Virus record (IMG/VR): IMGVR_UViG_3300033182_000473
Location: 1-47,516 of that record
Strand: one strand, 5' to 3'
Length of the DNA: 47,516 nt
From: a virus
The notes beneath the pieces are model-generated. The model saw nothing but the letters and a program-made list of their open reading frames with translations. It ran no database searches and was not told the DNA's origin. This document shows, one piece after another, positions 1-47,516 of the stretch (position 1 is its first letter; each line of letters opens with the position of its first letter). Made by a program: the position numbers and the translations under genes.

Positions 1-55
1 GTTTGCTAAAGAAACTGTTACCCAACATATTGATTTTATTACCGCTGTTTATTAA
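1..55 (+). CDS. 3' end of a plus-strand gene cut by the window edge
   Basis: An open frame enters from the left edge (first full codon at position 2) and stops at TAA 53-55 after 17 residues ending ITAVY. No function can be assigned to such a short tail. It is in the same orientation and frame as the next gene, so it may be the end of an upstream cistron. It could also be chance, since nothing upstream is visible. Confidence 0.3.
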   Translation, partial: FAKETVTQHIDFITAVY

Positions 56-100
56 CTTAAGAAAGAAGTCAGACCTGTTCAAAGAACTTAGTATGATAAA

Positions 101-1054
101 ATGACTGTTACTCAAATCAAAAATGAAGATTTTACTGGTACCTATGATCAAGTTAGAACTCAGCTTCTTAAAGATGAAAATATATCTGCAGTAAATTCTG
201 CTTTTGGTGGTGCTGTTCAATATTACTCTGATGAACTTCCAACCAAAAATCCAAATGCTATTGTAAAGAATGGTCAAGCCAATGAGTCTTTTATTGCAGT
301 TGACCAAATGTACAATACCATCCAAGGAAGACTCAACGCATCTATTGGTTATGAGCAAATGCTTAACAAAGTAACGAAAGATAACTGGGATCTTCTTATA
401 GAGGGTGAGTATGATCAAGCATTGAGTGCAAATATAAATAACGGAGTTCCTCAGATAATGATCAGGGATGAAAGAAATCCTGATAGAATTACCAAGATGG
501 ATGAAGAGGATTATATTAAACTTTATGTACGAGCGGCTGAGCAGAATAACATTAAAAGCAAAGACTATTATGAAGGTCAAGGCTATAAAAATGAAGAGGG
601 TGGTTATGATTATACATATGCCACAATGCTACCAGAATTTGCAGCAGATGCTATAGATTATGGTTTAACAAAGATTACTGGAGGTCTTTACGATGGTATT
701 ATATTTAACAAAGTTGAGGCAGCTAAAGATGCTAGAGAACAATATGCAATTCAAGAACAAGCGTTGAATAATACATTCAATGAATTTTATAATGTTCAAG
801 CTGGTGGTGCAAGAATATTCCAACCCTTCTCTGCAGATGCTTTCTTTAGAGGTGTTGATCTACAAGACATGACTTCTTCTGAACTCTTTACATATAGAGG
901 TTATCAAGAAACCTTTAATGTAAATACAATTGGATCTGACCAAGATGCGGCAATGATGTTAAAAAATGCTGTTACTCAATACAACATGACACAAGCACAA
1001 CAGCACCACGGTCTTCTTATTCACATAGTAAGGCCATATCATTGCTTCGTCTAA
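101..1054 (+). CDS. Unknown phage protein, apparently truncated at its 3' end
   Basis: This encodes 317 residues of acidic, asparagine/glutamine-rich soluble sequence with no membrane segment and no motif I recognise. The composition resembles a virion or virion-packaged protein of a marine myovirus, but that is a guess. The start is ATG 101; no good Shine-Dalgarno sequence precedes it. The first ~300 residues look like a normal protein. The last ~16 residues (HHGLLIHIVRPYHCFV) have a different character and are the antisense reading of the opposing gene 959-1306. I infer that the native gene continued past about position 1000 and has been cut there. No related gene is visible elsewhere in the window. 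Confidence 0.6.
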   Translation: MTVTQIKNEDFTGTYDQVRTQLLKDENISAVNSAFGGAVQYYSDELPTKNPNAIVKNGQANESFIAVDQMYNTIQGRLNASIGYEQMLNKVTKDNWDLLIEGEYDQALSANINNGVPQIMIRDERNPDRITKMDEEDYIKLYVRAAEQNNIKSKDYYEGQGYKNEEGGYDYTYATMLPEFAADAIDYGLTKITGGLYDGIIFNKVEAAKDAREQYAIQEQALNNTFNEFYNVQAGGARIFQPFSADAFFRGVDLQDMTSSELFTYRGYQETFNVNTIGSDQDAAMMLKNAVTQYNMTQAQQHHGLLIHIVRPYHCFV

Positions 1055-1306
1055 CTTGACTAAAATTTTTCCAGTGAGTTTTGTATCAGTTTCAAATTTA
1101 TATGATTCAAATGACTTTTCTAGTCTAGACTTGCCCCAAGTTGTTAATCTTAAACCCTTTGGTTGATCATTAGAATTTCTATAGTTAGCAAAGACCCTAT
1201 AGCACTTCTCTTGTAATGAGCATTCAGAGAAGTCTTTTATTGGTCGTAAAAGATTTTTATTAATGTAGTTTACAATTTGATATTGTATAGGTTCATTAGA
1301 TGTCAT
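959..1306 (-). CDS. Unknown phage protein with a chimeric C-terminus
   Basis: This encodes 115 residues. The first ~100 look like a compact basic phage protein (RLTTWGKSRLEKSFESYKF, then KLDEAMIWPYYVNKKTVVL). The final ~15 (CLCHVVLSNSIF) are the antisense reading of the plus-strand gene 101-1054 and probably not native. The start ATG at 1306 lies inside the end of the upstream gene (11-nt overlap with 1296-1592), so translation is probably coupled. Function unknown. The convergent 96-nt overlap with the plus-strand gene is unlike any other gene border here and marks the probable junction. Confidence 0.65.
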   Translation of the reverse strand: MTSNEPIQYQIVNYINKNLLRPIKDFSECSLQEKCYRVFANYRNSNDQPKGLRLTTWGKSRLEKSFESYKFETDTKLTGKILVKLDEAMIWPYYVNKKTVVLLCLCHVVLSNSIF

Positions 1307-1592
1307 CTTCCGTAATTATCTCACCCTGTGTGTATTTGACAACTTTAAATTCATCAGTTTGAAATATTTTATTAAGACGCTCTGCTAAGTTAAAAGCATG
1401 ACCTGGATTACTAAAAGATACCTTTTTGTATTTAGGTCCTGGATAGCTCACTAATGTATTAAGTGTTCTTAGATTAATAGGTTTGCCGTTATGTAACACA
1501 CTGTATATTGCATCAGCAGAAAGCACCTGCTCTGCTTTATATGTGTTCTTATTTACGACTTCTAGTAAAACTGTTGGTTTTGGTCTGCTCAT
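1296..1592 (-). CDS. Unknown conserved-looking small phage protein
   Basis: This encodes 98 residues beginning MSRPKPTVLLE. A longer frame starts at 1625, but ATG 1592 is preceded by AGGAG at 8-nt spacing and lies just downstream of a late promoter box (1616-1623), so I use 1592. The protein is basic and soluble, with predicted alternating beta/alpha content and no recognisable catalytic motif. It heads a two-gene late unit with the overlapping gene 959-1306. Confidence 0.7.
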   Translation of the reverse strand: MSRPKPTVLLEVVNKNTYKAEQVLSADAIYSVLHNGKPINLRTLNTLVSYPGPKYKKVSFSNPGHAFNLAERLNKIFQTDEFKVVKYTQGEIITEDDI

Positions 1593-1615
1593 GTGTATGT
1601 CTCCTAATACACATG

Positions 1616-1623
1616 TATTTATC
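1616..1623 (-). promoter_or_regulatory. Late promoter box GATAAATA
   Basis: The minus strand reads GATAAATA, one base from the T4 late consensus TATAAATA. It lies 23 nt upstream of ATG 1592, and the leader contains an ATACATGTGTAT inverted repeat followed by AGGAG. The same box recurs in front of the fibre and other late genes here. Confidence 0.65.
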
Positions 1624-1646
1624 ATTTTTTGCAGTTAAAACATCAC

Positions 1647-1874
1647 TTAATTATTTGTAATATATTCTTTGAATTCTTTAAAACCACCAACAACTTCGCC
1701 GTCAATTTTAATTTGTGGGAATGTTCTAGCACCAGGGAACTGCTCAAACAACTCTTCTCTAGTAAAGTCAACATCAAGTTTTTTCACAGTAAAATCCAAA
1801 GATCTTATCTCAGATTCTTTAACTGCCATGTCGCAAAATTGACAATTATCCTTGCTGTATATTTCTACTTTCAT
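1647..1874 (-). CDS. grx: Glutaredoxin
   Basis: This 75-residue protein has the thioredoxin fold of small phage glutaredoxins. The redox motif CQFC follows the first beta strand (MKVEIYSKDNCQFC), the cis-proline segment is ART FPQ (FPQIKI), and the GG of VVGGFKEF binds glutathione in this family. It reduces protein disulfides; in T4-like phages the usual partner is ribonucleotide reductase, which is not in this window. ATG 1874 overlaps the stop of the upstream gene (ATGA) and has AGGAG upstream. A late-type TATAAATA box sits at 1894-1901, so it may also be made late. Confidence 0.9.
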   Translation of the reverse strand: MKVEIYSKDNCQFCDMAVKESEIRSLDFTVKKLDVDFTREELFEQFPGARTFPQIKIDGEVVGGFKEFKEYITNN

Positions 1875-2665
1875 TGTGTCTCCTGTAATTTTTTATTTAT
1901 AAATGGTATTAAAATTTTATCTGTAAAATTGATATGAGCCGATTGGCTTGGATGTTGGTAATCGCCGCAATGCCATTTGGAACCTAAAGCGTTTTTGCTC
2001 CATCTATCCATACCAATATTGCACATTCTATTGTCGTGATTTAATAGATTATACATCCATTCGACACCATATAAGCCTTTGATATTATTTCCATATACTT
2101 TGTCCCATACGTCTGAATAAGTACACCAATACAAATTAACCCCTCTAGAATCACAAAAATTTTGCAATGCTAACATGTTAAATGTAGACTGTTCCCAATC
2201 GTTCAATTCATTTGTGTAATTATAATAGTTTTCTATTTTAGGTATGTCTTTTACTTTCTCCGGAGTCCAGTAAACATATCCCGGGCCATCAGTTGGAAAT
2301 CCGTCCACTTGTATATTCTGTTGGAAATCTCTTTTAACTTTTTCTTTTTTTAAAAGTTCGAGTTCAGCATCTCTAAAAACATCTTTGTTGATATAGTCAC
2401 TGTCGTCATTTGTAAGTAGAGCTTTTCGAGAAATACCACTCCACATAACTATTGCAACAATTTTTTCTTTAGGGTGCAAAATTTGCTGTTGATCGATACT
2501 GAACATCATAGATCTGGCAATTAAATCATTGCCAAATGCATCATGGCCTGTATGCACATTGATATTGCCATCTAGATAAAAATGATCGGTTAATAGGATA
2601 TTCCATGTTTTAAAAAAGGGCGGAGTGCCAGCAGAAAAACTACATCCTCCTGTTACAAAGATCAT
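1871..2665 (-). CDS. SGNH/GDSL-like hydrolase fold protein
   Basis: This encodes 264 residues. The N-terminus MIFVTGGCSFSAG matches the GxSxS nucleophile block of SGNH hydrolases, and the C-terminal DYQHPSQSAH matches the Asp-x-x-His block (His of HPS). A middle segment, VAIVMWSGISRKA, fits the Gly-containing block. Members act as esterases or deacetylases, but many phage copies have no known substrate. It sits between glutaredoxin and small unknowns, coupled on both sides by ATGA overlaps. The fold is well supported; the activity is inferred. Confidence 0.65.
   Translation of the reverse strand: MIFVTGGCSFSAGTPPFFKTWNILLTDHFYLDGNINVHTGHDAFGNDLIARSMMFSIDQQQILHPKEKIVAIVMWSGISRKALLTNDDSDYINKDVFRDAELELLKKEKVKRDFQQNIQVDGFPTDGPGYVYWTPEKVKDIPKIENYYNYTNELNDWEQSTFNMLALQNFCDSRGVNLYWCTYSDVWDKVYGNNIKGLYGVEWMYNLLNHDNRMCNIGMDRWSKNALGSKWHCGDYQHPSQSAHINFTDKILIPFINKKLQETQ
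1894..1901 (-). promoter_or_regulatory. Late promoter box TATAAATA
   Basis: This is an exact T4 late consensus on the minus strand, 19 nt before the glutaredoxin ATG (1874). It is embedded in the last codons of the upstream SGNH-type gene. AGGAG follows in the leader. The exact match and position support it, although it lies in coding sequence. Confidence 0.55.
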
Positions 2666-2910
2666 ACAGAGACTCTCAATCTAGCATGAATAAGGTCCCA
2701 CTTGTTTTCGAAAGTGATAACTAGAGTTTGATCTTCATACCAGTTTTCACGTGAGTAATTTATATTTTCATGAGGTATAAAATGCCAGCCCCATCTGCCC
2801 TTACATATTTTATCAAGTGCATTATGAATATCCATTGGCAACCCATAGACAGGTGTAGTCCATTGATATTTAAAAATTTTATTATAGCCGCTATCCAGAT
2901 TACTCGCCAC
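2662..2910 (-). CDS. Unknown small protein
   Basis: This encodes 82 residues rich in Trp, Tyr and His (GRWGWHFIPHEN). No ATG start fits. A GTG at 2910 is preceded by GGAG at 6 nt, inside the end of the upstream gene; another GTG at 2922 has no ribosome binding site. Function unknown. It is soluble with no membrane segment. The ATGA overlap with the SGNH-type gene downstream suggests joint translation. Confidence 0.6.
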   Translation of the reverse strand: MASNLDSGYNKIFKYQWTTPVYGLPMDIHNALDKICKGRWGWHFIPHENINYSRENWYEDQTLVITFENKWDLIHARLRVSV

Positions 2911-3088
2911 TGAAATCTCCACCGTCTACATCCATTTTATTAGATGGCTTCTCTTTCTGTTTTACTGGAATAGCAGAAGAAATGTTTAGCAAGTCAATCA
3001 AAAAATCTACATCAAGAGTTACTTGTTTAACATTTGTAGATTGTAGATTTCTTAAATATTGTGCAAACTGTGTTATATCCTTAGCCAT
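2900..3088 (-). CDS. Unknown small protein
   Basis: This encodes 62 residues with an amphipathic helical N-terminal half (QFAQYLRNLQ, DVDFLIDLLN) and a charged disordered tail. The start ATG 3088 directly abuts the stop of the preceding gene (TAA 3089-3091). No function recognised. Tight packing and typical codon use support it as real. Confidence 0.6.
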   Translation of the reverse strand: MAKDITQFAQYLRNLQSTNVKQVTLDVDFLIDLLNISSAIPVKQKEKPSNKMDVDGGDFSGE

Positions 3089-3589
3089 TTACTTTTTTGC
3101 TTTGTTGAGTTTTTTCAACATAGCACGACATTCTTCTTTGGTTTTGAACGGGCCTTCGTAACCATAATTAATTAAGGTTGTGTACTTTGGACCATGTCCG
3201 TGCTTCCAGCCTTTTTCAAAATTAATGCAATACCAGCCTGCGGCGTATAATACATCACTTGACTCTGTTTTTAGATACAGAGGTATTTCTTTGTTATATC
3301 TAGGATCGTTTTCTTCAATAGGAATAGGATTGTTTATCTCAATCTTATGGCCATTGATAAAAAATTCATCTGGTACACTAGAAGGTGTATCAATTTGCTC
3401 TTCGAATAACTTAATGTTACCAAAGTGATCTCTTACTTCTAGATCATCTGTAAAGACTTGAATAGTACGACCTGTAATGTAAGTGTAATGTTCTCTTACA
3501 TCTTTGTTTAAAATACCTAACTTTTTCTCACCTTGTCTTACTAACCAGGCTTCGTCTGAGATTTGTTGCAATTTAGTTTTAGTTACCAT
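3089..3589 (-). CDS. Unknown protein, 166 residues
   Basis: The start is ATG 3589 (MVTKTKLQQ), preceded by AGGAG at 7 nt; the longer frame to 3628 would run into the upstream gene. The N-terminal third (LQQISDEAWLVRQGEKKLGIL) looks like a small beta domain. The C-terminal part holds a DVLYAAGWYCINFEKGWKHG block with conserved-looking aromatics. No enzyme motif is recognised. It overlaps the upstream gene by 11 nt. Confidence 0.65.
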   Translation of the reverse strand: MVTKTKLQQISDEAWLVRQGEKKLGILNKDVREHYTYITGRTIQVFTDDLEVRDHFGNIKLFEEQIDTPSSVPDEFFINGHKIEINNPIPIEENDPRYNKEIPLYLKTESSDVLYAAGWYCINFEKGWKHGHGPKYTTLINYGYEGPFKTKEECRAMLKKLNKAKK

Positions 3590-3818
3590 TGTGTTTCTCC
3601 TGTGTGCCGTAGTCGTCGTCTGTCGCAACCACGTTACCGTCTACTGAGTATAATTGTCTAATTGGCTGTCCGTGTATATCTTTAAACACATCAGGACAAA
3701 CATCAGTTCTCATTGCTCTGTAAACATGTTTTCCGTTATCGGGAGTTGTATAAATCCAATAAGGATTCTTAGGCCAATCTCCACGCAACCTTCTTTCAGC
3801 ATGATCAAGGACGTCCAT
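3579..3818 (-). CDS. Unknown small protein
   Basis: This encodes 79 charged residues (MDVLDHAERRLRGDW, then NPYWIYTTPDNGK). The start ATG 3818 lies within the end of the nuclease gene (14-nt overlap), and its end overlaps the next gene by 11 nt. Function unknown. Its place directly after the RNase H-type nuclease is the only context available. Confidence 0.6.
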   Translation of the reverse strand: MDVLDHAERRLRGDWPKNPYWIYTTPDNGKHVYRAMRTDVCPDVFKDIHGQPIRQLYSVDGNVVATDDDYGTQEKHNGN

Positions 3819-4797
3819 TTAAGAACTCCGCATAATCATTTGCTGTTTCACTCATTTTTACAAGATTCCATTTACTACAGAATTTCATAAAATGAATGCC
3901 AACTTGACTGACCGGCTTTTTATTTACCGCTTCAGCCACTCTAGCCTTACATTCAGCCTTAATTTCGTCAGGTTGTGCTGTAAGATCTATAAGTGTTCTA
4001 TTACGTTCATAATCATCTCTAACTCTATGTTCTACATCCTCGTGATCTACCCAACGTTGTAACATAAAGTTATTGTAATTATAACCTGCATTTTGTCTAT
4101 CTTCGAATGCTTCAGTGATACCAGTTTTGTTTTTACTGCCTTTGAGCCTTGCACCCGGGTATGCACTAAACACGTTGTCACTAGCATCACCTCTAATACA
4201 TTTTTCAAACAAAACAAACTCTGGATCAATTGCTTTCTTAGGTTCGTTAGTCTTTTTATCTATAACCCAGTCACCTGTTTTAGCATTCTTAAAGCCTTCT
4301 AGGCTTACTATTTGATCTGTACTCCCGTTGTACTGTGTAACATTTTCTGCAAGTAACTGATAAAAGTCGCTGTCTGTGCTTACAATAACATGATTATCAT
4401 TTGGATGTTGCTGTATCCATGTAGCAATCAAATCATCTGCTTCTGCATTTTCCTGTCTAATAACACTGCAATTGGACTTGTTCTTAAAGAACTCTATTAG
4501 ATCGTTGTATGCTTCAAAGAACAGTTCATCATCTTCTTGTTCTTTTACACTGCGTTGGTCTCTGATTACTTTACGGTTGGCTTTGTAGGGAGCGTAAAAG
4601 TCCCTTCGCCAACTGCGGCCTTCAAGACACATAACTACATGAGTGCCGCCAAAGTCTCTCCAACACTTCTTAATGCTGTTAAACATGATGTGCATGGCCA
4701 TGCCCACACGCATGTCAATGTCTTTGCCGACGCCAACATGTTTAGCACGGAAGAACATGTTCAAACTGTCAACTAATATGTATGTTTTCTTACTCAT
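3805..4797 (-). CDS. rnh: T4 RNase H-like 5'-3' exonuclease / flap endonuclease
   Basis: This 330-residue protein belongs to the FEN-1/T4 RNase H family that removes RNA primers from Okazaki fragments. The N-terminal metal-binding start is TYILVDSLNMFFRA. The arch/helical gateway includes APYKANRK. The acidic cluster AEADDLIATW and VSTDSDFYQLL carry the two-metal aspartates, and FEKCIRGDASDN is the helix-hairpin region. T4 RNase H is 305 aa, so the length fits. It lies with replication genes on the same strand and follows the tiny membrane gene at 4799 with one base between. Confidence 0.88.
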   Translation of the reverse strand: MSKKTYILVDSLNMFFRAKHVGVGKDIDMRVGMAMHIMFNSIKKCWRDFGGTHVVMCLEGRSWRRDFYAPYKANRKVIRDQRSVKEQEDDELFFEAYNDLIEFFKNKSNCSVIRQENAEADDLIATWIQQHPNDNHVIVSTDSDFYQLLAENVTQYNGSTDQIVSLEGFKNAKTGDWVIDKKTNEPKKAIDPEFVLFEKCIRGDASDNVFSAYPGARLKGSKNKTGITEAFEDRQNAGYNYNNFMLQRWVDHEDVEHRVRDDYERNRTLIDLTAQPDEIKAECKARVAEAVNKKPVSQVGIHFMKFCSKWNLVKMSETANDYAEFLNGRP

Positions 4798-4798
4798 G

Positions 4799-4885
4799 TT
4801 ATTTGCCTAATATAAACAATAATGCATTTAATACTGCTAGTGCCGGAAAGATTAAAACCCATTCAACGCCTTCTAATCCTGCCAT
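4799..4885 (-). CDS. Tiny single-pass membrane protein, 28 residues
   Basis: The frame starts at ATG 4885, sharing its A with the TAA stop of the upstream gene (TAATG), and ends one base before the nuclease ATG. It encodes MAGLEGVEWVLIFPALAVLN and then a hydrophobic LLFILGK tail, which is one membrane segment. AAGG lies 7 nt upstream of the start. Perfect stop/start coupling on both flanks argues it is translated. Function unknown; the neighbouring upstream gene also encodes a membrane protein. Confidence 0.55.
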   Translation of the reverse strand: MAGLEGVEWVLIFPALAVLNALLFILGK

Positions 4886-5136
4886 TACCAAACCTTCATC
4901 CTATCAAAGTATTTCCAAATACCATATACACTTAAACTAAACCAAAATACTTCTATAACCATACTTGCTAAGTTAAAACTGTATAATAGACTAACAGTAA
5001 CTAGTATAGCAACAATCATATTGTTAAAACTATACCAGAAACCTTTAGGATCTATACGATCAAACTGCAATAGACCATAAGTAACAATAAGTAATGTTAC
5101 TCCTAATAATCCAATTATGTCAGGTATACTAACCAT
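4885..5136 (-). CDS. Small membrane protein resembling the CBU_0592 family
   Basis: This encodes 83 residues with three predicted membrane segments (IIGLLGVTLLIVTYGLLQF, MIVAILVTVSLLYSF, VIEVFWFSLSVYGIWKYF). The order LGV..L.VTYGLLQ...I.P.G..Y...N resembles the small CBU_0592-like inner-membrane domain found in bacteria and marine phages. No biochemical role is established for it. It starts within the end of the upstream gene (8-nt overlap). Confidence 0.6.
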   Translation of the reverse strand: MVSIPDIIGLLGVTLLIVTYGLLQFDRIDPKGFWYSFNNMIVAILVTVSLLYSFNLASMVIEVFWFSLSVYGIWKYFDRMKVW

Positions 5137-5377
5137 TAATCCCTAGGTCATCATTTATAATAGCATCAAATGGAGATTCTGTCAAGTTCTTAGTTCTTGC
5201 TTCTTCAAAGTCTCTATTAAGATCGTATTTGAGGTGTTTGGAGTAGTTGGCCATGATATATGCTATTTCATCAGAAGACATTTTATCGATACCTTCTTTA
5301 ACTACTTGATCGATATCTCTTACTAATTCAGCAAGTTTAGTCTTTGCTCTCGTCTCTATCGTTTTTGATGACGACAT
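5129..5377 (-). CDS. Unknown small protein
   Basis: This encodes 82 residues from ATG 5377 (MSSSKTIETRAKTK), chosen over an upstream ATG because AGGAG lies 7 nt before it. The sequence is alpha-helical and charged (KLAELVRDIDQVVKEGIDKM). Its first 41 nt overlap the end of the preceding gene in another frame, one of the longer overlaps here. Function unknown. Confidence 0.6.
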   Translation of the reverse strand: MSSSKTIETRAKTKLAELVRDIDQVVKEGIDKMSSDEIAYIMANYSKHLKYDLNRDFEEARTKNLTESPFDAIINDDLGING

Positions 5378-5843
5378 CTGCTCGCTCCTGTTGTAATCCA
5401 TAATCTAAATCAGCACGTTCTTGTAGTAATACAGTTTTGCATACATCATTGAACCACTTGTTAACTACATCTTCATCGCTTTTGCCAGTATATCCATTCT
5501 CATGTAAAAACTTAACAAATTGATCGTTCCAGTCTAATTCAATAAAACCTGCTGTAGCATTTTCTGGATTAATATCCATCTTAATAACATTAACATAAGG
5601 TTCGTTTTTGATTCCTGCAACCTTTTTGTCGTAATCCGCTTGACTAATTTTTTTGTTTTTAAGATCAATATCTAGTTCTGCAATCACTTTATCTTCATCA
5701 GTTTCAGCATCAATGCCTGCTAAAACTTTTTCTAGTTCTTCGCCATCATAGTAGTATTCTGCTTCTGCTCTTGCACGAGCCTTACCTTTAAGACCCCAAC
5801 TAGCAGGCATCATACTAAACGGTAATTTTGTTTTCTTCGCCAT
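5337..5843 (-). CDS. Unknown acidic protein downstream of QueE
   Basis: This encodes 168 residues from ATG 5843 (MAKKTKLPFSMMPASWGLKG), directly after the QueE stop; the frame opens earlier, but that start lies inside queE. Basic N-terminus, then an acidic helical body (YYYDGEELEKVLAGI; KNKKISQADYDKKVAGI resembles a short C-terminal SHOCT-like helix pair), then a WNDQFVKFLHENGYTG segment. I do not recognise a function. Adjacency to queE is probably operon packing. Confidence 0.6.
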   Translation of the reverse strand: MAKKTKLPFSMMPASWGLKGKARARAEAEYYYDGEELEKVLAGIDAETDEDKVIAELDIDLKNKKISQADYDKKVAGIKNEPYVNVIKMDINPENATAGFIELDWNDQFVKFLHENGYTGKSDEDVVNKWFNDVCKTVLLQERADLDYGLQQERADVVIKNDRDESKD

Positions 5844-5844
5844 A

Positions 5845-6729
5845 TTATGTACCCCACGCATTTCCAAACAGATTAATATGTAGTCTAGGACTAAATTTGT
5901 AACCTGTATTCATGCATATTTCTGCTACATTACGTTCTGTTAATGTTTGCTGTTCCAGTGTAGCACCTTCTGGCATTAAATATACAGAGTCTAGATGTAC
6001 ACCCGACTCTTTGTAACTGTCTACAAACATATCTACTTCGCTTAAACATTCGTTGTCTCTCACAACAAATTTGTTATATAAAAAACTGTTATTAACTTGA
6101 TTCATTGTCCTTAAAGCATCAGGTATCAGTGCATCATCTGTGCTTTCGCCACTGATGCTTAGTTTAGGAGATGTACTCCAAGTAACATGTAAGTTAGGCT
6201 GTGTCAAGTTAAAGTACGTTACAAGTTCACTTTTAACATCTTGTGTACCATTTGTTTCAAATGTAACGTTCTTTAAACCTTTCTTTACACAAAGATCTAA
6301 AAGGCCCGGCCAAACACGTTGCCACCCTAGTAGCGGTTCACCACCTGTGATCACCAAGTGTATGTCTTCACCGTGTTGGCCGGTGAACGTACCGTTGGGA
6401 AGTAAACTGGTGATGTGATCAAACACCTCGTCAACAGATTTAGTTATCTGCAAATGTTTATACTTCATTGCCCAACTGGCACTGGAATCGCAACCTATTG
6501 GTGTAACAGGAAGTTCGTCAATAGATTTATATGCTTCTGGATGTTCTTTGTCCGCTTTAGGGTCAGTTGCATATGGCATTTCGTGTACAGGTATAAGATC
6601 ACCACGTGGTTGACCAAACCCAGCACATTCAAAATTGCAACCAAATACTCTAAGGAATACACTAGGCACACCAACAAATCTGCCTTCTCCTTGTACTGAG
6701 TAAAATGCTTCGCTATATCTTAATTTCAA
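5845..6729 (-). CDS. queE: 7-carboxy-7-deazaguanine synthase QueE, phage type
   Basis: This radical SAM enzyme converts carboxy-tetrahydropterin to CDG, the second-stage step of preQ0 synthesis. The 294 residues begin with the QueE hallmark YSVQGEGRFVGVPSVFLRVFGCN. Cluster cysteines C31 and C35 are followed not by CxxC spacing but by ~44 residues, after which IGCDSSASW supplies C80 in the place of the usual WCDT. Downstream, LVITGGEPLLGWQ is the SAM-binding GGEP motif and FETNGTQ the next strand. It starts in a 4-nt overlap with the preceding gene. Together with FolE, a QueD-like protein and DpdA it indicates deazaguanine DNA modification. Confidence 0.85.
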   Translation of the reverse strand: MKLRYSEAFYSVQGEGRFVGVPSVFLRVFGCNFECAGFGQPRGDLIPVHEMPYATDPKADKEHPEAYKSIDELPVTPIGCDSSASWAMKYKHLQITKSVDEVFDHITSLLPNGTFTGQHGEDIHLVITGGEPLLGWQRVWPGLLDLCVKKGLKNVTFETNGTQDVKSELVTYFNLTQPNLHVTWSTSPKLSISGESTDDALIPDALRTMNQVNNSFLYNKFVVRDNECLSEVDMFVDSYKESGVHLDSVYLMPEGATLEQQTLTERNVAEICMNTGYKFSPRLHINLFGNAWGT

Positions 6730-7241
6730 TGTAAAGTACCCGTTTTGTTGTCATCAAATGTCATCGATGCTAGTACCTCACTAGGATCAAACTCCCCAAT
6801 TACATTTGTCAATTCATTGTAAACTACAGTATGTAGATTACTTGCTTCTGAAATGTCCCCGTTATCAAGAAGCTCTTTGCAAACTTCTGTAATAACCATT
6901 TCTAATCCTTTTGTGAATAAAAGTCTAGTATCATCAGATTCGGGAATAAATATTTTACCAAAATTAATTAATCCAAAATACATTGTATCTGATACTTTAG
7001 ATACCTCAATATCGATATCAGTATCACTGCCGAGATTTTCTAATTTAAAATTTTTATCCTTAGCAGGAACTTTGTCTGCATAGTAGTCAATGACTTCCCA
7101 AATCTCTTCATACGATATTGGGTAACGTTTTTGCAACCATTCAAATGTTTTGCCTTCGATTAAACTGTCAGCAATGTCTGTAACAATTACACCATTGCCA
7201 GATGTTACTACTATGTTTTTTCCTCTAGTTTCTAAACCCAT
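6726..7241 (-). CDS. Unknown protein with a DUF433-like helical N-terminus
   Basis: This encodes 171 residues. Residues ~17-55 (VIVTDIADSLIEGKTFEWLQ, then KRYPISYEEIWEVIDYYADK) resemble the helix-turn-helix-like DUF433 module, in which a short strand precedes two helices with a P-x-S/T-x-E-D-I turn. The rest is an acidic domain of unknown nature. It starts by TAATG coupling to folE and overlaps queE by ATGA. A DNA- or protein-binding role is only inferred. Confidence 0.55.
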   Translation of the reverse strand: MGLETRGKNIVVTSGNGVIVTDIADSLIEGKTFEWLQKRYPISYEEIWEVIDYYADKVPAKDKNFKLENLGSDTDIDIEVSKVSDTMYFGLINFGKIFIPESDDTRLLFTKGLEMVITEVCKELLDNGDISEASNLHTVVYNELTNVIGEFDPSEVLASMTFDDNKTGTLH

Positions 7242-7930
7242 TATTTACCACACGCAAATTCTTGTTGAAGTTTAATATTATCCATAAACTCTTTCTTAGT
7301 TGCAGGATCATTTGCAAAAGCACCTTCTAATACAGTTGTCTGTGTTAAACTGCTAGTTGCCATGATGCCTCTGTTTTCACAACAACCATGTGTTGCTTGG
7401 ATATAAACACCAACATTATCACTGCCAGTTGCTTTCATAATTTCTCTGGCAATATCATTACACAATTCTTCTTGTAGTGTACCGCGTCTTGCACACCATT
7501 GTGCAATTCTAGTGTACTTACTTAAACCAATCAGTTTCTCACCTGCAATAATACCAATGTAAGCAACGCCTCTTACCGGCTGGTGATGATGAGAACACAT
7601 GCTAACAAGTTCACTGCGAACAACCAACATACCTTTATATCCTTCCTCAACCTCGTTAGGAAAAGCAGTTGCGTTAGGCATCGGGTCATATCTGCCACTC
7701 ATTAATTCGTTGATGTACATCTTAGCAAGACGTCTACCAGTTGCTTGACTGTTGGGATCATTTTCAATATCGATAACTAAACTGTCTAGTACACTTTCGA
7801 ACTTAGGTGTAAGTTCTTCAATTAGTGCGTCTTTATCTCCTTTGTACATATACTGAGATATATTGTCTCCTGCCCAAAACTTACCGTTTGCTTGTTTAAT
7901 TCTGTCTTTTATTACATCACTTATCGCCAT
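7241..7930 (-). CDS. folE: GTP cyclohydrolase I
   Basis: FolE opens GTP to dihydroneopterin triphosphate, the entry step to folate and 7-deazaguanines. This 229-residue copy has the zinc site: C112 and H115 in MCSHHHQP and C183 in HGCCENRG. The substrate-binding ATGRRLAKMY and GLSKYTRIAQWCARR blocks are intact. Length matches bacterial FolE (~220 aa). It is tightly overlapped on both sides, placing it in the same transcript as queE. A perfect sigma70-like promoter lies inside the upstream gene at 8031-8059. Confidence 0.93.
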   Translation of the reverse strand: MAISDVIKDRIKQANGKFWAGDNISQYMYKGDKDALIEELTPKFESVLDSLVIDIENDPNSQATGRRLAKMYINELMSGRYDPMPNATAFPNEVEEGYKGMLVVRSELVSMCSHHHQPVRGVAYIGIIAGEKLIGLSKYTRIAQWCARRGTLQEELCNDIAREIMKATGSDNVGVYIQATHGCCENRGIMATSSLTQTTVLEGAFANDPATKKEFMDNIKLQQEFACGK

Positions 7931-8120
7931 CTTCTAATCCTTTTATACGTCTTTCTAATAATCTAATTTCATCTTTGAGCCTAAGTTTTTGTATCTTATG
8001 CTTTTCAACAATATCATCTCTAGTATAGTTATTATATTCTAACTCTACTTGTTTGTCAAGTTCTTTATGTTTAATTTTCAGTGCTTCTAGGTGGTTGTGC
8101 AAACTTTGTAATGAACTCAT
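7917..8120 (-). CDS. DUF465/YdcH-like small helical protein
   Basis: This encodes 67 residues of two amphipathic helices (LHNHLEALKIKHKELDKQVE; VEKHKIQKLRLKDEIRLLER) in the arrangement of DUF465 (YdcH/SlyX-like) coiled-coil hairpins, with the typical L(K)xKHxELD and KLRLKDEI segments. GGAGAAGATA precedes ATG 8120. Family members are common in proteobacteria without a settled function. It overlaps the upstream gene by 50 nt and folE by 14 nt. Confidence 0.65.
   Translation of the reverse strand: MSSLQSLHNHLEALKIKHKELDKQVELEYNNYTRDDIVEKHKIQKLRLKDEIRLLERRIKGLEDGDK
8031..8059 (-). promoter_or_regulatory. Possible internal early promoter upstream of folE
   Basis: The minus strand has TTGACA (8054-8059), 17 nt, then TATAAT (8031-8036), a perfect sigma70-type pair. 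It lies inside the DUF465-like gene, about 100 nt before the folE start. It may be a real internal promoter or a coincidence of coding sequence (it encodes LDKQVELEYNN). Confidence 0.45.
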
Positions 8121-8304
8121 TATCTTCTCCTAAAATTCCGTTCTGCCAATTTTCTACAACATCTTGAGCATAATAAATACTTTTGTTTGAAACATCTACA
8201 GTACCAAAGTAATCATTGTCCTTAAACAAATCTACAAAGTATAACATATCTGGGCCTTGGCTTGTTACCCAATTAGGTTCACGCCTAATCTCTGCTGTTC
8301 TCAT
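8071..8304 (-). CDS. Unknown small protein
   Basis: This encodes 77 residues from ATG 8304 (MRTAEIRREPNWVTSQ), preceded by GAGGAG at 8 nt and coupled to the phosphoribosyltransferase stop (ATGA). The sequence is mostly beta with YFVDLFKDNDYFGTVDV. Its last ~16 codons overlap the next gene in another frame. Function unknown. Confidence 0.55.
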   Translation of the reverse strand: MRTAEIRREPNWVTSQGPDMLYFVDLFKDNDYFGTVDVSNKSIYYAQDVVENWQNGILGEDNEFITKFAQPPRSTEN

Positions 8305-8765
8305 TTCCACCACTCCTCATAAGGAAAAACAATCCACGGATCATAATCCGGTGTTAGTTCAGTTGAATAAAAGTCTACATTTTTAAAACTGCTTTGTGTT
8401 TTATTAAACAATGTTGCTACCCTCCAATCAGCGTAGCCGACTTCATCTTCCATAATGGAAACAATCTCCTTTAATGTTGTTCCCGTATCATTTATATCAT
8501 CTACAAGTAAAATATTACTGTGAACATACTTATTTAGAATTTCTCGCAAATGATTTTCGTTTTTCTGGGACCCGTCTCTGGTTTGCCAGTTGAATGCTTC
8601 GAACGGCACATTCCAATAATGGCTTAACATTACGCCTGGAATATATGCCCCTCTACCAGGTCCTATAATTATTTCAGGATTATATCTATTATGTGATATT
8701 TGTTGATTTATATCTGCTAATTGATCCTCTAGATCTGAAAATGATACATATAACTTATTTGGCAT
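8301..8765 (-). CDS. Phosphoribosyltransferase (type I PRTase fold)
   Basis: This encodes 154 residues from ATG 8765, chosen because GGAG is 10 nt upstream; another ATG at 8774 has no usable spacing. The PRPP-binding signature is ILLVDDINDTGTTLKE, and the PPi loop region is IIIGPGRGAYIPGVML. Such proteins transfer bases to PRPP in salvage (hypoxanthine/guanine, xanthine or orotate types); the base specificity cannot be read here. It lies between galE and the deazaguanine genes, so base salvage tied to DNA modification is possible but unproven. Confidence 0.75.
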   Translation of the reverse strand: MPNKLYVSFSDLEDQLADINQQISHNRYNPEIIIGPGRGAYIPGVMLSHYWNVPFEAFNWQTRDGSQKNENHLREILNKYVHSNILLVDDINDTGTTLKEIVSIMEDEVGYADWRVATLFNKTQSSFKNVDFYSTELTPDYDPWIVFPYEEWWK

Positions 8766-9711
8766 CAGTTGCATACTCCAATTCTGTACTAATAATGGTT
8801 TCTAAGGATTGAGTAGGGGACCAACCCAGCAGTTCATTTGCTTTTGATATGTTTGCACTAGTTATAGCAGGGTCACCTATTCTTTTAGGTCCAACTACCT
8901 GTTTGATAGTTTTACCTGTTTGCTTTTCTACTTCAGCAATAACCTGTTTAATACTAGTAGAATTGCCGCCGCCTACATTAAATACATTACTATCACTGCC
9001 ATCGAATAGATAATTAAGTGCGGCAACATGTGCCATAGCGATGTCTAATACATGAGTGTAATCTCTTTGACATGTACCGTCAACAGTATCATAGTCGTCA
9101 CCGTTAACTGTGAGTTCTGAATCATTTAATGCACAATCAACAACAATAGGAACTAAGTGTTCTTTAGGATCTAGGCGATATCCTAAGCCTTCGTAACTAC
9201 CAGCGGCATTAAAATATCTTAAACTGGTGTAAGTAAAATCAAATGCATTAGAAAAGTCTTCGAGGATACTTTCTATCATTGCTTTACTTTTACCATATGG
9301 GGTAATTGGATTAGTAGAATCTATTTCTTCGCTTGGGGTACCATCGGTGTTTCCGTAGACTGAACTTGAACTACTGAATACAAAGTGCTTAACTCCTGCA
9401 TCAACAGCATGTTTGAGTAAGATTACACTGTTAGCAACATTATTTAAATAAGTGCTGTCTGGGGAACTAATGCTTTTAGGCACACTGTGATCAGCGGCTA
9501 AGTGTATGATAGCATCGGGTTTAGTTAATTGTATAACACCCTTTAATTGATGATTATCAATGTCAAAAGGATATTGGCTCACACCCGGTTGCTCTCGTTT
9601 AACTCTATCAATATTGATAACATTATAACCACTATCAACTAAAAGTCTACAAGTTACACTACCAATGTATCCGCTACCTCCTGTTACTAATATTGTTTTA
9701 TCTTCATTCAT
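8755..9711 (-). CDS. galE: NAD-dependent sugar epimerase, UDP-glucose 4-epimerase type
   Basis: This 318-residue extended SDR enzyme has the NAD-binding GGSGYIGSVTCRLL at the N-terminus, FSSSSSVYG with the catalytic Ser, and the YGKSK of YxxxK. It has GalE-type blocks RYFNAAGSYEGLGYR and RDYTHVLDIAMAHVAAL. The GalE family interconverts UDP-glucose and UDP-galactose or the N-acetyl forms. It is followed and preceded by genes of the same transcript, with the GT-B glycosyltransferase immediately upstream, suggesting it prepares that enzyme's donor sugar. The acceptor is unknown. Confidence 0.85.
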   Translation of the reverse strand: MNEDKTILVTGGSGYIGSVTCRLLVDSGYNVINIDRVKREQPGVSQYPFDIDNHQLKGVIQLTKPDAIIHLAADHSVPKSISSPDSTYLNNVANSVILLKHAVDAGVKHFVFSSSSSVYGNTDGTPSEEIDSTNPITPYGKSKAMIESILEDFSNAFDFTYTSLRYFNAAGSYEGLGYRLDPKEHLVPIVVDCALNDSELTVNGDDYDTVDGTCQRDYTHVLDIAMAHVAALNYLFDGSDSNVFNVGGGNSTSIKQVIAEVEKQTGKTIKQVVGPKRIGDPAITSANISKANELLGWSPTQSLETIISTELEYATDAK

Positions 9712-9712
9712 T

Positions 9713-10759
9713 TTACTTTCCTCGAATTACTTCGTACAGTGCTTTGCCACTAAAGAAGTCTGTTGATAAACTTTCAGCCAACTTATTAATTTTTTCTTCA
9801 TAGTCTGCATGTAAAACAAGGTTGATATGTTTAACTAGTTTATCTTTGTTAGCCAAATAACTGTCCCAACTTTCAGACCAACTACTTGGGTATTTAAAAC
9901 TATGGCCATACATTTCAGTATAACTTAGTCTATCGGGCACCATAGGGTATGCACCTACTAAAGCACCTTCGAAACAACTAATACCTAGTGTTTCTTGTGT
10001 GTTGGCACTGAACACAATTTTACTTCTACTTAACAACATATGATATTCATCTTTAGTTAAGTTGTGTTCTTGTGCTACAACAAACTCTACATCGGGCATT
10101 TCCTTTGCTAAGTCTTTAAATATTTCAACTTGCTTTTCAGGAGCAACCCTATGCGGGAATAAGACCAAATCCATTTTGTTAGTTGGAATGTCATATTCTC
10201 GTAAAAGGGGTTCCATATATTCCATAGGCCAACCTACTTGATGTATCTTAGATTTATCTACATTCGGAAATGCTTCTAAGAACATGTCTATATGAAATTG
10301 TGTTGCAAAGAAGTTATGATCAAATACATTGAACATACTTTCTTCTGCTAGTCTGCACCATGGTGCATCACCGATCAAACGACCTAAGAAGTCTGCAGGA
10401 TCATAACTACCTGCATGCCACATACCGCCGATTTTGATGTTGACGCCCAACAGTTCTGACATGTATTTTAACTGCAGAACTGTTGGATTCCAAGCATCAG
10501 TATATAAGAAATAATCACCATCTTTAACTGTACCGTCAGCAAACATTTGACTTATGGTCTTGAGTTGTTCGCTTTTCCAGTAATTGGTGCCACTAAAGTT
10601 TAGAAAAGCACCAGGTGTTGTATCCTGTGGAGCATCATCAGGACCTGTAATAACTTCTACATCAAGTCCAGCATCAGCCATTTGTTTAGGCAAATATTCT
10701 TTCCACTGGGCAGTGTATCTAGTTTCTACTGGTTCTAACTCTACAATATATACTGTCAT
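9713..10759 (-). CDS. GT-B glycosyltransferase
   Basis: This 348-residue protein has a two-Rossmann arrangement. The C-terminal half has VLFPHRVAPEKQVEIFKDLA (like the FPGR.APEK start of GT4-type domains), then VEFVVAQEH, and the donor-binding segment TQETLGISCFEGALVGAYPM with the acidic residues of the E-x7-E region. No membrane segment is seen. Its stop is 1 base from galE, and it starts in an ATGA overlap. Donor probably a UDP-sugar; the acceptor could be phage DNA, a virion protein or host envelope, and the sequence does not decide. Confidence 0.7.
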   Translation of the reverse strand: MTVYIVELEPVETRYTAQWKEYLPKQMADAGLDVEVITGPDDAPQDTTPGAFLNFSGTNYWKSEQLKTISQMFADGTVKDGDYFLYTDAWNPTVLQLKYMSELLGVNIKIGGMWHAGSYDPADFLGRLIGDAPWCRLAEESMFNVFDHNFFATQFHIDMFLEAFPNVDKSKIHQVGWPMEYMEPLLREYDIPTNKMDLVLFPHRVAPEKQVEIFKDLAKEMPDVEFVVAQEHNLTKDEYHMLLSRSKIVFSANTQETLGISCFEGALVGAYPMVPDRLSYTEMYGHSFKYPSSWSESWDSYLANKDKLVKHINLVLHADYEEKINKLAESLSTDFFSGKALYEVIRGK

Positions 10760-10911
10760 TTCTTTTTACTTTTTTCTTCGCCAATACTTCCGTAATCAAC
10801 AACTTTAGTAACTTTATCGTCTAGACCTTGTGCATAGTTGTCCAAGCGATCTGCTTCTTCTTTGCTGATTACTTCTGGCTTGACTTCTGTGTTTGATTCA
10901 GTTTCAGCCAT
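10756..10911 (-). CDS. Unknown small charged protein, 51 residues
   Basis: ATG 10911 begins MAETESNTEVKPEVISKEEA and the frame ends KSKKK, with its TGA overlapping the glycosyltransferase ATG (ATGA). It is highly charged, with an acidic first half and basic tail. It fills the gap between the glycosyltransferase and the histone-like gene exactly, which supports it. Function unknown. Confidence 0.6.
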   Translation of the reverse strand: MAETESNTEVKPEVISKEEADRLDNYAQGLDDKVTKVVDYGSIGEEKSKKK

Positions 10912-10913
10912 AA

Positions 10914-11090
10914 TTACATACTATTTTTCTTGTCTTGGATCTCGGCTCTTCTTGCTTTAGCAAGTTTGGTGATTTCCATAAGAGCTTTTCTTGCTCTTGC
11001 CGCAGATGCTTTAACGCCTTTGATTTCAAAGTTGTCTTGCTCTGCTTGATACTCTTCGAAAAGAGCCTTAAGTTTTAAGTGAGTTTCCAT
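10914..11090 (-). CDS. Histone H1/Hc1-like basic protein
   Basis: This encodes 58 residues from ATG 11090 (METHLKLKALFEEYQ), preceded by AGGAG at 6 nt; a longer frame to 11138 lacks such a site. The second half, KASAARARKALMEITKLAKA, resembles the conserved A-x-R-A-R-K-A-x-x-E-x-x-K-L-x-K helix of bacterial Hc1/histone H1-like proteins. A DNA-compacting or nucleoid role is inferred from that similarity only. It lies in the deazaguanine modification cluster. Confidence 0.55.
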   Translation of the reverse strand: METHLKLKALFEEYQAEQDNFEIKGVKASAARARKALMEITKLAKARRAEIQDKKNSM

Positions 11091-11101
11091 TACTTTCTCC
11101 T

Positions 11102-11497
11102 TTATTGTTGACCCTCTACAGGGTATTCCATTTCGCAACCGTTTTCGTTATCTTCGGCTACTGAAATCTTTAACCAGCGGTTAGGATACATTGCCTGTAT
11201 CTCACTGGCTAAATCATCTGCGATCATCTCGCATGATTTGTAATCTAGTTGAAGAACACTACTACTACTATCTACTTCAGAATATAATCTTTCCAACCAT
11301 CTTTTAAACTGTATAAACTCTACGTCTCGGTCATCGTGAAACACTTCAAGCCACACTTTAAAGTGAAAGATGTGTCTGTGTGGATAACCTAAGAAACTTA
11401 CATCATCCCAATCGCCTGTTGCTAGATTAGGATCTTCCAAGGCGGCAGGGTACTTGTGAATACCCTCTTTGCTAAACGTTACCCAAATACTTCTCAT
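11102..11497 (-). CDS. QueD-like (6-pyruvoyltetrahydropterin synthase) T-fold protein
   Basis: QueD makes carboxytetrahydropterin from the FolE product. This 131-residue protein fits the family: candidate zinc histidines H14, H40 and H42 (GIHKYPAA; PHRHIFHF), a following FKVWLEVF strand, the helix QFKRWLERL, a SCEMIADDLA segment matching the usual TSE-x-LA, and the late acidic residue in SVAEDNE. However, the usual catalytic Cys just before H-x-H is not seen, and Tyr (LDYKS) stands where LDH is expected. It may be an altered QueD or a related pterin-binding protein. The start ATG overlaps the upstream stop. Confidence 0.6.
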   Translation of the reverse strand: MRSIWVTFSKEGIHKYPAALEDPNLATGDWDDVSFLGYPHRHIFHFKVWLEVFHDDRDVEFIQFKRWLERLYSEVDSSSSVLQLDYKSCEMIADDLASEIQAMYPNRWLKISVAEDNENGCEMEYPVEGQQ

Positions 11498-11610
11498 CTC
11501 ATACTCGCTGTTCTTGCTTTAGCAATAGCATTACGCTTTGCTTTTTTAGCATGATTCTTACGATTCTGCTTGTCTCTAAACAGTTTTACTTTTTGCTTTA
11601 TTTTTTTCAT
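11494..11610 (-). CDS. Very basic 38-residue protein
   Basis: ATG 11610 (GGAG 8 nt upstream) opens MKKIKQKVKLFRDKQNRKNH and the frame ends AKARTASMR. About half the residues are Lys or Arg. Stop and start are shared with both neighbours as ATGA overlaps, which argues strongly that it is translated. A nucleic-acid binding role is likely from charge alone. Confidence 0.6.
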   Translation of the reverse strand: MKKIKQKVKLFRDKQNRKNHAKKAKRNAIAKARTASMR

Positions 11611-11876
11611 GTGTTGTCTCCATCGGAGTATTTGACTTTACTTTTGTCAGATACGCCTGCCTCTGCAACCGCATTCGCATTTTGCTTCTTGCGTTTCGCA
11701 CCATAAGTTTGTGATCTAGGGCTGTTAATGTTCTGCTCCGCATAGTTTTTCTCCCACGGTAAAGGTATAGTTTTTCCTGCTTTCTTTTCGCTTACTAAGT
11801 GTGAACTCATATATGCAAAAAAGAACATAACTACAATGAGCATTGCACCTAAAATAAAATTAATTGCTTCCATCAT
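11607..11876 (-). CDS. Single-pass membrane protein with a cytoplasmic-type basic tail
   Basis: This encodes 89 residues, starting at ATG 11876 or the adjacent 11873. A single N-terminal hydrophobic segment (AINFILGAMLIVVMFFFAYM) is followed by a polar Lys/Asn-rich tail with no recognised motif. It overlaps the upstream acidic gene by 17 nt and the basic small gene by 4 nt. Function unknown; it is one of several small membrane proteins in this operon. Confidence 0.6.
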   Translation of the reverse strand: MMEAINFILGAMLIVVMFFFAYMSSHLVSEKKAGKTIPLPWEKNYAEQNINSPRSQTYGAKRKKQNANAVAEAGVSDKSKVKYSDGDNT

Positions 11877-12048
11877 ATTCGTCTAGTATCTCTAACATTT
11901 CATCGGGTAACTCAGCACCCATTGCTTGTAAGAAATCAAAAAATTCTAATATAACTTCTTGTAAATTTTCTTCATCGGTAAGATCTCCTACTTCAATATC
12001 ATTTGTTACAGTAGATCTACCTTTTTTGCCAGTTAGAGTAATATTCAT
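11860..12048 (-). CDS. Unknown small acidic protein
   Basis: This encodes 62 residues: a short basic beta N-terminus (MNITLTGKKGRSTVTNDIEV), then acidic helices (EENLQEVILEFFDFLQAMGA) and a very acidic tail. It is the first gene after the early promoter 12057-12084. Function unknown; its small size and acidity resemble many early T4-like host-takeover proteins. Confidence 0.6.
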   Translation of the reverse strand: MNITLTGKKGRSTVTNDIEVGDLTDEENLQEVILEFFDFLQAMGAELPDEMLEILDEYDGSN

Positions 12049-12056
12049 ATTATTTT

Positions 12057-12084
12057 ATTATACTTAGATTATTGTTTTTGTCAA
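12057..12084 (-). promoter_or_regulatory. Early sigma70-like promoter
   Basis: The minus strand has TTGACA (12079-12084), a 16-nt spacer and TATAAT (12057-12062), both perfect hexamers. The -35 overlaps the stop of psiE. The first ATG downstream is 12048, so it restarts transcription for 11860 and the following deazaguanine-cluster genes. Confidence 0.85.
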
Positions 12085-12500
12085 CCACTTTTTTTGGCCC
12101 TTTCCAGTTTTTCTAGGCTTAGTTTATCTTTTAAACTCATTACATAAGCCGCACCTGCTAAGATTAAAATTGCGCCTGCTTCGCCTAATAGATCCATACT
12201 TTCCATTTCCTTGCTGTGCAACACTATGAGTCTACATAGTGCTGTAATAGCAATAATAATGGGCAATGTAACTGGTATGCGTTCTGTGCTGTAAAATGCA
12301 CCAATCATTGCTACAACCTCTGCAAAGATAAACAGCATAAACAGATCTGCTAAAGTAACAGATTGTGCAACCCACATGCCAAACATATAATCACCAATTG
12401 CAATAACAGTGCAAACACCAATTAGAGCAATAATAGCCCTTTCAGTGATCACTGTGGTCCAATGCAATTTATTTGTTTTCTTTAATAATTCCTTTATCAT
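12081..12500 (-). CDS. psiE: PsiE-like phosphate-starvation-inducible membrane protein
   Basis: This encodes 139 residues with four hydrophobic segments: ITERAIIALIGVCTVIAIGD; LADLFMLFIFAEVVAMIGAF; VTLPIIIAITALCRLIVL; and AILILAGAAYVM. The LFxxxEVVxxIxxF and ITALCRLIV blocks match PsiE family proteins. PsiE is induced by phosphate limitation in bacteria, but its molecular role is unknown. In a marine phage, carriage fits phosphate-limited hosts. It is translationally coupled to the small membrane gene upstream. Confidence 0.7.
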   Translation of the reverse strand: MIKELLKKTNKLHWTTVITERAIIALIGVCTVIAIGDYMFGMWVAQSVTLADLFMLFIFAEVVAMIGAFYSTERIPVTLPIIIAITALCRLIVLHSKEMESMDLLGEAGAILILAGAAYVMSLKDKLSLEKLERAKKSG

Positions 12501-12622
12501 AACTCATCTCCATCTGTTACTCCTGCTATGTCTCCTTCAAAATAACCGTCAATAAGAATAAACATTACAGTATTCACGGTTGCTAACACTAGAAAAAACA
12601 TCCAACCTGCAAAATTCTCCAT
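12497..12622 (-). CDS. Small single-pass membrane protein, 41 residues
   Basis: ATG 12622 shares its A with the TAA of the preceding gene, and the TGA overlaps the psiE ATG. The peptide has one membrane segment (GWMFFLVLATVNTVMFILID) and an acidic tail (GDIAGVTDGDEL). Double coupling and hydrophobicity support it as a real gene. Function unknown. Confidence 0.55.
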   Translation of the reverse strand: MENFAGWMFFLVLATVNTVMFILIDGYFEGDIAGVTDGDEL

Positions 12623-13137
12623 TAATCAATTACCTCGTCTTTGGTATACTTGGTCCAATCGGTAAATGTATCTCTGGTTTGTAGTTCATGTAAACTGTGG
12701 CACCACACACCAGGATTGCTTGCTTTAAAACCTTTGTCATCTATCTTAAGTGTAGCATTATATCCCAACTGATTAATATAAGGAATTTTTACACTGATCT
12801 GAGGTATAAAATTATCGTATTCAGTTGCACCACTTTCTAATACCCACTCTGTGTCTGCTACATCAAAGTCTAGAGTGGTCCACACACCTTCTTTGACCAA
12901 AGTCATAATGATGTGATCCCATTCCTTACTATCCTCGTCTGTGTGATCAGGAGCAAAACTTTGATTAGCACCCAAGTAAATGTGGGGGCAATCATTGTTT
13001 AATGCTCTAGCCAGTATCTCTTTGGGATTCTGTTTGCCCACAACGAACAATGTTTTCTGTCCATAGGCAGGTGTTTTCTCTACCTCAATACCAATAAAGA
13101 ATTTAGTGTCGTCTGTGTGTCCGCCTCTATTCTTCAA
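12622..13137 (-). CDS. Unknown protein coupled to DpdA
   Basis: This encodes 171 residues. No ATG start fits; TTG 13137 is preceded by AGGAG at 6-nt spacing inside the end of dpdA, so a TTG start is well supported. The sequence is a compact alpha/beta protein: TKFFIGIEVEKTPAYGQKTL, a CPHIYLGANQSF strand, VWTTLDFDV and a C-terminal helix. I recognise no catalytic motif. Its 11-nt overlap with dpdA suggests the two products act together, for example as partner or specificity factor in DNA base exchange; that is inference. Confidence 0.6.
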   Translation of the reverse strand: MKNRGGHTDDTKFFIGIEVEKTPAYGQKTLFVVGKQNPKEILARALNNDCPHIYLGANQSFAPDHTDEDSKEWDHIIMTLVKEGVWTTLDFDVADTEWVLESGATEYDNFIPQISVKIPYINQLGYNATLKIDDKGFKASNPGVWCHSLHELQTRDTFTDWTKYTKDEVID

Positions 13138-14713
13138 AGAAATCTCCTGTCATTGCTGGGTCCATCATGGTGTCTGCATAATCTCGTTCTTCATCTTCAT
13201 GCACTTCGCTAACAACTGTTTCCTCTTCAAAGAAACTGTTAATAGCATCATCTGGATTCTCACTTTGTACTTTGTAGATACCGAAGTTAATTTGCTGTAT
13301 AAGTTTGTCATACTGATCAATCAATTCATGTGGGTTAGGACATGCTGGATCTAATACTTCTTGCACAAAACTGTCAAATGCAATTACATCTGCAGGCACA
13401 TAAGGCGAGATATCATTTGTTGCTTTACTTTTTTTATCATGGATAAAGTCTTTATAAGTCCAGTTAATTCTATGCTTTTCAATGTCTAACAGTCTGTTTG
13501 CTTCTTGTACTGCTGTAATATGATTGTATACACTATGACCCATATAGAATAAGTAACTTAATGTATCCCAACTTGTGCTGGTTGCTTCTTTTGCTTTACC
13601 ATTTTTATCTAAGTCACCTTCAGCCATACAGCATAAGTCGCCAATAGTAAGTCTGCTCATAATAGGTGAATGTCCAAACGGAGCAGGTAGGTCACTGCCT
13701 TTAAACATTTGATTGTCAAATGCTCTATCCATAAAGTAACCAAACCTTTTACCTTTGTTTTCAAAGATGTTGTAAGCATAAGTTTGGCCATATGCTGTAT
13801 TAACAAAAGGCGATGCCGCATCAAAACTTAGTGTGATGTTAGGTGAATCATGCTTACGCAACATTCTTTGAATACTGGTTAAGTGACATGCCCATTGTAG
13901 TCTACCAGTACCAAGAAAGTGAATCCAGCCCTTGTCTTTTAACAAGCCATCTTCACGAAGTTTAAGAAGTCTTTTTAACACACATCTCATGTTACGCATG
14001 TTGATACCTGCAAATGCGTAACCTTCTAGTGTCTTAGACTCATCTCCGTATGCTTCTTTTACAAATGCTGGATCACTAAAATGCTTTACTGCTTCATACC
14101 ATTGATCTGATGTGTATTCATCGGAGCCGGAGAGCACATTTAAGAACTTGCACCTCTCAGGATCTCTGTTTCTCATGTAATAATCTAGGTTAAGAATTGA
14201 GATATCAACAGTATCCTGGAAACTGGTAAGTCCTGTTTTAGCACTGTAAGGTGGTGCCGCGGCAAAGCCTGGAATATCAAGTGTCATTGCCCAATCGGCG
14301 GTATGCTCTTCCCACTTGAGAATCTTTTCACACAATGCCAATCTTGCAGGATCATTAGGATCTTTAGCATTTGCCCAATCCATTTTAAGTACACCTGTAG
14401 CAATCTGGAAACCACCCGAGTCACCAAGTATCATTGTGTTTGCTTGATCTCGACCCTGTACCATTGCCTCTTCTTTGTTACTCTTCTCAATATCTAAGTG
14501 GGCATGGCCTGCAGAGTACAGTCCATATGGATAATGAAAGTAACTGTTTTCAGCATCTAGGAAATTGAGACCTTCTAGACCTAATTCAAACCCTTCCGGC
14601 ACACGCCATTCGTCTGGATTGTCTACTGCCTTTTGTAATTGTTTTGTATAGAAACTACTGATAGCAGGCAAATATACTGCATAGTCTCTTTGTGTTTTTC
14701 CTAAATTTCTCAT
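13127..14713 (-). CDS. dpdA: DpdA-like DNA guanine transglycosylase (TGT superfamily)
   Basis: DpdA exchanges guanine in DNA for a 7-deazaguanine base. This 528-residue protein carries TGT landmarks in order: LGDSGGFQ (D98, base recognition), WAMTLDIPG (D146), the Gly-rich GYAFAGI (231-237), HFLGTGR (265-271) and LSFDAASP (D298, aligned with the TGT nucleophile in FDCVLPT). The TGT zinc motif is not evident, as in DNA-acting members. Its neighbours FolE, QueE and a QueD-like protein supply the substrate. It sits between the sliding clamp gene and a tightly overlapped unknown gene. Residue roles are by analogy to TGT. Confidence 0.82.
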   Translation of the reverse strand: MRNLGKTQRDYAVYLPAISSFYTKQLQKAVDNPDEWRVPEGFELGLEGLNFLDAENSYFHYPYGLYSAGHAHLDIEKSNKEEAMVQGRDQANTMILGDSGGFQIATGVLKMDWANAKDPNDPARLALCEKILKWEEHTADWAMTLDIPGFAAAPPYSAKTGLTSFQDTVDISILNLDYYMRNRDPERCKFLNVLSGSDEYTSDQWYEAVKHFSDPAFVKEAYGDESKTLEGYAFAGINMRNMRCVLKRLLKLREDGLLKDKGWIHFLGTGRLQWACHLTSIQRMLRKHDSPNITLSFDAASPFVNTAYGQTYAYNIFENKGKRFGYFMDRAFDNQMFKGSDLPAPFGHSPIMSRLTIGDLCCMAEGDLDKNGKAKEATSTSWDTLSYLFYMGHSVYNHITAVQEANRLLDIEKHRINWTYKDFIHDKKSKATNDISPYVPADVIAFDSFVQEVLDPACPNPHELIDQYDKLIQQINFGIYKVQSENPDDAINSFFEEETVVSEVHEDEERDYADTMMDPAMTGDFFEE

Positions 14714-14716
14714 AAA

Positions 14717-15469
14717 TTAACTTTTCGCTGGTAACAAGTATGTGTATTCGCCAAGTCCACTATCTACAACAATTTGTAATAGTCCTTGATCGTTGATGCT
14801 CAATGTTGCGATACCATTATCGCCTAAACGTAAAATTTTGAGAACAATGTCCAGCGGCCATTTCCAGTCTCTAGTAACAGAGCCATCAATAGCATCACTA
14901 ATCTTAATCTTTGTTCTATCACTTACACCATCACCAATATGGAACCATAGACTAGTACCATCAGTTTTAGGAGTGAAGTTTTGCTCGTATGCTCCTAAGA
15001 CACTGTTCCAGTATGTTAAGTCTTTAAGATTCTGAGGGGTTGGTACAAATTCAATATCAAACTCTGCACCTTTGAACTTAATTGCTTTAAGTTGCTGATT
15101 AATAACATCTGCTAACATAAATCTATAATAAGCATCAGTGCCGTAAGGAGATTTGAATTCAATCTCTACCGGAACTTCTGTTCCATTTCTGTCTTGTCTT
15201 AGAATGCTAACAGTTGCATTCTCATCACTGAAGCCAGGATATTTCAATGAGCCGTCTAACACGCCCATTCTACTTAGACCTACTGTTGAATCAATAAAGT
15301 CTGGAACTGGATTCTTTAGTTTACCTTTAAAGATAACAGTTTTTTCAGGATCAACTGATTCTAACACAGTTTCGTCCAATGTACCTGTAATCTTTACCAT
15401 TTCAAAGATACCAAGGCTATGTGTGTGCTTTAGTACGTCTTTGAAAATATCATTTACATAATTTGCCAT
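14717..15469 (-). CDS. 45: Sliding clamp (T4 gp45-like)
   Basis: This 250-residue protein sits directly downstream of the polymerase genes and ends GEYTYLLPAKS, a typical clamp C-terminal strand. The repeated strand-rich halves (FEMVKITGTLDETVLESVDP; LGDNGIATLSINDQGLLQIV) fit a two-domain clamp of gp45 size (228 aa). It would tether DNA polymerase; the polymerase ends in a TLQNFFEF tail of clamp-binding type. It has its own strong promoter and an AGGAGG ribosome binding site. Confidence 0.8.
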   Translation of the reverse strand: MANYVNDIFKDVLKHTHSLGIFEMVKITGTLDETVLESVDPEKTVIFKGKLKNPVPDFIDSTVGLSRMGVLDGSLKYPGFSDENATVSILRQDRNGTEVPVEIEFKSPYGTDAYYRFMLADVINQQLKAIKFKGAEFDIEFVPTPQNLKDLTYWNSVLGAYEQNFTPKTDGTSLWFHIGDGVSDRTKIKISDAIDGSVTRDWKWPLDIVLKILRLGDNGIATLSINDQGLLQIVVDSGLGEYTYLLPAKS

Positions 15470-15495
15470 ATGGGCCTCCTAGATTATTGTTTAAT

Positions 15496-15523
15496 ATTAT
15501 ACATGTATATTTAGATCTGTCAA
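15496..15523 (-). promoter_or_regulatory. Early promoter of the sliding clamp gene
   Basis: The minus strand has TTGACA (15518-15523), 16 nt, then TATAAT (15496-15501). A 12-bp palindrome TATACATGTATA (15498-15509) overlaps the -10 and could bind a repressor or activator. AGGAGG precedes the clamp ATG at 15469. Confidence 0.85.
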
Positions 15524-15768
15524 GCATTTTTTGCCCGTTTTTTTAGATCTTTTTTGAAGAAATAAAGTCTTACCCAAGTCTTTCTAAGTATAGCAACAAC
15601 ACTAAACACCACAGTAAAGAATATACTTGTTTGTAAAATTGTTAATTCTAATGCTCTAGCAATAGTAACCAACAACAAGTTTAGAGGGAAGTTTAATACA
15701 GTTGCTATAGCAGTATCACTTACTGCTTCTTTAAATGCCGCTAGTTTTTGCTCTCTGGTAGTACTCAT
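15520..15768 (-). CDS. Small two-segment membrane protein
   Basis: This encodes 82 residues from ATG 15768 (MSTTREQKLAAFKEA), right after the polymerase stop; a longer frame to 15807 lies in polymerase coding sequence. Two hydrophobic stretches (IATVLNFPLNLLLVTIA; SIFFTVVFSVVAILR) are followed by a very basic tail (FFKKDLKKRAKNA). The K-rich tail suggests the C-terminus is cytoplasmic. No assigned function; a holin or membrane-remodelling role cannot be excluded. Confidence 0.6.
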   Translation of the reverse strand: MSTTREQKLAAFKEAVSDTAIATVLNFPLNLLLVTIARALELTILQTSIFFTVVFSVVAILRKTWVRLYFFKKDLKKRAKNA

Positions 15769-15769
15769 A

Positions 15770-18454
15770 TTAAAACTCAAAAAAGTTCTGCAGTGTTTCG
15801 CTTTCATTAATCCGTTTTAGATCAAAACCCATTTGACCAATAACGTTTTCAACCTTACGATCTAAAACTGCTTCTTCCATTGCTTCCTCATCAAACGGTA
15901 ATTCTTTAAACCATTGTGGTAGTTGTAGTTCGTCTGTAGGATATGCAACACTGGTGTAACCCATTGGGTTACTTTTCAACCTACACACAATAACTTTAGC
16001 ACCGTCTGTGATCTTCATACTGTAGTTGTCACTGTTTACTTTTAACAAGTTGTTATAATTAATACTTGCTCTAACATGTCCTGGAATCATGTTGTTCGAC
16101 TTTTCTTCCTTGAGAGCATCTAATTTATGCAGTCTATAATTCTCAGGCACTTTTGCTTGCTTTAACATTTTTTCTTCATACATGGTTAAGTTGTTTACCC
16201 TCTTAGGCATGCCTTTCTTCCAAGGATCTAAACTCTTAAAGTATGCTTTATAGTCTTTGATCTTTTGTATAACTTCATCTTCACCATGTTTATTTAGGCA
16301 ATCAAGCAGTATCTCTTCCAAGAAATCTTGCACAAATTCAGGAGTATCACTTCGCTTGATATCCAATCCCATAATCTTAAGTTTGCCACCTTCTGGTTGC
16401 CAGCCTTCCAGATCCAGCACATTAATAGCATAACGCTTCTTAGTAATAAACAAACCAGCACGACCAACTACTTCTCGTCCTGCTTTCATAACTTGTCCTG
16501 CTTCTAACGGAACATTAAATGTGTCCTTTAAGAACTGGGGAAAAGTATCACTAACTGTGTCTGAGATATGATCGTATAATTTAACAGCACTTTCTAAGTC
16601 AAGTACTGTGTCATCGGGCAAGGCTGGAACGGCTGTGAAATAAACTGAATCTGTGTCGCCGTATATAATTGTATCTCCTGTGTGGTCATACTTGCCGGTA
16701 AGCATCTTATTAGTTTCTGCTCCCATGTGGCGGGTAATGGCCCGTCCAGTAAGTGTTGTAGATTGGCCGATTCTCTTGTCGAAGAACCTACAACCAGGAT
16801 TAAGAATAGCGCCATACAAACTGTTAAGGTTAATTTTCTTAACAAGTTGTCGCTTGTCCCAGAATGCAATTTCTGCATCTGTTGTTGCCTGTTTTTTCTT
16901 TGCTTGTAGTTCTTTTCTTTCTGCATACCATCTCTCCAATAGTCCGGGTACAATGCCCTGAAAGTCTGTTTTAAAAATAGTTCCGTTAGCACTGATATTC
17001 CATGGTTGGCCGCTGTTGAATACTAAGTTATACACATCAGCACCAGTTACTTCAGCGGTTGTGCCATCCTCCATATCCAAGTGTATGGTGTGATTGACAT
17101 CTTTGGCCATAACCATTTCATATTCGTTTGAGCCAAACTTGCCTAACCACGCATCAGCAAACGACTTCTTCTCCAGCGTCATTTTGTTTGTGATTTCTTC
17201 TTCTGTATAATCTTGTCGCAGTTGCCCAACAATAGTTTCTGGAGCCATGTTCAATGCTCTAAACACACTTGGATACAGACTGTTCAAGTCCATACTGCCT
17301 ACCCATTCATGTAAACCTTTTTTAGGAAATGCCACATAAGCACCTGCGGCTTGTGTATCAGTTTGTCTCTCTCTGATTCGATCAGGTACAACATACCCAC
17401 GTCTATGGGACTCGTTAATAATTGCTTGCTCTGTAGTTGCTACAGCACCCATTGTTACAGGCAAAAGCACAGTATTATCATGTGCAATAGTGTTAGCAAG
17501 ATCAATAAACTGTAATTTTTGATCTAGTTTATACAGCAGAATTGTATCCTGAATGTTGTATTCTAAAAACTTGAGGAAATCATGATTATAAAGTCTATCC
17601 AGCGAACCTTCATAGGCTACTTTCTTCTCGCCCACTTCCATTTCACCAATATAGTCCAGCCTGTAACTGTGTCGCTCTTCATAGTTGTATTTGCGATACA
17701 GTTGCATATAGTCCAAATGCACACGCCCTACTAAATCATAACTGGTTCTTTCCGATCCATGGCTTTCGAAATTACGCTCTTTAGGAAATTGATCCCATAA
17801 ACACAATCTACGGGTTTGTGCTTTACCTAGTGTACGCACAATACGATTATATGTATACGGAATATCATACCCCTCACTGTTCCAACCACTCAATATATCT
17901 GCATCCTCGATCACTGCCAAGAAATGTTCTAGCATTTCTGCTTCTGTACGACAAAGTATTACCTCTGGTAATTCACTTGCTATCTCAGTTGCTTGTTCCC
18001 AACTGAGAGTCTTTGGTGGAACTGCCAAACAAATCATTGCTTGGAGCCAGTCTAAATATATACCTATTGCGGTAATTGGTGTGAATGGATCATCAGGAGA
18101 ACTGTAACCACGTTCTGGGTCAAAGTCTACCTCGATATCAAAAAATGCTGTTTGTAGTTTGGGAGGCTCTGCTCCGTTGAAATGTTTTTCTAGTGTTTTG
18201 TTAATAGGTCTAATGTCGCTCTCAAACAATTTATTGTGATTGTTTATTGCAACATTTTTGCGAAAATCTTTAAGTGTTTTACAACGAATCTCTGTAACCT
18301 TTTCGCCATATATACTTTGCTTTGAACCTTTGGGATCTGCAATGTAAAAATTATATTCCGGCCTTAGATCAGTTAATACTCTTTTGCCGTCTATTCTTTC
18401 ACATACACGAACAATGTCTTTGTTTTTGTCGTAGAATGCATCCACATAACTCAT
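15770..18454 (-). CDS. 43: DNA polymerase, family B (T4 gp43-like)
   Basis: This 894-residue replicative polymerase has a complete proofreading exonuclease: FFDIEVDFD (D106/E108), SGWNSEGYDIPY (189-200) and EYNIQDTILL (298-307). The polymerase motifs follow: A, SMDLNSLYPS (387-396); B, KKINLNSLYGA (539-549); C, YGDTDS (598-603). The C-terminus TLQNFFEF resembles a clamp-binding peptide. All catalytic residues are present and the length matches gp43 (898 aa). The leader holds an early promoter and a hairpin touching the ribosome binding site, as in T4, where gp43 represses its own translation. Confidence 0.96.
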   Translation of the reverse strand: MSYVDAFYDKNKDIVRVCERIDGKRVLTDLRPEYNFYIADPKGSKQSIYGEKVTEIRCKTLKDFRKNVAINNHNKLFESDIRPINKTLEKHFNGAEPPKLQTAFFDIEVDFDPERGYSSPDDPFTPITAIGIYLDWLQAMICLAVPPKTLSWEQATEIASELPEVILCRTEAEMLEHFLAVIEDADILSGWNSEGYDIPYTYNRIVRTLGKAQTRRLCLWDQFPKERNFESHGSERTSYDLVGRVHLDYMQLYRKYNYEERHSYRLDYIGEMEVGEKKVAYEGSLDRLYNHDFLKFLEYNIQDTILLYKLDQKLQFIDLANTIAHDNTVLLPVTMGAVATTEQAIINESHRRGYVVPDRIRERQTDTQAAGAYVAFPKKGLHEWVGSMDLNSLYPSVFRALNMAPETIVGQLRQDYTEEEITNKMTLEKKSFADAWLGKFGSNEYEMVMAKDVNHTIHLDMEDGTTAEVTGADVYNLVFNSGQPWNISANGTIFKTDFQGIVPGLLERWYAERKELQAKKKQATTDAEIAFWDKRQLVKKINLNSLYGAILNPGCRFFDKRIGQSTTLTGRAITRHMGAETNKMLTGKYDHTGDTIIYGDTDSVYFTAVPALPDDTVLDLESAVKLYDHISDTVSDTFPQFLKDTFNVPLEAGQVMKAGREVVGRAGLFITKKRYAINVLDLEGWQPEGGKLKIMGLDIKRSDTPEFVQDFLEEILLDCLNKHGEDEVIQKIKDYKAYFKSLDPWKKGMPKRVNNLTMYEEKMLKQAKVPENYRLHKLDALKEEKSNNMIPGHVRASINYNNLLKVNSDNYSMKITDGAKVIVCRLKSNPMGYTSVAYPTDELQLPQWFKELPFDEEAMEEAVLDRKVENVIGQMGFDLKRINESETLQNFFEF

Positions 18455-18468
18455 TTAGTTTTCTCCGA

Positions 18469-18489
18469 GCAACACTTTTAGGCTGTCGC
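18469..18489 (-). promoter_or_regulatory. Hairpin next to the polymerase ribosome binding site (possible operator)
   Basis: In the polymerase leader the mRNA reads GCGACA, a 9-nt loop GCCUAAAAG, then UGUUGC, giving a 6-bp stem with one G-U pair. GGAG follows 2 nt after the stem, 8 nt before ATG 18454. T4-type gp43 binds a hairpin (5-bp stem, 8-nt loop) just upstream of its own SD to block translation; the layout here is the same although the sequence differs. Confidence 0.5.
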
Positions 18490-18501
18490 AACACCAAATA
18501 T

Positions 18502-18529
18502 ATTATAGCAAATTTTATATTCTTGTCAA
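18502..18529 (-). promoter_or_regulatory. Early promoter of the DNA polymerase gene
   Basis: The minus strand has TTGACA (18524-18529), 16 nt, then TATAAT (18502-18507). The -35 lies in the last codons of the 2OG oxygenase gene. Transcription would start just before the hairpin operator. Confidence 0.85.
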
Positions 18530-19209
18530 TCAACAAATATAAAATTATTTAATTCGAACTGATAATTTGTGCCGGGCACAAATCCACGTTCTATTAATTT
18601 ATTTTCTATAGCAACTCTGGTAAACGATTTATTTAATTCTGAAATCGAATAACCAGCATACAGTGTAAGTCTCTGTACATCATCGCTTGGTACACAAGGC
18701 TCATGAAAACTTCTAGCATCCATAATAATCAACCTATTAAACTTATTGTCAATTATATAATCCCTTGTTCTCTTGCTATTATTAACAACGAATCCACAAT
18801 CGGTTGGGTCAGTGATATATTCATCAGGTGTTAAAAATAACAACACAACTGCATATAGGTGCTCGTCCCCAAAATCAGTTGCTTTAATATCAGCATGTAC
18901 TCTTATGTGATCATTTTTTTGATAGCAATTTATAAATGATCTTGAGAAACTATTGCTTTCACTTAAATCTGGATGATATTCTTTTAAGTAAGGTTCTAGC
19001 CAGCCACTTAAACTAAACAGCGATTCTCTTTCTTTAGCATTTACCGGATGAACTCGAAAGCTCATCGGTAGTCGATTTTGCTTAGTTTTATAAAACTTTA
19101 CACTGCGTCTTTGATCTAACCACTTATTTGCTATAGATTCAGGCATGGCGTTGTCAAACACCATGGTTTTAAATCCTCTAGAATCGTAAATAGTTTGAAT
19201 TAGATCCAT
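18526..19209 (-). CDS. 2-oxoglutarate/Fe(II)-dependent oxygenase-like protein
   Basis: This encodes 227 residues. The Fe(II) site is visible as HIRVHADIKATD (HxD), followed by the strand YAVVLLFLTP, the CGFVV turn, the distal His in MDARSFHEP and the 2OG-binding Arg in QRLTLYAGY. This fits the prolyl-4-hydroxylase-like branch common in marine T4-like phages. The substrate is unknown; protein side chains or nucleobases are both possible. No Shine-Dalgarno sequence precedes ATG 19209, which follows the dsbA stop by 3 nt. Confidence 0.75.
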   Translation of the reverse strand: MDLIQTIYDSRGFKTMVFDNAMPESIANKWLDQRRSVKFYKTKQNRLPMSFRVHPVNAKERESLFSLSGWLEPYLKEYHPDLSESNSFSRSFINCYQKNDHIRVHADIKATDFGDEHLYAVVLLFLTPDEYITDPTDCGFVVNNSKRTRDYIIDNKFNRLIIMDARSFHEPCVPSDDVQRLTLYAGYSISELNKSFTRVAIENKLIERGFVPGTNYQFELNNFIFVD

Positions 19210-19212
19210 ACG

Positions 19213-19476
19213 TTATAGAGTCTTGCCAACAGCCTCTAAGATGGTTTCTAGTTCATCAAATTTATCGAACTCTTCTTGGAACTTGGCTTTATGTGCAACT
19301 TTAATTGCTTTCATAAGTACACCGGGTTTGAGCTCCATTTCTTCTGCAATAGCCTTTACTGTTTCCCTGAGGCCCTCATTGAGAGCATCTACTTCAAACA
19401 GTACTTGGTCACCTTCTTGAATTAATTTCTTAAGTCTTGCGACTTCTTCTGCGTTGAATGTTTTGTTAAATGCCAT
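19213..19476 (-). CDS. dsbA: DsbA-like double-stranded DNA-binding protein
   Basis: This 87-residue helical protein (NAEEVARLKKLIQEGDQVLF; KPGVLMKAIKVAHKAKFQEE) has the layout and length of the T4 DsbA family (89 aa): an N-terminal helix, an ETVKAIAEE helix and a MxKxxKxAHKxxFxE C-terminal block. T4 DsbA binds DNA near late promoters and is linked to late gene expression. Both an early promoter (19516-19543) and an AATAAATA late-like box (19497-19504) precede it. Confidence 0.75.
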   Translation of the reverse strand: MAFNKTFNAEEVARLKKLIQEGDQVLFEVDALNEGLRETVKAIAEEMELKPGVLMKAIKVAHKAKFQEEFDKFDELETILEAVGKTL

Positions 19477-19496
19477 ATTGTTTCCTTGTGTGTGAA

Positions 19497-19504
19497 TATT
19501 TATT
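19497..19504 (-). promoter_or_regulatory. Late-like box AATAAATA before dsbA
   Basis: The minus strand reads AATAAATA 20 nt upstream of the dsbA ATG, one base from TATAAATA. It sits 11 nt downstream of the -10 of an early promoter, giving a tandem early/late arrangement. Weaker than the GATAAATA sites. Confidence 0.4.
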
Positions 19505-19515
19505 TGAATGTAACA

Positions 19516-19543
19516 AATATAACAGAACTTTATGGTTTGTCAA
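19516..19543 (-). promoter_or_regulatory. Early promoter of dsbA
   Basis: The minus strand has TTGACA (19538-19543), 16 nt, then TATATT (19516-19521). The -35 lies in the last codons of the upstream gene (LDK). It serves dsbA and the oxygenase gene. Confidence 0.75.
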
Positions 19544-19733
19544 GATTTATTTTAATATCGAGTGGTACAATTTCTTGGGTTGGTTGGTCTGGGATTTTTA
19601 GGTGAATAACACCTTTGTAGCCTGGGAACGGCTCGAAAGAAATTTCTTCTAGAATTGCTCTGTTTGTAATTTGATTTCCGTCTTCGTCGTAGGCAACGAA
19701 TTCGTTATCTAGATAGTGTACAGTTACAATCAC
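19530..19733 (-). CDS. Unknown small beta-rich protein
   Basis: This encodes 67 residues of alternating strands (MIVTVHYLDNEFVAYDEDGN; YKGVIHLKIPD) without cysteines or membrane segments. It starts in an ATGA overlap with the preceding gene. Function unknown. Its final codons form the -35 element of the dsbA promoter. Confidence 0.6.
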   Translation of the reverse strand: MIVTVHYLDNEFVAYDEDGNQITNRAILEEISFEPFPGYKGVIHLKIPDQPTQEIVPLDIKINLDKP

Positions 19734-20038
19734 ACTTCTACTGATGCTTCAAATGTAAATGTTACATCGTCAAATTCGTCAAATAACATTTTAGATATTT
19801 GGTCACCTTCATCAGCATCAATTTCTTCTTCGAGTACAATTTCGTATATAAATATTTCCCCGTCGTCATCTTCGGATTCATATCCTATAACTTCTATGCC
19901 TACTTGTTCTTTATCTTCATCGTATGCTGTTACTAGTTTAGTAGGTACAACACTTTGCACGATGTCGAAATAGATGATAACCTCCTCATCTGTGAGTTCA
20001 TCTCGAGTTAACATTCTTGCAAAGTGTTTAACAAACAT
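19730..20038 (-). CDS. Unknown strongly acidic protein
   Basis: This encodes 102 residues, about a third Asp or Glu (ESEDDDGEIFIYEIVLEEEI). The start ATG 20038 is coupled to the preceding stop (TAATG). Acidic small phage proteins often mimic DNA or bind host enzymes, but nothing here allows a specific claim. It follows the EF-hand membrane protein in a late-promoted unit. Confidence 0.6.
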   Translation of the reverse strand: MFVKHFARMLTRDELTDEEVIIYFDIVQSVVPTKLVTAYDEDKEQVGIEVIGYESEDDDGEIFIYEIVLEEEIDADEGDQISKMLFDEFDDVTFTFEASVEV

Positions 20039-20361
20039 TATTTTTTACCTGTCCAAGCCTGAGCACCAAAGAATGCCGCAACAATACCTGCTACTGCAAT
20101 AAAGTATACTCCAGCCATATCTCCTAAAATTCTAGCACCATCTTCTAGTTTTGCTACATTGGCACCAATAACTAGAACAGGGTATGCTAACATTCCATAT
20201 AATGAGAACCACGCCATTTTACGTTGTGCGTCTCTCATTGCGTCTTGGTCTTCTAGTTCTTTACGTCTGAATTCCAAGTACAGATCTTGTTCTGCTTTAC
20301 TTACTTTACCATCCCCGTTTATATCTGCTGGATGGTGAACAGATGCATTACCTTCTGCCAT
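20038..20361 (-). CDS. EF-hand containing membrane protein
   Basis: This encodes 107 residues. Residues 13-24, DINGDGKVSKAE, form a canonical EF-hand calcium loop (D13, N15, D17, K19, S21, E24). Two membrane segments follow (WFSLYGMLAYPVLVIGANVA; AGVYFIAVAGIVAAFFGAQA). A single EF-hand with membrane anchors suggests calcium-linked assembly or membrane effects, but no function is known to me. It has AGGAG upstream and a late promoter at 20394-20401. Confidence 0.65.
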   Translation of the reverse strand: MAEGNASVHHPADINGDGKVSKAEQDLYLEFRRKELEDQDAMRDAQRKMAWFSLYGMLAYPVLVIGANVAKLEDGARILGDMAGVYFIAVAGIVAAFFGAQAWTGKK

Positions 20362-20392
20362 ACTATAACTCCTCTGCCTATGTGTTATAGTA

Positions 20393-21181
20393 CTATTTAT
20401 CGAATCTTTTACTTACAGCAGATCGTAAGCCCAGCCTCCTAAATTCGTTGTATAATAAACCAAACTTTCTATCAACTTCAAATTGTGGATTGTTAAAAGT
20501 GTAAACACTTTCATATGGCTGATGGGGTAAATCTTCTTCTAAACAGACTACTTCTACATCTCCGTGCCATCCTTGTACAAAACCTATGGCGTCTCTATAA
20601 TTGCTATAAGTAAGTTCCGCTACATAATCGAATTCTTTTTTAGTTATTTCGATTGTTTGTTTTTTTCTATCTGATCTGTACTTATTTGTTTTTTGAGCTG
20701 CCAATAGACTATATACTACTGCGGTATAATCTTTTCTAAACAGCAGGTAAACTTTATGTGTGTGTTTTAAAAGTTCGCTAATATCAGTGATGCCTTTATC
20801 TAAGAAATGATTAGGAAATGCTTTTACTACTCTTATGGTGTTTTTAGGATCGGTGTTATACCACCACTCCCACTCGGCAAACATCTGTTTGACACTAGCC
20901 CGTTTATGTTTGAGAGCTTCTGTTATTGCATCAGGTTCTTTATGTTTTAATTCCATTATTAAACCTTTAGATATATTAGCCCACCTTTCACCCATCAAAT
21001 GTATTTCTCCATACGGAGATACATGTATAGGATAAGGCATTTCTGGAGGAGATGTTAGCCACATCTTATCTCTTCCCTCAGGAGTATAGGCAAAATTTTC
21101 AAAATACTTTTTAGGTATTACAGCGTTTTGAAAATATGTAGATCCTGTTCTAGGAGAAGCCGCTAGTATGAGTATGTTCAT
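20393..21181 (-). CDS. Sulfotransferase-like protein
   Basis: This encodes 262 residues. The N-terminal P-loop-like ILAASPRTGSTYFQN (about residues 5-18) matches the 5'-phosphosulfate binding loop of PAPS sulfotransferases, and VYLLFRKDYTAVVYSLLAAQ matches the 3'-phosphate binding strand-helix with its Arg and Ser. Family members move sulfate from PAPS to sugars, lipids or proteins; the acceptor is unknown. The ATG 21181 has no SD and lies exactly 5 nt after a TATAAATA late box, predicting a leaderless late mRNA. Confidence 0.65.
   Translation of the reverse strand: MNILILAASPRTGSTYFQNAVIPKKYFENFAYTPEGRDKMWLTSPPEMPYPIHVSPYGEIHLMGERWANISKGLIMELKHKEPDAITEALKHKRASVKQMFAEWEWWYNTDPKNTIRVVKAFPNHFLDKGITDISELLKHTHKVYLLFRKDYTAVVYSLLAAQKTNKYRSDRKKQTIEITKKEFDYVAELTYSNYRDAIGFVQGWHGDVEVVCLEEDLPHQPYESVYTFNNPQFEVDRKFGLLYNEFRRLGLRSAVSKRFDK
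20394..20401 (-). promoter_or_regulatory. Late promoter box GATAAATA
   Basis: The minus strand reads GATAAATAG; the same bases encode the last codons Asp-Lys-stop of the sulfotransferase-like gene. It drives the EF-hand gene (ATG 20361), with AGGAG in the leader. Confidence 0.65.
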
Positions 21182-21186
21182 ACTAG

Positions 21187-21194
21187 TATTTATA
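21187..21194 (-). promoter_or_regulatory. Late promoter box TATAAATA, leaderless type
   Basis: An exact T4 late consensus lies on the minus strand, followed by CTAGT and then ATG 21181. If initiation occurs about 6 nt past the box, as in T4, the transcript starts at the A of ATG. Confidence 0.75.
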
Positions 21195-21202
21195 GAAACA
21201 AA

Positions 21203-21871
21203 TTATAACTTTTCTATAAACTTGATGCGGTTAAGCAAGGTTTCTTTGAAGCCTGTGTAGTTACTGACCTGCTGGCATTTTACATAAGCAGTTACGGAAT
21301 AGGTATTGTTTTGTTCCAACACACCTATGTTAGTTGATGTGGTCTGTGCAAAAAACTTAACAATGTTGCCATTACTGTTAGCAGTAACCAGATAACTACC
21401 AGTTCGAGGAATATACCTGATAAACTCGATGTCTAAATCGAATGTTCCTCGCTCATGCAAGTTGCCTACATAGTTGCTTTGTCTGCCCAATTGGTTCTCT
21501 CTGTCCTGCCAACCATCTGCTTCTAGTTTATTCAAATAAACTTTAGGAAGACTAGCGGCAATACCAATTGATTCTTTGCCAATTGATTCTGATTGAACAA
21601 ATTTAAGAACATTAGATTCGAAATCAGTAAGTTTGCGTTCTAGTGCTTTGAAGCCTAAGCCTTGAAGATAGTCAATGATTTCTTCTGCACGAGTGTGATC
21701 TTCATTGAGAACTTTTACGTCTTCGCCCTCAAAGAAATGTTTGTAGAGTAATGAGCTATTAGATTTTTTCTCTTTTCTTAGAACTTTATCGTCAACCTTT
21801 TTGAAAAATCCACCATTCAAACGATGAATTGCACAACTTGCGGCTACTACTAATTTTGTTGGGAATTGCAT
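21203..21871 (-). CDS. Unknown protein, possibly with a C-terminal OB-like beta domain
   Basis: This encodes 222 residues. The basic N-terminal part (FKKVDDKVLRKEKKSNSSLL) and helical middle (HTRAEEIIDYLQGLGFKALE) are followed by a strand-rich C-terminus (SYLVTANSNGNIVKFFAQTT; NTYSVTAYVKCQQVSNYTGF). The pattern of a strand with GN-x-V-K-F-F then a V-x-A-x-V-K strand and T-x-x-x-R resembles OB-like domains in phage replication proteins; this is a weak inference. It has an early promoter and good SD (GGAG). Confidence 0.55.
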   Translation of the reverse strand: MQFPTKLVVAASCAIHRLNGGFFKKVDDKVLRKEKKSNSSLLYKHFFEGEDVKVLNEDHTRAEEIIDYLQGLGFKALERKLTDFESNVLKFVQSESIGKESIGIAASLPKVYLNKLEADGWQDRENQLGRQSNYVGNLHERGTFDLDIEFIRYIPRTGSYLVTANSNGNIVKFFAQTTSTNIGVLEQNNTYSVTAYVKCQQVSNYTGFKETLLNRIKFIEKL

Positions 21872-21898
21872 GTTCTACTCTCCTTACCCTATACACAT

Positions 21899-21926
21899 AG
21901 TATAGCATCTTTTGTGGCTTTGTCAA
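21899..21926 (-). promoter_or_regulatory. Early promoter
   Basis: The minus strand has TTGACA (21921-21926), 16 nt, then TATACT (21899-21904). It drives the gene starting at 21871. Confidence 0.8.
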
Positions 21927-21936
21927 CCACTGTAAG

Positions 21937-22530
21937 TTACTGATTTATAATGATATTGTAAACTTCTTCCCAAGTTTTACATACATTTGCAGGGCCATCA
22001 TAATGCATATTGTGTCCATGCTCTATCAATATTCCCCTAAATCCAGCATCAATTCCCCAATCAACGTTTTGTGGCTTGTCTTCAATCCACCAGTTGTTGG
22101 GATATTTAGCACCATACTTTTTCAGTATTTCGTCTTTGTCAGCACCTGTGTCTAAACAAATAACTTCTTTAAAACAGTCTGGCCCAAATAGTTTTTTTAA
22201 GTTTTTCTTTCTAAGCTCTTGTGCATAAGGATCAAGGCTTAAACTGGTTATAGCAATAAATTGATATTGGTGTTTTTCATGTAAAAGTTTTACATAATAT
22301 TGAGCATCTCTGAGCGGAGGAAGAAATCCTATCGCCGCACTCTCGTTGAAGTTTTTAATAACTTGGTCGCCTGTTTTGTCGTTGGCTAAGTTAAACTTTT
22401 CTCTGATACTGTAATGTAATTTATGCCCTTCTACTGGATAATGGCCTCTGTGCTCCATCCAGTTCTCAAACGCATACTCCCAATCTAGAACTACGCCATC
22501 GCAGTCTGTAAATATAATTTTCTTTTTCAT
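21937..22530 (-). CDS. HAD-superfamily phosphatase (5'-nucleotidase-like)
   Basis: This encodes 197 residues from ATG 22530 (MKKKIIFTDCDGVVLDW); an ATG two codons earlier (22536) is also in frame. Motif I is FTDCDGVVLD, motif II FIAITSLS, motif III the Lys of TGADKDEILKKYG, and motif IV WWIEDKPQN. All core HAD residues are present, with a small cap. Phage copies often act on nucleotides or nucleic-acid ends. No SD is present, and the early promoter -10 ends exactly 6 nt before ATG 22530, so the mRNA is predicted to be leaderless. Confidence 0.8.
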   Translation of the reverse strand: MKKKIIFTDCDGVVLDWEYAFENWMEHRGHYPVEGHKLHYSIREKFNLANDKTGDQVIKNFNESAAIGFLPPLRDAQYYVKLLHEKHQYQFIAITSLSLDPYAQELRKKNLKKLFGPDCFKEVICLDTGADKDEILKKYGAKYPNNWWIEDKPQNVDWGIDAGFRGILIEHGHNMHYDGPANVCKTWEEVYNIIINQ

Positions 22531-22536
22531 ATCCAT

Positions 22537-22565
22537 ATTATACTAGATTTCCGTGTTATTGTCAA
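22537..22565 (-). promoter_or_regulatory. Early promoter, leaderless type
   Basis: The minus strand has TTGACA (22560-22565), 17 nt, then TATAAT (22537-22542). Counting -12 to -7 for the -10 box puts +1 at 22530, the A of the HAD gene ATG. Confidence 0.8.
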
Positions 22566-22573
22566 CCAAAAAG

Positions 22574-22581
22574 GTTAAATA
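22574..22581 (+). promoter_or_regulatory. Late-like box GTTAAATA, leaderless type
   Basis: The plus strand reads GTTAAATA, then GTATT, then ATG 22587. The spacing of 5 nt to the ATG equals that of the boxes before 21181 and 42645. The box is two bases from TATAAATA, so it is weaker. It lies back to back with the early promoter of the HAD gene. Confidence 0.45.
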
Positions 22582-22586
22582 GTATT

Positions 22587-23156
22587 ATGCAAACAATTAC
22601 TCTTTTTCCAGATATATTATACACAGGTATACTGCAAGTTAGTGCAAACATACACAGAAAAATTATCTCAAACATTGAAGAATTACAACAATCAGGTGCT
22701 TCAACTAACACACACTTTGGTTGGATTAGTAACCCTGATGTCCCTTTGAAGAACAATTTATCCAATCTTCAAATGCTTGTTGGTAGAACATTTGTAGATA
22801 ACATTTATAAATCTTTTGGAAAAAGATCTAATAAAAAGATTAATGCAGTACAACCTTACATTGCTAGTGTAAAACCCGACCATACTTATACGTTTGATGT
22901 AAATCCCAGTTATTGGTATAATGGAGTAATTTGGATCCAGACGACTGATAAAGGCAACTCCCTGTATATAGAAAATACTACTGGCAAAAGGTATACAACT
23001 CCATGGGTATTTCAGCCACCTACGCATATAGAAGAACCTGCAGAATATAAGTATGCATTTTGGCCTAGTTATTACAATGCAGGACTTACACCTAATTACA
23101 GCATGGTAGATACGTTAATGTTCAATATCGGATTTACATTTACTAAAGACAAATAA
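22587..23156 (+). CDS. Unknown protein, 189 residues, plus strand
   Basis: The sequence is strand-rich with many aromatic residues (KPDHTYTFDVNPSYWYNGVI; WIQTTDKGNSLYIENTTGKR). The order of a Trp/Tyr-rich strand, GNSLYIEN and a later FWPSYYNAGLT block recalls the jelly-roll core of phage 2OG-oxygenase-like proteins, but no HxD...H iron site is seen, so I leave it unassigned. It is in a two-gene plus-strand island ended by a bidirectional terminator and has no close SD. Confidence 0.6.
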   Translation: MQTITLFPDILYTGILQVSANIHRKIISNIEELQQSGASTNTHFGWISNPDVPLKNNLSNLQMLVGRTFVDNIYKSFGKRSNKKINAVQPYIASVKPDHTYTFDVNPSYWYNGVIWIQTTDKGNSLYIENTTGKRYTTPWVFQPPTHIEEPAEYKYAFWPSYYNAGLTPNYSMVDTLMFNIGFTFTKDK

Positions 23157-23168
23157 TAAGGAGACATC

Positions 23169-23270
23169 ATGTCAGACGAAAAGAAAACACAAACAACTTC
23201 CGGAGGCACTACTGACCGTCCAAACCATTCAGGCGATTCCGGAAATGGTAAAGGCACTGCTACTCATTAA
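23169..23270 (+). CDS. Very small hydrophilic protein, 33 residues
   Basis: ATG 23169 is preceded by AGGAG at 6 nt. The peptide starts MSDEKKTQTTSGGTTDRPNH and continues Gly/Ser/Thr-rich to GKGTATH, probably disordered. It lies 12 nt after the 189-residue gene and just before the terminator, so it is likely cotranscribed. Function unknown. Confidence 0.6.
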   Translation: MSDEKKTQTTSGGTTDRPNHSGDSGNGKGTATH

Positions 23271-23274
23271 GGTC

Positions 23275-23304
23275 AAAAAAAAGGGCAGTAATACTGCCCT
23301 TTTT
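23275..23304. terminator. Bidirectional rho-independent terminator
   Basis: A perfect GGGCAGT / ACTGCCC stem (23283-23289 with 23293-23299, loop AAT) is flanked by an A-run on the left and a T-run on the right. It therefore works for the plus-strand island and, in reverse, for the fibre gene converging from the right. Confidence 0.9.
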
Positions 23305-23319
23305 AGTATCTAATTAATA

Positions 23320-26300
23320 TTAGACGTAATTATAATGTACAGTGATTGTACCTGAACCTGCTGTGGTTGTGGCCGCTGTTGTGCCATCTGCCTGCATGAA
23401 CTGGACTTGTACTGAAGCATTTTTAGTAAGTGTATCATCACCATCTAATTCAATGATGTATGAACCAGCAGTTGCCGCATCTGCGTCAGCCGCCGCTACT
23501 AATGTTGATCCACTACCGCCATTCTCTTTAACAAGAATGTGGTTGAAAGAACCACCACTAAATGCTGTAGCAATCTTAATAACAATCTTATTAGCATAGT
23601 AAGTTCTGCCTGATACGTTTGGCATAGCCGATGTATCAATTGTTGTAGAACCACTTGTAAGTGCTTGTCTTAATAATAAGCCATCACCGCCGTTGTTATC
23701 AACATAGTCTTTAACAGCCGCTGATGTTGGTAAAGTAGTGTCATTATCATTACTGCTAATGCCGTCTGCTTCGTCAACAAACTTAGTGATTGCAATGCTT
23801 TCACCTGAGTCTGTCAATGTACCAAAACTTACATTACCTGTTAAGTCACCAGTTACATCACCAGTTACATCACCAGTTACATCACCAGTTACATCACCAA
23901 CAAGGTTGCCTACAAAAGAACCACTTGAGGTTACGTTACCGCTGAATGCACCAGTTGTTGCACCACTTAATGCACCACTACTTAAAGTAGCAGTTCCATC
24001 AGTTAAACTACCACCAGTTACTGCACCAGTCATAGTAGCAGTTGTACCACTAATACTACCAGTTACATCACCAGTTAAGTCACCTTCGAATGTTGCCGCA
24101 ACAAATGTCTCAGAACCAACTGACCACTTGCTTGTAGCACCAGTGTAAACAATCTGCTTGGCACTACCACCAACGTTGGCTTCAAAACCTACGTCAGTAC
24201 CAGTTGTACCGTTGCTGTTTACACGGAAGATTGCATCTGCTGTTTGAACAGTAGTTGAGTCCACAGTTGTCTGTGTACCTTGTACTGTTAAGTTACCTGT
24301 GATTGTTGCATCACCTGCAACTGTAACAGTAGATGAAGTAATGTCATCCGATGTAAATGTACCAGTAACAGTTAAGTTAGCAATACTTGCACCATCAACG
24401 ATACCAATTTCAACATTATTGTCAGTGATTGTAGTTTCGATTTGGTTAGTAGTACCAGCAAACGTTAATGTTTCACCACCTGCTACTGTGTCGTTACTAC
24501 CGTTATCGCCAGCAATGTCAAAGCCTGTGCTAACTGAAACGTTAGAAGCCGCTGTGATTCTACCCTGAGCGTCAACTGTGAAAGTTGGGATCTGAGTTGC
24601 TGAACCATAGTTGCCTGCTGTTACTGCTGTATTGTCTAAACCAATTGTAAGTGTTTGACCACTTGCATTTGATGTTAAACCTGTACCGCCAGCAATAGTT
24701 AATGATTGACTGTCTAAGTCAACTGCACCTGTACCGCTGTCACCTGCAAAATCTAAATCTTCTGCTGTAACTTTAGCGTCAACGTATGCTTTAACAGATT
24801 GTTGTGTTGGAATTAATGTATCACTGTCACTAGCCATGTTGTCTTCGTCAACAATACCAGTTACTGTGATTGTGCCATCACTTAATGAACCAAACTGTAC
24901 AGTACCACTTGCTGTAACATTGCTTGCACCAGTTAAATCACCGCTACTTAATGTTGCTGTACCGTCAGTTAAACTGCCACCTTGTACTGCGCCACTAAAT
25001 GTACCTGCTACACCACCTGTTAAGTTACCTGAACTTAAAGTTGCTGTACCATCAGTTAAACTACCACCTTGTACTGCACCACTTGCTGTGATGTTTACAG
25101 CAGATGTGATGTTACCAGAACCAATTGCTAACGTACCGTCAGTAAGTTGGTTACCAGTTACTGTACCACTAAATGAACCACTAGTTGCACCTGTTAATGC
25201 ACCACTACTTAAAGTAGCAGTTCCATCAGTTAAACTACCACCTTGTACTGCACCAGTTGCTGTAACACTTGTTAATGAAATATTGCCATCTAACGCAACA
25301 CTTAAACTGTTGTTAGACATTGTAGTAGTAATATTATTACCACCAACAAAAGCAACACTCTCACCGCCGTTTACAGTGTCAGAACCTGAATCGCCAGTAA
25401 ATGTGAAGTTAGTAGCAACTGCAACTGTACTTGCCGCTGTTAAACGACCTTGTGCGTCAACTGTAAATGTTGGAATTGCTGTAGCATTACCATATGATCC
25501 TGCTGTAACTGCTGTGTTGTCAAGGTCGATTGTACCTGAAGCGTATGTTAAACCAGTACCACCAGTAAGGTATGCGTCCATTGCCGCATTACCACGTGCT
25601 GTTGTCCAGTATAGGTTTGAACCTTCACTTAAATCGCCAGTGTCATGGTTAGCAATACTACTTACTGTACCAGTTACATCACCAGTTACATCACCTGTTA
25701 AGTCACCTTCAAAAGTTGAAGCCTTAACATTTTCAGAACCGAAGTCCCATTCTGTTCCAGCCGCTGTGTAAAGAATTTGTTTTACACCACTTGCAGTGTT
25801 TGCTTCGAAACCAGCGTCAGTGTTTGCACCATTGCTATTTGTTCTGAAGATAGCATCTGCTGTTTGAACTGTTGTGGATTCAACTGTTGTTTGAGTACCT
25901 TGTACTGTTAAGTTACCTGTGATAATTGCATCACCACTAACTGTAACAGTAGATGAAGTAATATCATCACTTGTAAATGTACCACTTACTGTTAAGTTAG
26001 CAATTTGTGCGCCATCAACGATACCAACTGCTACTTGGTTATTAGTAATAGTTGTTTCTGTTTGGTTAGCAACACCAACAATGCTCAAAGTCTCACCAGT
26101 GTTAACTGTGTCGTTTGAACCATTGTCGCCTGCAATATCAAAACTTGTTGCAATCGCCGCAGTACTTGTTGCAGTAATACGTCCTTTGCTGTCGATAGTT
26201 AACACAGGAATCTGTGTAGCACTACCTACTGAGCCTGCTGTAACACCAGTATTTGCTAGTGTAACAGAAATGTTTGCTTGGTCACCTGCACTTGTAAAAG

Positions 26301-26898
26301 TGGCAGAACCTGTAGCATCAGAACTCAAATTAATTGTAACTGCACTTGATAAAGCATCAGCATCATCTGCTGTACCGGTTAAGTCACCTACAAAACCTGA
26401 GCTTGCTGTAATAGTTGTACCAGTGATTGCCGCCGCACTGTTAGCACCAATAATTGCTCCATCAATGGCACCGCCATCGATGTCAACACTGTTGCTTGCT
26501 TGTACTGCTAAGTTACCAAGGCCTAAGTTTGTTCTTGCTCCAGATGCCGTGTCTGCACCAGTACCACCTTGTGCTACTGGAAGTTGGCTTGCACTATTAA
26601 TAAGTGAAGAGTCACTTAATGAAATGTTACCAACAGACGCCGTGCCTGAAGAGAATGAAACAAGACCAGAGGCAGATGAGTTATCCCCACCCAAACCACC
26701 GTATTGAGTACCAATTGCTGTTGCTGTCCACGCACCAGATGTAACACTACCAAAGCGGATATCTTCGAGAGTTGAACCATCGGATTGTGTTAGGTCAAAT
26801 CGGTTATTGCCACTATCGTACTTGAGACGACCGCCGCTTTTACCCATTTGAACATCAGCCGCTATACCTTTGATACCAAAGTTTTTAATGTCAGCCAT
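23320..26898 (-). CDS. Giant repetitive tail-fibre-like protein
   Basis: This encodes 1192 residues, strongly enriched in Gly, Ser, Thr, Asn, Asp and Val. It is built of repeated modules: LTDGTATLSSGALTGATSG and variants at least five times, VTAGSYGNATAIPTFTVDAQ GRxT units three to four times, and a ~160-residue block (about TFTSDDITSSTVTV...) present twice. A run of GDVT repeats lies near the C-terminus, and the last ~100 residues form a distinct domain. Such beta-helical repeats are typical of phage fibres. It has AGGAG and a late promoter. Confidence 0.8.
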   Translation of the reverse strand: MADIKNFGIKGIAADVQMGKSGGRLKYDSGNNRFDLTQSDGSTLEDIRFGSVTSGAWTATAIGTQYGGLGGDNSSASGLVSFSSGTASVGNISLSDSSLINSASQLPVAQGGTGADTASGARTNLGLGNLAVQASNSVDIDGGAIDGAIIGANSAAAITGTTITASSGFVGDLTGTADDADALSSAVTINLSSDATGSATFTSAGDQANISVTLANTGVTAGSVGSATQIPVLTIDSKGRITATSTAAIATSFDIAGDNGSNDTVNTGETLSIVGVANQTETTITNNQVAVGIVDGAQIANLTVSGTFTSDDITSSTVTVSGDAIITGNLTVQGTQTTVESTTVQTADAIFRTNSNGANTDAGFEANTASGVKQILYTAAGTEWDFGSENVKASTFEGDLTGDVTGDVTGTVSSIANHDTGDLSEGSNLYWTTARGNAAMDAYLTGGTGLTYASGTIDLDNTAVTAGSYGNATAIPTFTVDAQGRLTAASTVAVATNFTFTGDSGSDTVNGGESVAFVGGNNITTTMSNNSLSVALDGNISLTSVTATGAVQGGSLTDGTATLSSGALTGATSGSFSGTVTGNQLTDGTLAIGSGNITSAVNITASGAVQGGSLTDGTATLSSGNLTGGVAGTFSGAVQGGSLTDGTATLSSGDLTGASNVTASGTVQFGSLSDGTITVTGIVDEDNMASDSDTLIPTQQSVKAYVDAKVTAEDLDFAGDSGTGAVDLDSQSLTIAGGTGLTSNASGQTLTIGLDNTAVTAGNYGSATQIPTFTVDAQGRITAASNVSVSTGFDIAGDNGSNDTVAGGETLTFAGTTNQIETTITDNNVEIGIVDGASIANLTVTGTFTSDDITSSTVTVAGDATITGNLTVQGTQTTVDSTTVQTADAIFRVNSNGTTGTDVGFEANVGGSAKQIVYTGATSKWSVGSETFVAATFEGDLTGDVTGSISGTTATMTGAVTGGSLTDGTATLSSGALSGATTGAFSGNVTSSGSFVGNLVGDVTGDVTGDVTGDVTGDLTGNVSFGTLTDSGESIAITKFVDEADGISSNDNDTTLPTSAAVKDYVDNNGGDGLLLRQALTSGSTTIDTSAMPNVSGRTYYANKIVIKIATAFSGGSFNHILVKENGGSGSTLVAAADADAATAGSYIIELDGDDTLTKNASVQVQFMQADGTTAATTTAGSGTITVHYNYV
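23849..23896 (-). repeat. Four tandem 12-bp repeats in the fibre gene
   Basis: The unit CCAGTTACATCA occurs four times head to tail on the plus strand (minus-strand reading encodes repeated Gly-Asp-Val-Thr). Degenerate copies flank it. A 12-bp unit keeps frame when copies are gained or lost. Confidence 0.9.
24055..24560. repeat. Copy 1 of a ~500-bp internal duplication in the fibre gene
   Basis: This segment closely resembles 25675-26180, offset by about 1620 bp. The shared core includes AGTAGATGAAGTAAT and TGTACTGTTAAGTTACCTGT. At protein level both encode the TFTSDDITSSTVTV / TGNLTVQGTQTTV / TVQTADAIFR block. Confidence 0.75.
25675..26180. repeat. Copy 2 of the internal duplication in the fibre gene
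   Basis: This is the partner of 24055-24560. Divergence at scattered positions shows it is not a recent exact copy. Long open frames on the opposite strand in this region arise from the biased repeat composition. Confidence 0.75.
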
Positions 26899-26966
26899 GT
26901 TTGTTCTCCTAATACATGTATTTTATTTGTTATCGATAACGTGAAGATTTCTCCTGACGTTGTAAG

Positions 26967-26974
26967 TATTTATC
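26967..26974 (-). promoter_or_regulatory. Late promoter box GATAAATA
   Basis: The box lies 68 nt upstream of the 1192-residue fibre gene ATG (26898). The leader contains the palindromes TTATCGATAA (26930-26939) and AATACATGTATT (26911-26922), the latter just before AGGAG. Confidence 0.65.
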
Positions 26975-26990
26975 AGAATTTTAGAAAATT

Positions 26991-29003
26991 TTAAACGTAT
27001 GTTAACGTTACGGTCACATTACCTGCTGTAGATTGATAATGATTACATCTTGCTCTGATGAGCTGATCTTGCGTTTCTGTAGCAGGATAAACATAGTCTG
27101 GAGTGCAAATAAAATCGGATAGCTCGGTTAAATCGTTGCTTGGAGAATCGCAATATGCATCTGGATTTGCTATTGTGCCTATTTCTATATTAGGTAATAC
27201 ACTACCGCTGTAGCCACTAAATGCTGTATCAACACTAACAGTTACATTGAGTATCTTTCTACCTGGAGATATATTGCCTAAGTTGTTTGTTGTGCTGTTA
27301 CCAAAGCCGCCTGCTGGCATTGTGAATGTGGTTGTTAATGTTTTAGCATCTACTGTTGCACTGTCAGCATTTGATATCTCTACCCAACTGCTACCTGTAT
27401 AAAGATAAAGACCCCACTCACCGTCTCCCTTGTTGGTAACGTATGCCTGATCGCCTGCCGCTGGTACTAGTGCATCTCGGGCACTTATAGTACCTACCAC
27501 AGTAGTACCACCTGTACGCACACCCTGTTCAATGTTCATTGCTAATGGAACACTACCTGTATGTGCTGAGAATATGCCAGTCTGTGTTTGAAAAATATCG
27601 CTGTCTTCGTAGATTAATATCTCACCGCCATCACTTCTGGTGAGCTGTAATTTTTCTGCATTTGTTGCCGCTGTAGTTGCAGGTAAGCCAGAGATGTTGC
27701 TCGGGCCAACAAAGTAGTAACCACCACCTTCTGCATTGCCGTTAGTGATAGTGATTGCATTACCATTAAGTTCTGTTAATGTGAGAACTGTTGCTGTTGC
27801 AGTAACATTTAAATTTGCTATGTTAGCCGCACTGATATCTGTGGCCATATCTTGCGGTGTACTTACAGTAGCGTACACACTGCCATTGCTGGTAAAGTTA
27901 ATAAGTGTGTTACCACTGCCACTATCAATGTATGCACTGAATGGTACATAACCGCCCACAAGACCGTAAATTGTTTCATCTGCACCACTGCTAATTGTGT
28001 TTTCAAAGGGAAGAACATCTGCTACAATGCTGGTGTTACTTGTTTCGCTGTTTAACAAAGTTGCTATTTCATTGACATTAGCACTACCGCCTTGCCCACT
28101 AAACGTAATACCAATACCATTGAATGAAATAACATTACCATTACCTACTACTGGATTACCTTGATCACCTGTTAGTACTGTTGGTATAGCACTTCTAATA
28201 TTTAAAAATGCAACTTTGCTTGTTCCTGTTGACGTGTTACTCAACGAACCATTAGTGTCAACATAAATGTTTTCACCTTGCACACCAGGAATAGTAGGAT
28301 CAAAATCTATAATTCTGTTGTTAGGTAATATCATAAACTGATCAGGACCGGGTCCACTTTCAGTTACAACACCTATCATTTTATCTGCTGTAATAGCATT
28401 GGCTTTAACAAATCCGTCCTCTGTGCTCACAGCGATAACATCACCTTTGGAAAATCCGTGTGATTCTTTTTCTAACACATAGTTTAATTGTGGGTTTAAA
28501 TAATTAAATCTACTGAATACTTCTGTAAAGAATGAACTTGAAACTGATGTAGGCAGTGGGTCGAGCATGGGTACGCCTTGCTCATTTAATTGAAATATTA
28601 CTACTGCACCAGTACCGAATATGCCGTTACCAGTTGTTGATTTAAATGTGTTGTATCTTAACCAATCTTCAACAACACATGTAACATTATTTTTTGTCTT
28701 AGAACTAATTGATATAATTTTGAGTGCCTTACCATCTGTAGCACCTGCTACCCAATCACCTACTTGCACATCTAATCCGTTGTATTGGAAATCATCTCTG
28801 GTTAAATGAGAACCGTGTGTTTGAGCAGTAACCGATAATGTTATTTCCCAACGATAATATTTTGGGCTTGCTGAACCACTGTACCATAAGTCGCCTGAAC
28901 CGTTTTGATGTGGCCAGTAATCTTGACCAGCAATAGCACTACAACTACATGCAAGTACTTTGTTAGGATGGTTTAATTGTATATGACGTGTTTTATAACT
29001 CAT
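26991..29003 (-). CDS. Structural protein, probably fibre-associated
   Basis: This encodes 670 residues. The N-terminal ~200 residues (CSCSAIAGQDYWPHQNGSGD; DVQVGDWVAGATDGKALKII) look like a globular attachment domain. The middle is Gly/Asn/Thr/Val rich as in fibres (TIYGLVGGYVPFSAYIDSGS). A C-terminal domain has FGNSTTNNLGNISPGRKILN. It lies between two fibre genes on the same strand, with 8 nt to the upstream gene. Identified by composition and context only. Confidence 0.6.
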   Translation of the reverse strand: MSYKTRHIQLNHPNKVLACSCSAIAGQDYWPHQNGSGDLWYSGSASPKYYRWEITLSVTAQTHGSHLTRDDFQYNGLDVQVGDWVAGATDGKALKIISISSKTKNNVTCVVEDWLRYNTFKSTTGNGIFGTGAVVIFQLNEQGVPMLDPLPTSVSSSFFTEVFSRFNYLNPQLNYVLEKESHGFSKGDVIAVSTEDGFVKANAITADKMIGVVTESGPGPDQFMILPNNRIIDFDPTIPGVQGENIYVDTNGSLSNTSTGTSKVAFLNIRSAIPTVLTGDQGNPVVGNGNVISFNGIGITFSGQGGSANVNEIATLLNSETSNTSIVADVLPFENTISSGADETIYGLVGGYVPFSAYIDSGSGNTLINFTSNGSVYATVSTPQDMATDISAANIANLNVTATATVLTLTELNGNAITITNGNAEGGGYYFVGPSNISGLPATTAATNAEKLQLTRSDGGEILIYEDSDIFQTQTGIFSAHTGSVPLAMNIEQGVRTGGTTVVGTISARDALVPAAGDQAYVTNKGDGEWGLYLYTGSSWVEISNADSATVDAKTLTTTFTMPAGGFGNSTTNNLGNISPGRKILNVTVSVDTAFSGYSGSVLPNIEIGTIANPDAYCDSPSNDLTELSDFICTPDYVYPATETQDQLIRARCNHYQSTAGNVTVTLTYV

Positions 29004-29011
29004 TCTGGTCT

Positions 29012-32000
29012 CTAATCATACATAACAAATTGTATCCACGCATGGGTAGTTGTACCGAAGCCACCCCTACTTGCACCTGTTTCTGCTTCACGCAGTCTTA
29101 ATTTAACTTCTAGTGTGCTACCTCCGTTAAATAATGTAGGCGAACCGCTAGAACCACCTGCTGGTATTTCTCTGTAACCCATTGATGTTTCCATTGGTAC
29201 TATGTTGTATTTGTTGTTTGTATAATCGTAGCCATAAAACATTATTGAACCTGGTGGCAAATTGTATGTTCCGCTGTCAAACGTAATTGTTACTTCACCA
29301 CCGGATGCACTGTTTACAGTAACACTGCTAATCCCTGACGATAAGTTGCTTGTGCCTGCTAGTGAACCTGAACTTGTGTAGTTAAGTTTAAACCTTTCAA
29401 TAGCGGCACCGCCACCACCTCCACCACCGCCTGAGATAGTGGCTTCAGAAACGCCTGTAATTCTACCTTGTTGGTCAACTGTGATTCTGGCACTCTTGGT
29501 TGCACTACCATATGTGCCGGGTGAAACAGTTGTGTTAGCAAGTGCGATTGTATTTGCAGTATTATCAACTGTGATACCAGTACTGCCTGTATATGTTGTG
29601 CCACTACCACCGCTTGACTGTGCAACCCACGCATAATCTGAGCCGTTCCAACTTAGTACTTGGTTGTTTGTGGCACTGCCTGTATTTAAATGCGTATCTA
29701 CATCTGAATCTGTATAACTACTGCCACCTCCAGCAAAACTACTTAAATCAACACTGCTACCTGACCCTGAAATAGTTAATGTATTGCCTGACAAGCTCAG
29801 TGTTTGTGCATCTGTGTTAGTATCAACAGATCCTAATAATGTGGTTAAATCTACTGTGCTACCGCTACCACTAATTGTGATCACGTTGCCTGCTAAACTT
29901 AATGTCTGATCAACTGCACCGTCTGCACCACGTACATTACCAGCATCAACTGTGCTGGCATCACTTAATGTGAGTATTAAGTTACCCGAACCATTTACAC
30001 TTGCTGAACTTACACTAACACCGTCAGCACCGTCAGCACCGTCAGCACCGTCAGCACCGTCTAAACCATTAGAGCCGTTATTACCTGCTGGACCCTGAGG
30101 ACCAACGTTACCCTGTGGCCCTGTAATATCGCCTAAATTTTGTACACTGGTATTGCTGTAAGTTAATATAAGTTCGCCACCGCTTACAGTTGCGTTTGTT
30201 ATTCCGTTACCAGTAGCACCTGTAGGTCCTGTAGCACCAGTAGCACCTTGTGGTCCTTGAATATTTCCAACATCGGTAGTTGATGTATTACTAAAACTTA
30301 CTGTTAAATTATTGCCTACTAGTTGAACACTCGAAATGCTGATACCATCAACACCAGCATTACCTTGAGGACCTTGCGGCCCAGTGGCGCCTGTTGCTCC
30401 TACATTACCCTGAGGACCTTGTGCGCCTACCCCCGATAAATCTACTGTCGTACCATCAAAAGTTAAATCACTGCCTGTTAAACTTATTGTTGGATCGTTT
30501 GTTAAATCGTTAAAGTCGCCACTAGTAGCAACTGTTGCTAAATCTGCAGAGTTTGCTTTTGTGGCTAAATTGTTTGTTACTGTTGTTGCAAAGTTAGGAT
30601 CATCGCCTAATGCCGCCGCTAATTCGTTTAATGTATCTAATGTACTTGGTGCACTGTCAGTGATTGCCGCAACGATTGTTGACTGTGTTGCATAACCTTG
30701 TGCTGTTAAATAAGTTTGTACATCAGAATTACCATATGCACTTGCTACGGTGCCTGGTTTCCATGTGCTGTTAATGTTATCCCAAATAAGTGCTTGGCCA
30801 TCACTCGGTGCTGTAGAACTCACATCACCTAAGTCTGAAATTGTATTACTAGAAAGATCAGCAATGCCTCCTGAGCCGTTACTTGCAAAACTGCTAAGGT
30901 CAACACTATTGCCGCCCGATATACTTAATGTATTACCTGCAAGTGTAAGTGTTTGGGCATCAACATCTAATACACTTAGATCTATTGTGTTTCCGTTTGA
31001 AATACTTAATTGATTTGTTCCTGCATTCCAACTTAACGTTTGGTATATGCCTGATCCTGCACCACTGTCATTTTCAACACTAACATTTGTAATACGACCT
31101 AATGCATCTACTGTGATTACAGGATAAACAAGAGCATTACCGTATGTTCCTGGTTGAACTCCAGTTTGTTCCATATTGATTGTTACAGCACCACTTTCAG
31201 CGTCTCCGCTTAAACCTGCGCCAGCATATACTGCTGTGATGTCTCCACTGTTATTAGTGTAACCGTAACTTAAAATCTTATCTTCTATTGCTTTTGCAGT
31301 CATTAAGACTGTGTCGCTATTCGTAAATGCTTCTGAACTTGTTTGCAATGATGCTGGTGCTAATTCGCTAGTTGTTATTCCGCTTACATTTAATGTAACA
31401 TCGCCACTTGCTCCACCACCTGTTAAGCCAGTACCAGCAGTAATACTTGTAATATCACCTTGGGGTATAGCGACTTCGCTTACTGATGTTATTCTGCCTT
31501 TTGCATCTACTGTAATTCTAGCACTGTTTGTTCCACTGCCATATGTGCCGGCAGTTACACCTGTATCAGGCAGAGTAGTATCTATGCTACCTGCACTCCA
31601 AACACTGCTAGCACCATCCCATCTTAAAAATTGTCCGTCTGTTGGACTTGCATTTATATCTGATAAACTGTTTAACGTTAATGCACTACCAACAGTTCCG
31701 GAATCAATACCAAATGTAATAGTATCAGCATTGGCTGTTGTAGTAATCGTTGTACCGGAACCAGCAACAAAAGTTAAGGTGTCATTTATCTTTTCTGCTG
31801 ATACAGTGGTTTGTCCTGCTATTTGAATATTTTGAAAATTTAATGCACCGCTTGCATTAACATTAGCATTGCCTAATCCTGTACCTTCAACCATTTCAAC
31901 GTTTTGTATACGTCCGTAGGTATCAACTGTAATCTGAGGAATATGTGTAGCATTACCATATACTGCGGCTGTAACACCTGTTGCAACTAAATCGATTGTG

Positions 32001-32524
32001 GCATTTGAATTATTACCTGTACCACCTGTAACACGAATTTGTCCTGCCGTGCCTACAACATTACCTACAAAATCATCCGTGATAGTTGTTGCGGCTTCTG
32101 CAACTATTTGAGTTGGCGTTACGCCTGTTATTTGACCTTTACTGTTTACTGATATTACTGGAACATAACTAGCATTACCATGTGTGCCACTAACATTTGC
32201 AATGTCAGTTAGATAAACACCTGTGCTGTCTGCTGTTAAGCCTGCACCTGCTGTTACATTAAGTGTTAATCCTGTTTTATTAAGACCATTACCTGCACTG
32301 TATACATCTAACGTACCTGGACGCCATTTGTTATCAGCACTAAAAATTAGTGTATCGCCTGCAGATGGACTGTATGCTCCGTCTGCCTGCACATCCTCTA
32401 AGTACCCTAATTGTATATCCCAAAATTGGACACCATTGCCAGCAGAGTTTACTCTTAGAAACTTATTAGCACTAAGACTATAACTACTCGGGGTATCATT
32501 TAATTCGATTATGGTATTTGCCAT
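29012..32524 (-). CDS. Tail-fibre protein with collagen-like segments
   Basis: This encodes 1170 residues. Repeats of the VTAGTYGSGTNSARITVDAK GRIT type are shared with the 1192-residue fibre. Long collagen-like Gly-X-Y stretches occur in the middle (GPQGNVGATGATGPQGPQG; GADGADGADGADG). The C-terminal ~130 residues follow a poly-Gly hinge and form a separate domain ending HAWIQFVMYD, plausibly a receptor-binding tip. The N-terminal MANTIIELNDTPSSYSLSAN would attach to the tail. It has its own late promoter. Confidence 0.8.
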   Translation of the reverse strand: MANTIIELNDTPSSYSLSANKFLRVNSAGNGVQFWDIQLGYLEDVQADGAYSPSAGDTLIFSADNKWRPGTLDVYSAGNGLNKTGLTLNVTAGAGLTADSTGVYLTDIANVSGTHGNASYVPVISVNSKGQITGVTPTQIVAEAATTITDDFVGNVVGTAGQIRVTGGTGNNSNATIDLVATGVTAAVYGNATHIPQITVDTYGRIQNVEMVEGTGLGNANVNASGALNFQNIQIAGQTTVSAEKINDTLTFVAGSGTTITTTANADTITFGIDSGTVGSALTLNSLSDINASPTDGQFLRWDGASSVWSAGSIDTTLPDTGVTAGTYGSGTNSARITVDAKGRITSVSEVAIPQGDITSITAGTGLTGGGASGDVTLNVSGITTSELAPASLQTSSEAFTNSDTVLMTAKAIEDKILSYGYTNNSGDITAVYAGAGLSGDAESGAVTINMEQTGVQPGTYGNALVYPVITVDALGRITNVSVENDSGAGSGIYQTLSWNAGTNQLSISNGNTIDLSVLDVDAQTLTLAGNTLSISGGNSVDLSSFASNGSGGIADLSSNTISDLGDVSSTAPSDGQALIWDNINSTWKPGTVASAYGNSDVQTYLTAQGYATQSTIVAAITDSAPSTLDTLNELAAALGDDPNFATTVTNNLATKANSADLATVATSGDFNDLTNDPTISLTGSDLTFDGTTVDLSGVGAQGPQGNVGATGATGPQGPQGNAGVDGISISSVQLVGNNLTVSFSNTSTTDVGNIQGPQGATGATGPTGATGNGITNATVSGGELILTYSNTSVQNLGDITGPQGNVGPQGPAGNNGSNGLDGADGADGADGADGVSVSSASVNGSGNLILTLSDASTVDAGNVRGADGAVDQTLSLAGNVITISGSGSTVDLTTLLGSVDTNTDAQTLSLSGNTLTISGSGSSVDLSSFAGGGSSYTDSDVDTHLNTGSATNNQVLSWNGSDYAWVAQSSGGSGTTYTGSTGITVDNTANTIALANTTVSPGTYGSATKSARITVDQQGRITGVSEATISGGGGGGGGAAIERFKLNYTSSGSLAGTSNLSSGISSVTVNSASGGEVTITFDSGTYNLPPGSIMFYGYDYTNNKYNIVPMETSMGYREIPAGGSSGSPTLFNGGSTLEVKLRLREAETGASRGGFGTTTHAWIQFVMYD
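30021..30061 (-). repeat. Tandem 9-bp repeats coding collagen-like GAD
   Basis: The unit CCGTCAGCA repeats four times plus a partial copy. On the coding strand it gives Gly-Ala-Asp triplets, part of the collagen-like stem. Copy-number change would preserve frame. Confidence 0.9.
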
Positions 32525-32560
32525 TAATAATCCTATCAGTTTTAAACAGTGTTACAACAC

Positions 32561-32568
32561 TATTTATC
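32561..32568 (-). promoter_or_regulatory. Late promoter box GATAAATA
   Basis: GATAAATAGT on the minus strand lies 36 nt upstream of the 1170-residue fibre ATG (32524), in the short gap after the upstream gene. Confidence 0.65.
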
Positions 32569-32571
32569 ACT

Positions 32572-32985
32572 TTATGCTGATAGAATTACTCTGCTGATGC
32601 TACCATATGAAGAATCGTAGGATTCGCCGTCACCCACATGCTCTCTATCCATGTAGACTCTGACCCACGCAAAATTACCTTGAAATGTGTATGCTTCAGA
32701 ACCGTCTGCAGGGTTATCGGCATTAAACTGAACGTAGCCTAAATCGTTAAACCTCTTACCTGCTGTTGTGCTGGGCACTACATCAAACCAATCTGATGAA
32801 CCCGGCTCTGTCATTAACGAACACTGTATTCTTAATCTACCAACAAACTGATTATAAGACACTTGAAGTGTGTGCAAGCCGTCTGTATAACCGTAGTAAG
32901 AATCGCCTTTCACCTCGGTACTGTACTGGTTCATTTCAGTGCCAGTGCCCGAAAGTAATACTGCATATTTACGATTAAGTGGCAT
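32572..32985 (-). CDS. Probable small virion protein
   Basis: This encodes 137 residues, beta-rich with many aromatic residues (HTLQVSYNQFVGRLRIQCSL; AYTFQGNFAWVRVYMDRE). No catalytic motif. It is preceded by a late promoter and AGAGG, and followed by the fibre gene, so a structural role (decoration or fibre-base) is likely. The strand order is that of a compact beta-sandwich; this is inference. Confidence 0.6.
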   Translation of the reverse strand: MPLNRKYAVLLSGTGTEMNQYSTEVKGDSYYGYTDGLHTLQVSYNQFVGRLRIQCSLMTEPGSSDWFDVVPSTTAGKRFNDLGYVQFNADNPADGSEAYTFQGNFAWVRVYMDREHVGDGESYDSSYGSISRVILSA

Positions 32986-33008
32986 ATTTTTCCTCTAAGT
33001 AATAATAC

Positions 33009-33016
33009 TATTTATC
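33009..33016 (-). promoter_or_regulatory. Late promoter box GATAAATA
   Basis: GATAAATAGT follows directly on the lysozyme stop codon and lies 23 nt before ATG 32985. Confidence 0.65.
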
Positions 33017-33018
33017 AC

Positions 33019-33483
33019 TTAAACAGATTCTAATCTTTTCATCAGTCTTTCAGCACGTTTTGTAACTTGACGATACCACTTAGAATCTCTACCTTCCACT
33101 GCGGCACGTTTCCAATCTTGTTCTTCTAATGCTTTTCGAAAGTTTTTAAATCCGCCTAATCTTGTACGACCCATATTGAACATCATGTTTACAAGTACTT
33201 CTTGTACTTCTCCGGGCCATTCATTAAACTGATCTCCGTATAGAGCAACACACTCACTAATTGCGGTGTCAAGGTCACGTTCAAAGACTTCTGCCACTCT
33301 TTGCTCAGATACGGGAGTTCCAACCGGTTGACCATGTTCTGGATCCCCTTCAATGACCAAATGTCCGACTCCGAATGTTGGCAAGCCAAGGTGGTCGAGG
33401 TAAACTTCATTTACTACACCTTCGTCGATCTTTAATTGTTCAAATACTGCTTCTCTATCCAATTTATCTTTTTTAAAAAACAT
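33019..33483 (-). CDS. T4-type lysozyme (GH24 endolysin)
   Basis: This 154-residue muramidase cleaves the MurNAc-GlcNAc bond of peptidoglycan. The catalytic start LKIDEGVVNEVYLDHLGLPT holds the Glu-Asp-Thr triad in the T4 lysozyme order, followed by FGVGH. The C-terminal NMMFNMGRTRLGGFKNFRKA and DSKWYRQVTKRAERL match the helical lobe. Length is near T4 lysozyme (164 aa). No signal peptide, so it needs a holin, none of which is certain here. It could alternatively be a baseplate-associated lysozyme. Confidence 0.88.
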   Translation of the reverse strand: MFFKKDKLDREAVFEQLKIDEGVVNEVYLDHLGLPTFGVGHLVIEGDPEHGQPVGTPVSEQRVAEVFERDLDTAISECVALYGDQFNEWPGEVQEVLVNMMFNMGRTRLGGFKNFRKALEEQDWKRAAVEGRDSKWYRQVTKRAERLMKRLESV

Positions 33484-33484
33484 T

Positions 33485-34174
33485 TTATCTCTCTAAGTTT
33501 TTATATACTATTACTTTATATTTGTCACGCACAAATTGTTTATAATTTAAAAGTAACATAGTTAATACATGCTCATAATCATACTCTTTTAAATAGAGAT
33601 AATTGTGATACATGCGTTTTTGCTTACGTGGCTTCTCATGCCACTTATAGTCCGATGTTTGTGCTGATATTAATTTATCTATATCACAAAACACATTACC
33701 ACTACTTGTATTTATATCATGAATAGAATAAAACTTACTAAAGTCAATTTTATAATGATATTTGTTATAATATAGTTTGTCTCTCAACTCTTCTTGATAC
33801 AATAAATCTTGTGTTTCTCCTAGGAGCACAGAAATATGGTTGTCGCTTACAGGACCTCTAACTTGTACGACATGATCATGCCAAGCAGTTACAAATTCTT
33901 TTAACGAATCAAAGTCTTGAAAGTAAAATGATCTACCTTTATTACTCCAGTAGTGTCTCCATTTTGTAACGATATTGTTACATATCCACATGCTTATTTC
34001 ATCGTGCAATTCAATGTCATGATAAATGTAGGCGCCATCAACTGTTGCTTTATAAAGATATTCATCAAAGTAAATTCTATTACTAGGTTTGATAGGTACG
34101 TTTAAGTCCCTACCGTCTAGAAGAACAATACTATTCCTGTTCAGCAACTGCAAGTTCAAACAGATACTCCTCAT
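33485..34174 (-). CDS. Unknown protein next to the ClpA-like gene
   Basis: This encodes up to 229 residues rich in Tyr, His and Lys (HDIELHDEISMWICNNIVTK; KIDFSKFYSIHDINTSSGN). The start is uncertain. ATG 34174 has no SD, whereas TTG 34159 follows AGGAG at 7 nt; both lie inside the end of the ClpA-like gene. No recognised domain. It lies between the unfoldase and lysozyme genes. Confidence 0.55.
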   Translation of the reverse strand: MRSICLNLQLLNRNSIVLLDGRDLNVPIKPSNRIYFDEYLYKATVDGAYIYHDIELHDEISMWICNNIVTKWRHYWSNKGRSFYFQDFDSLKEFVTAWHDHVVQVRGPVSDNHISVLLGETQDLLYQEELRDKLYYNKYHYKIDFSKFYSIHDINTSSGNVFCDIDKLISAQTSDYKWHEKPRKQKRMYHNYLYLKEYDYEHVLTMLLLNYKQFVRDKYKVIVYKNLER

Positions 34175-36335
34175 TAAAATCTATAACAATCTTAGTATTC
34201 TGTAGATCATCGAATAATATTTTTCTACTTAGAGGCTTTTTAATGCTTTCTTCAAACACTCTTTTTAGTGGCCTTGCACCCATGCTAGGTTGATAGCCAT
34301 CTTCTGCAAGTTGCTGTCGAGCTTTATCAGTAAGTTCGATTACATTGTACGATTCGTTTTCAGTTAACAGTTTGTTAGTTTCCTGAACTAACCTATCCAC
34401 AATCAACAACATAAGTTCTTGTGATAATTTGTTAAATTTAACCACAGCATCAAGCCTGTTTCTAAATTCTGGTGTAAAGAACCTTTCAATTGCTTTTTCT
34501 ACTTCTTTAGTTTTTGCTTGATCTCCAAACCCGATCTTAAGAGTTTCACTGTCAGCGGCACCCAAGTTAGAAGTCATCAGCAACACAACATTACTAAAGT
34601 CTACAACTTTTCCTGTTGCACCAGTTAATTTACCATCGTCCATAATTTGCAACAATACGTTTAATACTTCTGGTGCGGCTTTTTCTACCTCGTCTAGCAA
34701 TAAGATACAGTTAGGATTTTCTTCTACTTCAGCAAGTAATTGTCCTTGGCCCATCTTGCCTTCTGCATGGCCAACATAGCCTGGAGGAGCACCAATCAAT
34801 TTGCTCACACTGTGTCTTTCCATATACTCCGACATGTCGAACTTGATCAGTTTACTTTCCATGTTGCTGGCTAATGCTCTAGCAGTTTCAGTTTTACCTG
34901 TACCTGTTGGGCCTACGAAAAGAAATGTACCGATAGGTTTATTCTTTTCTCGTAGTCCTGCTTTAGCAACTAGTATGCTTTCTACAATACGATCTACTGC
35001 TTCATCTTGGCCGTATACCTGCTTTTTAATTCTTGCATCTAAATTTTGATATCCATCTTTCTTTTCAACGTCTACTAAATTAGCATTTACTTTAGAAATT
35101 TTACTTACAATCTGAATAACATCAGATAGTTGTACATCTTTGTTGCCTGCTAATTTTACTTTAGCACCAACAGCATCCACAACATCTAATGCTTTATCAG
35201 GAAAGTATTTGTTTTTAATATATCTATCAGTGAGATCTACAATCTTATCTAAGATCTCATCAGTGTATGACACAACATGAAACTTTTCGTAATACTCTTT
35301 TAAACCTCTACAAATTTCTTTTGTGTCCTCTACGCTGGTTTGCTGGATATCTAACCTAGCAAATCTACGCATCAATGCTCTGTCTTTTTCGAAACTGTTA
35401 GCAAACTCATCCGGTGTGGTTGCGCCGATTGTGAGCAGTTTACCTTTACCCAGTACTGGTTTGATCATGTTAGCAACATCAACTGCGCCACCACCTGTAC
35501 TTCCAGCACCCATAATCATATGAATTTCATCGATGAACAAAATAGTATTTGGATTATCGCTAAGTACCTCGAGTACCATTTTGAGACGCTCTTCAAAGTC
35601 ACCTCTATATCGTGTACCTGCTAATAAATCTCCAACACTTAAACTGTAAACAACTTTGTTACGCAACATAGGTGGTACTTGCTCGTCAACAATTCTTTTA
35701 GCAAGGCCTTCAGCAATAGCAGTTTTACCTACGCCTGGTTCCCCTACAATAACCACATTATTCTTTTTGCGTCTTGCAAGGATATGCACAAGGTCATCTA
35801 CTTCTTGCTCTCTACCAATCAGTGGATCAATCTTATGTTTTAATGCTTCTTCATTTAGATTAGTAGTGTACTCCTCAATTAGTTCTGCACTTTTTGCAGT
35901 CCTAAACTTTTGGTCAATATGATCAACGATCATGTTTCTGTCTAAGCCATTCATTTCACAGTAATATTTGGCATAGCTCTCATCTTCTGAAAGAATGCTT
36001 ACAAACAAATCAAGCGGCTGTATTTCATCTCTACCACTAAAAATAACTTGTGCGAGAGCACGTTGTATAATACGGTCAACAGATTGTGTTTTCTTAGGGG
36101 CACCTTTTAATCCGTTAGCAGAAAATAGGCCGTTAAAATCATTGTTTTCTAAAAAGTCGTTGAGATCTTTTTCAATCCTGTCGCCGTCTATTTGCAAATC
36201 AGCCAACACTTTTTTAATCTTATTAGACTCTAGCAAACAAACAGTAAGATGTTCCACAGTCATATATTCATGCTGTAATGTTTCTGCTTTTAGTACAGCA
36301 TTTTGAATAATTGTATCTATGTGTTTACTTTCCAT
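34131..36335 (-). CDS. clpA: ClpA-like AAA+ protein unfoldase
   Basis: This encodes 734 residues: an N-terminal Clp domain ([14 protein letters not shown]), D1 Walker A GEPGVGKT (198-205) with Walker [14 protein letters not shown], and D2 Walker A GPTGTGKT (475-482) with [11 protein letters not shown]. There is no ClpB middle coiled coil, so it is of ClpA/ClpC type. D2 contains IGF at 601-603, just before [10 protein letters not shown], the position of the ClpP-docking IGL/IGF loop. It may redirect host ClpP or act alone as a chaperone. It overlaps dnaJ by 11 nt. Confidence 0.88.
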
Positions 36336-37152
36336 TATTACCTCGTTTCTCTCTAATTGTATTTAAAACTTTAATTATTTCTTCATCATGTATAGTGGGC
36401 ACTTCGATATGTGCAATAGCAATTAAGTCTCCCGCCATCGATGTATTTGGATTAGGGAACCCTAAGCCTCTCATTTTTATTTTTTGATTTTGTTGGCACC
36501 CTGCAGGAACTTTTACTCTATACTGCTTACCATTAATGTGTTCTATTGTTACTTCAGTTCCCGTTACAGCATCTAGTGCATCTACACCTATGCGTACATA
36601 TAAATTGTTTCCTTCTTTATTCCACTCAGGAGGGAAATCTAATCTAACTTGAATCATTAGATCGCCTGGGGGTAGTTGTTGAAAACGTTGATATCCCTTA
36701 CCGGGTATTCTATAAGTATCGCCATCTCCTGTGCCTGCAGGAACTTTAAAATTTACTGCGCCACTAGGAGTGTTTATAATATATTCGTTACCAAAATATG
36801 CATCTCGAAGAGATATAGTTATGCTGACACGTTGATCTGGATTTCTTACAGGGTGTTGGCGTTGTCCAAATATATCTCCAAATATATCAGCAAAGGGACT
36901 ACCCTGACCAGAAAATGGATCACCACCTTGTCTAAAATTAAATTCAAAGCCTTCGCCAAATGGACTTGGATTATCATACTGAGCACGTTTTTGTGGATCA
37001 CTTAAGGTTTCGTATGCTTCTTGAACTTTTTTAAACTGTGCTTCGTCGCCTCCCTTGTCAGGGTGATGCTTGCCTGCTAATTTTCTATAGGCTTTTTTAA
37101 TTTCAGAGGCGTCAGCATCCCGGCTTACGCCCAAAGTTTCATAGTGATCCAT
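36325..37152 (-). CDS. dnaJ: DnaJ-type J-domain co-chaperone
   Basis: This 275-residue class II (CbpA-like) Hsp40 has the J-domain [20 protein letters not shown] with the HPD motif ([10 protein letters not shown]), a G/F-rich linker ([20 protein letters not shown]) and two C-terminal substrate-binding domains ([40 protein letters not shown]). The class I zinc finger is absent. It would stimulate host DnaK. Its early promoter -10 ends exactly 6 nt before ATG and there is no SD, so the mRNA is predicted leaderless. It is cotranscribed with the ClpA-like gene. Confidence 0.92.
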
Positions 37153-37158
37153 AGTGTA

Positions 37159-37186
37159 ATTATAGCAGGAATCTGCTGTTTGTCAA
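37159..37186 (-). promoter_or_regulatory. Early promoter of dnaJ-clpA, leaderless type
   Basis: The minus strand has TTGACA (37181-37186), 16 nt, then TATAAT (37159-37164). Six bases separate the -10 from ATG 37152, so +1 coincides with the ATG. An inverted repeat AGCAG-GAAT-CTGCT (37164-37177) fills the spacer and could be an operator. Confidence 0.85.
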
Positions 37187-37191
37187 TAAGT

Positions 37192-37422
37192 TTATGAAAG
37201 GTCTTGGATCAGTTTTATAAGATCGCTAACAGTCTCTATACTGTCTATTTCAGTATCATCAATTTCAATTTCAAATTCTGTCTCAATTTCCATTACGATT
37301 TCAACAACGTTTAAACTGTCTGCACCTAAATCTTCAACAATTTTGTGGCTGTCTAAAATTTCAAATCCATGCCGAAGACCTAATGCATGTCTTAGAACTC
37401 CGTGTAATGTATCTTTAATCAT
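37192..37422 (-). CDS. acpP: Acyl carrier protein
   Basis: This 76-residue protein has the acyl carrier fold: an acidic four-helix domain with the phosphopantetheine site LGADSLNVVE (Ser36), the same residue number as in E. coli AcpP, followed by the recognition helix VVEIVMEIETEFEIEIDD. It would need the host holo-ACP synthase. It sits at the end of the late operon after the spanin genes and overlaps the lipoprotein gene by 8 nt. Its role in a phage is unknown; acylation of a lytic or membrane protein, or takeover of host lipid synthesis, are possibilities. Confidence 0.88.
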   Translation of the reverse strand: MIKDTLHGVLRHALGLRHGFEILDSHKIVEDLGADSLNVVEIVMEIETEFEIEIDDTEIDSIETVSDLIKLIQDLS

Positions 37423-38152
37423 TTGTATTTGATAAGCCTGGTATTAATTTTTGTAAACTAAATCCGGAATCCTGCGTTACAGGTTCTTGATATTGAGATT
37501 CGTTATTAGCCTCTTCTTCTGCACGTTGATTATTTTGCCTTTCTGCGTTTTCTTCTAACCAACCGTCTATACCTTTTGGTGCTGTTGCTTCTCTATAGTA
37601 GTAAATTATATCTTTCTGCTGATTGATATATCTTTTTATTTCTTGCAGATTTGCGGCCAATTTTTCATAGCCTACTGGAGTAACTGCGAATACAACAAAC
37701 TCGCCATCTAACATAGTTTCTATTTCCGCTATTTTTTGTTGTAAGTTACCGCATGACTCGATGCCGTTGCCATTCTCGTCAAGTAATTGTGGACGTTCTA
37801 CTCTGTTCCCTGCTTCGTCTCTTTGGACTCTTCTTTTTGTTTCGCCTGTTGCTTCGTCAACATATTCTTCATAAGCAAATCTATCTGTGGTGTAGTACCA
37901 CTTGCCGCCGCTACCCCTAATTGTTTCTTTACCTGTTGCTGGTTTACAAGGTGTGTTAGTTATAACCTTCCAGTCGACATCTGACAGAGCAATTTCTCTT
38001 GGTAAGGGTGGCTGATAAATTTCTACTTCAACAGTTTCTGTGATAACCTTTACAGGAGGTAGAGGTTGATAAGGTTGTTGCATAGTAGAGCAAGCACCTA
38101 ATGTTAAGGCCAAGCCAACTAATGCTAAATTTTTAATCGTCTTGTGGCTCAT
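37415..38152 (-). CDS. Lipoprotein, probable outer-membrane spanin
   Basis: This encodes 245 residues. The signal sequence MSHKTIKNLALVGLALTLGA ends in a lipobox with Cys21 (LGAC). The mature part starts Pro-rich (QQPYQPLPPVKVI), as in o-spanins, then a Cys-containing domain (two more Cys), a helix (NLQQKIAEIETMLDGEFVVF) and a polar tail. The gene directly upstream encodes a membrane-anchored coiled-coil protein with which it would span the periplasm. It is longer than classical Rz1, so the spanin assignment is moderate. Confidence 0.55.
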   Translation of the reverse strand: MSHKTIKNLALVGLALTLGACSTMQQPYQPLPPVKVITETVEVEIYQPPLPREIALSDVDWKVITNTPCKPATGKETIRGSGGKWYYTTDRFAYEEYVDEATGETKRRVQRDEAGNRVERPQLLDENGNGIESCGNLQQKIAEIETMLDGEFVVFAVTPVGYEKLAANLQEIKRYINQQKDIIYYYREATAPKGIDGWLEENAERQNNQRAEEEANNESQYQEPVTQDSGFSLQKLIPGLSNTND

Positions 38153-38567
38153 TGTTTAGTTCCTCTATCTCTCTGCTGTCTGCTTCAACACTATCGAAAA
38201 CTGCTCGAGTAGCATCGTTTGCTTGTCTTTCTATTGTATCTGGTCTCAGTCTTGCAAGTCTAGTAAAGTTATGGTTAGCAAAAATACTCATATATTCTTT
38301 TGCTTGATCTTCCCATTCGCTTGCCGCTGTTGTAAGTTGAGTTATTTGTTCTACTTGTTGTTTTGCTCTGGCTTCCATATTTCTAATGGTTGCTTCGTTT
38401 TGCTCTGCCGCACTTTGTAGAGCAACGTTTTGTTGATTTAAGGTATCAATTTGTCTTTGCTGGACTTCAATTTGTGTTTCTAAACGGTTAACAATCCATA
38501 TATGACTGCCGTACGCCAAACCGCCTAAAAGTAAAATAAGTGGTAATGCTCTTAATATTCCTAACAT
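38133..38567 (-). CDS. Probable inner-membrane spanin (Rz-like)
   Basis: This encodes 144 residues: one N-terminal membrane segment (ALPLILLLGGLAYGSHIWIV), then a long coiled coil (QRQIDTLNQQNVALQSAAEQ to EQITQLTTAASEWEDQAKEY) and a C-terminal segment HNFTRLARLRPDTIERQAND as in Rz-type i-spanins, which disrupt the outer membrane at lysis. It overlaps the lipoprotein gene by 20 nt, the usual spanin-pair arrangement. Confidence 0.6.
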   Translation of the reverse strand: MLGILRALPLILLLGGLAYGSHIWIVNRLETQIEVQQRQIDTLNQQNVALQSAAEQNEATIRNMEARAKQQVEQITQLTTAASEWEDQAKEYMSIFANHNFTRLARLRPDTIERQANDATRAVFDSVEADSREIEELNNEPQDD

Positions 38568-39349
38568 TGTTTAGTTACCAGTATGTTTTCTGTAACAGCA
38601 GGATTAAAAATTACAATATAATTATCAATTGGAACTGCTTTCATTTCGCCTAACATACTGTTAAATACTCTGAGTGTGCTGTCCAATGGTTTGATTGCAC
38701 TTTCGTTGATGCCTAATTCTGCCATTATATCTTTTGCAGGACCAAAGTTAACCACTTCTAGGGTAGCAATGTTCTTTGCTCCTCGCATATGAATTTTGTT
38801 ATCTGTAATACCTGCCTCTAAAAGGTCACTGCCTTTTAAAAATTCTAAAATAGTATTGCTATTTTCTTCTGCCTGTTCTTGCAGTGCTTTCTCTTCTGCT
38901 TCCGCTTGTTCATTTGCAAGTTGTGCTTTGAACTCGCTTGCAGTTAAATATGTATCCGGGTCACTTTGCATATACTTGATAAGTTGTGGATTATTTAATT
39001 CAATCAATTCTTCCACGTAAGGAAATTTGAATTCCCATTTTAACTTGCCTGTGACATTCTCAACTTCTTTTAAAATTGCTTGTATGTTTTGTAGCAAGTT
39101 CTCATCTCTATCCATCTCGACAAATACCATATAGTATCCGTCTGTGTTCGGGTTAGGGGATAACTCTATGTCTCTGTTTTCAACAACAGAACCATTTATA
39201 AAATTATATAAATCTGTACCTGGGTAATCTTGTACAACGCTGAATCCCATAACAGCAACATCTTTTTCGTCGCCTGTCTTAGGAGTAAACTCGTCGATGC
39301 TAACAGTTTTTAGAACTGTGTCTTTTAAATCGCCTTCTCTAAGTGCCAT
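38561..39349 (-). CDS. Unknown late protein, 262 residues
   Basis: The start ATG 39349 shares its A with the upstream stop (TAATG). An N-terminal beta region (DEKDVAVMGFSVVQDYPGTD; YYMVFVEMDRDENLLQNIQA) is followed by a strongly alpha-helical Glu/Ala-rich stretch (EFKAQLANEQAEAEEKALQE) and a C-terminal alpha/beta region. No enzyme motif. It is second in a late-promoted operon that runs into the spanin pair, so a virion or lysis-accessory role is likely. Confidence 0.6.
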   Translation of the reverse strand: MALREGDLKDTVLKTVSIDEFTPKTGDEKDVAVMGFSVVQDYPGTDLYNFINGSVVENRDIELSPNPNTDGYYMVFVEMDRDENLLQNIQAILKEVENVTGKLKWEFKFPYVEELIELNNPQLIKYMQSDPDTYLTASEFKAQLANEQAEAEEKALQEQAEENSNTILEFLKGSDLLEAGITDNKIHMRGAKNIATLEVVNFGPAKDIMAELGINESAIKPLDSTLRVFNSMLGEMKAVPIDNYIVIFNPAVTENILVTKQC

Positions 39350-39915
39350 TACAGTGCCGCTCCTGTTGCAGGATCTATGTTTGGTGTTGGAACTGCTACT
39401 TCTGTAGCATCATTTACCTGCATGTCTGCAGAACTGTTAATGTCATCCATATCAACATATGACTCTTCATCAACTTCTACATTATTCATATCAAATTCGT
39501 CAACATATCTGCGTGGCATTTTAACTTTAACCAACCAAACAGGTTCTGAATCTGTTTTGGCTTTGTATCTTTGTGTACCATCAGGTCTTGCTTCTACAAC
39601 TACATCATCAAACGACTTGATCTGTCTAGGTGTTATTAATGTATCTTTTTTGTAATCAACTAAAATGTCTCTACCCATTAATCTTTTAGCACCACTAGGA
39701 TCAGGCATTTTTTTGTAAGGATACATCAAAACTACTTCTAAAAAGTGTCTGCTGAGTTTAGGCCCGTATAGGACTTCACCTTGTTCCCAATTTTTAAATG
39801 CATAAAGATCTACTTTGTCTAAAACTTTTTCAAACTCTAATAGCATATCTAATAGAGAATTAGTTTCAGATACTTTCTTAATGCTGTCGTTTAACATTTT
39901 TACTGATATAGTCAT
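39349..39915 (-). CDS. Unknown late protein, 188 residues
   Basis: The start is ATG 39915 (MTISVKMLNDSIKKV), with AAGGAG at 6 nt and a late promoter just upstream; a longer frame to 40023 would run through the promoter. The protein has a helical start, a YPYKKMPDPSGAKRLMGRDI middle and an acidic disordered tail. No recognised domain. It is the first gene of the operon that ends with the acyl carrier protein. Confidence 0.6.
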   Translation of the reverse strand: MTISVKMLNDSIKKVSETNSLLDMLLEFEKVLDKVDLYAFKNWEQGEVLYGPKLSRHFLEVVLMYPYKKMPDPSGAKRLMGRDILVDYKKDTLITPRQIKSFDDVVVEARPDGTQRYKAKTDSEPVWLVKVKMPRRYVDEFDMNNVEVDEESYVDMDDINSSADMQVNDATEVAVPTPNIDPATGAAL

Positions 39916-39932
39916 ACTATCTCCTTCATAAC

Positions 39933-39940
39933 TATTTATC
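39933..39940 (-). promoter_or_regulatory. Late promoter box GATAAATA
   Basis: GATAAATAGTT on the minus strand, 17 nt before ATG 39915, with AAGGAG in the leader. It lies in the divergent region shared with phoH. Confidence 0.65.
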
Positions 39941-39962
39941 AAAGTATAATCAACTGTGTTTA

Positions 39963-39990
39963 TTGATATGATACCTGTGTTAAATATTAT
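39963..39990 (+). promoter_or_regulatory. Early-type promoter facing phoH
   Basis: The plus strand has TTGATA (39963-39968), 16 nt, then TATTAT (39985-39990), one mismatch per hexamer and the same 16-nt spacer as the other early promoters. It would start at about 39997, upstream of a terminator. Confidence 0.6.
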
Positions 39991-40035
39991 TGTAATGAAT
40001 AAAATTATTACAAAAGACATCACAAAAAATGAACC

Positions 40036-40069
40036 AAACCGTAGAGGCGGAGCCTTTTACGGTTTTTTT
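40036..40069 (+). terminator. Rho-independent terminator or attenuator in the phoH leader
   Basis: The arms AAACCGTA (40036-40043) and TACGGTTT (40058-40065) pair perfectly, with an inner AGGC-GGA-GCCT hairpin, followed by a run ending in seven T. It lies between the plus-strand promoter and the AGGAGG of phoH. It could limit phoH expression or define a ~73-nt RNA. Confidence 0.8.
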
Positions 40070-40089
40070 ATGGCTCACAGGAGGCACCA

Positions 40090-40848
40090 ATGTCCAGAAA
40101 AGCTCGTAAAGAAAAATGCAACAAATACAGAAAACAACAATTCCAACAGGAGGGTAATTTGAGAGTAATACAAGGCGGAGCACTAGCCCGCAAGCGACAG
40201 ACACAAATAAACATAGTACCAAGAAACTTTAATCAAGACGATCTATTAGGTTACTTAGAAGATCGCAACATCAATATAGTTTTTGCTATTGGCCCTGCAG
40301 GCACAGGCAAAACACTTATTTCAACATTAGCAGGTATTAAAAAACTAAAAGGAGGTGATGTTAACAAGTTAGTAGTTACTCGTCCTGCTGTAAGTGTTGA
40401 CGAACAACACGGCTTCTTGCCAGGAACATTACAAGAAAAAATGGCTCCGTGGACAAGACCAATCTTTGATGTGTTCGAAGAATATTATTCCCCAGATCAG
40501 ATAGAGTATATGCTTAATGACAATAAAGTCGAAGTAGCACCTCTAGCATACATGCGTGGTAGAACATTCAAAGATGCGTGGATTATTGCAGACGAAATGC
40601 AGAATGCCACAGATAATCAAATGAAAATGTTATTAACAAGAATAGGCCATGGTTCTAAACTTGTTGTTACAGGCGACTTAGATCAGCACGATAGGGGTTA
40701 CGAAGAAAATGGTCTCAAGATGTTTATTGAACGTTTAGCAAAAGTAAATTCAGAAAGAATTAAACTTGTAGAATTTACTAAAGGAGACGTTGAAAGACAT
40801 CCTATTGTAACCGAAGTGTTAGATATATACAACTCTAAAGCGAGTTAA
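40090..40848 (+). CDS. phoH: PhoH-like ATPase
   Basis: This 252-residue P-loop protein is common in marine phages. Walker A is FAIGPAGTGKT, the conserved segment KLVVTRPAVSVDEQHGFLPG follows, Walker B is WIIADEMQNAT and sensor-like VVTGDLDQHD. PhoH proteins are linked to phosphate stress and RNA/ribosome metabolism, but the phage role is unsettled. ATG 40090 has AGGAGG 5 nt upstream. A second AGGAGG 5 nt before in-frame TTG 40159 could give a shorter form lacking the basic N-terminus. Its last 14 nt overlap the convergent radical SAM gene. Confidence 0.93.
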   Translation: MSRKARKEKCNKYRKQQFQQEGNLRVIQGGALARKRQTQINIVPRNFNQDDLLGYLEDRNINIVFAIGPAGTGKTLISTLAGIKKLKGGDVNKLVVTRPAVSVDEQHGFLPGTLQEKMAPWTRPIFDVFEEYYSPDQIEYMLNDNKVEVAPLAYMRGRTFKDAWIIADEMQNATDNQMKMLLTRIGHGSKLVVTGDLDQHDRGYEENGLKMFIERLAKVNSERIKLVEFTKGDVERHPIVTEVLDIYNSKAS

Positions 40849-42331
40849 TATATTTTTGTTTGCGAACAATATAATTACCAATATGTTGATCGCCTAACGC
40901 CAACCAGATAGCAGAGTACATTTCATTTGGTCTTTCGCTGAGCATTTGAGTGTACCCTGCTTTTTGTGTGATATCAAACATATCTACTAATCCTAATGCA
41001 TCTCTACTGATTGCTTCCCATGGATCTATAGTAGTTATTTTATTCTTTAAATTATTACTAGCAAGCCGTTTAGCAAGTTGGGAGGCCTCACGTTTGGTCA
41101 TCAAGTCATGTTTCCAATTTAAATTGGTAGGGTCTCCACCTAACACTGTAATGCCAAATTTATTTGGATCTCTACTAAAGTCACTATAATTATCTTCATT
41201 ACCAGGTATGTTATATAAGCCTAAGTCAACTGGTATAATTGCATCAAGTGCTCGACGCCTTTGTATTTCCTGCATTACATCAATTATGTGTTCCTTTGGT
41301 TCTTTAGGTAACCCAACAATATAACCTGAACACATGTGCCAATGAGGGTATGTTGTTGAAAGAAACTCTAAGTAATCTAATGCTTCTGCTCTTGGTGCTG
41401 TCTTACGAATTACTTTACTTGCTTCGGGGTGTAAAGTTTCTATGCCGAAATAGTGACCGACAAACCCTGCTCTATTTAATTTATCTGCTTGATGTTTTTT
41501 ACGCATCATTATATCAAAACGATTGTAGCCTACAATCTTGGGTTTATAATCTAATTTATCTACAGCATTTAATAATGTATCTATCTTGCTATCGTCCTCG
41601 TTAAAAGTATCATCTACTGTGCTGAATCGTGTAATATTATATTTTGAATTTGCTGTTTTGAAAAAATTATACAAGCATTTAGAGTTAGTATCATTTGTTT
41701 CTTTTGCATTACGAAACTCAAATGTACAGAATGTACAGTTAAACTTGCAACCTAAGCGAACTTCAAATTGCAATACATCTTTGTTAGTCAAGCAATAGTC
41801 ATCATGTAATATGGGCACAATAGGATCTTCTACTACAACATTAGATGCGTTGTAGTATCTAGTAATACCGTTAACCTTAGATTTATGTTCTATAGGATCG
41901 TTTCCTGTGAGCCATTGTTCGAACAAATGTAGGCTCCTACCTTGGAAAACTGCGTCAGGTATGTGCCCATTTAGATCGTAATCTACTAGATTTATTGGGC
42001 CACCCACAAGCAAAGTTACATCAAATTTCTGTTTTAAAAGTGTAATAAGAGTAGTAATATTGCTGTTGCTATCTAATACATTTGTGTTAAAAAGGGTGCT
42101 ACAAGCAACTGTAATGCGTTTTAAGCGGTTCTTTTCGCACCATAGTGCCAAAGTATCACATAATACATCAGTTTTCCAAAAAGATGCATAATTTATCACA
42201 GTGCTAGGAATATTGTGCTTAACACATACATCATGCAAGCCAAAAGGTGCTAACGGTCTAATAATATGACTGCGGAGTGTTTGTTGTCTATTATCTGTAT
42301 TGGTACAGTCTAGAATTATTACGCCATGCAT
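40835..42331 (-). CDS. Radical SAM protein with an N-terminal B12-binding-like domain (copy 1)
   Basis: This encodes 498 residues. Residues ~1-145 form a Rossmann-like domain (TLLVGGPINL; VFQGRSLHLFEQWLTGND) like the cobalamin-binding domains of B12-radical SAM enzymes, but no DxHxxG motif is seen. The radical SAM core starts RLGCKFNCTFC (C195, C199, C202) and continues FSTVDDTFNE, FGIETLHPEASKVIRK and GYIVGLPKEPKEH. It is paralogous to 42654-44102 throughout. It may methylate or otherwise modify a protein, RNA or lipid; the substrate is unknown. Start coupled by TAATG to the small gene upstream. Confidence 0.75.
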   Translation of the reverse strand: MHGVIILDCTNTDNRQQTLRSHIIRPLAPFGLHDVCVKHNIPSTVINYASFWKTDVLCDTLALWCEKNRLKRITVACSTLFNTNVLDSNSNITTLITLLKQKFDVTLLVGGPINLVDYDLNGHIPDAVFQGRSLHLFEQWLTGNDPIEHKSKVNGITRYYNASNVVVEDPIVPILHDDYCLTNKDVLQFEVRLGCKFNCTFCTFEFRNAKETNDTNSKCLYNFFKTANSKYNITRFSTVDDTFNEDDSKIDTLLNAVDKLDYKPKIVGYNRFDIMMRKKHQADKLNRAGFVGHYFGIETLHPEASKVIRKTAPRAEALDYLEFLSTTYPHWHMCSGYIVGLPKEPKEHIIDVMQEIQRRRALDAIIPVDLGLYNIPGNEDNYSDFSRDPNKFGITVLGGDPTNLNWKHDLMTKREASQLAKRLASNNLKNKITTIDPWEAISRDALGLVDMFDITQKAGYTQMLSERPNEMYSAIWLALGDQHIGNYIVRKQKYINSL

Positions 42332-42645
42332 TAGTAAATCTTTCGTAAGTCATAGCCTACTGGATTTACCACTTTGATTTCATGTCGAACGCCCAGTAAG
42401 TCTACGAATATTATATGTAAATTAGTTAGTTTGATAACTTTTTTGGCACGATAAGTTTTTGGTGAACTTGAATCTATTCGTGTACCGTCTGGAAGAAATT
42501 TTGTTTCGCCTGGGAAGAAAATAGTGAGCTCCCACTCTTCGCGCCATAATGTACGCCACCAGTGTTTGATTTTAGACCAAATAGAAACTTTAACAAGTTT
42601 TTCTTCTTGTTTCTGTATTACTTCTGGTTCTTTCTTCTCAGCCAT
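42331..42645 (-). CDS. Small unknown late protein between the two radical SAM genes
   Basis: This encodes 104 residues: a charged N-terminus, a Trp-rich basic helix (WSKIKHWWRTLWREEWELTI) and a beta C-terminus ending GYDLRKIY. No known motif. A late box sits exactly 5 nt before ATG 42645 and there is no SD, predicting a leaderless late mRNA. Its stop overlaps the start of the downstream radical SAM gene, making it a candidate partner or substrate; alternatively it is simply a virion protein. Confidence 0.6.
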   Translation of the reverse strand: MAEKKEPEVIQKQEEKLVKVSIWSKIKHWWRTLWREEWELTIFFPGETKFLPDGTRIDSSSPKTYRAKKVIKLTNLHIIFVDLLGVRHEIKVVNPVGYDLRKIY

Positions 42646-42650
42646 AATAG

Positions 42651-42658
42651 TATTTATC
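42651..42658 (-). promoter_or_regulatory. Late promoter box GATAAATA, leaderless type
   Basis: GATAAATA, then CTATT, then ATG 42645. The TAA stop of the upstream radical SAM gene (42654-44102) is inside the box. Confidence 0.7.
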
Positions 42659-44102
42659 TGCTTAACATCCAGTTACTTTTTTGCTTTATATAATTAGCAA
42701 CAACATTGTACCTACCTCGATTAAAAAGATTTATCATACCATTATAATGGTTCCATGGTAGATTTGGTAGCATTGCTTGCATGCCAAAAACTTCGTGTGC
42801 AGTAAAATATGATTCTAGATTATGCATTAAAAACTGATCAACTTTCAAAGCAAGGGCATCAGCATCTGCTGTATTGATCCAATCGTTTTTCCAAGTCTGT
42901 GAACTGTATCCTAACTCCAGCCATTCTTTATCAGTTCCAATAATTTCATAGCCGAACTTATCAGGATCTTTGTCTATATCGCTCATCACATCAGGGTTTT
43001 CTAAATTTTCATAAAGTCTTAAACTATTACAGCCTGCACTGGTTAACACTTGGGCATCTACAATCTTATTACAATTATCCCAGATATCTTTTTCAGAGTC
43101 TCCAGTTAGTCCTATTAACAGATTACCGTAAGTAAATGCTTCAGGATAATCACGTTTTAGTTGCTTCAATCCAGTAAACATTCTTTCAGGCTTGCCGCCT
43201 TTTCTTATGGTTTTTGTTATATTTGGATTGAGACTTTCTATGCCAAAAAACATGCTATTAATTCTGGATCTTTGTAGCATCTCGATTTGATGTGGTTTTG
43301 CCGATAAAACATCTGCTCGTACAAAAGCCATAAAGTTAGGTTCAAAATCTAGTTGCTCTACAATGTTTCCTAACAAGATTAATTTATCGTCTATTTCATT
43401 TATAGTATCATCTGCTAAAACGAAATTTTTAATACCATAATTATCATGTGCATCTTTAAGTGTGTTATACACTTGCTCGGGATCGATCAGCACAGGATTT
43501 TTATTATTTCTAAAATCATACCCACAGAAACTACAATTAAATTTGCAACCTAATGCTAATTCAATTGTGTGGGTTTCTTTATTGCTCCAAAAGTCAGTAC
43601 TCTGGATCATAGGGCTGACAGGTTTCTCTAATATTTGTCCGTGCGGATTTTTATATGTTAGTGGATTTCTACTAAACACATATTTTTCTAAATCATTGCC
43701 TTGCAACCATTCAGAAAATATATTTCCGCTTCTGCCAATAAAAGCAAAGTCTACCCAATCTTCTTCACCTACAGGCACTCGGTACCCGCCCAGAATAACT
43801 TTTAAATTTGGTATTTCCCTTTTTAAAAGGTATGTTAGATTTTTAAATTCTTGCGTACTACTGCCATCGATACTACCGCTGAGACCTATCCACGGATCAG
43901 GATCATCGCCAAACCAATTAACAATGCACTTTCGTAAGTTATCTATCCCCCACTCTCTCCAGTAATCTATGTTAGTTGATTCAACTCCATAACTGTTTGC
44001 AATTTCAACAATATGTAATGCGCCAGAACTTCTACTGTTATTTTGTAAATTTCCAGCACGAGTAGGTTTTGTTCCTAGATCTGATAATAGTATAAATTTC
44101 AT
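42654..44102 (-). CDS. Radical SAM protein with an N-terminal B12-binding-like domain (copy 2)
   Basis: This encodes 482 residues. The N-terminal ~140 residues are a Rossmann-like domain (LKVILGGYRVP; FIGRSGNIFSEWLQGND). The cluster motif is ALGCKFNCSFC (C186, C190, C193), followed by FVLADDTINE, FFGIESLNPNITKTIRKGGK and YGNLLIGLTGDSEKDI. The blocks and order match 40835-42331, so the two are paralogs. No DxHxxG B12 motif is visible. Its ATG overlaps the stop of the clamp loader gene (TAATG), unusual coupling with a replication gene. Substrate unknown. Confidence 0.75.
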   Translation of the reverse strand: MKFILLSDLGTKPTRAGNLQNNSRSSGALHIVEIANSYGVESTNIDYWREWGIDNLRKCIVNWFGDDPDPWIGLSGSIDGSSTQEFKNLTYLLKREIPNLKVILGGYRVPVGEEDWVDFAFIGRSGNIFSEWLQGNDLEKYVFSRNPLTYKNPHGQILEKPVSPMIQSTDFWSNKETHTIELALGCKFNCSFCGYDFRNNKNPVLIDPEQVYNTLKDAHDNYGIKNFVLADDTINEIDDKLILLGNIVEQLDFEPNFMAFVRADVLSAKPHQIEMLQRSRINSMFFGIESLNPNITKTIRKGGKPERMFTGLKQLKRDYPEAFTYGNLLIGLTGDSEKDIWDNCNKIVDAQVLTSAGCNSLRLYENLENPDVMSDIDKDPDKFGYEIIGTDKEWLELGYSSQTWKNDWINTADADALALKVDQFLMHNLESYFTAHEVFGMQAMLPNLPWNHYNGMINLFNRGRYNVVANYIKQKSNWMLSR

Positions 44103-45025
44103 TACATACTATTTAACTGAAGTTCAACCATAGTTGCACTAAGGTTGATTTCAGGGTCAGCACACAGACTGCTTTTTGCCATGCCGTTTCTGATAATAAC
44201 TATTGCTTGATCTTGCTGTTGTTCTGTTTTGCCCCACAATTCTAAATTACGATACATAAACTTATAGATGTCATCATACTCTTCGGGGCTTGCTTGACTG
44301 CAAATCAGTGTTCTTGCTTCTTTGTATTGTCCTGCTTTGAACATTTCAATGGCGCTTAACATCCAGTCACTGCTTGCCTGATCGCCTTTTTGTGGCTTTT
44401 GTAGTACGCCATCTACTACGTTTTGCTGTACTAGGTTAATACTTTTACGCAAGTCTGGGTATGTGGCTTGAACATAAGTATCCAATGTTTCTAAGTCTAC
44501 TTCAACTCCCTCGCTGATTGCAATGGTCGCAATTCTAGCAGTAAACTCTGTTACGTCTAATTTTTCAAAGTGAAAACCTTGGCACCTGCTGTGCAGTGCA
44601 GGAATAATGCGTTGTGGGTAGTTACAAGTTAAAATGAATCTACAACTTGTATGATATGTTTCCATTACTCCACGTAATGCCGCCTGACCGTTAGGCGTGA
44701 TATAGTCTGCCTCATCTAGTAACACATACTTCATATCACCAAAAGGCATTGTGCTACTAAAGTTTGTTATTTTATTTCTGATAGTGTCTACATTGTTTTC
44801 ATTAGATGCATTTATTTCTAGCACATCCATGCTGTCTATATCTAATTCTGATAACAATACTCTTGCAAGAGTGGTTTTACCTGTTCCAGGTGCACCACTA
44901 AACAACAAGTGTGGCAAAGCACCGTCTGCTACCCAACCAGAAACCTGTTGTTTTTGTTTCTCATCTCTAAACACATAACTTGATATGTCTTTGGGCCTAT
45001 ACTTCTCTGTCCACAGTTCTTTCAT
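44102..45025 (-). CDS. 44: Clamp loader large subunit (T4 gp44-like AAA+)
   Basis: This 307-residue AAA+ ATPase opens the sliding clamp. The N-terminus LWTEKYRPKDISSYVF is typical of RFC/gp44. Walker A is SGAPGTGKTTLARVL, Walker B YVLLDEADYITPNGQ, sensor 1 FILTCNYP, and the SRC motif is HSRCQGF. The C-terminal collar helices follow. Length is close to T4 gp44 (319 aa). The small subunit (gp62-like) is not recognised in the window. Early promoter at 45056-45084; GAGG precedes the ATG. Confidence 0.92.
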   Translation of the reverse strand: MKELWTEKYRPKDISSYVFRDEKQKQQVSGWVADGALPHLLFSGAPGTGKTTLARVLLSELDIDSMDVLEINASNENNVDTIRNKITNFSSTMPFGDMKYVLLDEADYITPNGQAALRGVMETYHTSCRFILTCNYPQRIIPALHSRCQGFHFEKLDVTEFTARIATIAISEGVEVDLETLDTYVQATYPDLRKSINLVQQNVVDGVLQKPQKGDQASSDWMLSAIEMFKAGQYKEARTLICSQASPEEYDDIYKFMYRNLELWGKTEQQQDQAIVIIRNGMAKSSLCADPEINLSATMVELQLNSM

Positions 45026-45055
45026 CGATTTCCTCGTTGTTCTAAATGGTAATAT

Positions 45056-45084
45056 ATTATACTAAAAAATGCACTATTAGTCAA
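45056..45084 (-). promoter_or_regulatory. Early promoter of the clamp loader gene
   Basis: The minus strand has TTGACT (45079-45084), 17 nt, then TATAAT (45056-45061). It lies in the gap after the upstream gene stop. Confidence 0.8.
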
Positions 45085-45088
45085 CCTA

Positions 45089-46150
45089 TTATAGTTCAAA
45101 AACTACTCCTTTGTTTTGCTCGTGCTTGTTTCTCAGTTCTAGTAATAGTTCTCGATTATGTTGTAAAATTTCCATAGTTTCATTCGAGTTTGTAGCATCA
45201 TGGATTTCTTCATAAGTCAAGTTTTTTAGTTGATTAACAATGGCTAACATTCGTTTGCTGTCTTCTAGTTCGTCATACGATTCATCAAAGATATGCGGGA
45301 ATGTTTTGAAGCCTGCTTGCTTGAGATATTTTAGGCTATTTCTGTTACCAACAACAAATGGACGCATGTTAACAATACTTCTTCCTAACTTTTCGCACAC
45401 ATCAACTGTTTCCCACCAGTCAAAGTCAGGATAATAACAGATGTCGTGTGTATAAAATGTTCCTATCACTACGTCAAAGTATGTCTGTTCAAAAGCAGTC
45501 CAAAATTCTTTTCCTCTAGGATGAACCCAAGATACTTCAGCAACTGTTTGTTTATTGTCTAAAGATTTAGGAATAAACTTTTCCAACTCAAGATGTAATC
45601 TGTCATTGGGAAATCCCTCCATGTTAACTTTATCAGATACATATGACCATACAGCATCGACTAGTAAATCTTCCATGTACAGATAATTAAGAAAATTAAT
45701 TCTGTGCGGCCTCTCAGCGGCTATTAAGCATGTAAAAAGTTTTGGACGGATAGTATCTCTATTGTTAATATAAAAACTGTATGAGGAGGGATTGATCTCT
45801 GCATTTAGTAATGGTGCTAATCTGCACCCAACAGTCTTGAATGGTATGTATCTTCCTGGTACTCTATTCCTTTCGCCCCAAGTTATATATAAACTGTGAG
45901 AATTCAAGTTATTCCAATAGATTGTAACTTTGTTATTGTCTACTCTTGCTTGATGGCATAGCTCATGCATTTCTTTAAAAAAACTGTGTACAGGATGTCC
46001 TCTTTCAGGGTGGTACGGTTGTCTAAAAATACCTCCTTCTGACTCGTAGTGAATAACAATGTCATTGTCATTTTGCTGTGTGTTTTTTAAAAATTCGAGA
46101 ATATCCTCCCGTGGAGTACGCACTGATAGTTCTATGATGTTTTCTTGCAT
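45089..46150 (-). CDS. Unknown protein, DESYD family, paralog of 46296-47516
   Basis: This encodes 353 residues. The N-terminal part has IVIHYESEGGIFRQPYHP and HSLYITWGERNRVPGRYIPF. The C-terminal third contains NMRPFVVGNRNSLKYLKQAG then FKTFPHIFDESYDELEDSKR, a block I regard as the signature of a marine-phage family sometimes placed near glycosyltransferases. The middle segment EQTYFDVVIGTFYTHDICYY parallels CYVALETYPTYFDQEE in the downstream-strand neighbour, so the two are paralogs. AGAGG precedes ATG 46150. Function unknown; sugar transfer is one possibility. Confidence 0.6.
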   Translation of the reverse strand: MQENIIELSVRTPREDILEFLKNTQQNDNDIVIHYESEGGIFRQPYHPERGHPVHSFFKEMHELCHQARVDNNKVTIYWNNLNSHSLYITWGERNRVPGRYIPFKTVGCRLAPLLNAEINPSSYSFYINNRDTIRPKLFTCLIAAERPHRINFLNYLYMEDLLVDAVWSYVSDKVNMEGFPNDRLHLELEKFIPKSLDNKQTVAEVSWVHPRGKEFWTAFEQTYFDVVIGTFYTHDICYYPDFDWWETVDVCEKLGRSIVNMRPFVVGNRNSLKYLKQAGFKTFPHIFDESYDELEDSKRMLAIVNQLKNLTYEEIHDATNSNETMEILQHNRELLLELRNKHEQNKGVVFEL

Positions 46151-46293
46151 TGTTCCTCTGCCTTTTTTCTTTTTTCAAAATGTTCAAAACTACATTTTGC
46201 TCCGCAAAATACCACAGTTCGATCTGCGGTCCAATATTTTAATTGGCTAACTAACACCAAATCTCCGCACGTTCCGCAAGGTAACATTTCCAT
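46132..46293 (-). CDS. Small zinc-finger protein, 53 residues
   Basis: ATG 46293 follows the upstream stop by 2 nt; a second ATG at 46287 is equally possible. The peptide has CGTC (C6, C9) and FCGAKCSFEHF (C30, C34, H38), a C2...CxxxC layout like MYM/TRASH-type zinc ribbons, then a basic tail (KRKKAEEQCKK). It overlaps the next gene by 19 nt. It is likely a nucleic acid- or protein-binding finger. Confidence 0.65.
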   Translation of the reverse strand: MEMLPCGTCGDLVLVSQLKYWTADRTVVFCGAKCSFEHFEKRKKAEEQCKKTS

Positions 46294-46295
46294 AA

Positions 46296-47516
46296 TTATA
46301 AAAATGCCTCAAAAAGTTCTTTTGATAATTTATAATGAAATTCTAGTGACAGTATTAAATCTTGATTGTTTTTTATTTTTTTACACACGTCTTTGCTGAT
46401 CGGTAGCTCTTCATTGCAAAACTTTTCCATTGCATCAATCATAGCATTAATTCTATCAGTAAGGTCCTCCTCGTTGCCATAGTCCCCTGGAAGCCACATA
46501 CCTAATTCTCTCCACCTATCAACTAATCCAGGTCTACCTAATATAAAAGGAACAATACCATATGTAAACGGCTTTATGCTTTTTTCAGATACATCTAAAA
46601 CAACAACCGGTTCGCTAGGATCATCAGCAAAATTTAAAAGCCTTGTAGATTCTTCTTGATCAAAGTAAGTAGGATAAGTTTCCAATGCAACATAACAAAT
46701 TGTATTGCAGGCTAAACTATAAGGCAATCTTTGATCAACATGATTTGCCCCCCGTTCGCCGGACCAAATGTGATATGGTCTTGACATAGTTTTTCTGTGC
46801 GACCCAAAACGTTCTTTATATTCGTCGTCATAATCCCATGGGGAGTCAGGGTTGCCGTCCGGGTATATCATACTCCATTCTGTATCAGTTAATAGTCCTC
46901 TTTTGTCTAATTCTACAATAAACATTCTTCTAGACTTTCTACCGACTCTATTTGGTATAAGATACTTGAACATGATGTTGTTATGTTCATTTTTATCGTT
47001 TACTGCTAGATCTTTGCCTGGCCGGGTGGCCAAAGGAAAATCTTTTAGAAAGCCTATTTTTTTTGCGTCTCTTATTTTACCGGTTTCCGGAACAATTTTA
47101 GTTACATAATGGAAACAAGGTACTATCTTTTTAAACTTAGGTCTAAGTTCAGAATCTAAGTTTTCAACGTCTGTTTTTGATGCAACATTCTTATTCAGTA
47201 AAGAAACATTACACAACACATATTTGGACTCATCGTAAAAAGGAAATTGTCTATGAAACGCATATCCCATTGAGCCTGGTAGATGACTTTCGTGCCCATA
47301 GTCTGCAAGTATATGAACATTAGGGTGCTGGTCATACATAGTGTGTATATGACCTATTACTGGCTTCATTTCATGCCTTGACAAATAAGGTTTTAACCAA
47401 TGTAAAACATAAACCCAAATTTCATTGCTGTTGAAATCCGAAACAAAAGAATCTAATCCGTCAACCTCATGAATGATTATGTCTACCGGAGGCACCCAAG
47501 TATCATAATCTATAAA
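46296..47516 (-). CDS. Unknown protein, DESYD-related family, 5' end outside the window
   Basis: At least 406 residues; the frame stays open to the right edge (FIDYDTWVPPVD), so the true start is outside. Residues include HIHTMYDQHPNVHILADYGH and SMGYAFHRQFPFYDESKYVL. The C-terminal region SIKPFTYGIVPFILGRPGLV, then DRWRELGMWLP and ITDRINAMIDA-like helix, matches in order the PFVVGN..LKYLKQAGF..R...IVNQL block of 45089-46150. The two are diverged paralogs. Function unknown. Confidence 0.6.
   Translation of the reverse strand, partial: FIDYDTWVPPVDIIIHEVDGLDSFVSDFNSNEIWVYVLHWLKPYLSRHEMKPVIGHIHTMYDQHPNVHILADYGHESHLPGSMGYAFHRQFPFYDESKYVLCNVSLLNKNVASKTDVENLDSELRPKFKKIVPCFHYVTKIVPETGKIRDAKKIGFLKDFPLATRPGKDLAVNDKNEHNNIMFKYLIPNRVGRKSRRMFIVELDKRGLLTDTEWSMIYPDGNPDSPWDYDDEYKERFGSHRKTMSRPYHIWSGERGANHVDQRLPYSLACNTICYVALETYPTYFDQEESTRLLNFADDPSEPVVVLDVSEKSIKPFTYGIVPFILGRPGLVDRWRELGMWLPGDYGNEEDLTDRINAMIDAMEKFCNEELPISKDVCKKIKNNQDLILSLEFHYKLSKELFEAFL

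What the first reader, a model, noticed from the sequence alone, without database searches (positions are those of the whole stretch)
21181..42658. A set of predicted leaderless genes with fixed promoter-to-ATG spacing
Five genes lack an SD, and their ATG falls at the predicted transcription start. Early type: HAD (22530) and dnaJ (37152) each have TATAAT exactly 6 nt before ATG. Late type: sulfotransferase-like (21181, TATAAATA), 104-aa protein (42645, GATAAATA) and the plus-strand gene (22587, GTTAAATA) each have the box exactly 5 nt before ATG. Repeated identical spacing across two promoter classes suggests deliberate use of leaderless initiation, perhaps favoured when host translation is altered.
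Basis: partly seen in the sequence, partly recalled or inferred. Interest (0 to 1): 0.7.

Follow-up and report, generated by a model that had tools for sequence, protein, structure and literature searches.

The report
Phage genes whose messages lack leaders
In a large group of uncultured, mostly marine viruses of bacteria, many genes begin exactly where their messenger RNA is predicted to begin, with no ribosome-landing leader, under both early and late promoters; this is a real, evolutionarily conserved pattern that the model phage T4 does not show.

Summary
All five genes have the box, spacing and ATG at the stated coordinates and no Shine-Dalgarno (SD). The pattern is not chance. In about 1.6 Mb of related IMG/VR contigs, late boxes followed by 5 nt and ATG gave 67 distinct sites, 58 opening ORFs of 60 or more codons; sigma-70 promoters followed by 6 nt and ATG gave 27, 18 open. 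Controls (+1 = ATA, other spacings, random ATGs) are open 9-25% of the time. None of these 76 starts has an SD, against 174 of 215 starts 17-33 nt from the same boxes. The base before the late leaderless ATGs is a pyrimidine in 58 of 58 (44% at SD-led ATGs). Orthologs keep the geometry: the plus-strand gene in 12 of 13, down to 21% identity. T4, Syn9, KVP40, phiM12, Cr30 and Phosso lack the late class; pelagiphages HTVC008M and Mosig have it, at annotated gene starts. Best reading: a real leaderless expression class shared by host-type early and T4-type late promoters. The idea that it responds to altered host translation has no support here. No RNA 5' ends were available, so the TSS is predicted.

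The parts
22528..22565 (-). Early leaderless promoter-start unit of HAD/NT5C-like gene: TTGACA (22565-22560), 17 nt, TATAAT (22542-22537), 6 nt, ATG (22530-22528)
   Evidence: orthologs in L018/G005, G014, G018, G030, L085 keep TATAAT-6-ATG
21937..22530 (-). HAD-superfamily / 5'(3')-deoxyribonucleotidase-like protein, 197 aa from the +1 ATG
   Evidence: PHROG 420 E 2.9e-40 for the 199-aa form from 22536; Pfam NT5C E 1.2e-4 for the 197-aa form, below its cut-off
37150..37186 (-). Early leaderless promoter-start unit of dnaJ: TTGACA (37186-37181), 16 nt, TATAAT (37164-37159), 6 nt, ATG (37152)
   Evidence: orthologs: 5 distinct early k=6, 3 early k=8, 2 late k=5, Atu_ph07 scored SD-led on a weak AAGG match
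36325..37152 (-). DnaJ (J domain from residue 2, plus C-terminal domain), 275 aa
   Evidence: Pfam DnaJ E 2.3e-25, DnaJ_C E 1.6e-42; the J domain starting at residue 2 supports the +1 ATG as true start
21179..21194 (-). Late leaderless unit: TATAAATA (21194-21187), 5 nt CTAGT, ATG 21181
   Evidence: same geometry in L008 (near-identical upstream DNA) and in divergent L016, AATAAATA-5-ATG
20393..21181 (-).
42643..42658 (-). Late leaderless unit: GATAAATA (42658-42651), 5 nt CTATT, ATG 42645; the box overlaps the stop codon (42654-42656) of the upstream gene
   Evidence: ortholog in G015 keeps it (36% id), orthologs in G009/G010 have the same box with a ~15-nt SD leader
42331..42645 (-). 104-aa protein of unknown function
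   Evidence: no Pfam/PHROG match
22574..22589 (+). Late leaderless unit: GTTAAATA (22574-22581), 5 nt GTATT, ATG 22587
   Evidence: 12 of 13 distinct orthologous upstream regions have a late box exactly 5 nt before ATG
22587..23156 (+). 2OG-Fe(II)-oxygenase-fold protein, 189 aa
   Evidence: AlphaFold2 pLDDT 84; PDB matches to PHD2 and other 2OG oxygenases, best E 3e-8; cyanophage 2OG oxygenases in BFVD; weak Pfam 2OG-FeII_Oxy_5 in 3 of 9 homologs
22531..22586 (.). 56-bp divergent intergenic region: minus-strand early promoter and plus-strand late box back to back; -35 and late box 8 nt apart
   Evidence: reverse-complement -35 (GTCAA) 8-9 nt from the late box read by eye in many orthologs (sequences)
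44100..44117 (-). Near-leaderless late start of radical-SAM gene (GTTAAATA, 7 nt, ATG 44102); orthologs in G015 and G034 have the late box exactly 5 nt before ATG
12046..12084 (-). Near-leaderless early start (TTGACA...TATAAT, 8 nt, ATG 12048); orthologs have 7-8 nt

Best explanation
These genes are transcribed as truly leaderless mRNAs. Early genes use a host-type sigma-70 promoter, and late genes a T4-type (gp55-class) TATA box. In both, RNA polymerase starts on the A of the ATG, so the message begins 5'-AUG and is initiated by direct ribosome binding to the 5'-terminal AUG rather than through an SD. The promoter thus also sets the translation start: once the box is placed 5 or 6 nt before an ATG, no leader is needed, and box and start can overlap the previous gene's stop or share a 56-bp divergent spacer. 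About a third of late promoters with a detectable gene (58 distinct leaderless against 117 leadered) and fewer early ones are built this way; the rest have leaders, mostly with an SD. Genes switch between the two forms over evolution. Shown by sequence: boxes, spacing, ORFs, absence of SD, conservation. Inferred: the exact TSS, the sigma factor, ribosome mode, and a host whose ribosomes accept leaderless mRNA, probably an alphaproteobacterium.
For: Fixed spacing spikes at k=5 (late) and k=6 (early) in 1.34 Mb of relatives. ORF test with dedupe: 58 of 67 and 18 of 27 open against 9-25% in controls; Fisher p 1e-16 (late) and 3e-6 (early) against +1 ATA. SD 0 of 76 leaderless against 174 of 215 leadered. 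Pyrimidine at -1 in 58 of 58 late leaderless starts against 44% of SD-led ATGs, p 3e-19; SD-led late promoters carry the same box and A at the same +1 (61%) but +3 = A (73%), so AUA rather than AUG. Start codon is ATG; GTG/TTG at k=5 are 3 and 0 against 50 in the [ATG]ATAAATA set. 44 gene families. Ortholog conservation. In Pelagibacter phages HTVC008M and Mosig all 8 and all 6 k=5 ATGs coincide with annotated CDS starts, including tail tube, tape measure, baseplate and DNA end protector genes. In a wider IMG/VR sample 78 of 99 distinct k=5 sites are open against 27 of 90 at k=6.
Against: No mapped 5' ends for any of these phages. gp55 was not found in the fragments, which cover only part of the genome. 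Upstream read-through mRNAs may also cover genes inside operons, such as the 104-aa gene. Some orthologs are SD-led. Some k=7-8 early starts would carry 1-2 nt leaders unless the start site shifts. The host is unknown.
Confidence: 0.86

Rival explanations
1. Coincidence of promoter initiator preference: the start site favours GT|AT, and some of these by chance read ATG; genes actually start elsewhere.
For: ATA is also enriched at +1 of both promoter types, and 9 of 27 early +1 ATGs open only short frames.
Against: ORFs after +1 ATG are open in 87% (late) and 67% (early) of cases against about 10% after +1 ATA; no SD; homologous proteins align from this Met; annotated starts agree in pelagiphages.
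Confidence: 0.04
2. Transcripts start further upstream, and translation uses a non-SD, A/U-rich leader (bS1-assisted) or coupling to the previous gene; the box near the ATG is an extra or inactive promoter.
For: Genomes are compact and many genes lie in runs on one strand; some boxes overlap the previous stop (104-aa gene).
Against: The single-nucleotide spacing spike and the 100% pyrimidine at -1 make sense only if transcription starts on the A. The divergent HAD and 2OG genes have only a 56-bp spacer with one promoter each.
Confidence: 0.08
3. Leaderless design is a regulatory response: phage or host modifies ribosomes during infection (bS21 exchange, MazF-type trimming, SD-cutting RegB), so that leaderless messages are favoured late.
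For: Pelagiphages HTVC008M and Mosig encode bS21; E. coli has a MazF leaderless pathway (cited in PMC3616915).
Against: Atu_ph07 has bS21 but only one late k=5 ORF; no RegB; early genes are also leaderless; SD-led late genes coexist; orthologs interchange.
Confidence: 0.07

Closest known systems
Bacterial leaderless genes with a -10 (TANNNT) about 12 bp before the start codon (Zheng et al. 2011, PMC3160421)
   Same: Early class: TATAAT with 6 nt to ATG, no SD, no 5' UTR; same logic of detection.
   Different: Here in a phage with near-consensus TTGACA/TATAAT, and a second, non-sigma-70 promoter class does the same.
T4 late promoters (gp55/gp33/gp45 dependent; PMC2988020) and late promoters of T4-like cyanophages
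   Same: Eight-base TATA box about one helical turn upstream of the start, AT-rich downstream.
   Different: In T4, Syn9 and KVP40 no late box is followed by ATG at 5 nt with an ORF of 60+ codons; their genes lie mostly 17-30 nt downstream. Here about a third of late promoters with a detectable gene are fused to the ATG.
Lambda cI from PRM, the classic leaderless phage mRNA (own knowledge; cited in PMC9031893 and PMC3160421)
   Same: Phage message beginning with AUG.
   Different: A single lysogeny gene in lambda; here dozens of gene families under both early and late promoters.
Alphaproteobacterial leaderless transcripts (Caulobacter 375, PMC4117421; S. meliloti 171, PMC3616915)
   Same: TSS at the A of AUG, no motif needed; probable translation background of the hosts.
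   Different: Host genes; phages of cultured soil and freshwater alphaproteobacteria (phiM12, Cr30, Phosso, nearly all of Atu_ph07) do not show the late class.

Membership tests
[quoted passage not shown]
   No RNA data; predicted from box spacing and from the -1 pyrimidine / +1 A pattern
Leaderless genes (bacterial lmRNA class) | Promoter -10 element at fixed short distance to the start codon | tested here: met
   Spikes at 6 nt (early) and 5 nt (late)
Leaderless genes (bacterial lmRNA class) | No Shine-Dalgarno | tested here: met
   0 of 76 against 174 of 215 leadered controls
Leaderless genes (bacterial lmRNA class) | AUG start codon rather than GUG/UUG | tested here: met
   ATG 50, GTG 3, TTG 0 at late k=5, [ATG]ATAAATA set
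T4-type late promoters | 8-bp TATAAATA-like box about one turn upstream of the start | tested here: met
   GATAAATA/TATAAATA/GTTAAATA, same box in leaderless and SD-led late genes
T4-type late promoters | Phage encodes late sigma gp55 (with gp33, gp45) | tested here: inconclusive
   gp55 found in Atu_ph07, HTVC008M and Syn9 but not in the family fragments; gp33 and gp45 not searched for
Polybotosvirus-like (Atu_ph07) jumbo myoviruses | Conserved gene content around DNA polymerase, Clp protease, DnaJ, PhoH, clamp loader | tested here: met
   gp43 43-47% identical to Atu_ph07 and Phosso; the same genes in one stretch of Atu_ph07
Polybotosvirus-like (Atu_ph07) jumbo myoviruses | Whole genome of about 450-500 kb | not testable with these tools
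   Only a 47.5-kb fragment is held

The most novel reading that the evidence does not exclude
In phages of marine alphaproteobacteria, T4-type late promoters are fused to start codons as a standing expression class that follows the host rather than the phage lineage. It is present in a Kyanoviridae branch on Pelagibacter and in marine Atu_ph07-like phages, but absent from their relatives on cyanobacteria and nearly absent from those on soil bacteria; the third base of the transcript (AUG or AUA) separates leaderless from leadered promoters.
Probability: 0.4. Interest if true: 0.75.

Novelty: new variant of a known kind. Interest (0 to 1): 0.62.

Why it matters
Leaderless phage mRNAs are textbook exceptions (lambda cI). 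Here they form a regular class over dozens of gene families, including core virion genes of cultured Pelagibacter phages, with the late promoter and start codon fused at single-base precision. Gene callers and promoter maps of environmental T4-like phages should allow for it. Orthologs that alternate between leaderless and SD-led forms give a natural test of what selects one form over the other, and HTVC008M or Mosig on Pelagibacter HTCC1062 is a cultured system in which it could be tested at once. In the papers searched I found no report of leaderless late genes in T4-like phages (a limited library).

Tried and rejected
Chance and composition: rejected by the reversed-pattern control (0 hits in 40 relatives), the spacing curve and the +1 ATA control. 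Phage-encoded initiator tRNA: the CAT tRNAs in relatives have a paired G1-C72, so they are not initiators and look like elongator Met or Ile2. RegB-escape idea: no RegB outside T4. bS21 idea: does not track the trait. Host assignment: one Rhodobacteraceae MAG contig with a related polymerase (51% identity) carries a GATAAATA-5-ATG site, but binning is weak evidence; in an alphaproteobacterial class sample the sigma-70 6-nt pattern gave 13 hits against 2 for a 9-nt control, suggestive only. Late sigma gp55: not in the fragments.
Full report
What was claimed and what is there. All five are as described. HAD reads TTGACA-17-TATAAT-6-ATG and dnaJ TTGACA-16-TATAAT-6-ATG. The sulfotransferase-like gene, the 104-aa gene and the plus-strand gene have TATAAATA, GATAAATA and GTTAAATA, each 5 nt before ATG. 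None has an SD. For HAD the mechanical ORF starts at 22536, but that ATG lies between the -10 box and +1 and cannot be in the message; 22530 is the +1 ATG.

What the window is. It is a 47.5-kb linear fragment of a T4-like phage whose DNA polymerase is closest among cultured phages to Sinorhizobium phage Phosso and Agrobacterium phage Atu_ph07 (43-47%). The same genes (polymerase, Clp protease, DnaJ, PhoH, clamp loader) lie in one stretch of Atu_ph07. About 80 IMG/VR loci share the polymerase at 67-98% identity, and 30 of their contigs were read at length.

Is it more than chance? Across these contigs the distance from late box to ATG shows one sharp spike at 5 nt and a broad hump at 17-33 nt, with almost nothing between; sigma-70 promoters show the same with the spike at 6 nt. 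After removing related copies, 67 late and 27 early sites remain; 58 and 18 open frames of 60 or more codons. ATA at the same position, ATG at other spacings, and random ATGs open frames in 9-11%, 23-25% and 18%. This control matters because the initiation site itself prefers GT|AT. The 76 open sites have no SD at all, against 79% (late) and 84% (early) of the 17-33-nt leadered genes from the same boxes. At the late sites the base before ATG is always a pyrimidine (58 of 58; 44% in SD-led genes), the usual -1/+1 preference of RNA polymerase. Leadered late promoters have the same box and an A at the same +1, but A instead of G at +3. I take these together as strong indirect evidence that transcription starts on the A of ATG.

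Conservation. The plus-strand gene keeps a late box exactly 5 nt before ATG in 12 of 13 distinct orthologous upstream regions, down to 21% protein identity; dnaJ is leaderless early in five, has 8 nt in three, and is late-leaderless in two. HAD and the 104-aa gene alternate between leaderless and SD-led forms. The leaderless proteins fall into 44 families. So leaderlessness is kept for long times in some genes and exchanged in others.

How wide is it? T4, Syn9, KVP40 and phiM12 have no late k=5 ORF and Atu_ph07 has one; Phosso, Cr30 and Vibrio phage 2.275.O have no matching DATAAATA-5-ATG string at all. Pelagibacter phages HTVC008M and Mosig, which are Kyanoviridae and so on a different branch, have 8 and 6 such sites, and every one coincides with an annotated gene start, among them tail tube, tail tube cap, tape measure, baseplate wedge and DNA end protector. 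The trait is therefore wider than this family, and two unrelated groups share it. Host tracking fits these points but rests on few cultured phages.

Mechanism. Most likely these are true leaderless mRNAs translated by direct ribosome binding to the 5'-terminal AUG, a mode known in bacteria (review PMC9031893) and common in alphaproteobacteria (PMC4117421, PMC3616915). Fusing the late box to the ATG saves the leader and lets box and start overlap a neighbouring gene. In the 56-bp space between HAD and the 2OG-oxygenase gene the early -35 and the late box are only 8 nt apart, so binding of the late polymerase should cover the early promoter; that would give an early-to-late switch (inference).

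Side findings. The gp43 leader carries a covarying hairpin before the SD, similar in place and role to the T4 gp43 translational operator (PMC3014915); in relatives without it the polymerase is leaderless, has a 2-nt or 14-19-nt leader, or follows a 5-7-codon leaderless micro-ORF whose TGA overlaps the polymerase ATG in 8 of 8 distinct sequences.

Limits. No RNA data; gp55 not in the fragments; host unknown; promoter calls rest on consensus boxes; the literature search covers only open-licence papers.

Noticed in passing
window 18455-18495 (minus strand), and leaders of gp43 in L012, L014, L015, L021-L023, L027, L028, L037, L042, L046, L062, L068, L079: Conserved hairpin GGYRTTG[CT]GNCAGCC-loop-TGNYGCTYGGAG just before the SD of DNA polymerase gp43; 6-bp stem, 100% of cells paired, 3 pairs with compensatory changes. 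Looks like a gp43 translational operator with a loop unlike T4's UAAC.
   Followed up: partly
L039, L041, L044, L045, L047, L048, L050, L052 upstream of gp43: Where the hairpin is lost, a 5-7-codon micro-ORF starts exactly at the predicted +1 of a sigma-70 promoter and ends in a TGA that overlaps the polymerase ATG (ATGA) in 8 of 8, with leader lengths 17 or 20 nt: possible leaderless leader peptide coupled to gp43.
   Followed up: partly
window 22531-22586: Divergent early and late promoters 8 nt apart, with the spacing 8-9 nt in many relatives; binding of the late polymerase may occlude the early promoter.
   Followed up: partly
   Followed up: yes
window 5845-6729 and 7241-7930: QueE-like radical SAM protein and GTP cyclohydrolase, suggesting 7-deazaguanine (queuosine-type) synthesis, perhaps for DNA modification.
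   Followed up: no
L113, L116, L119, L128, L168: Relatives carry tRNA-Met/Ile2(CAT), Arg, Leu, Asn, Trp, Ala, Glu and Ser genes; the CAT tRNA is not an initiator.
   Followed up: partly
HTVC008M 91237-91392, Mosig 9983-10132, Atu_ph07 489120-489257: Phage-encoded ribosomal protein bS21.
   Followed up: partly
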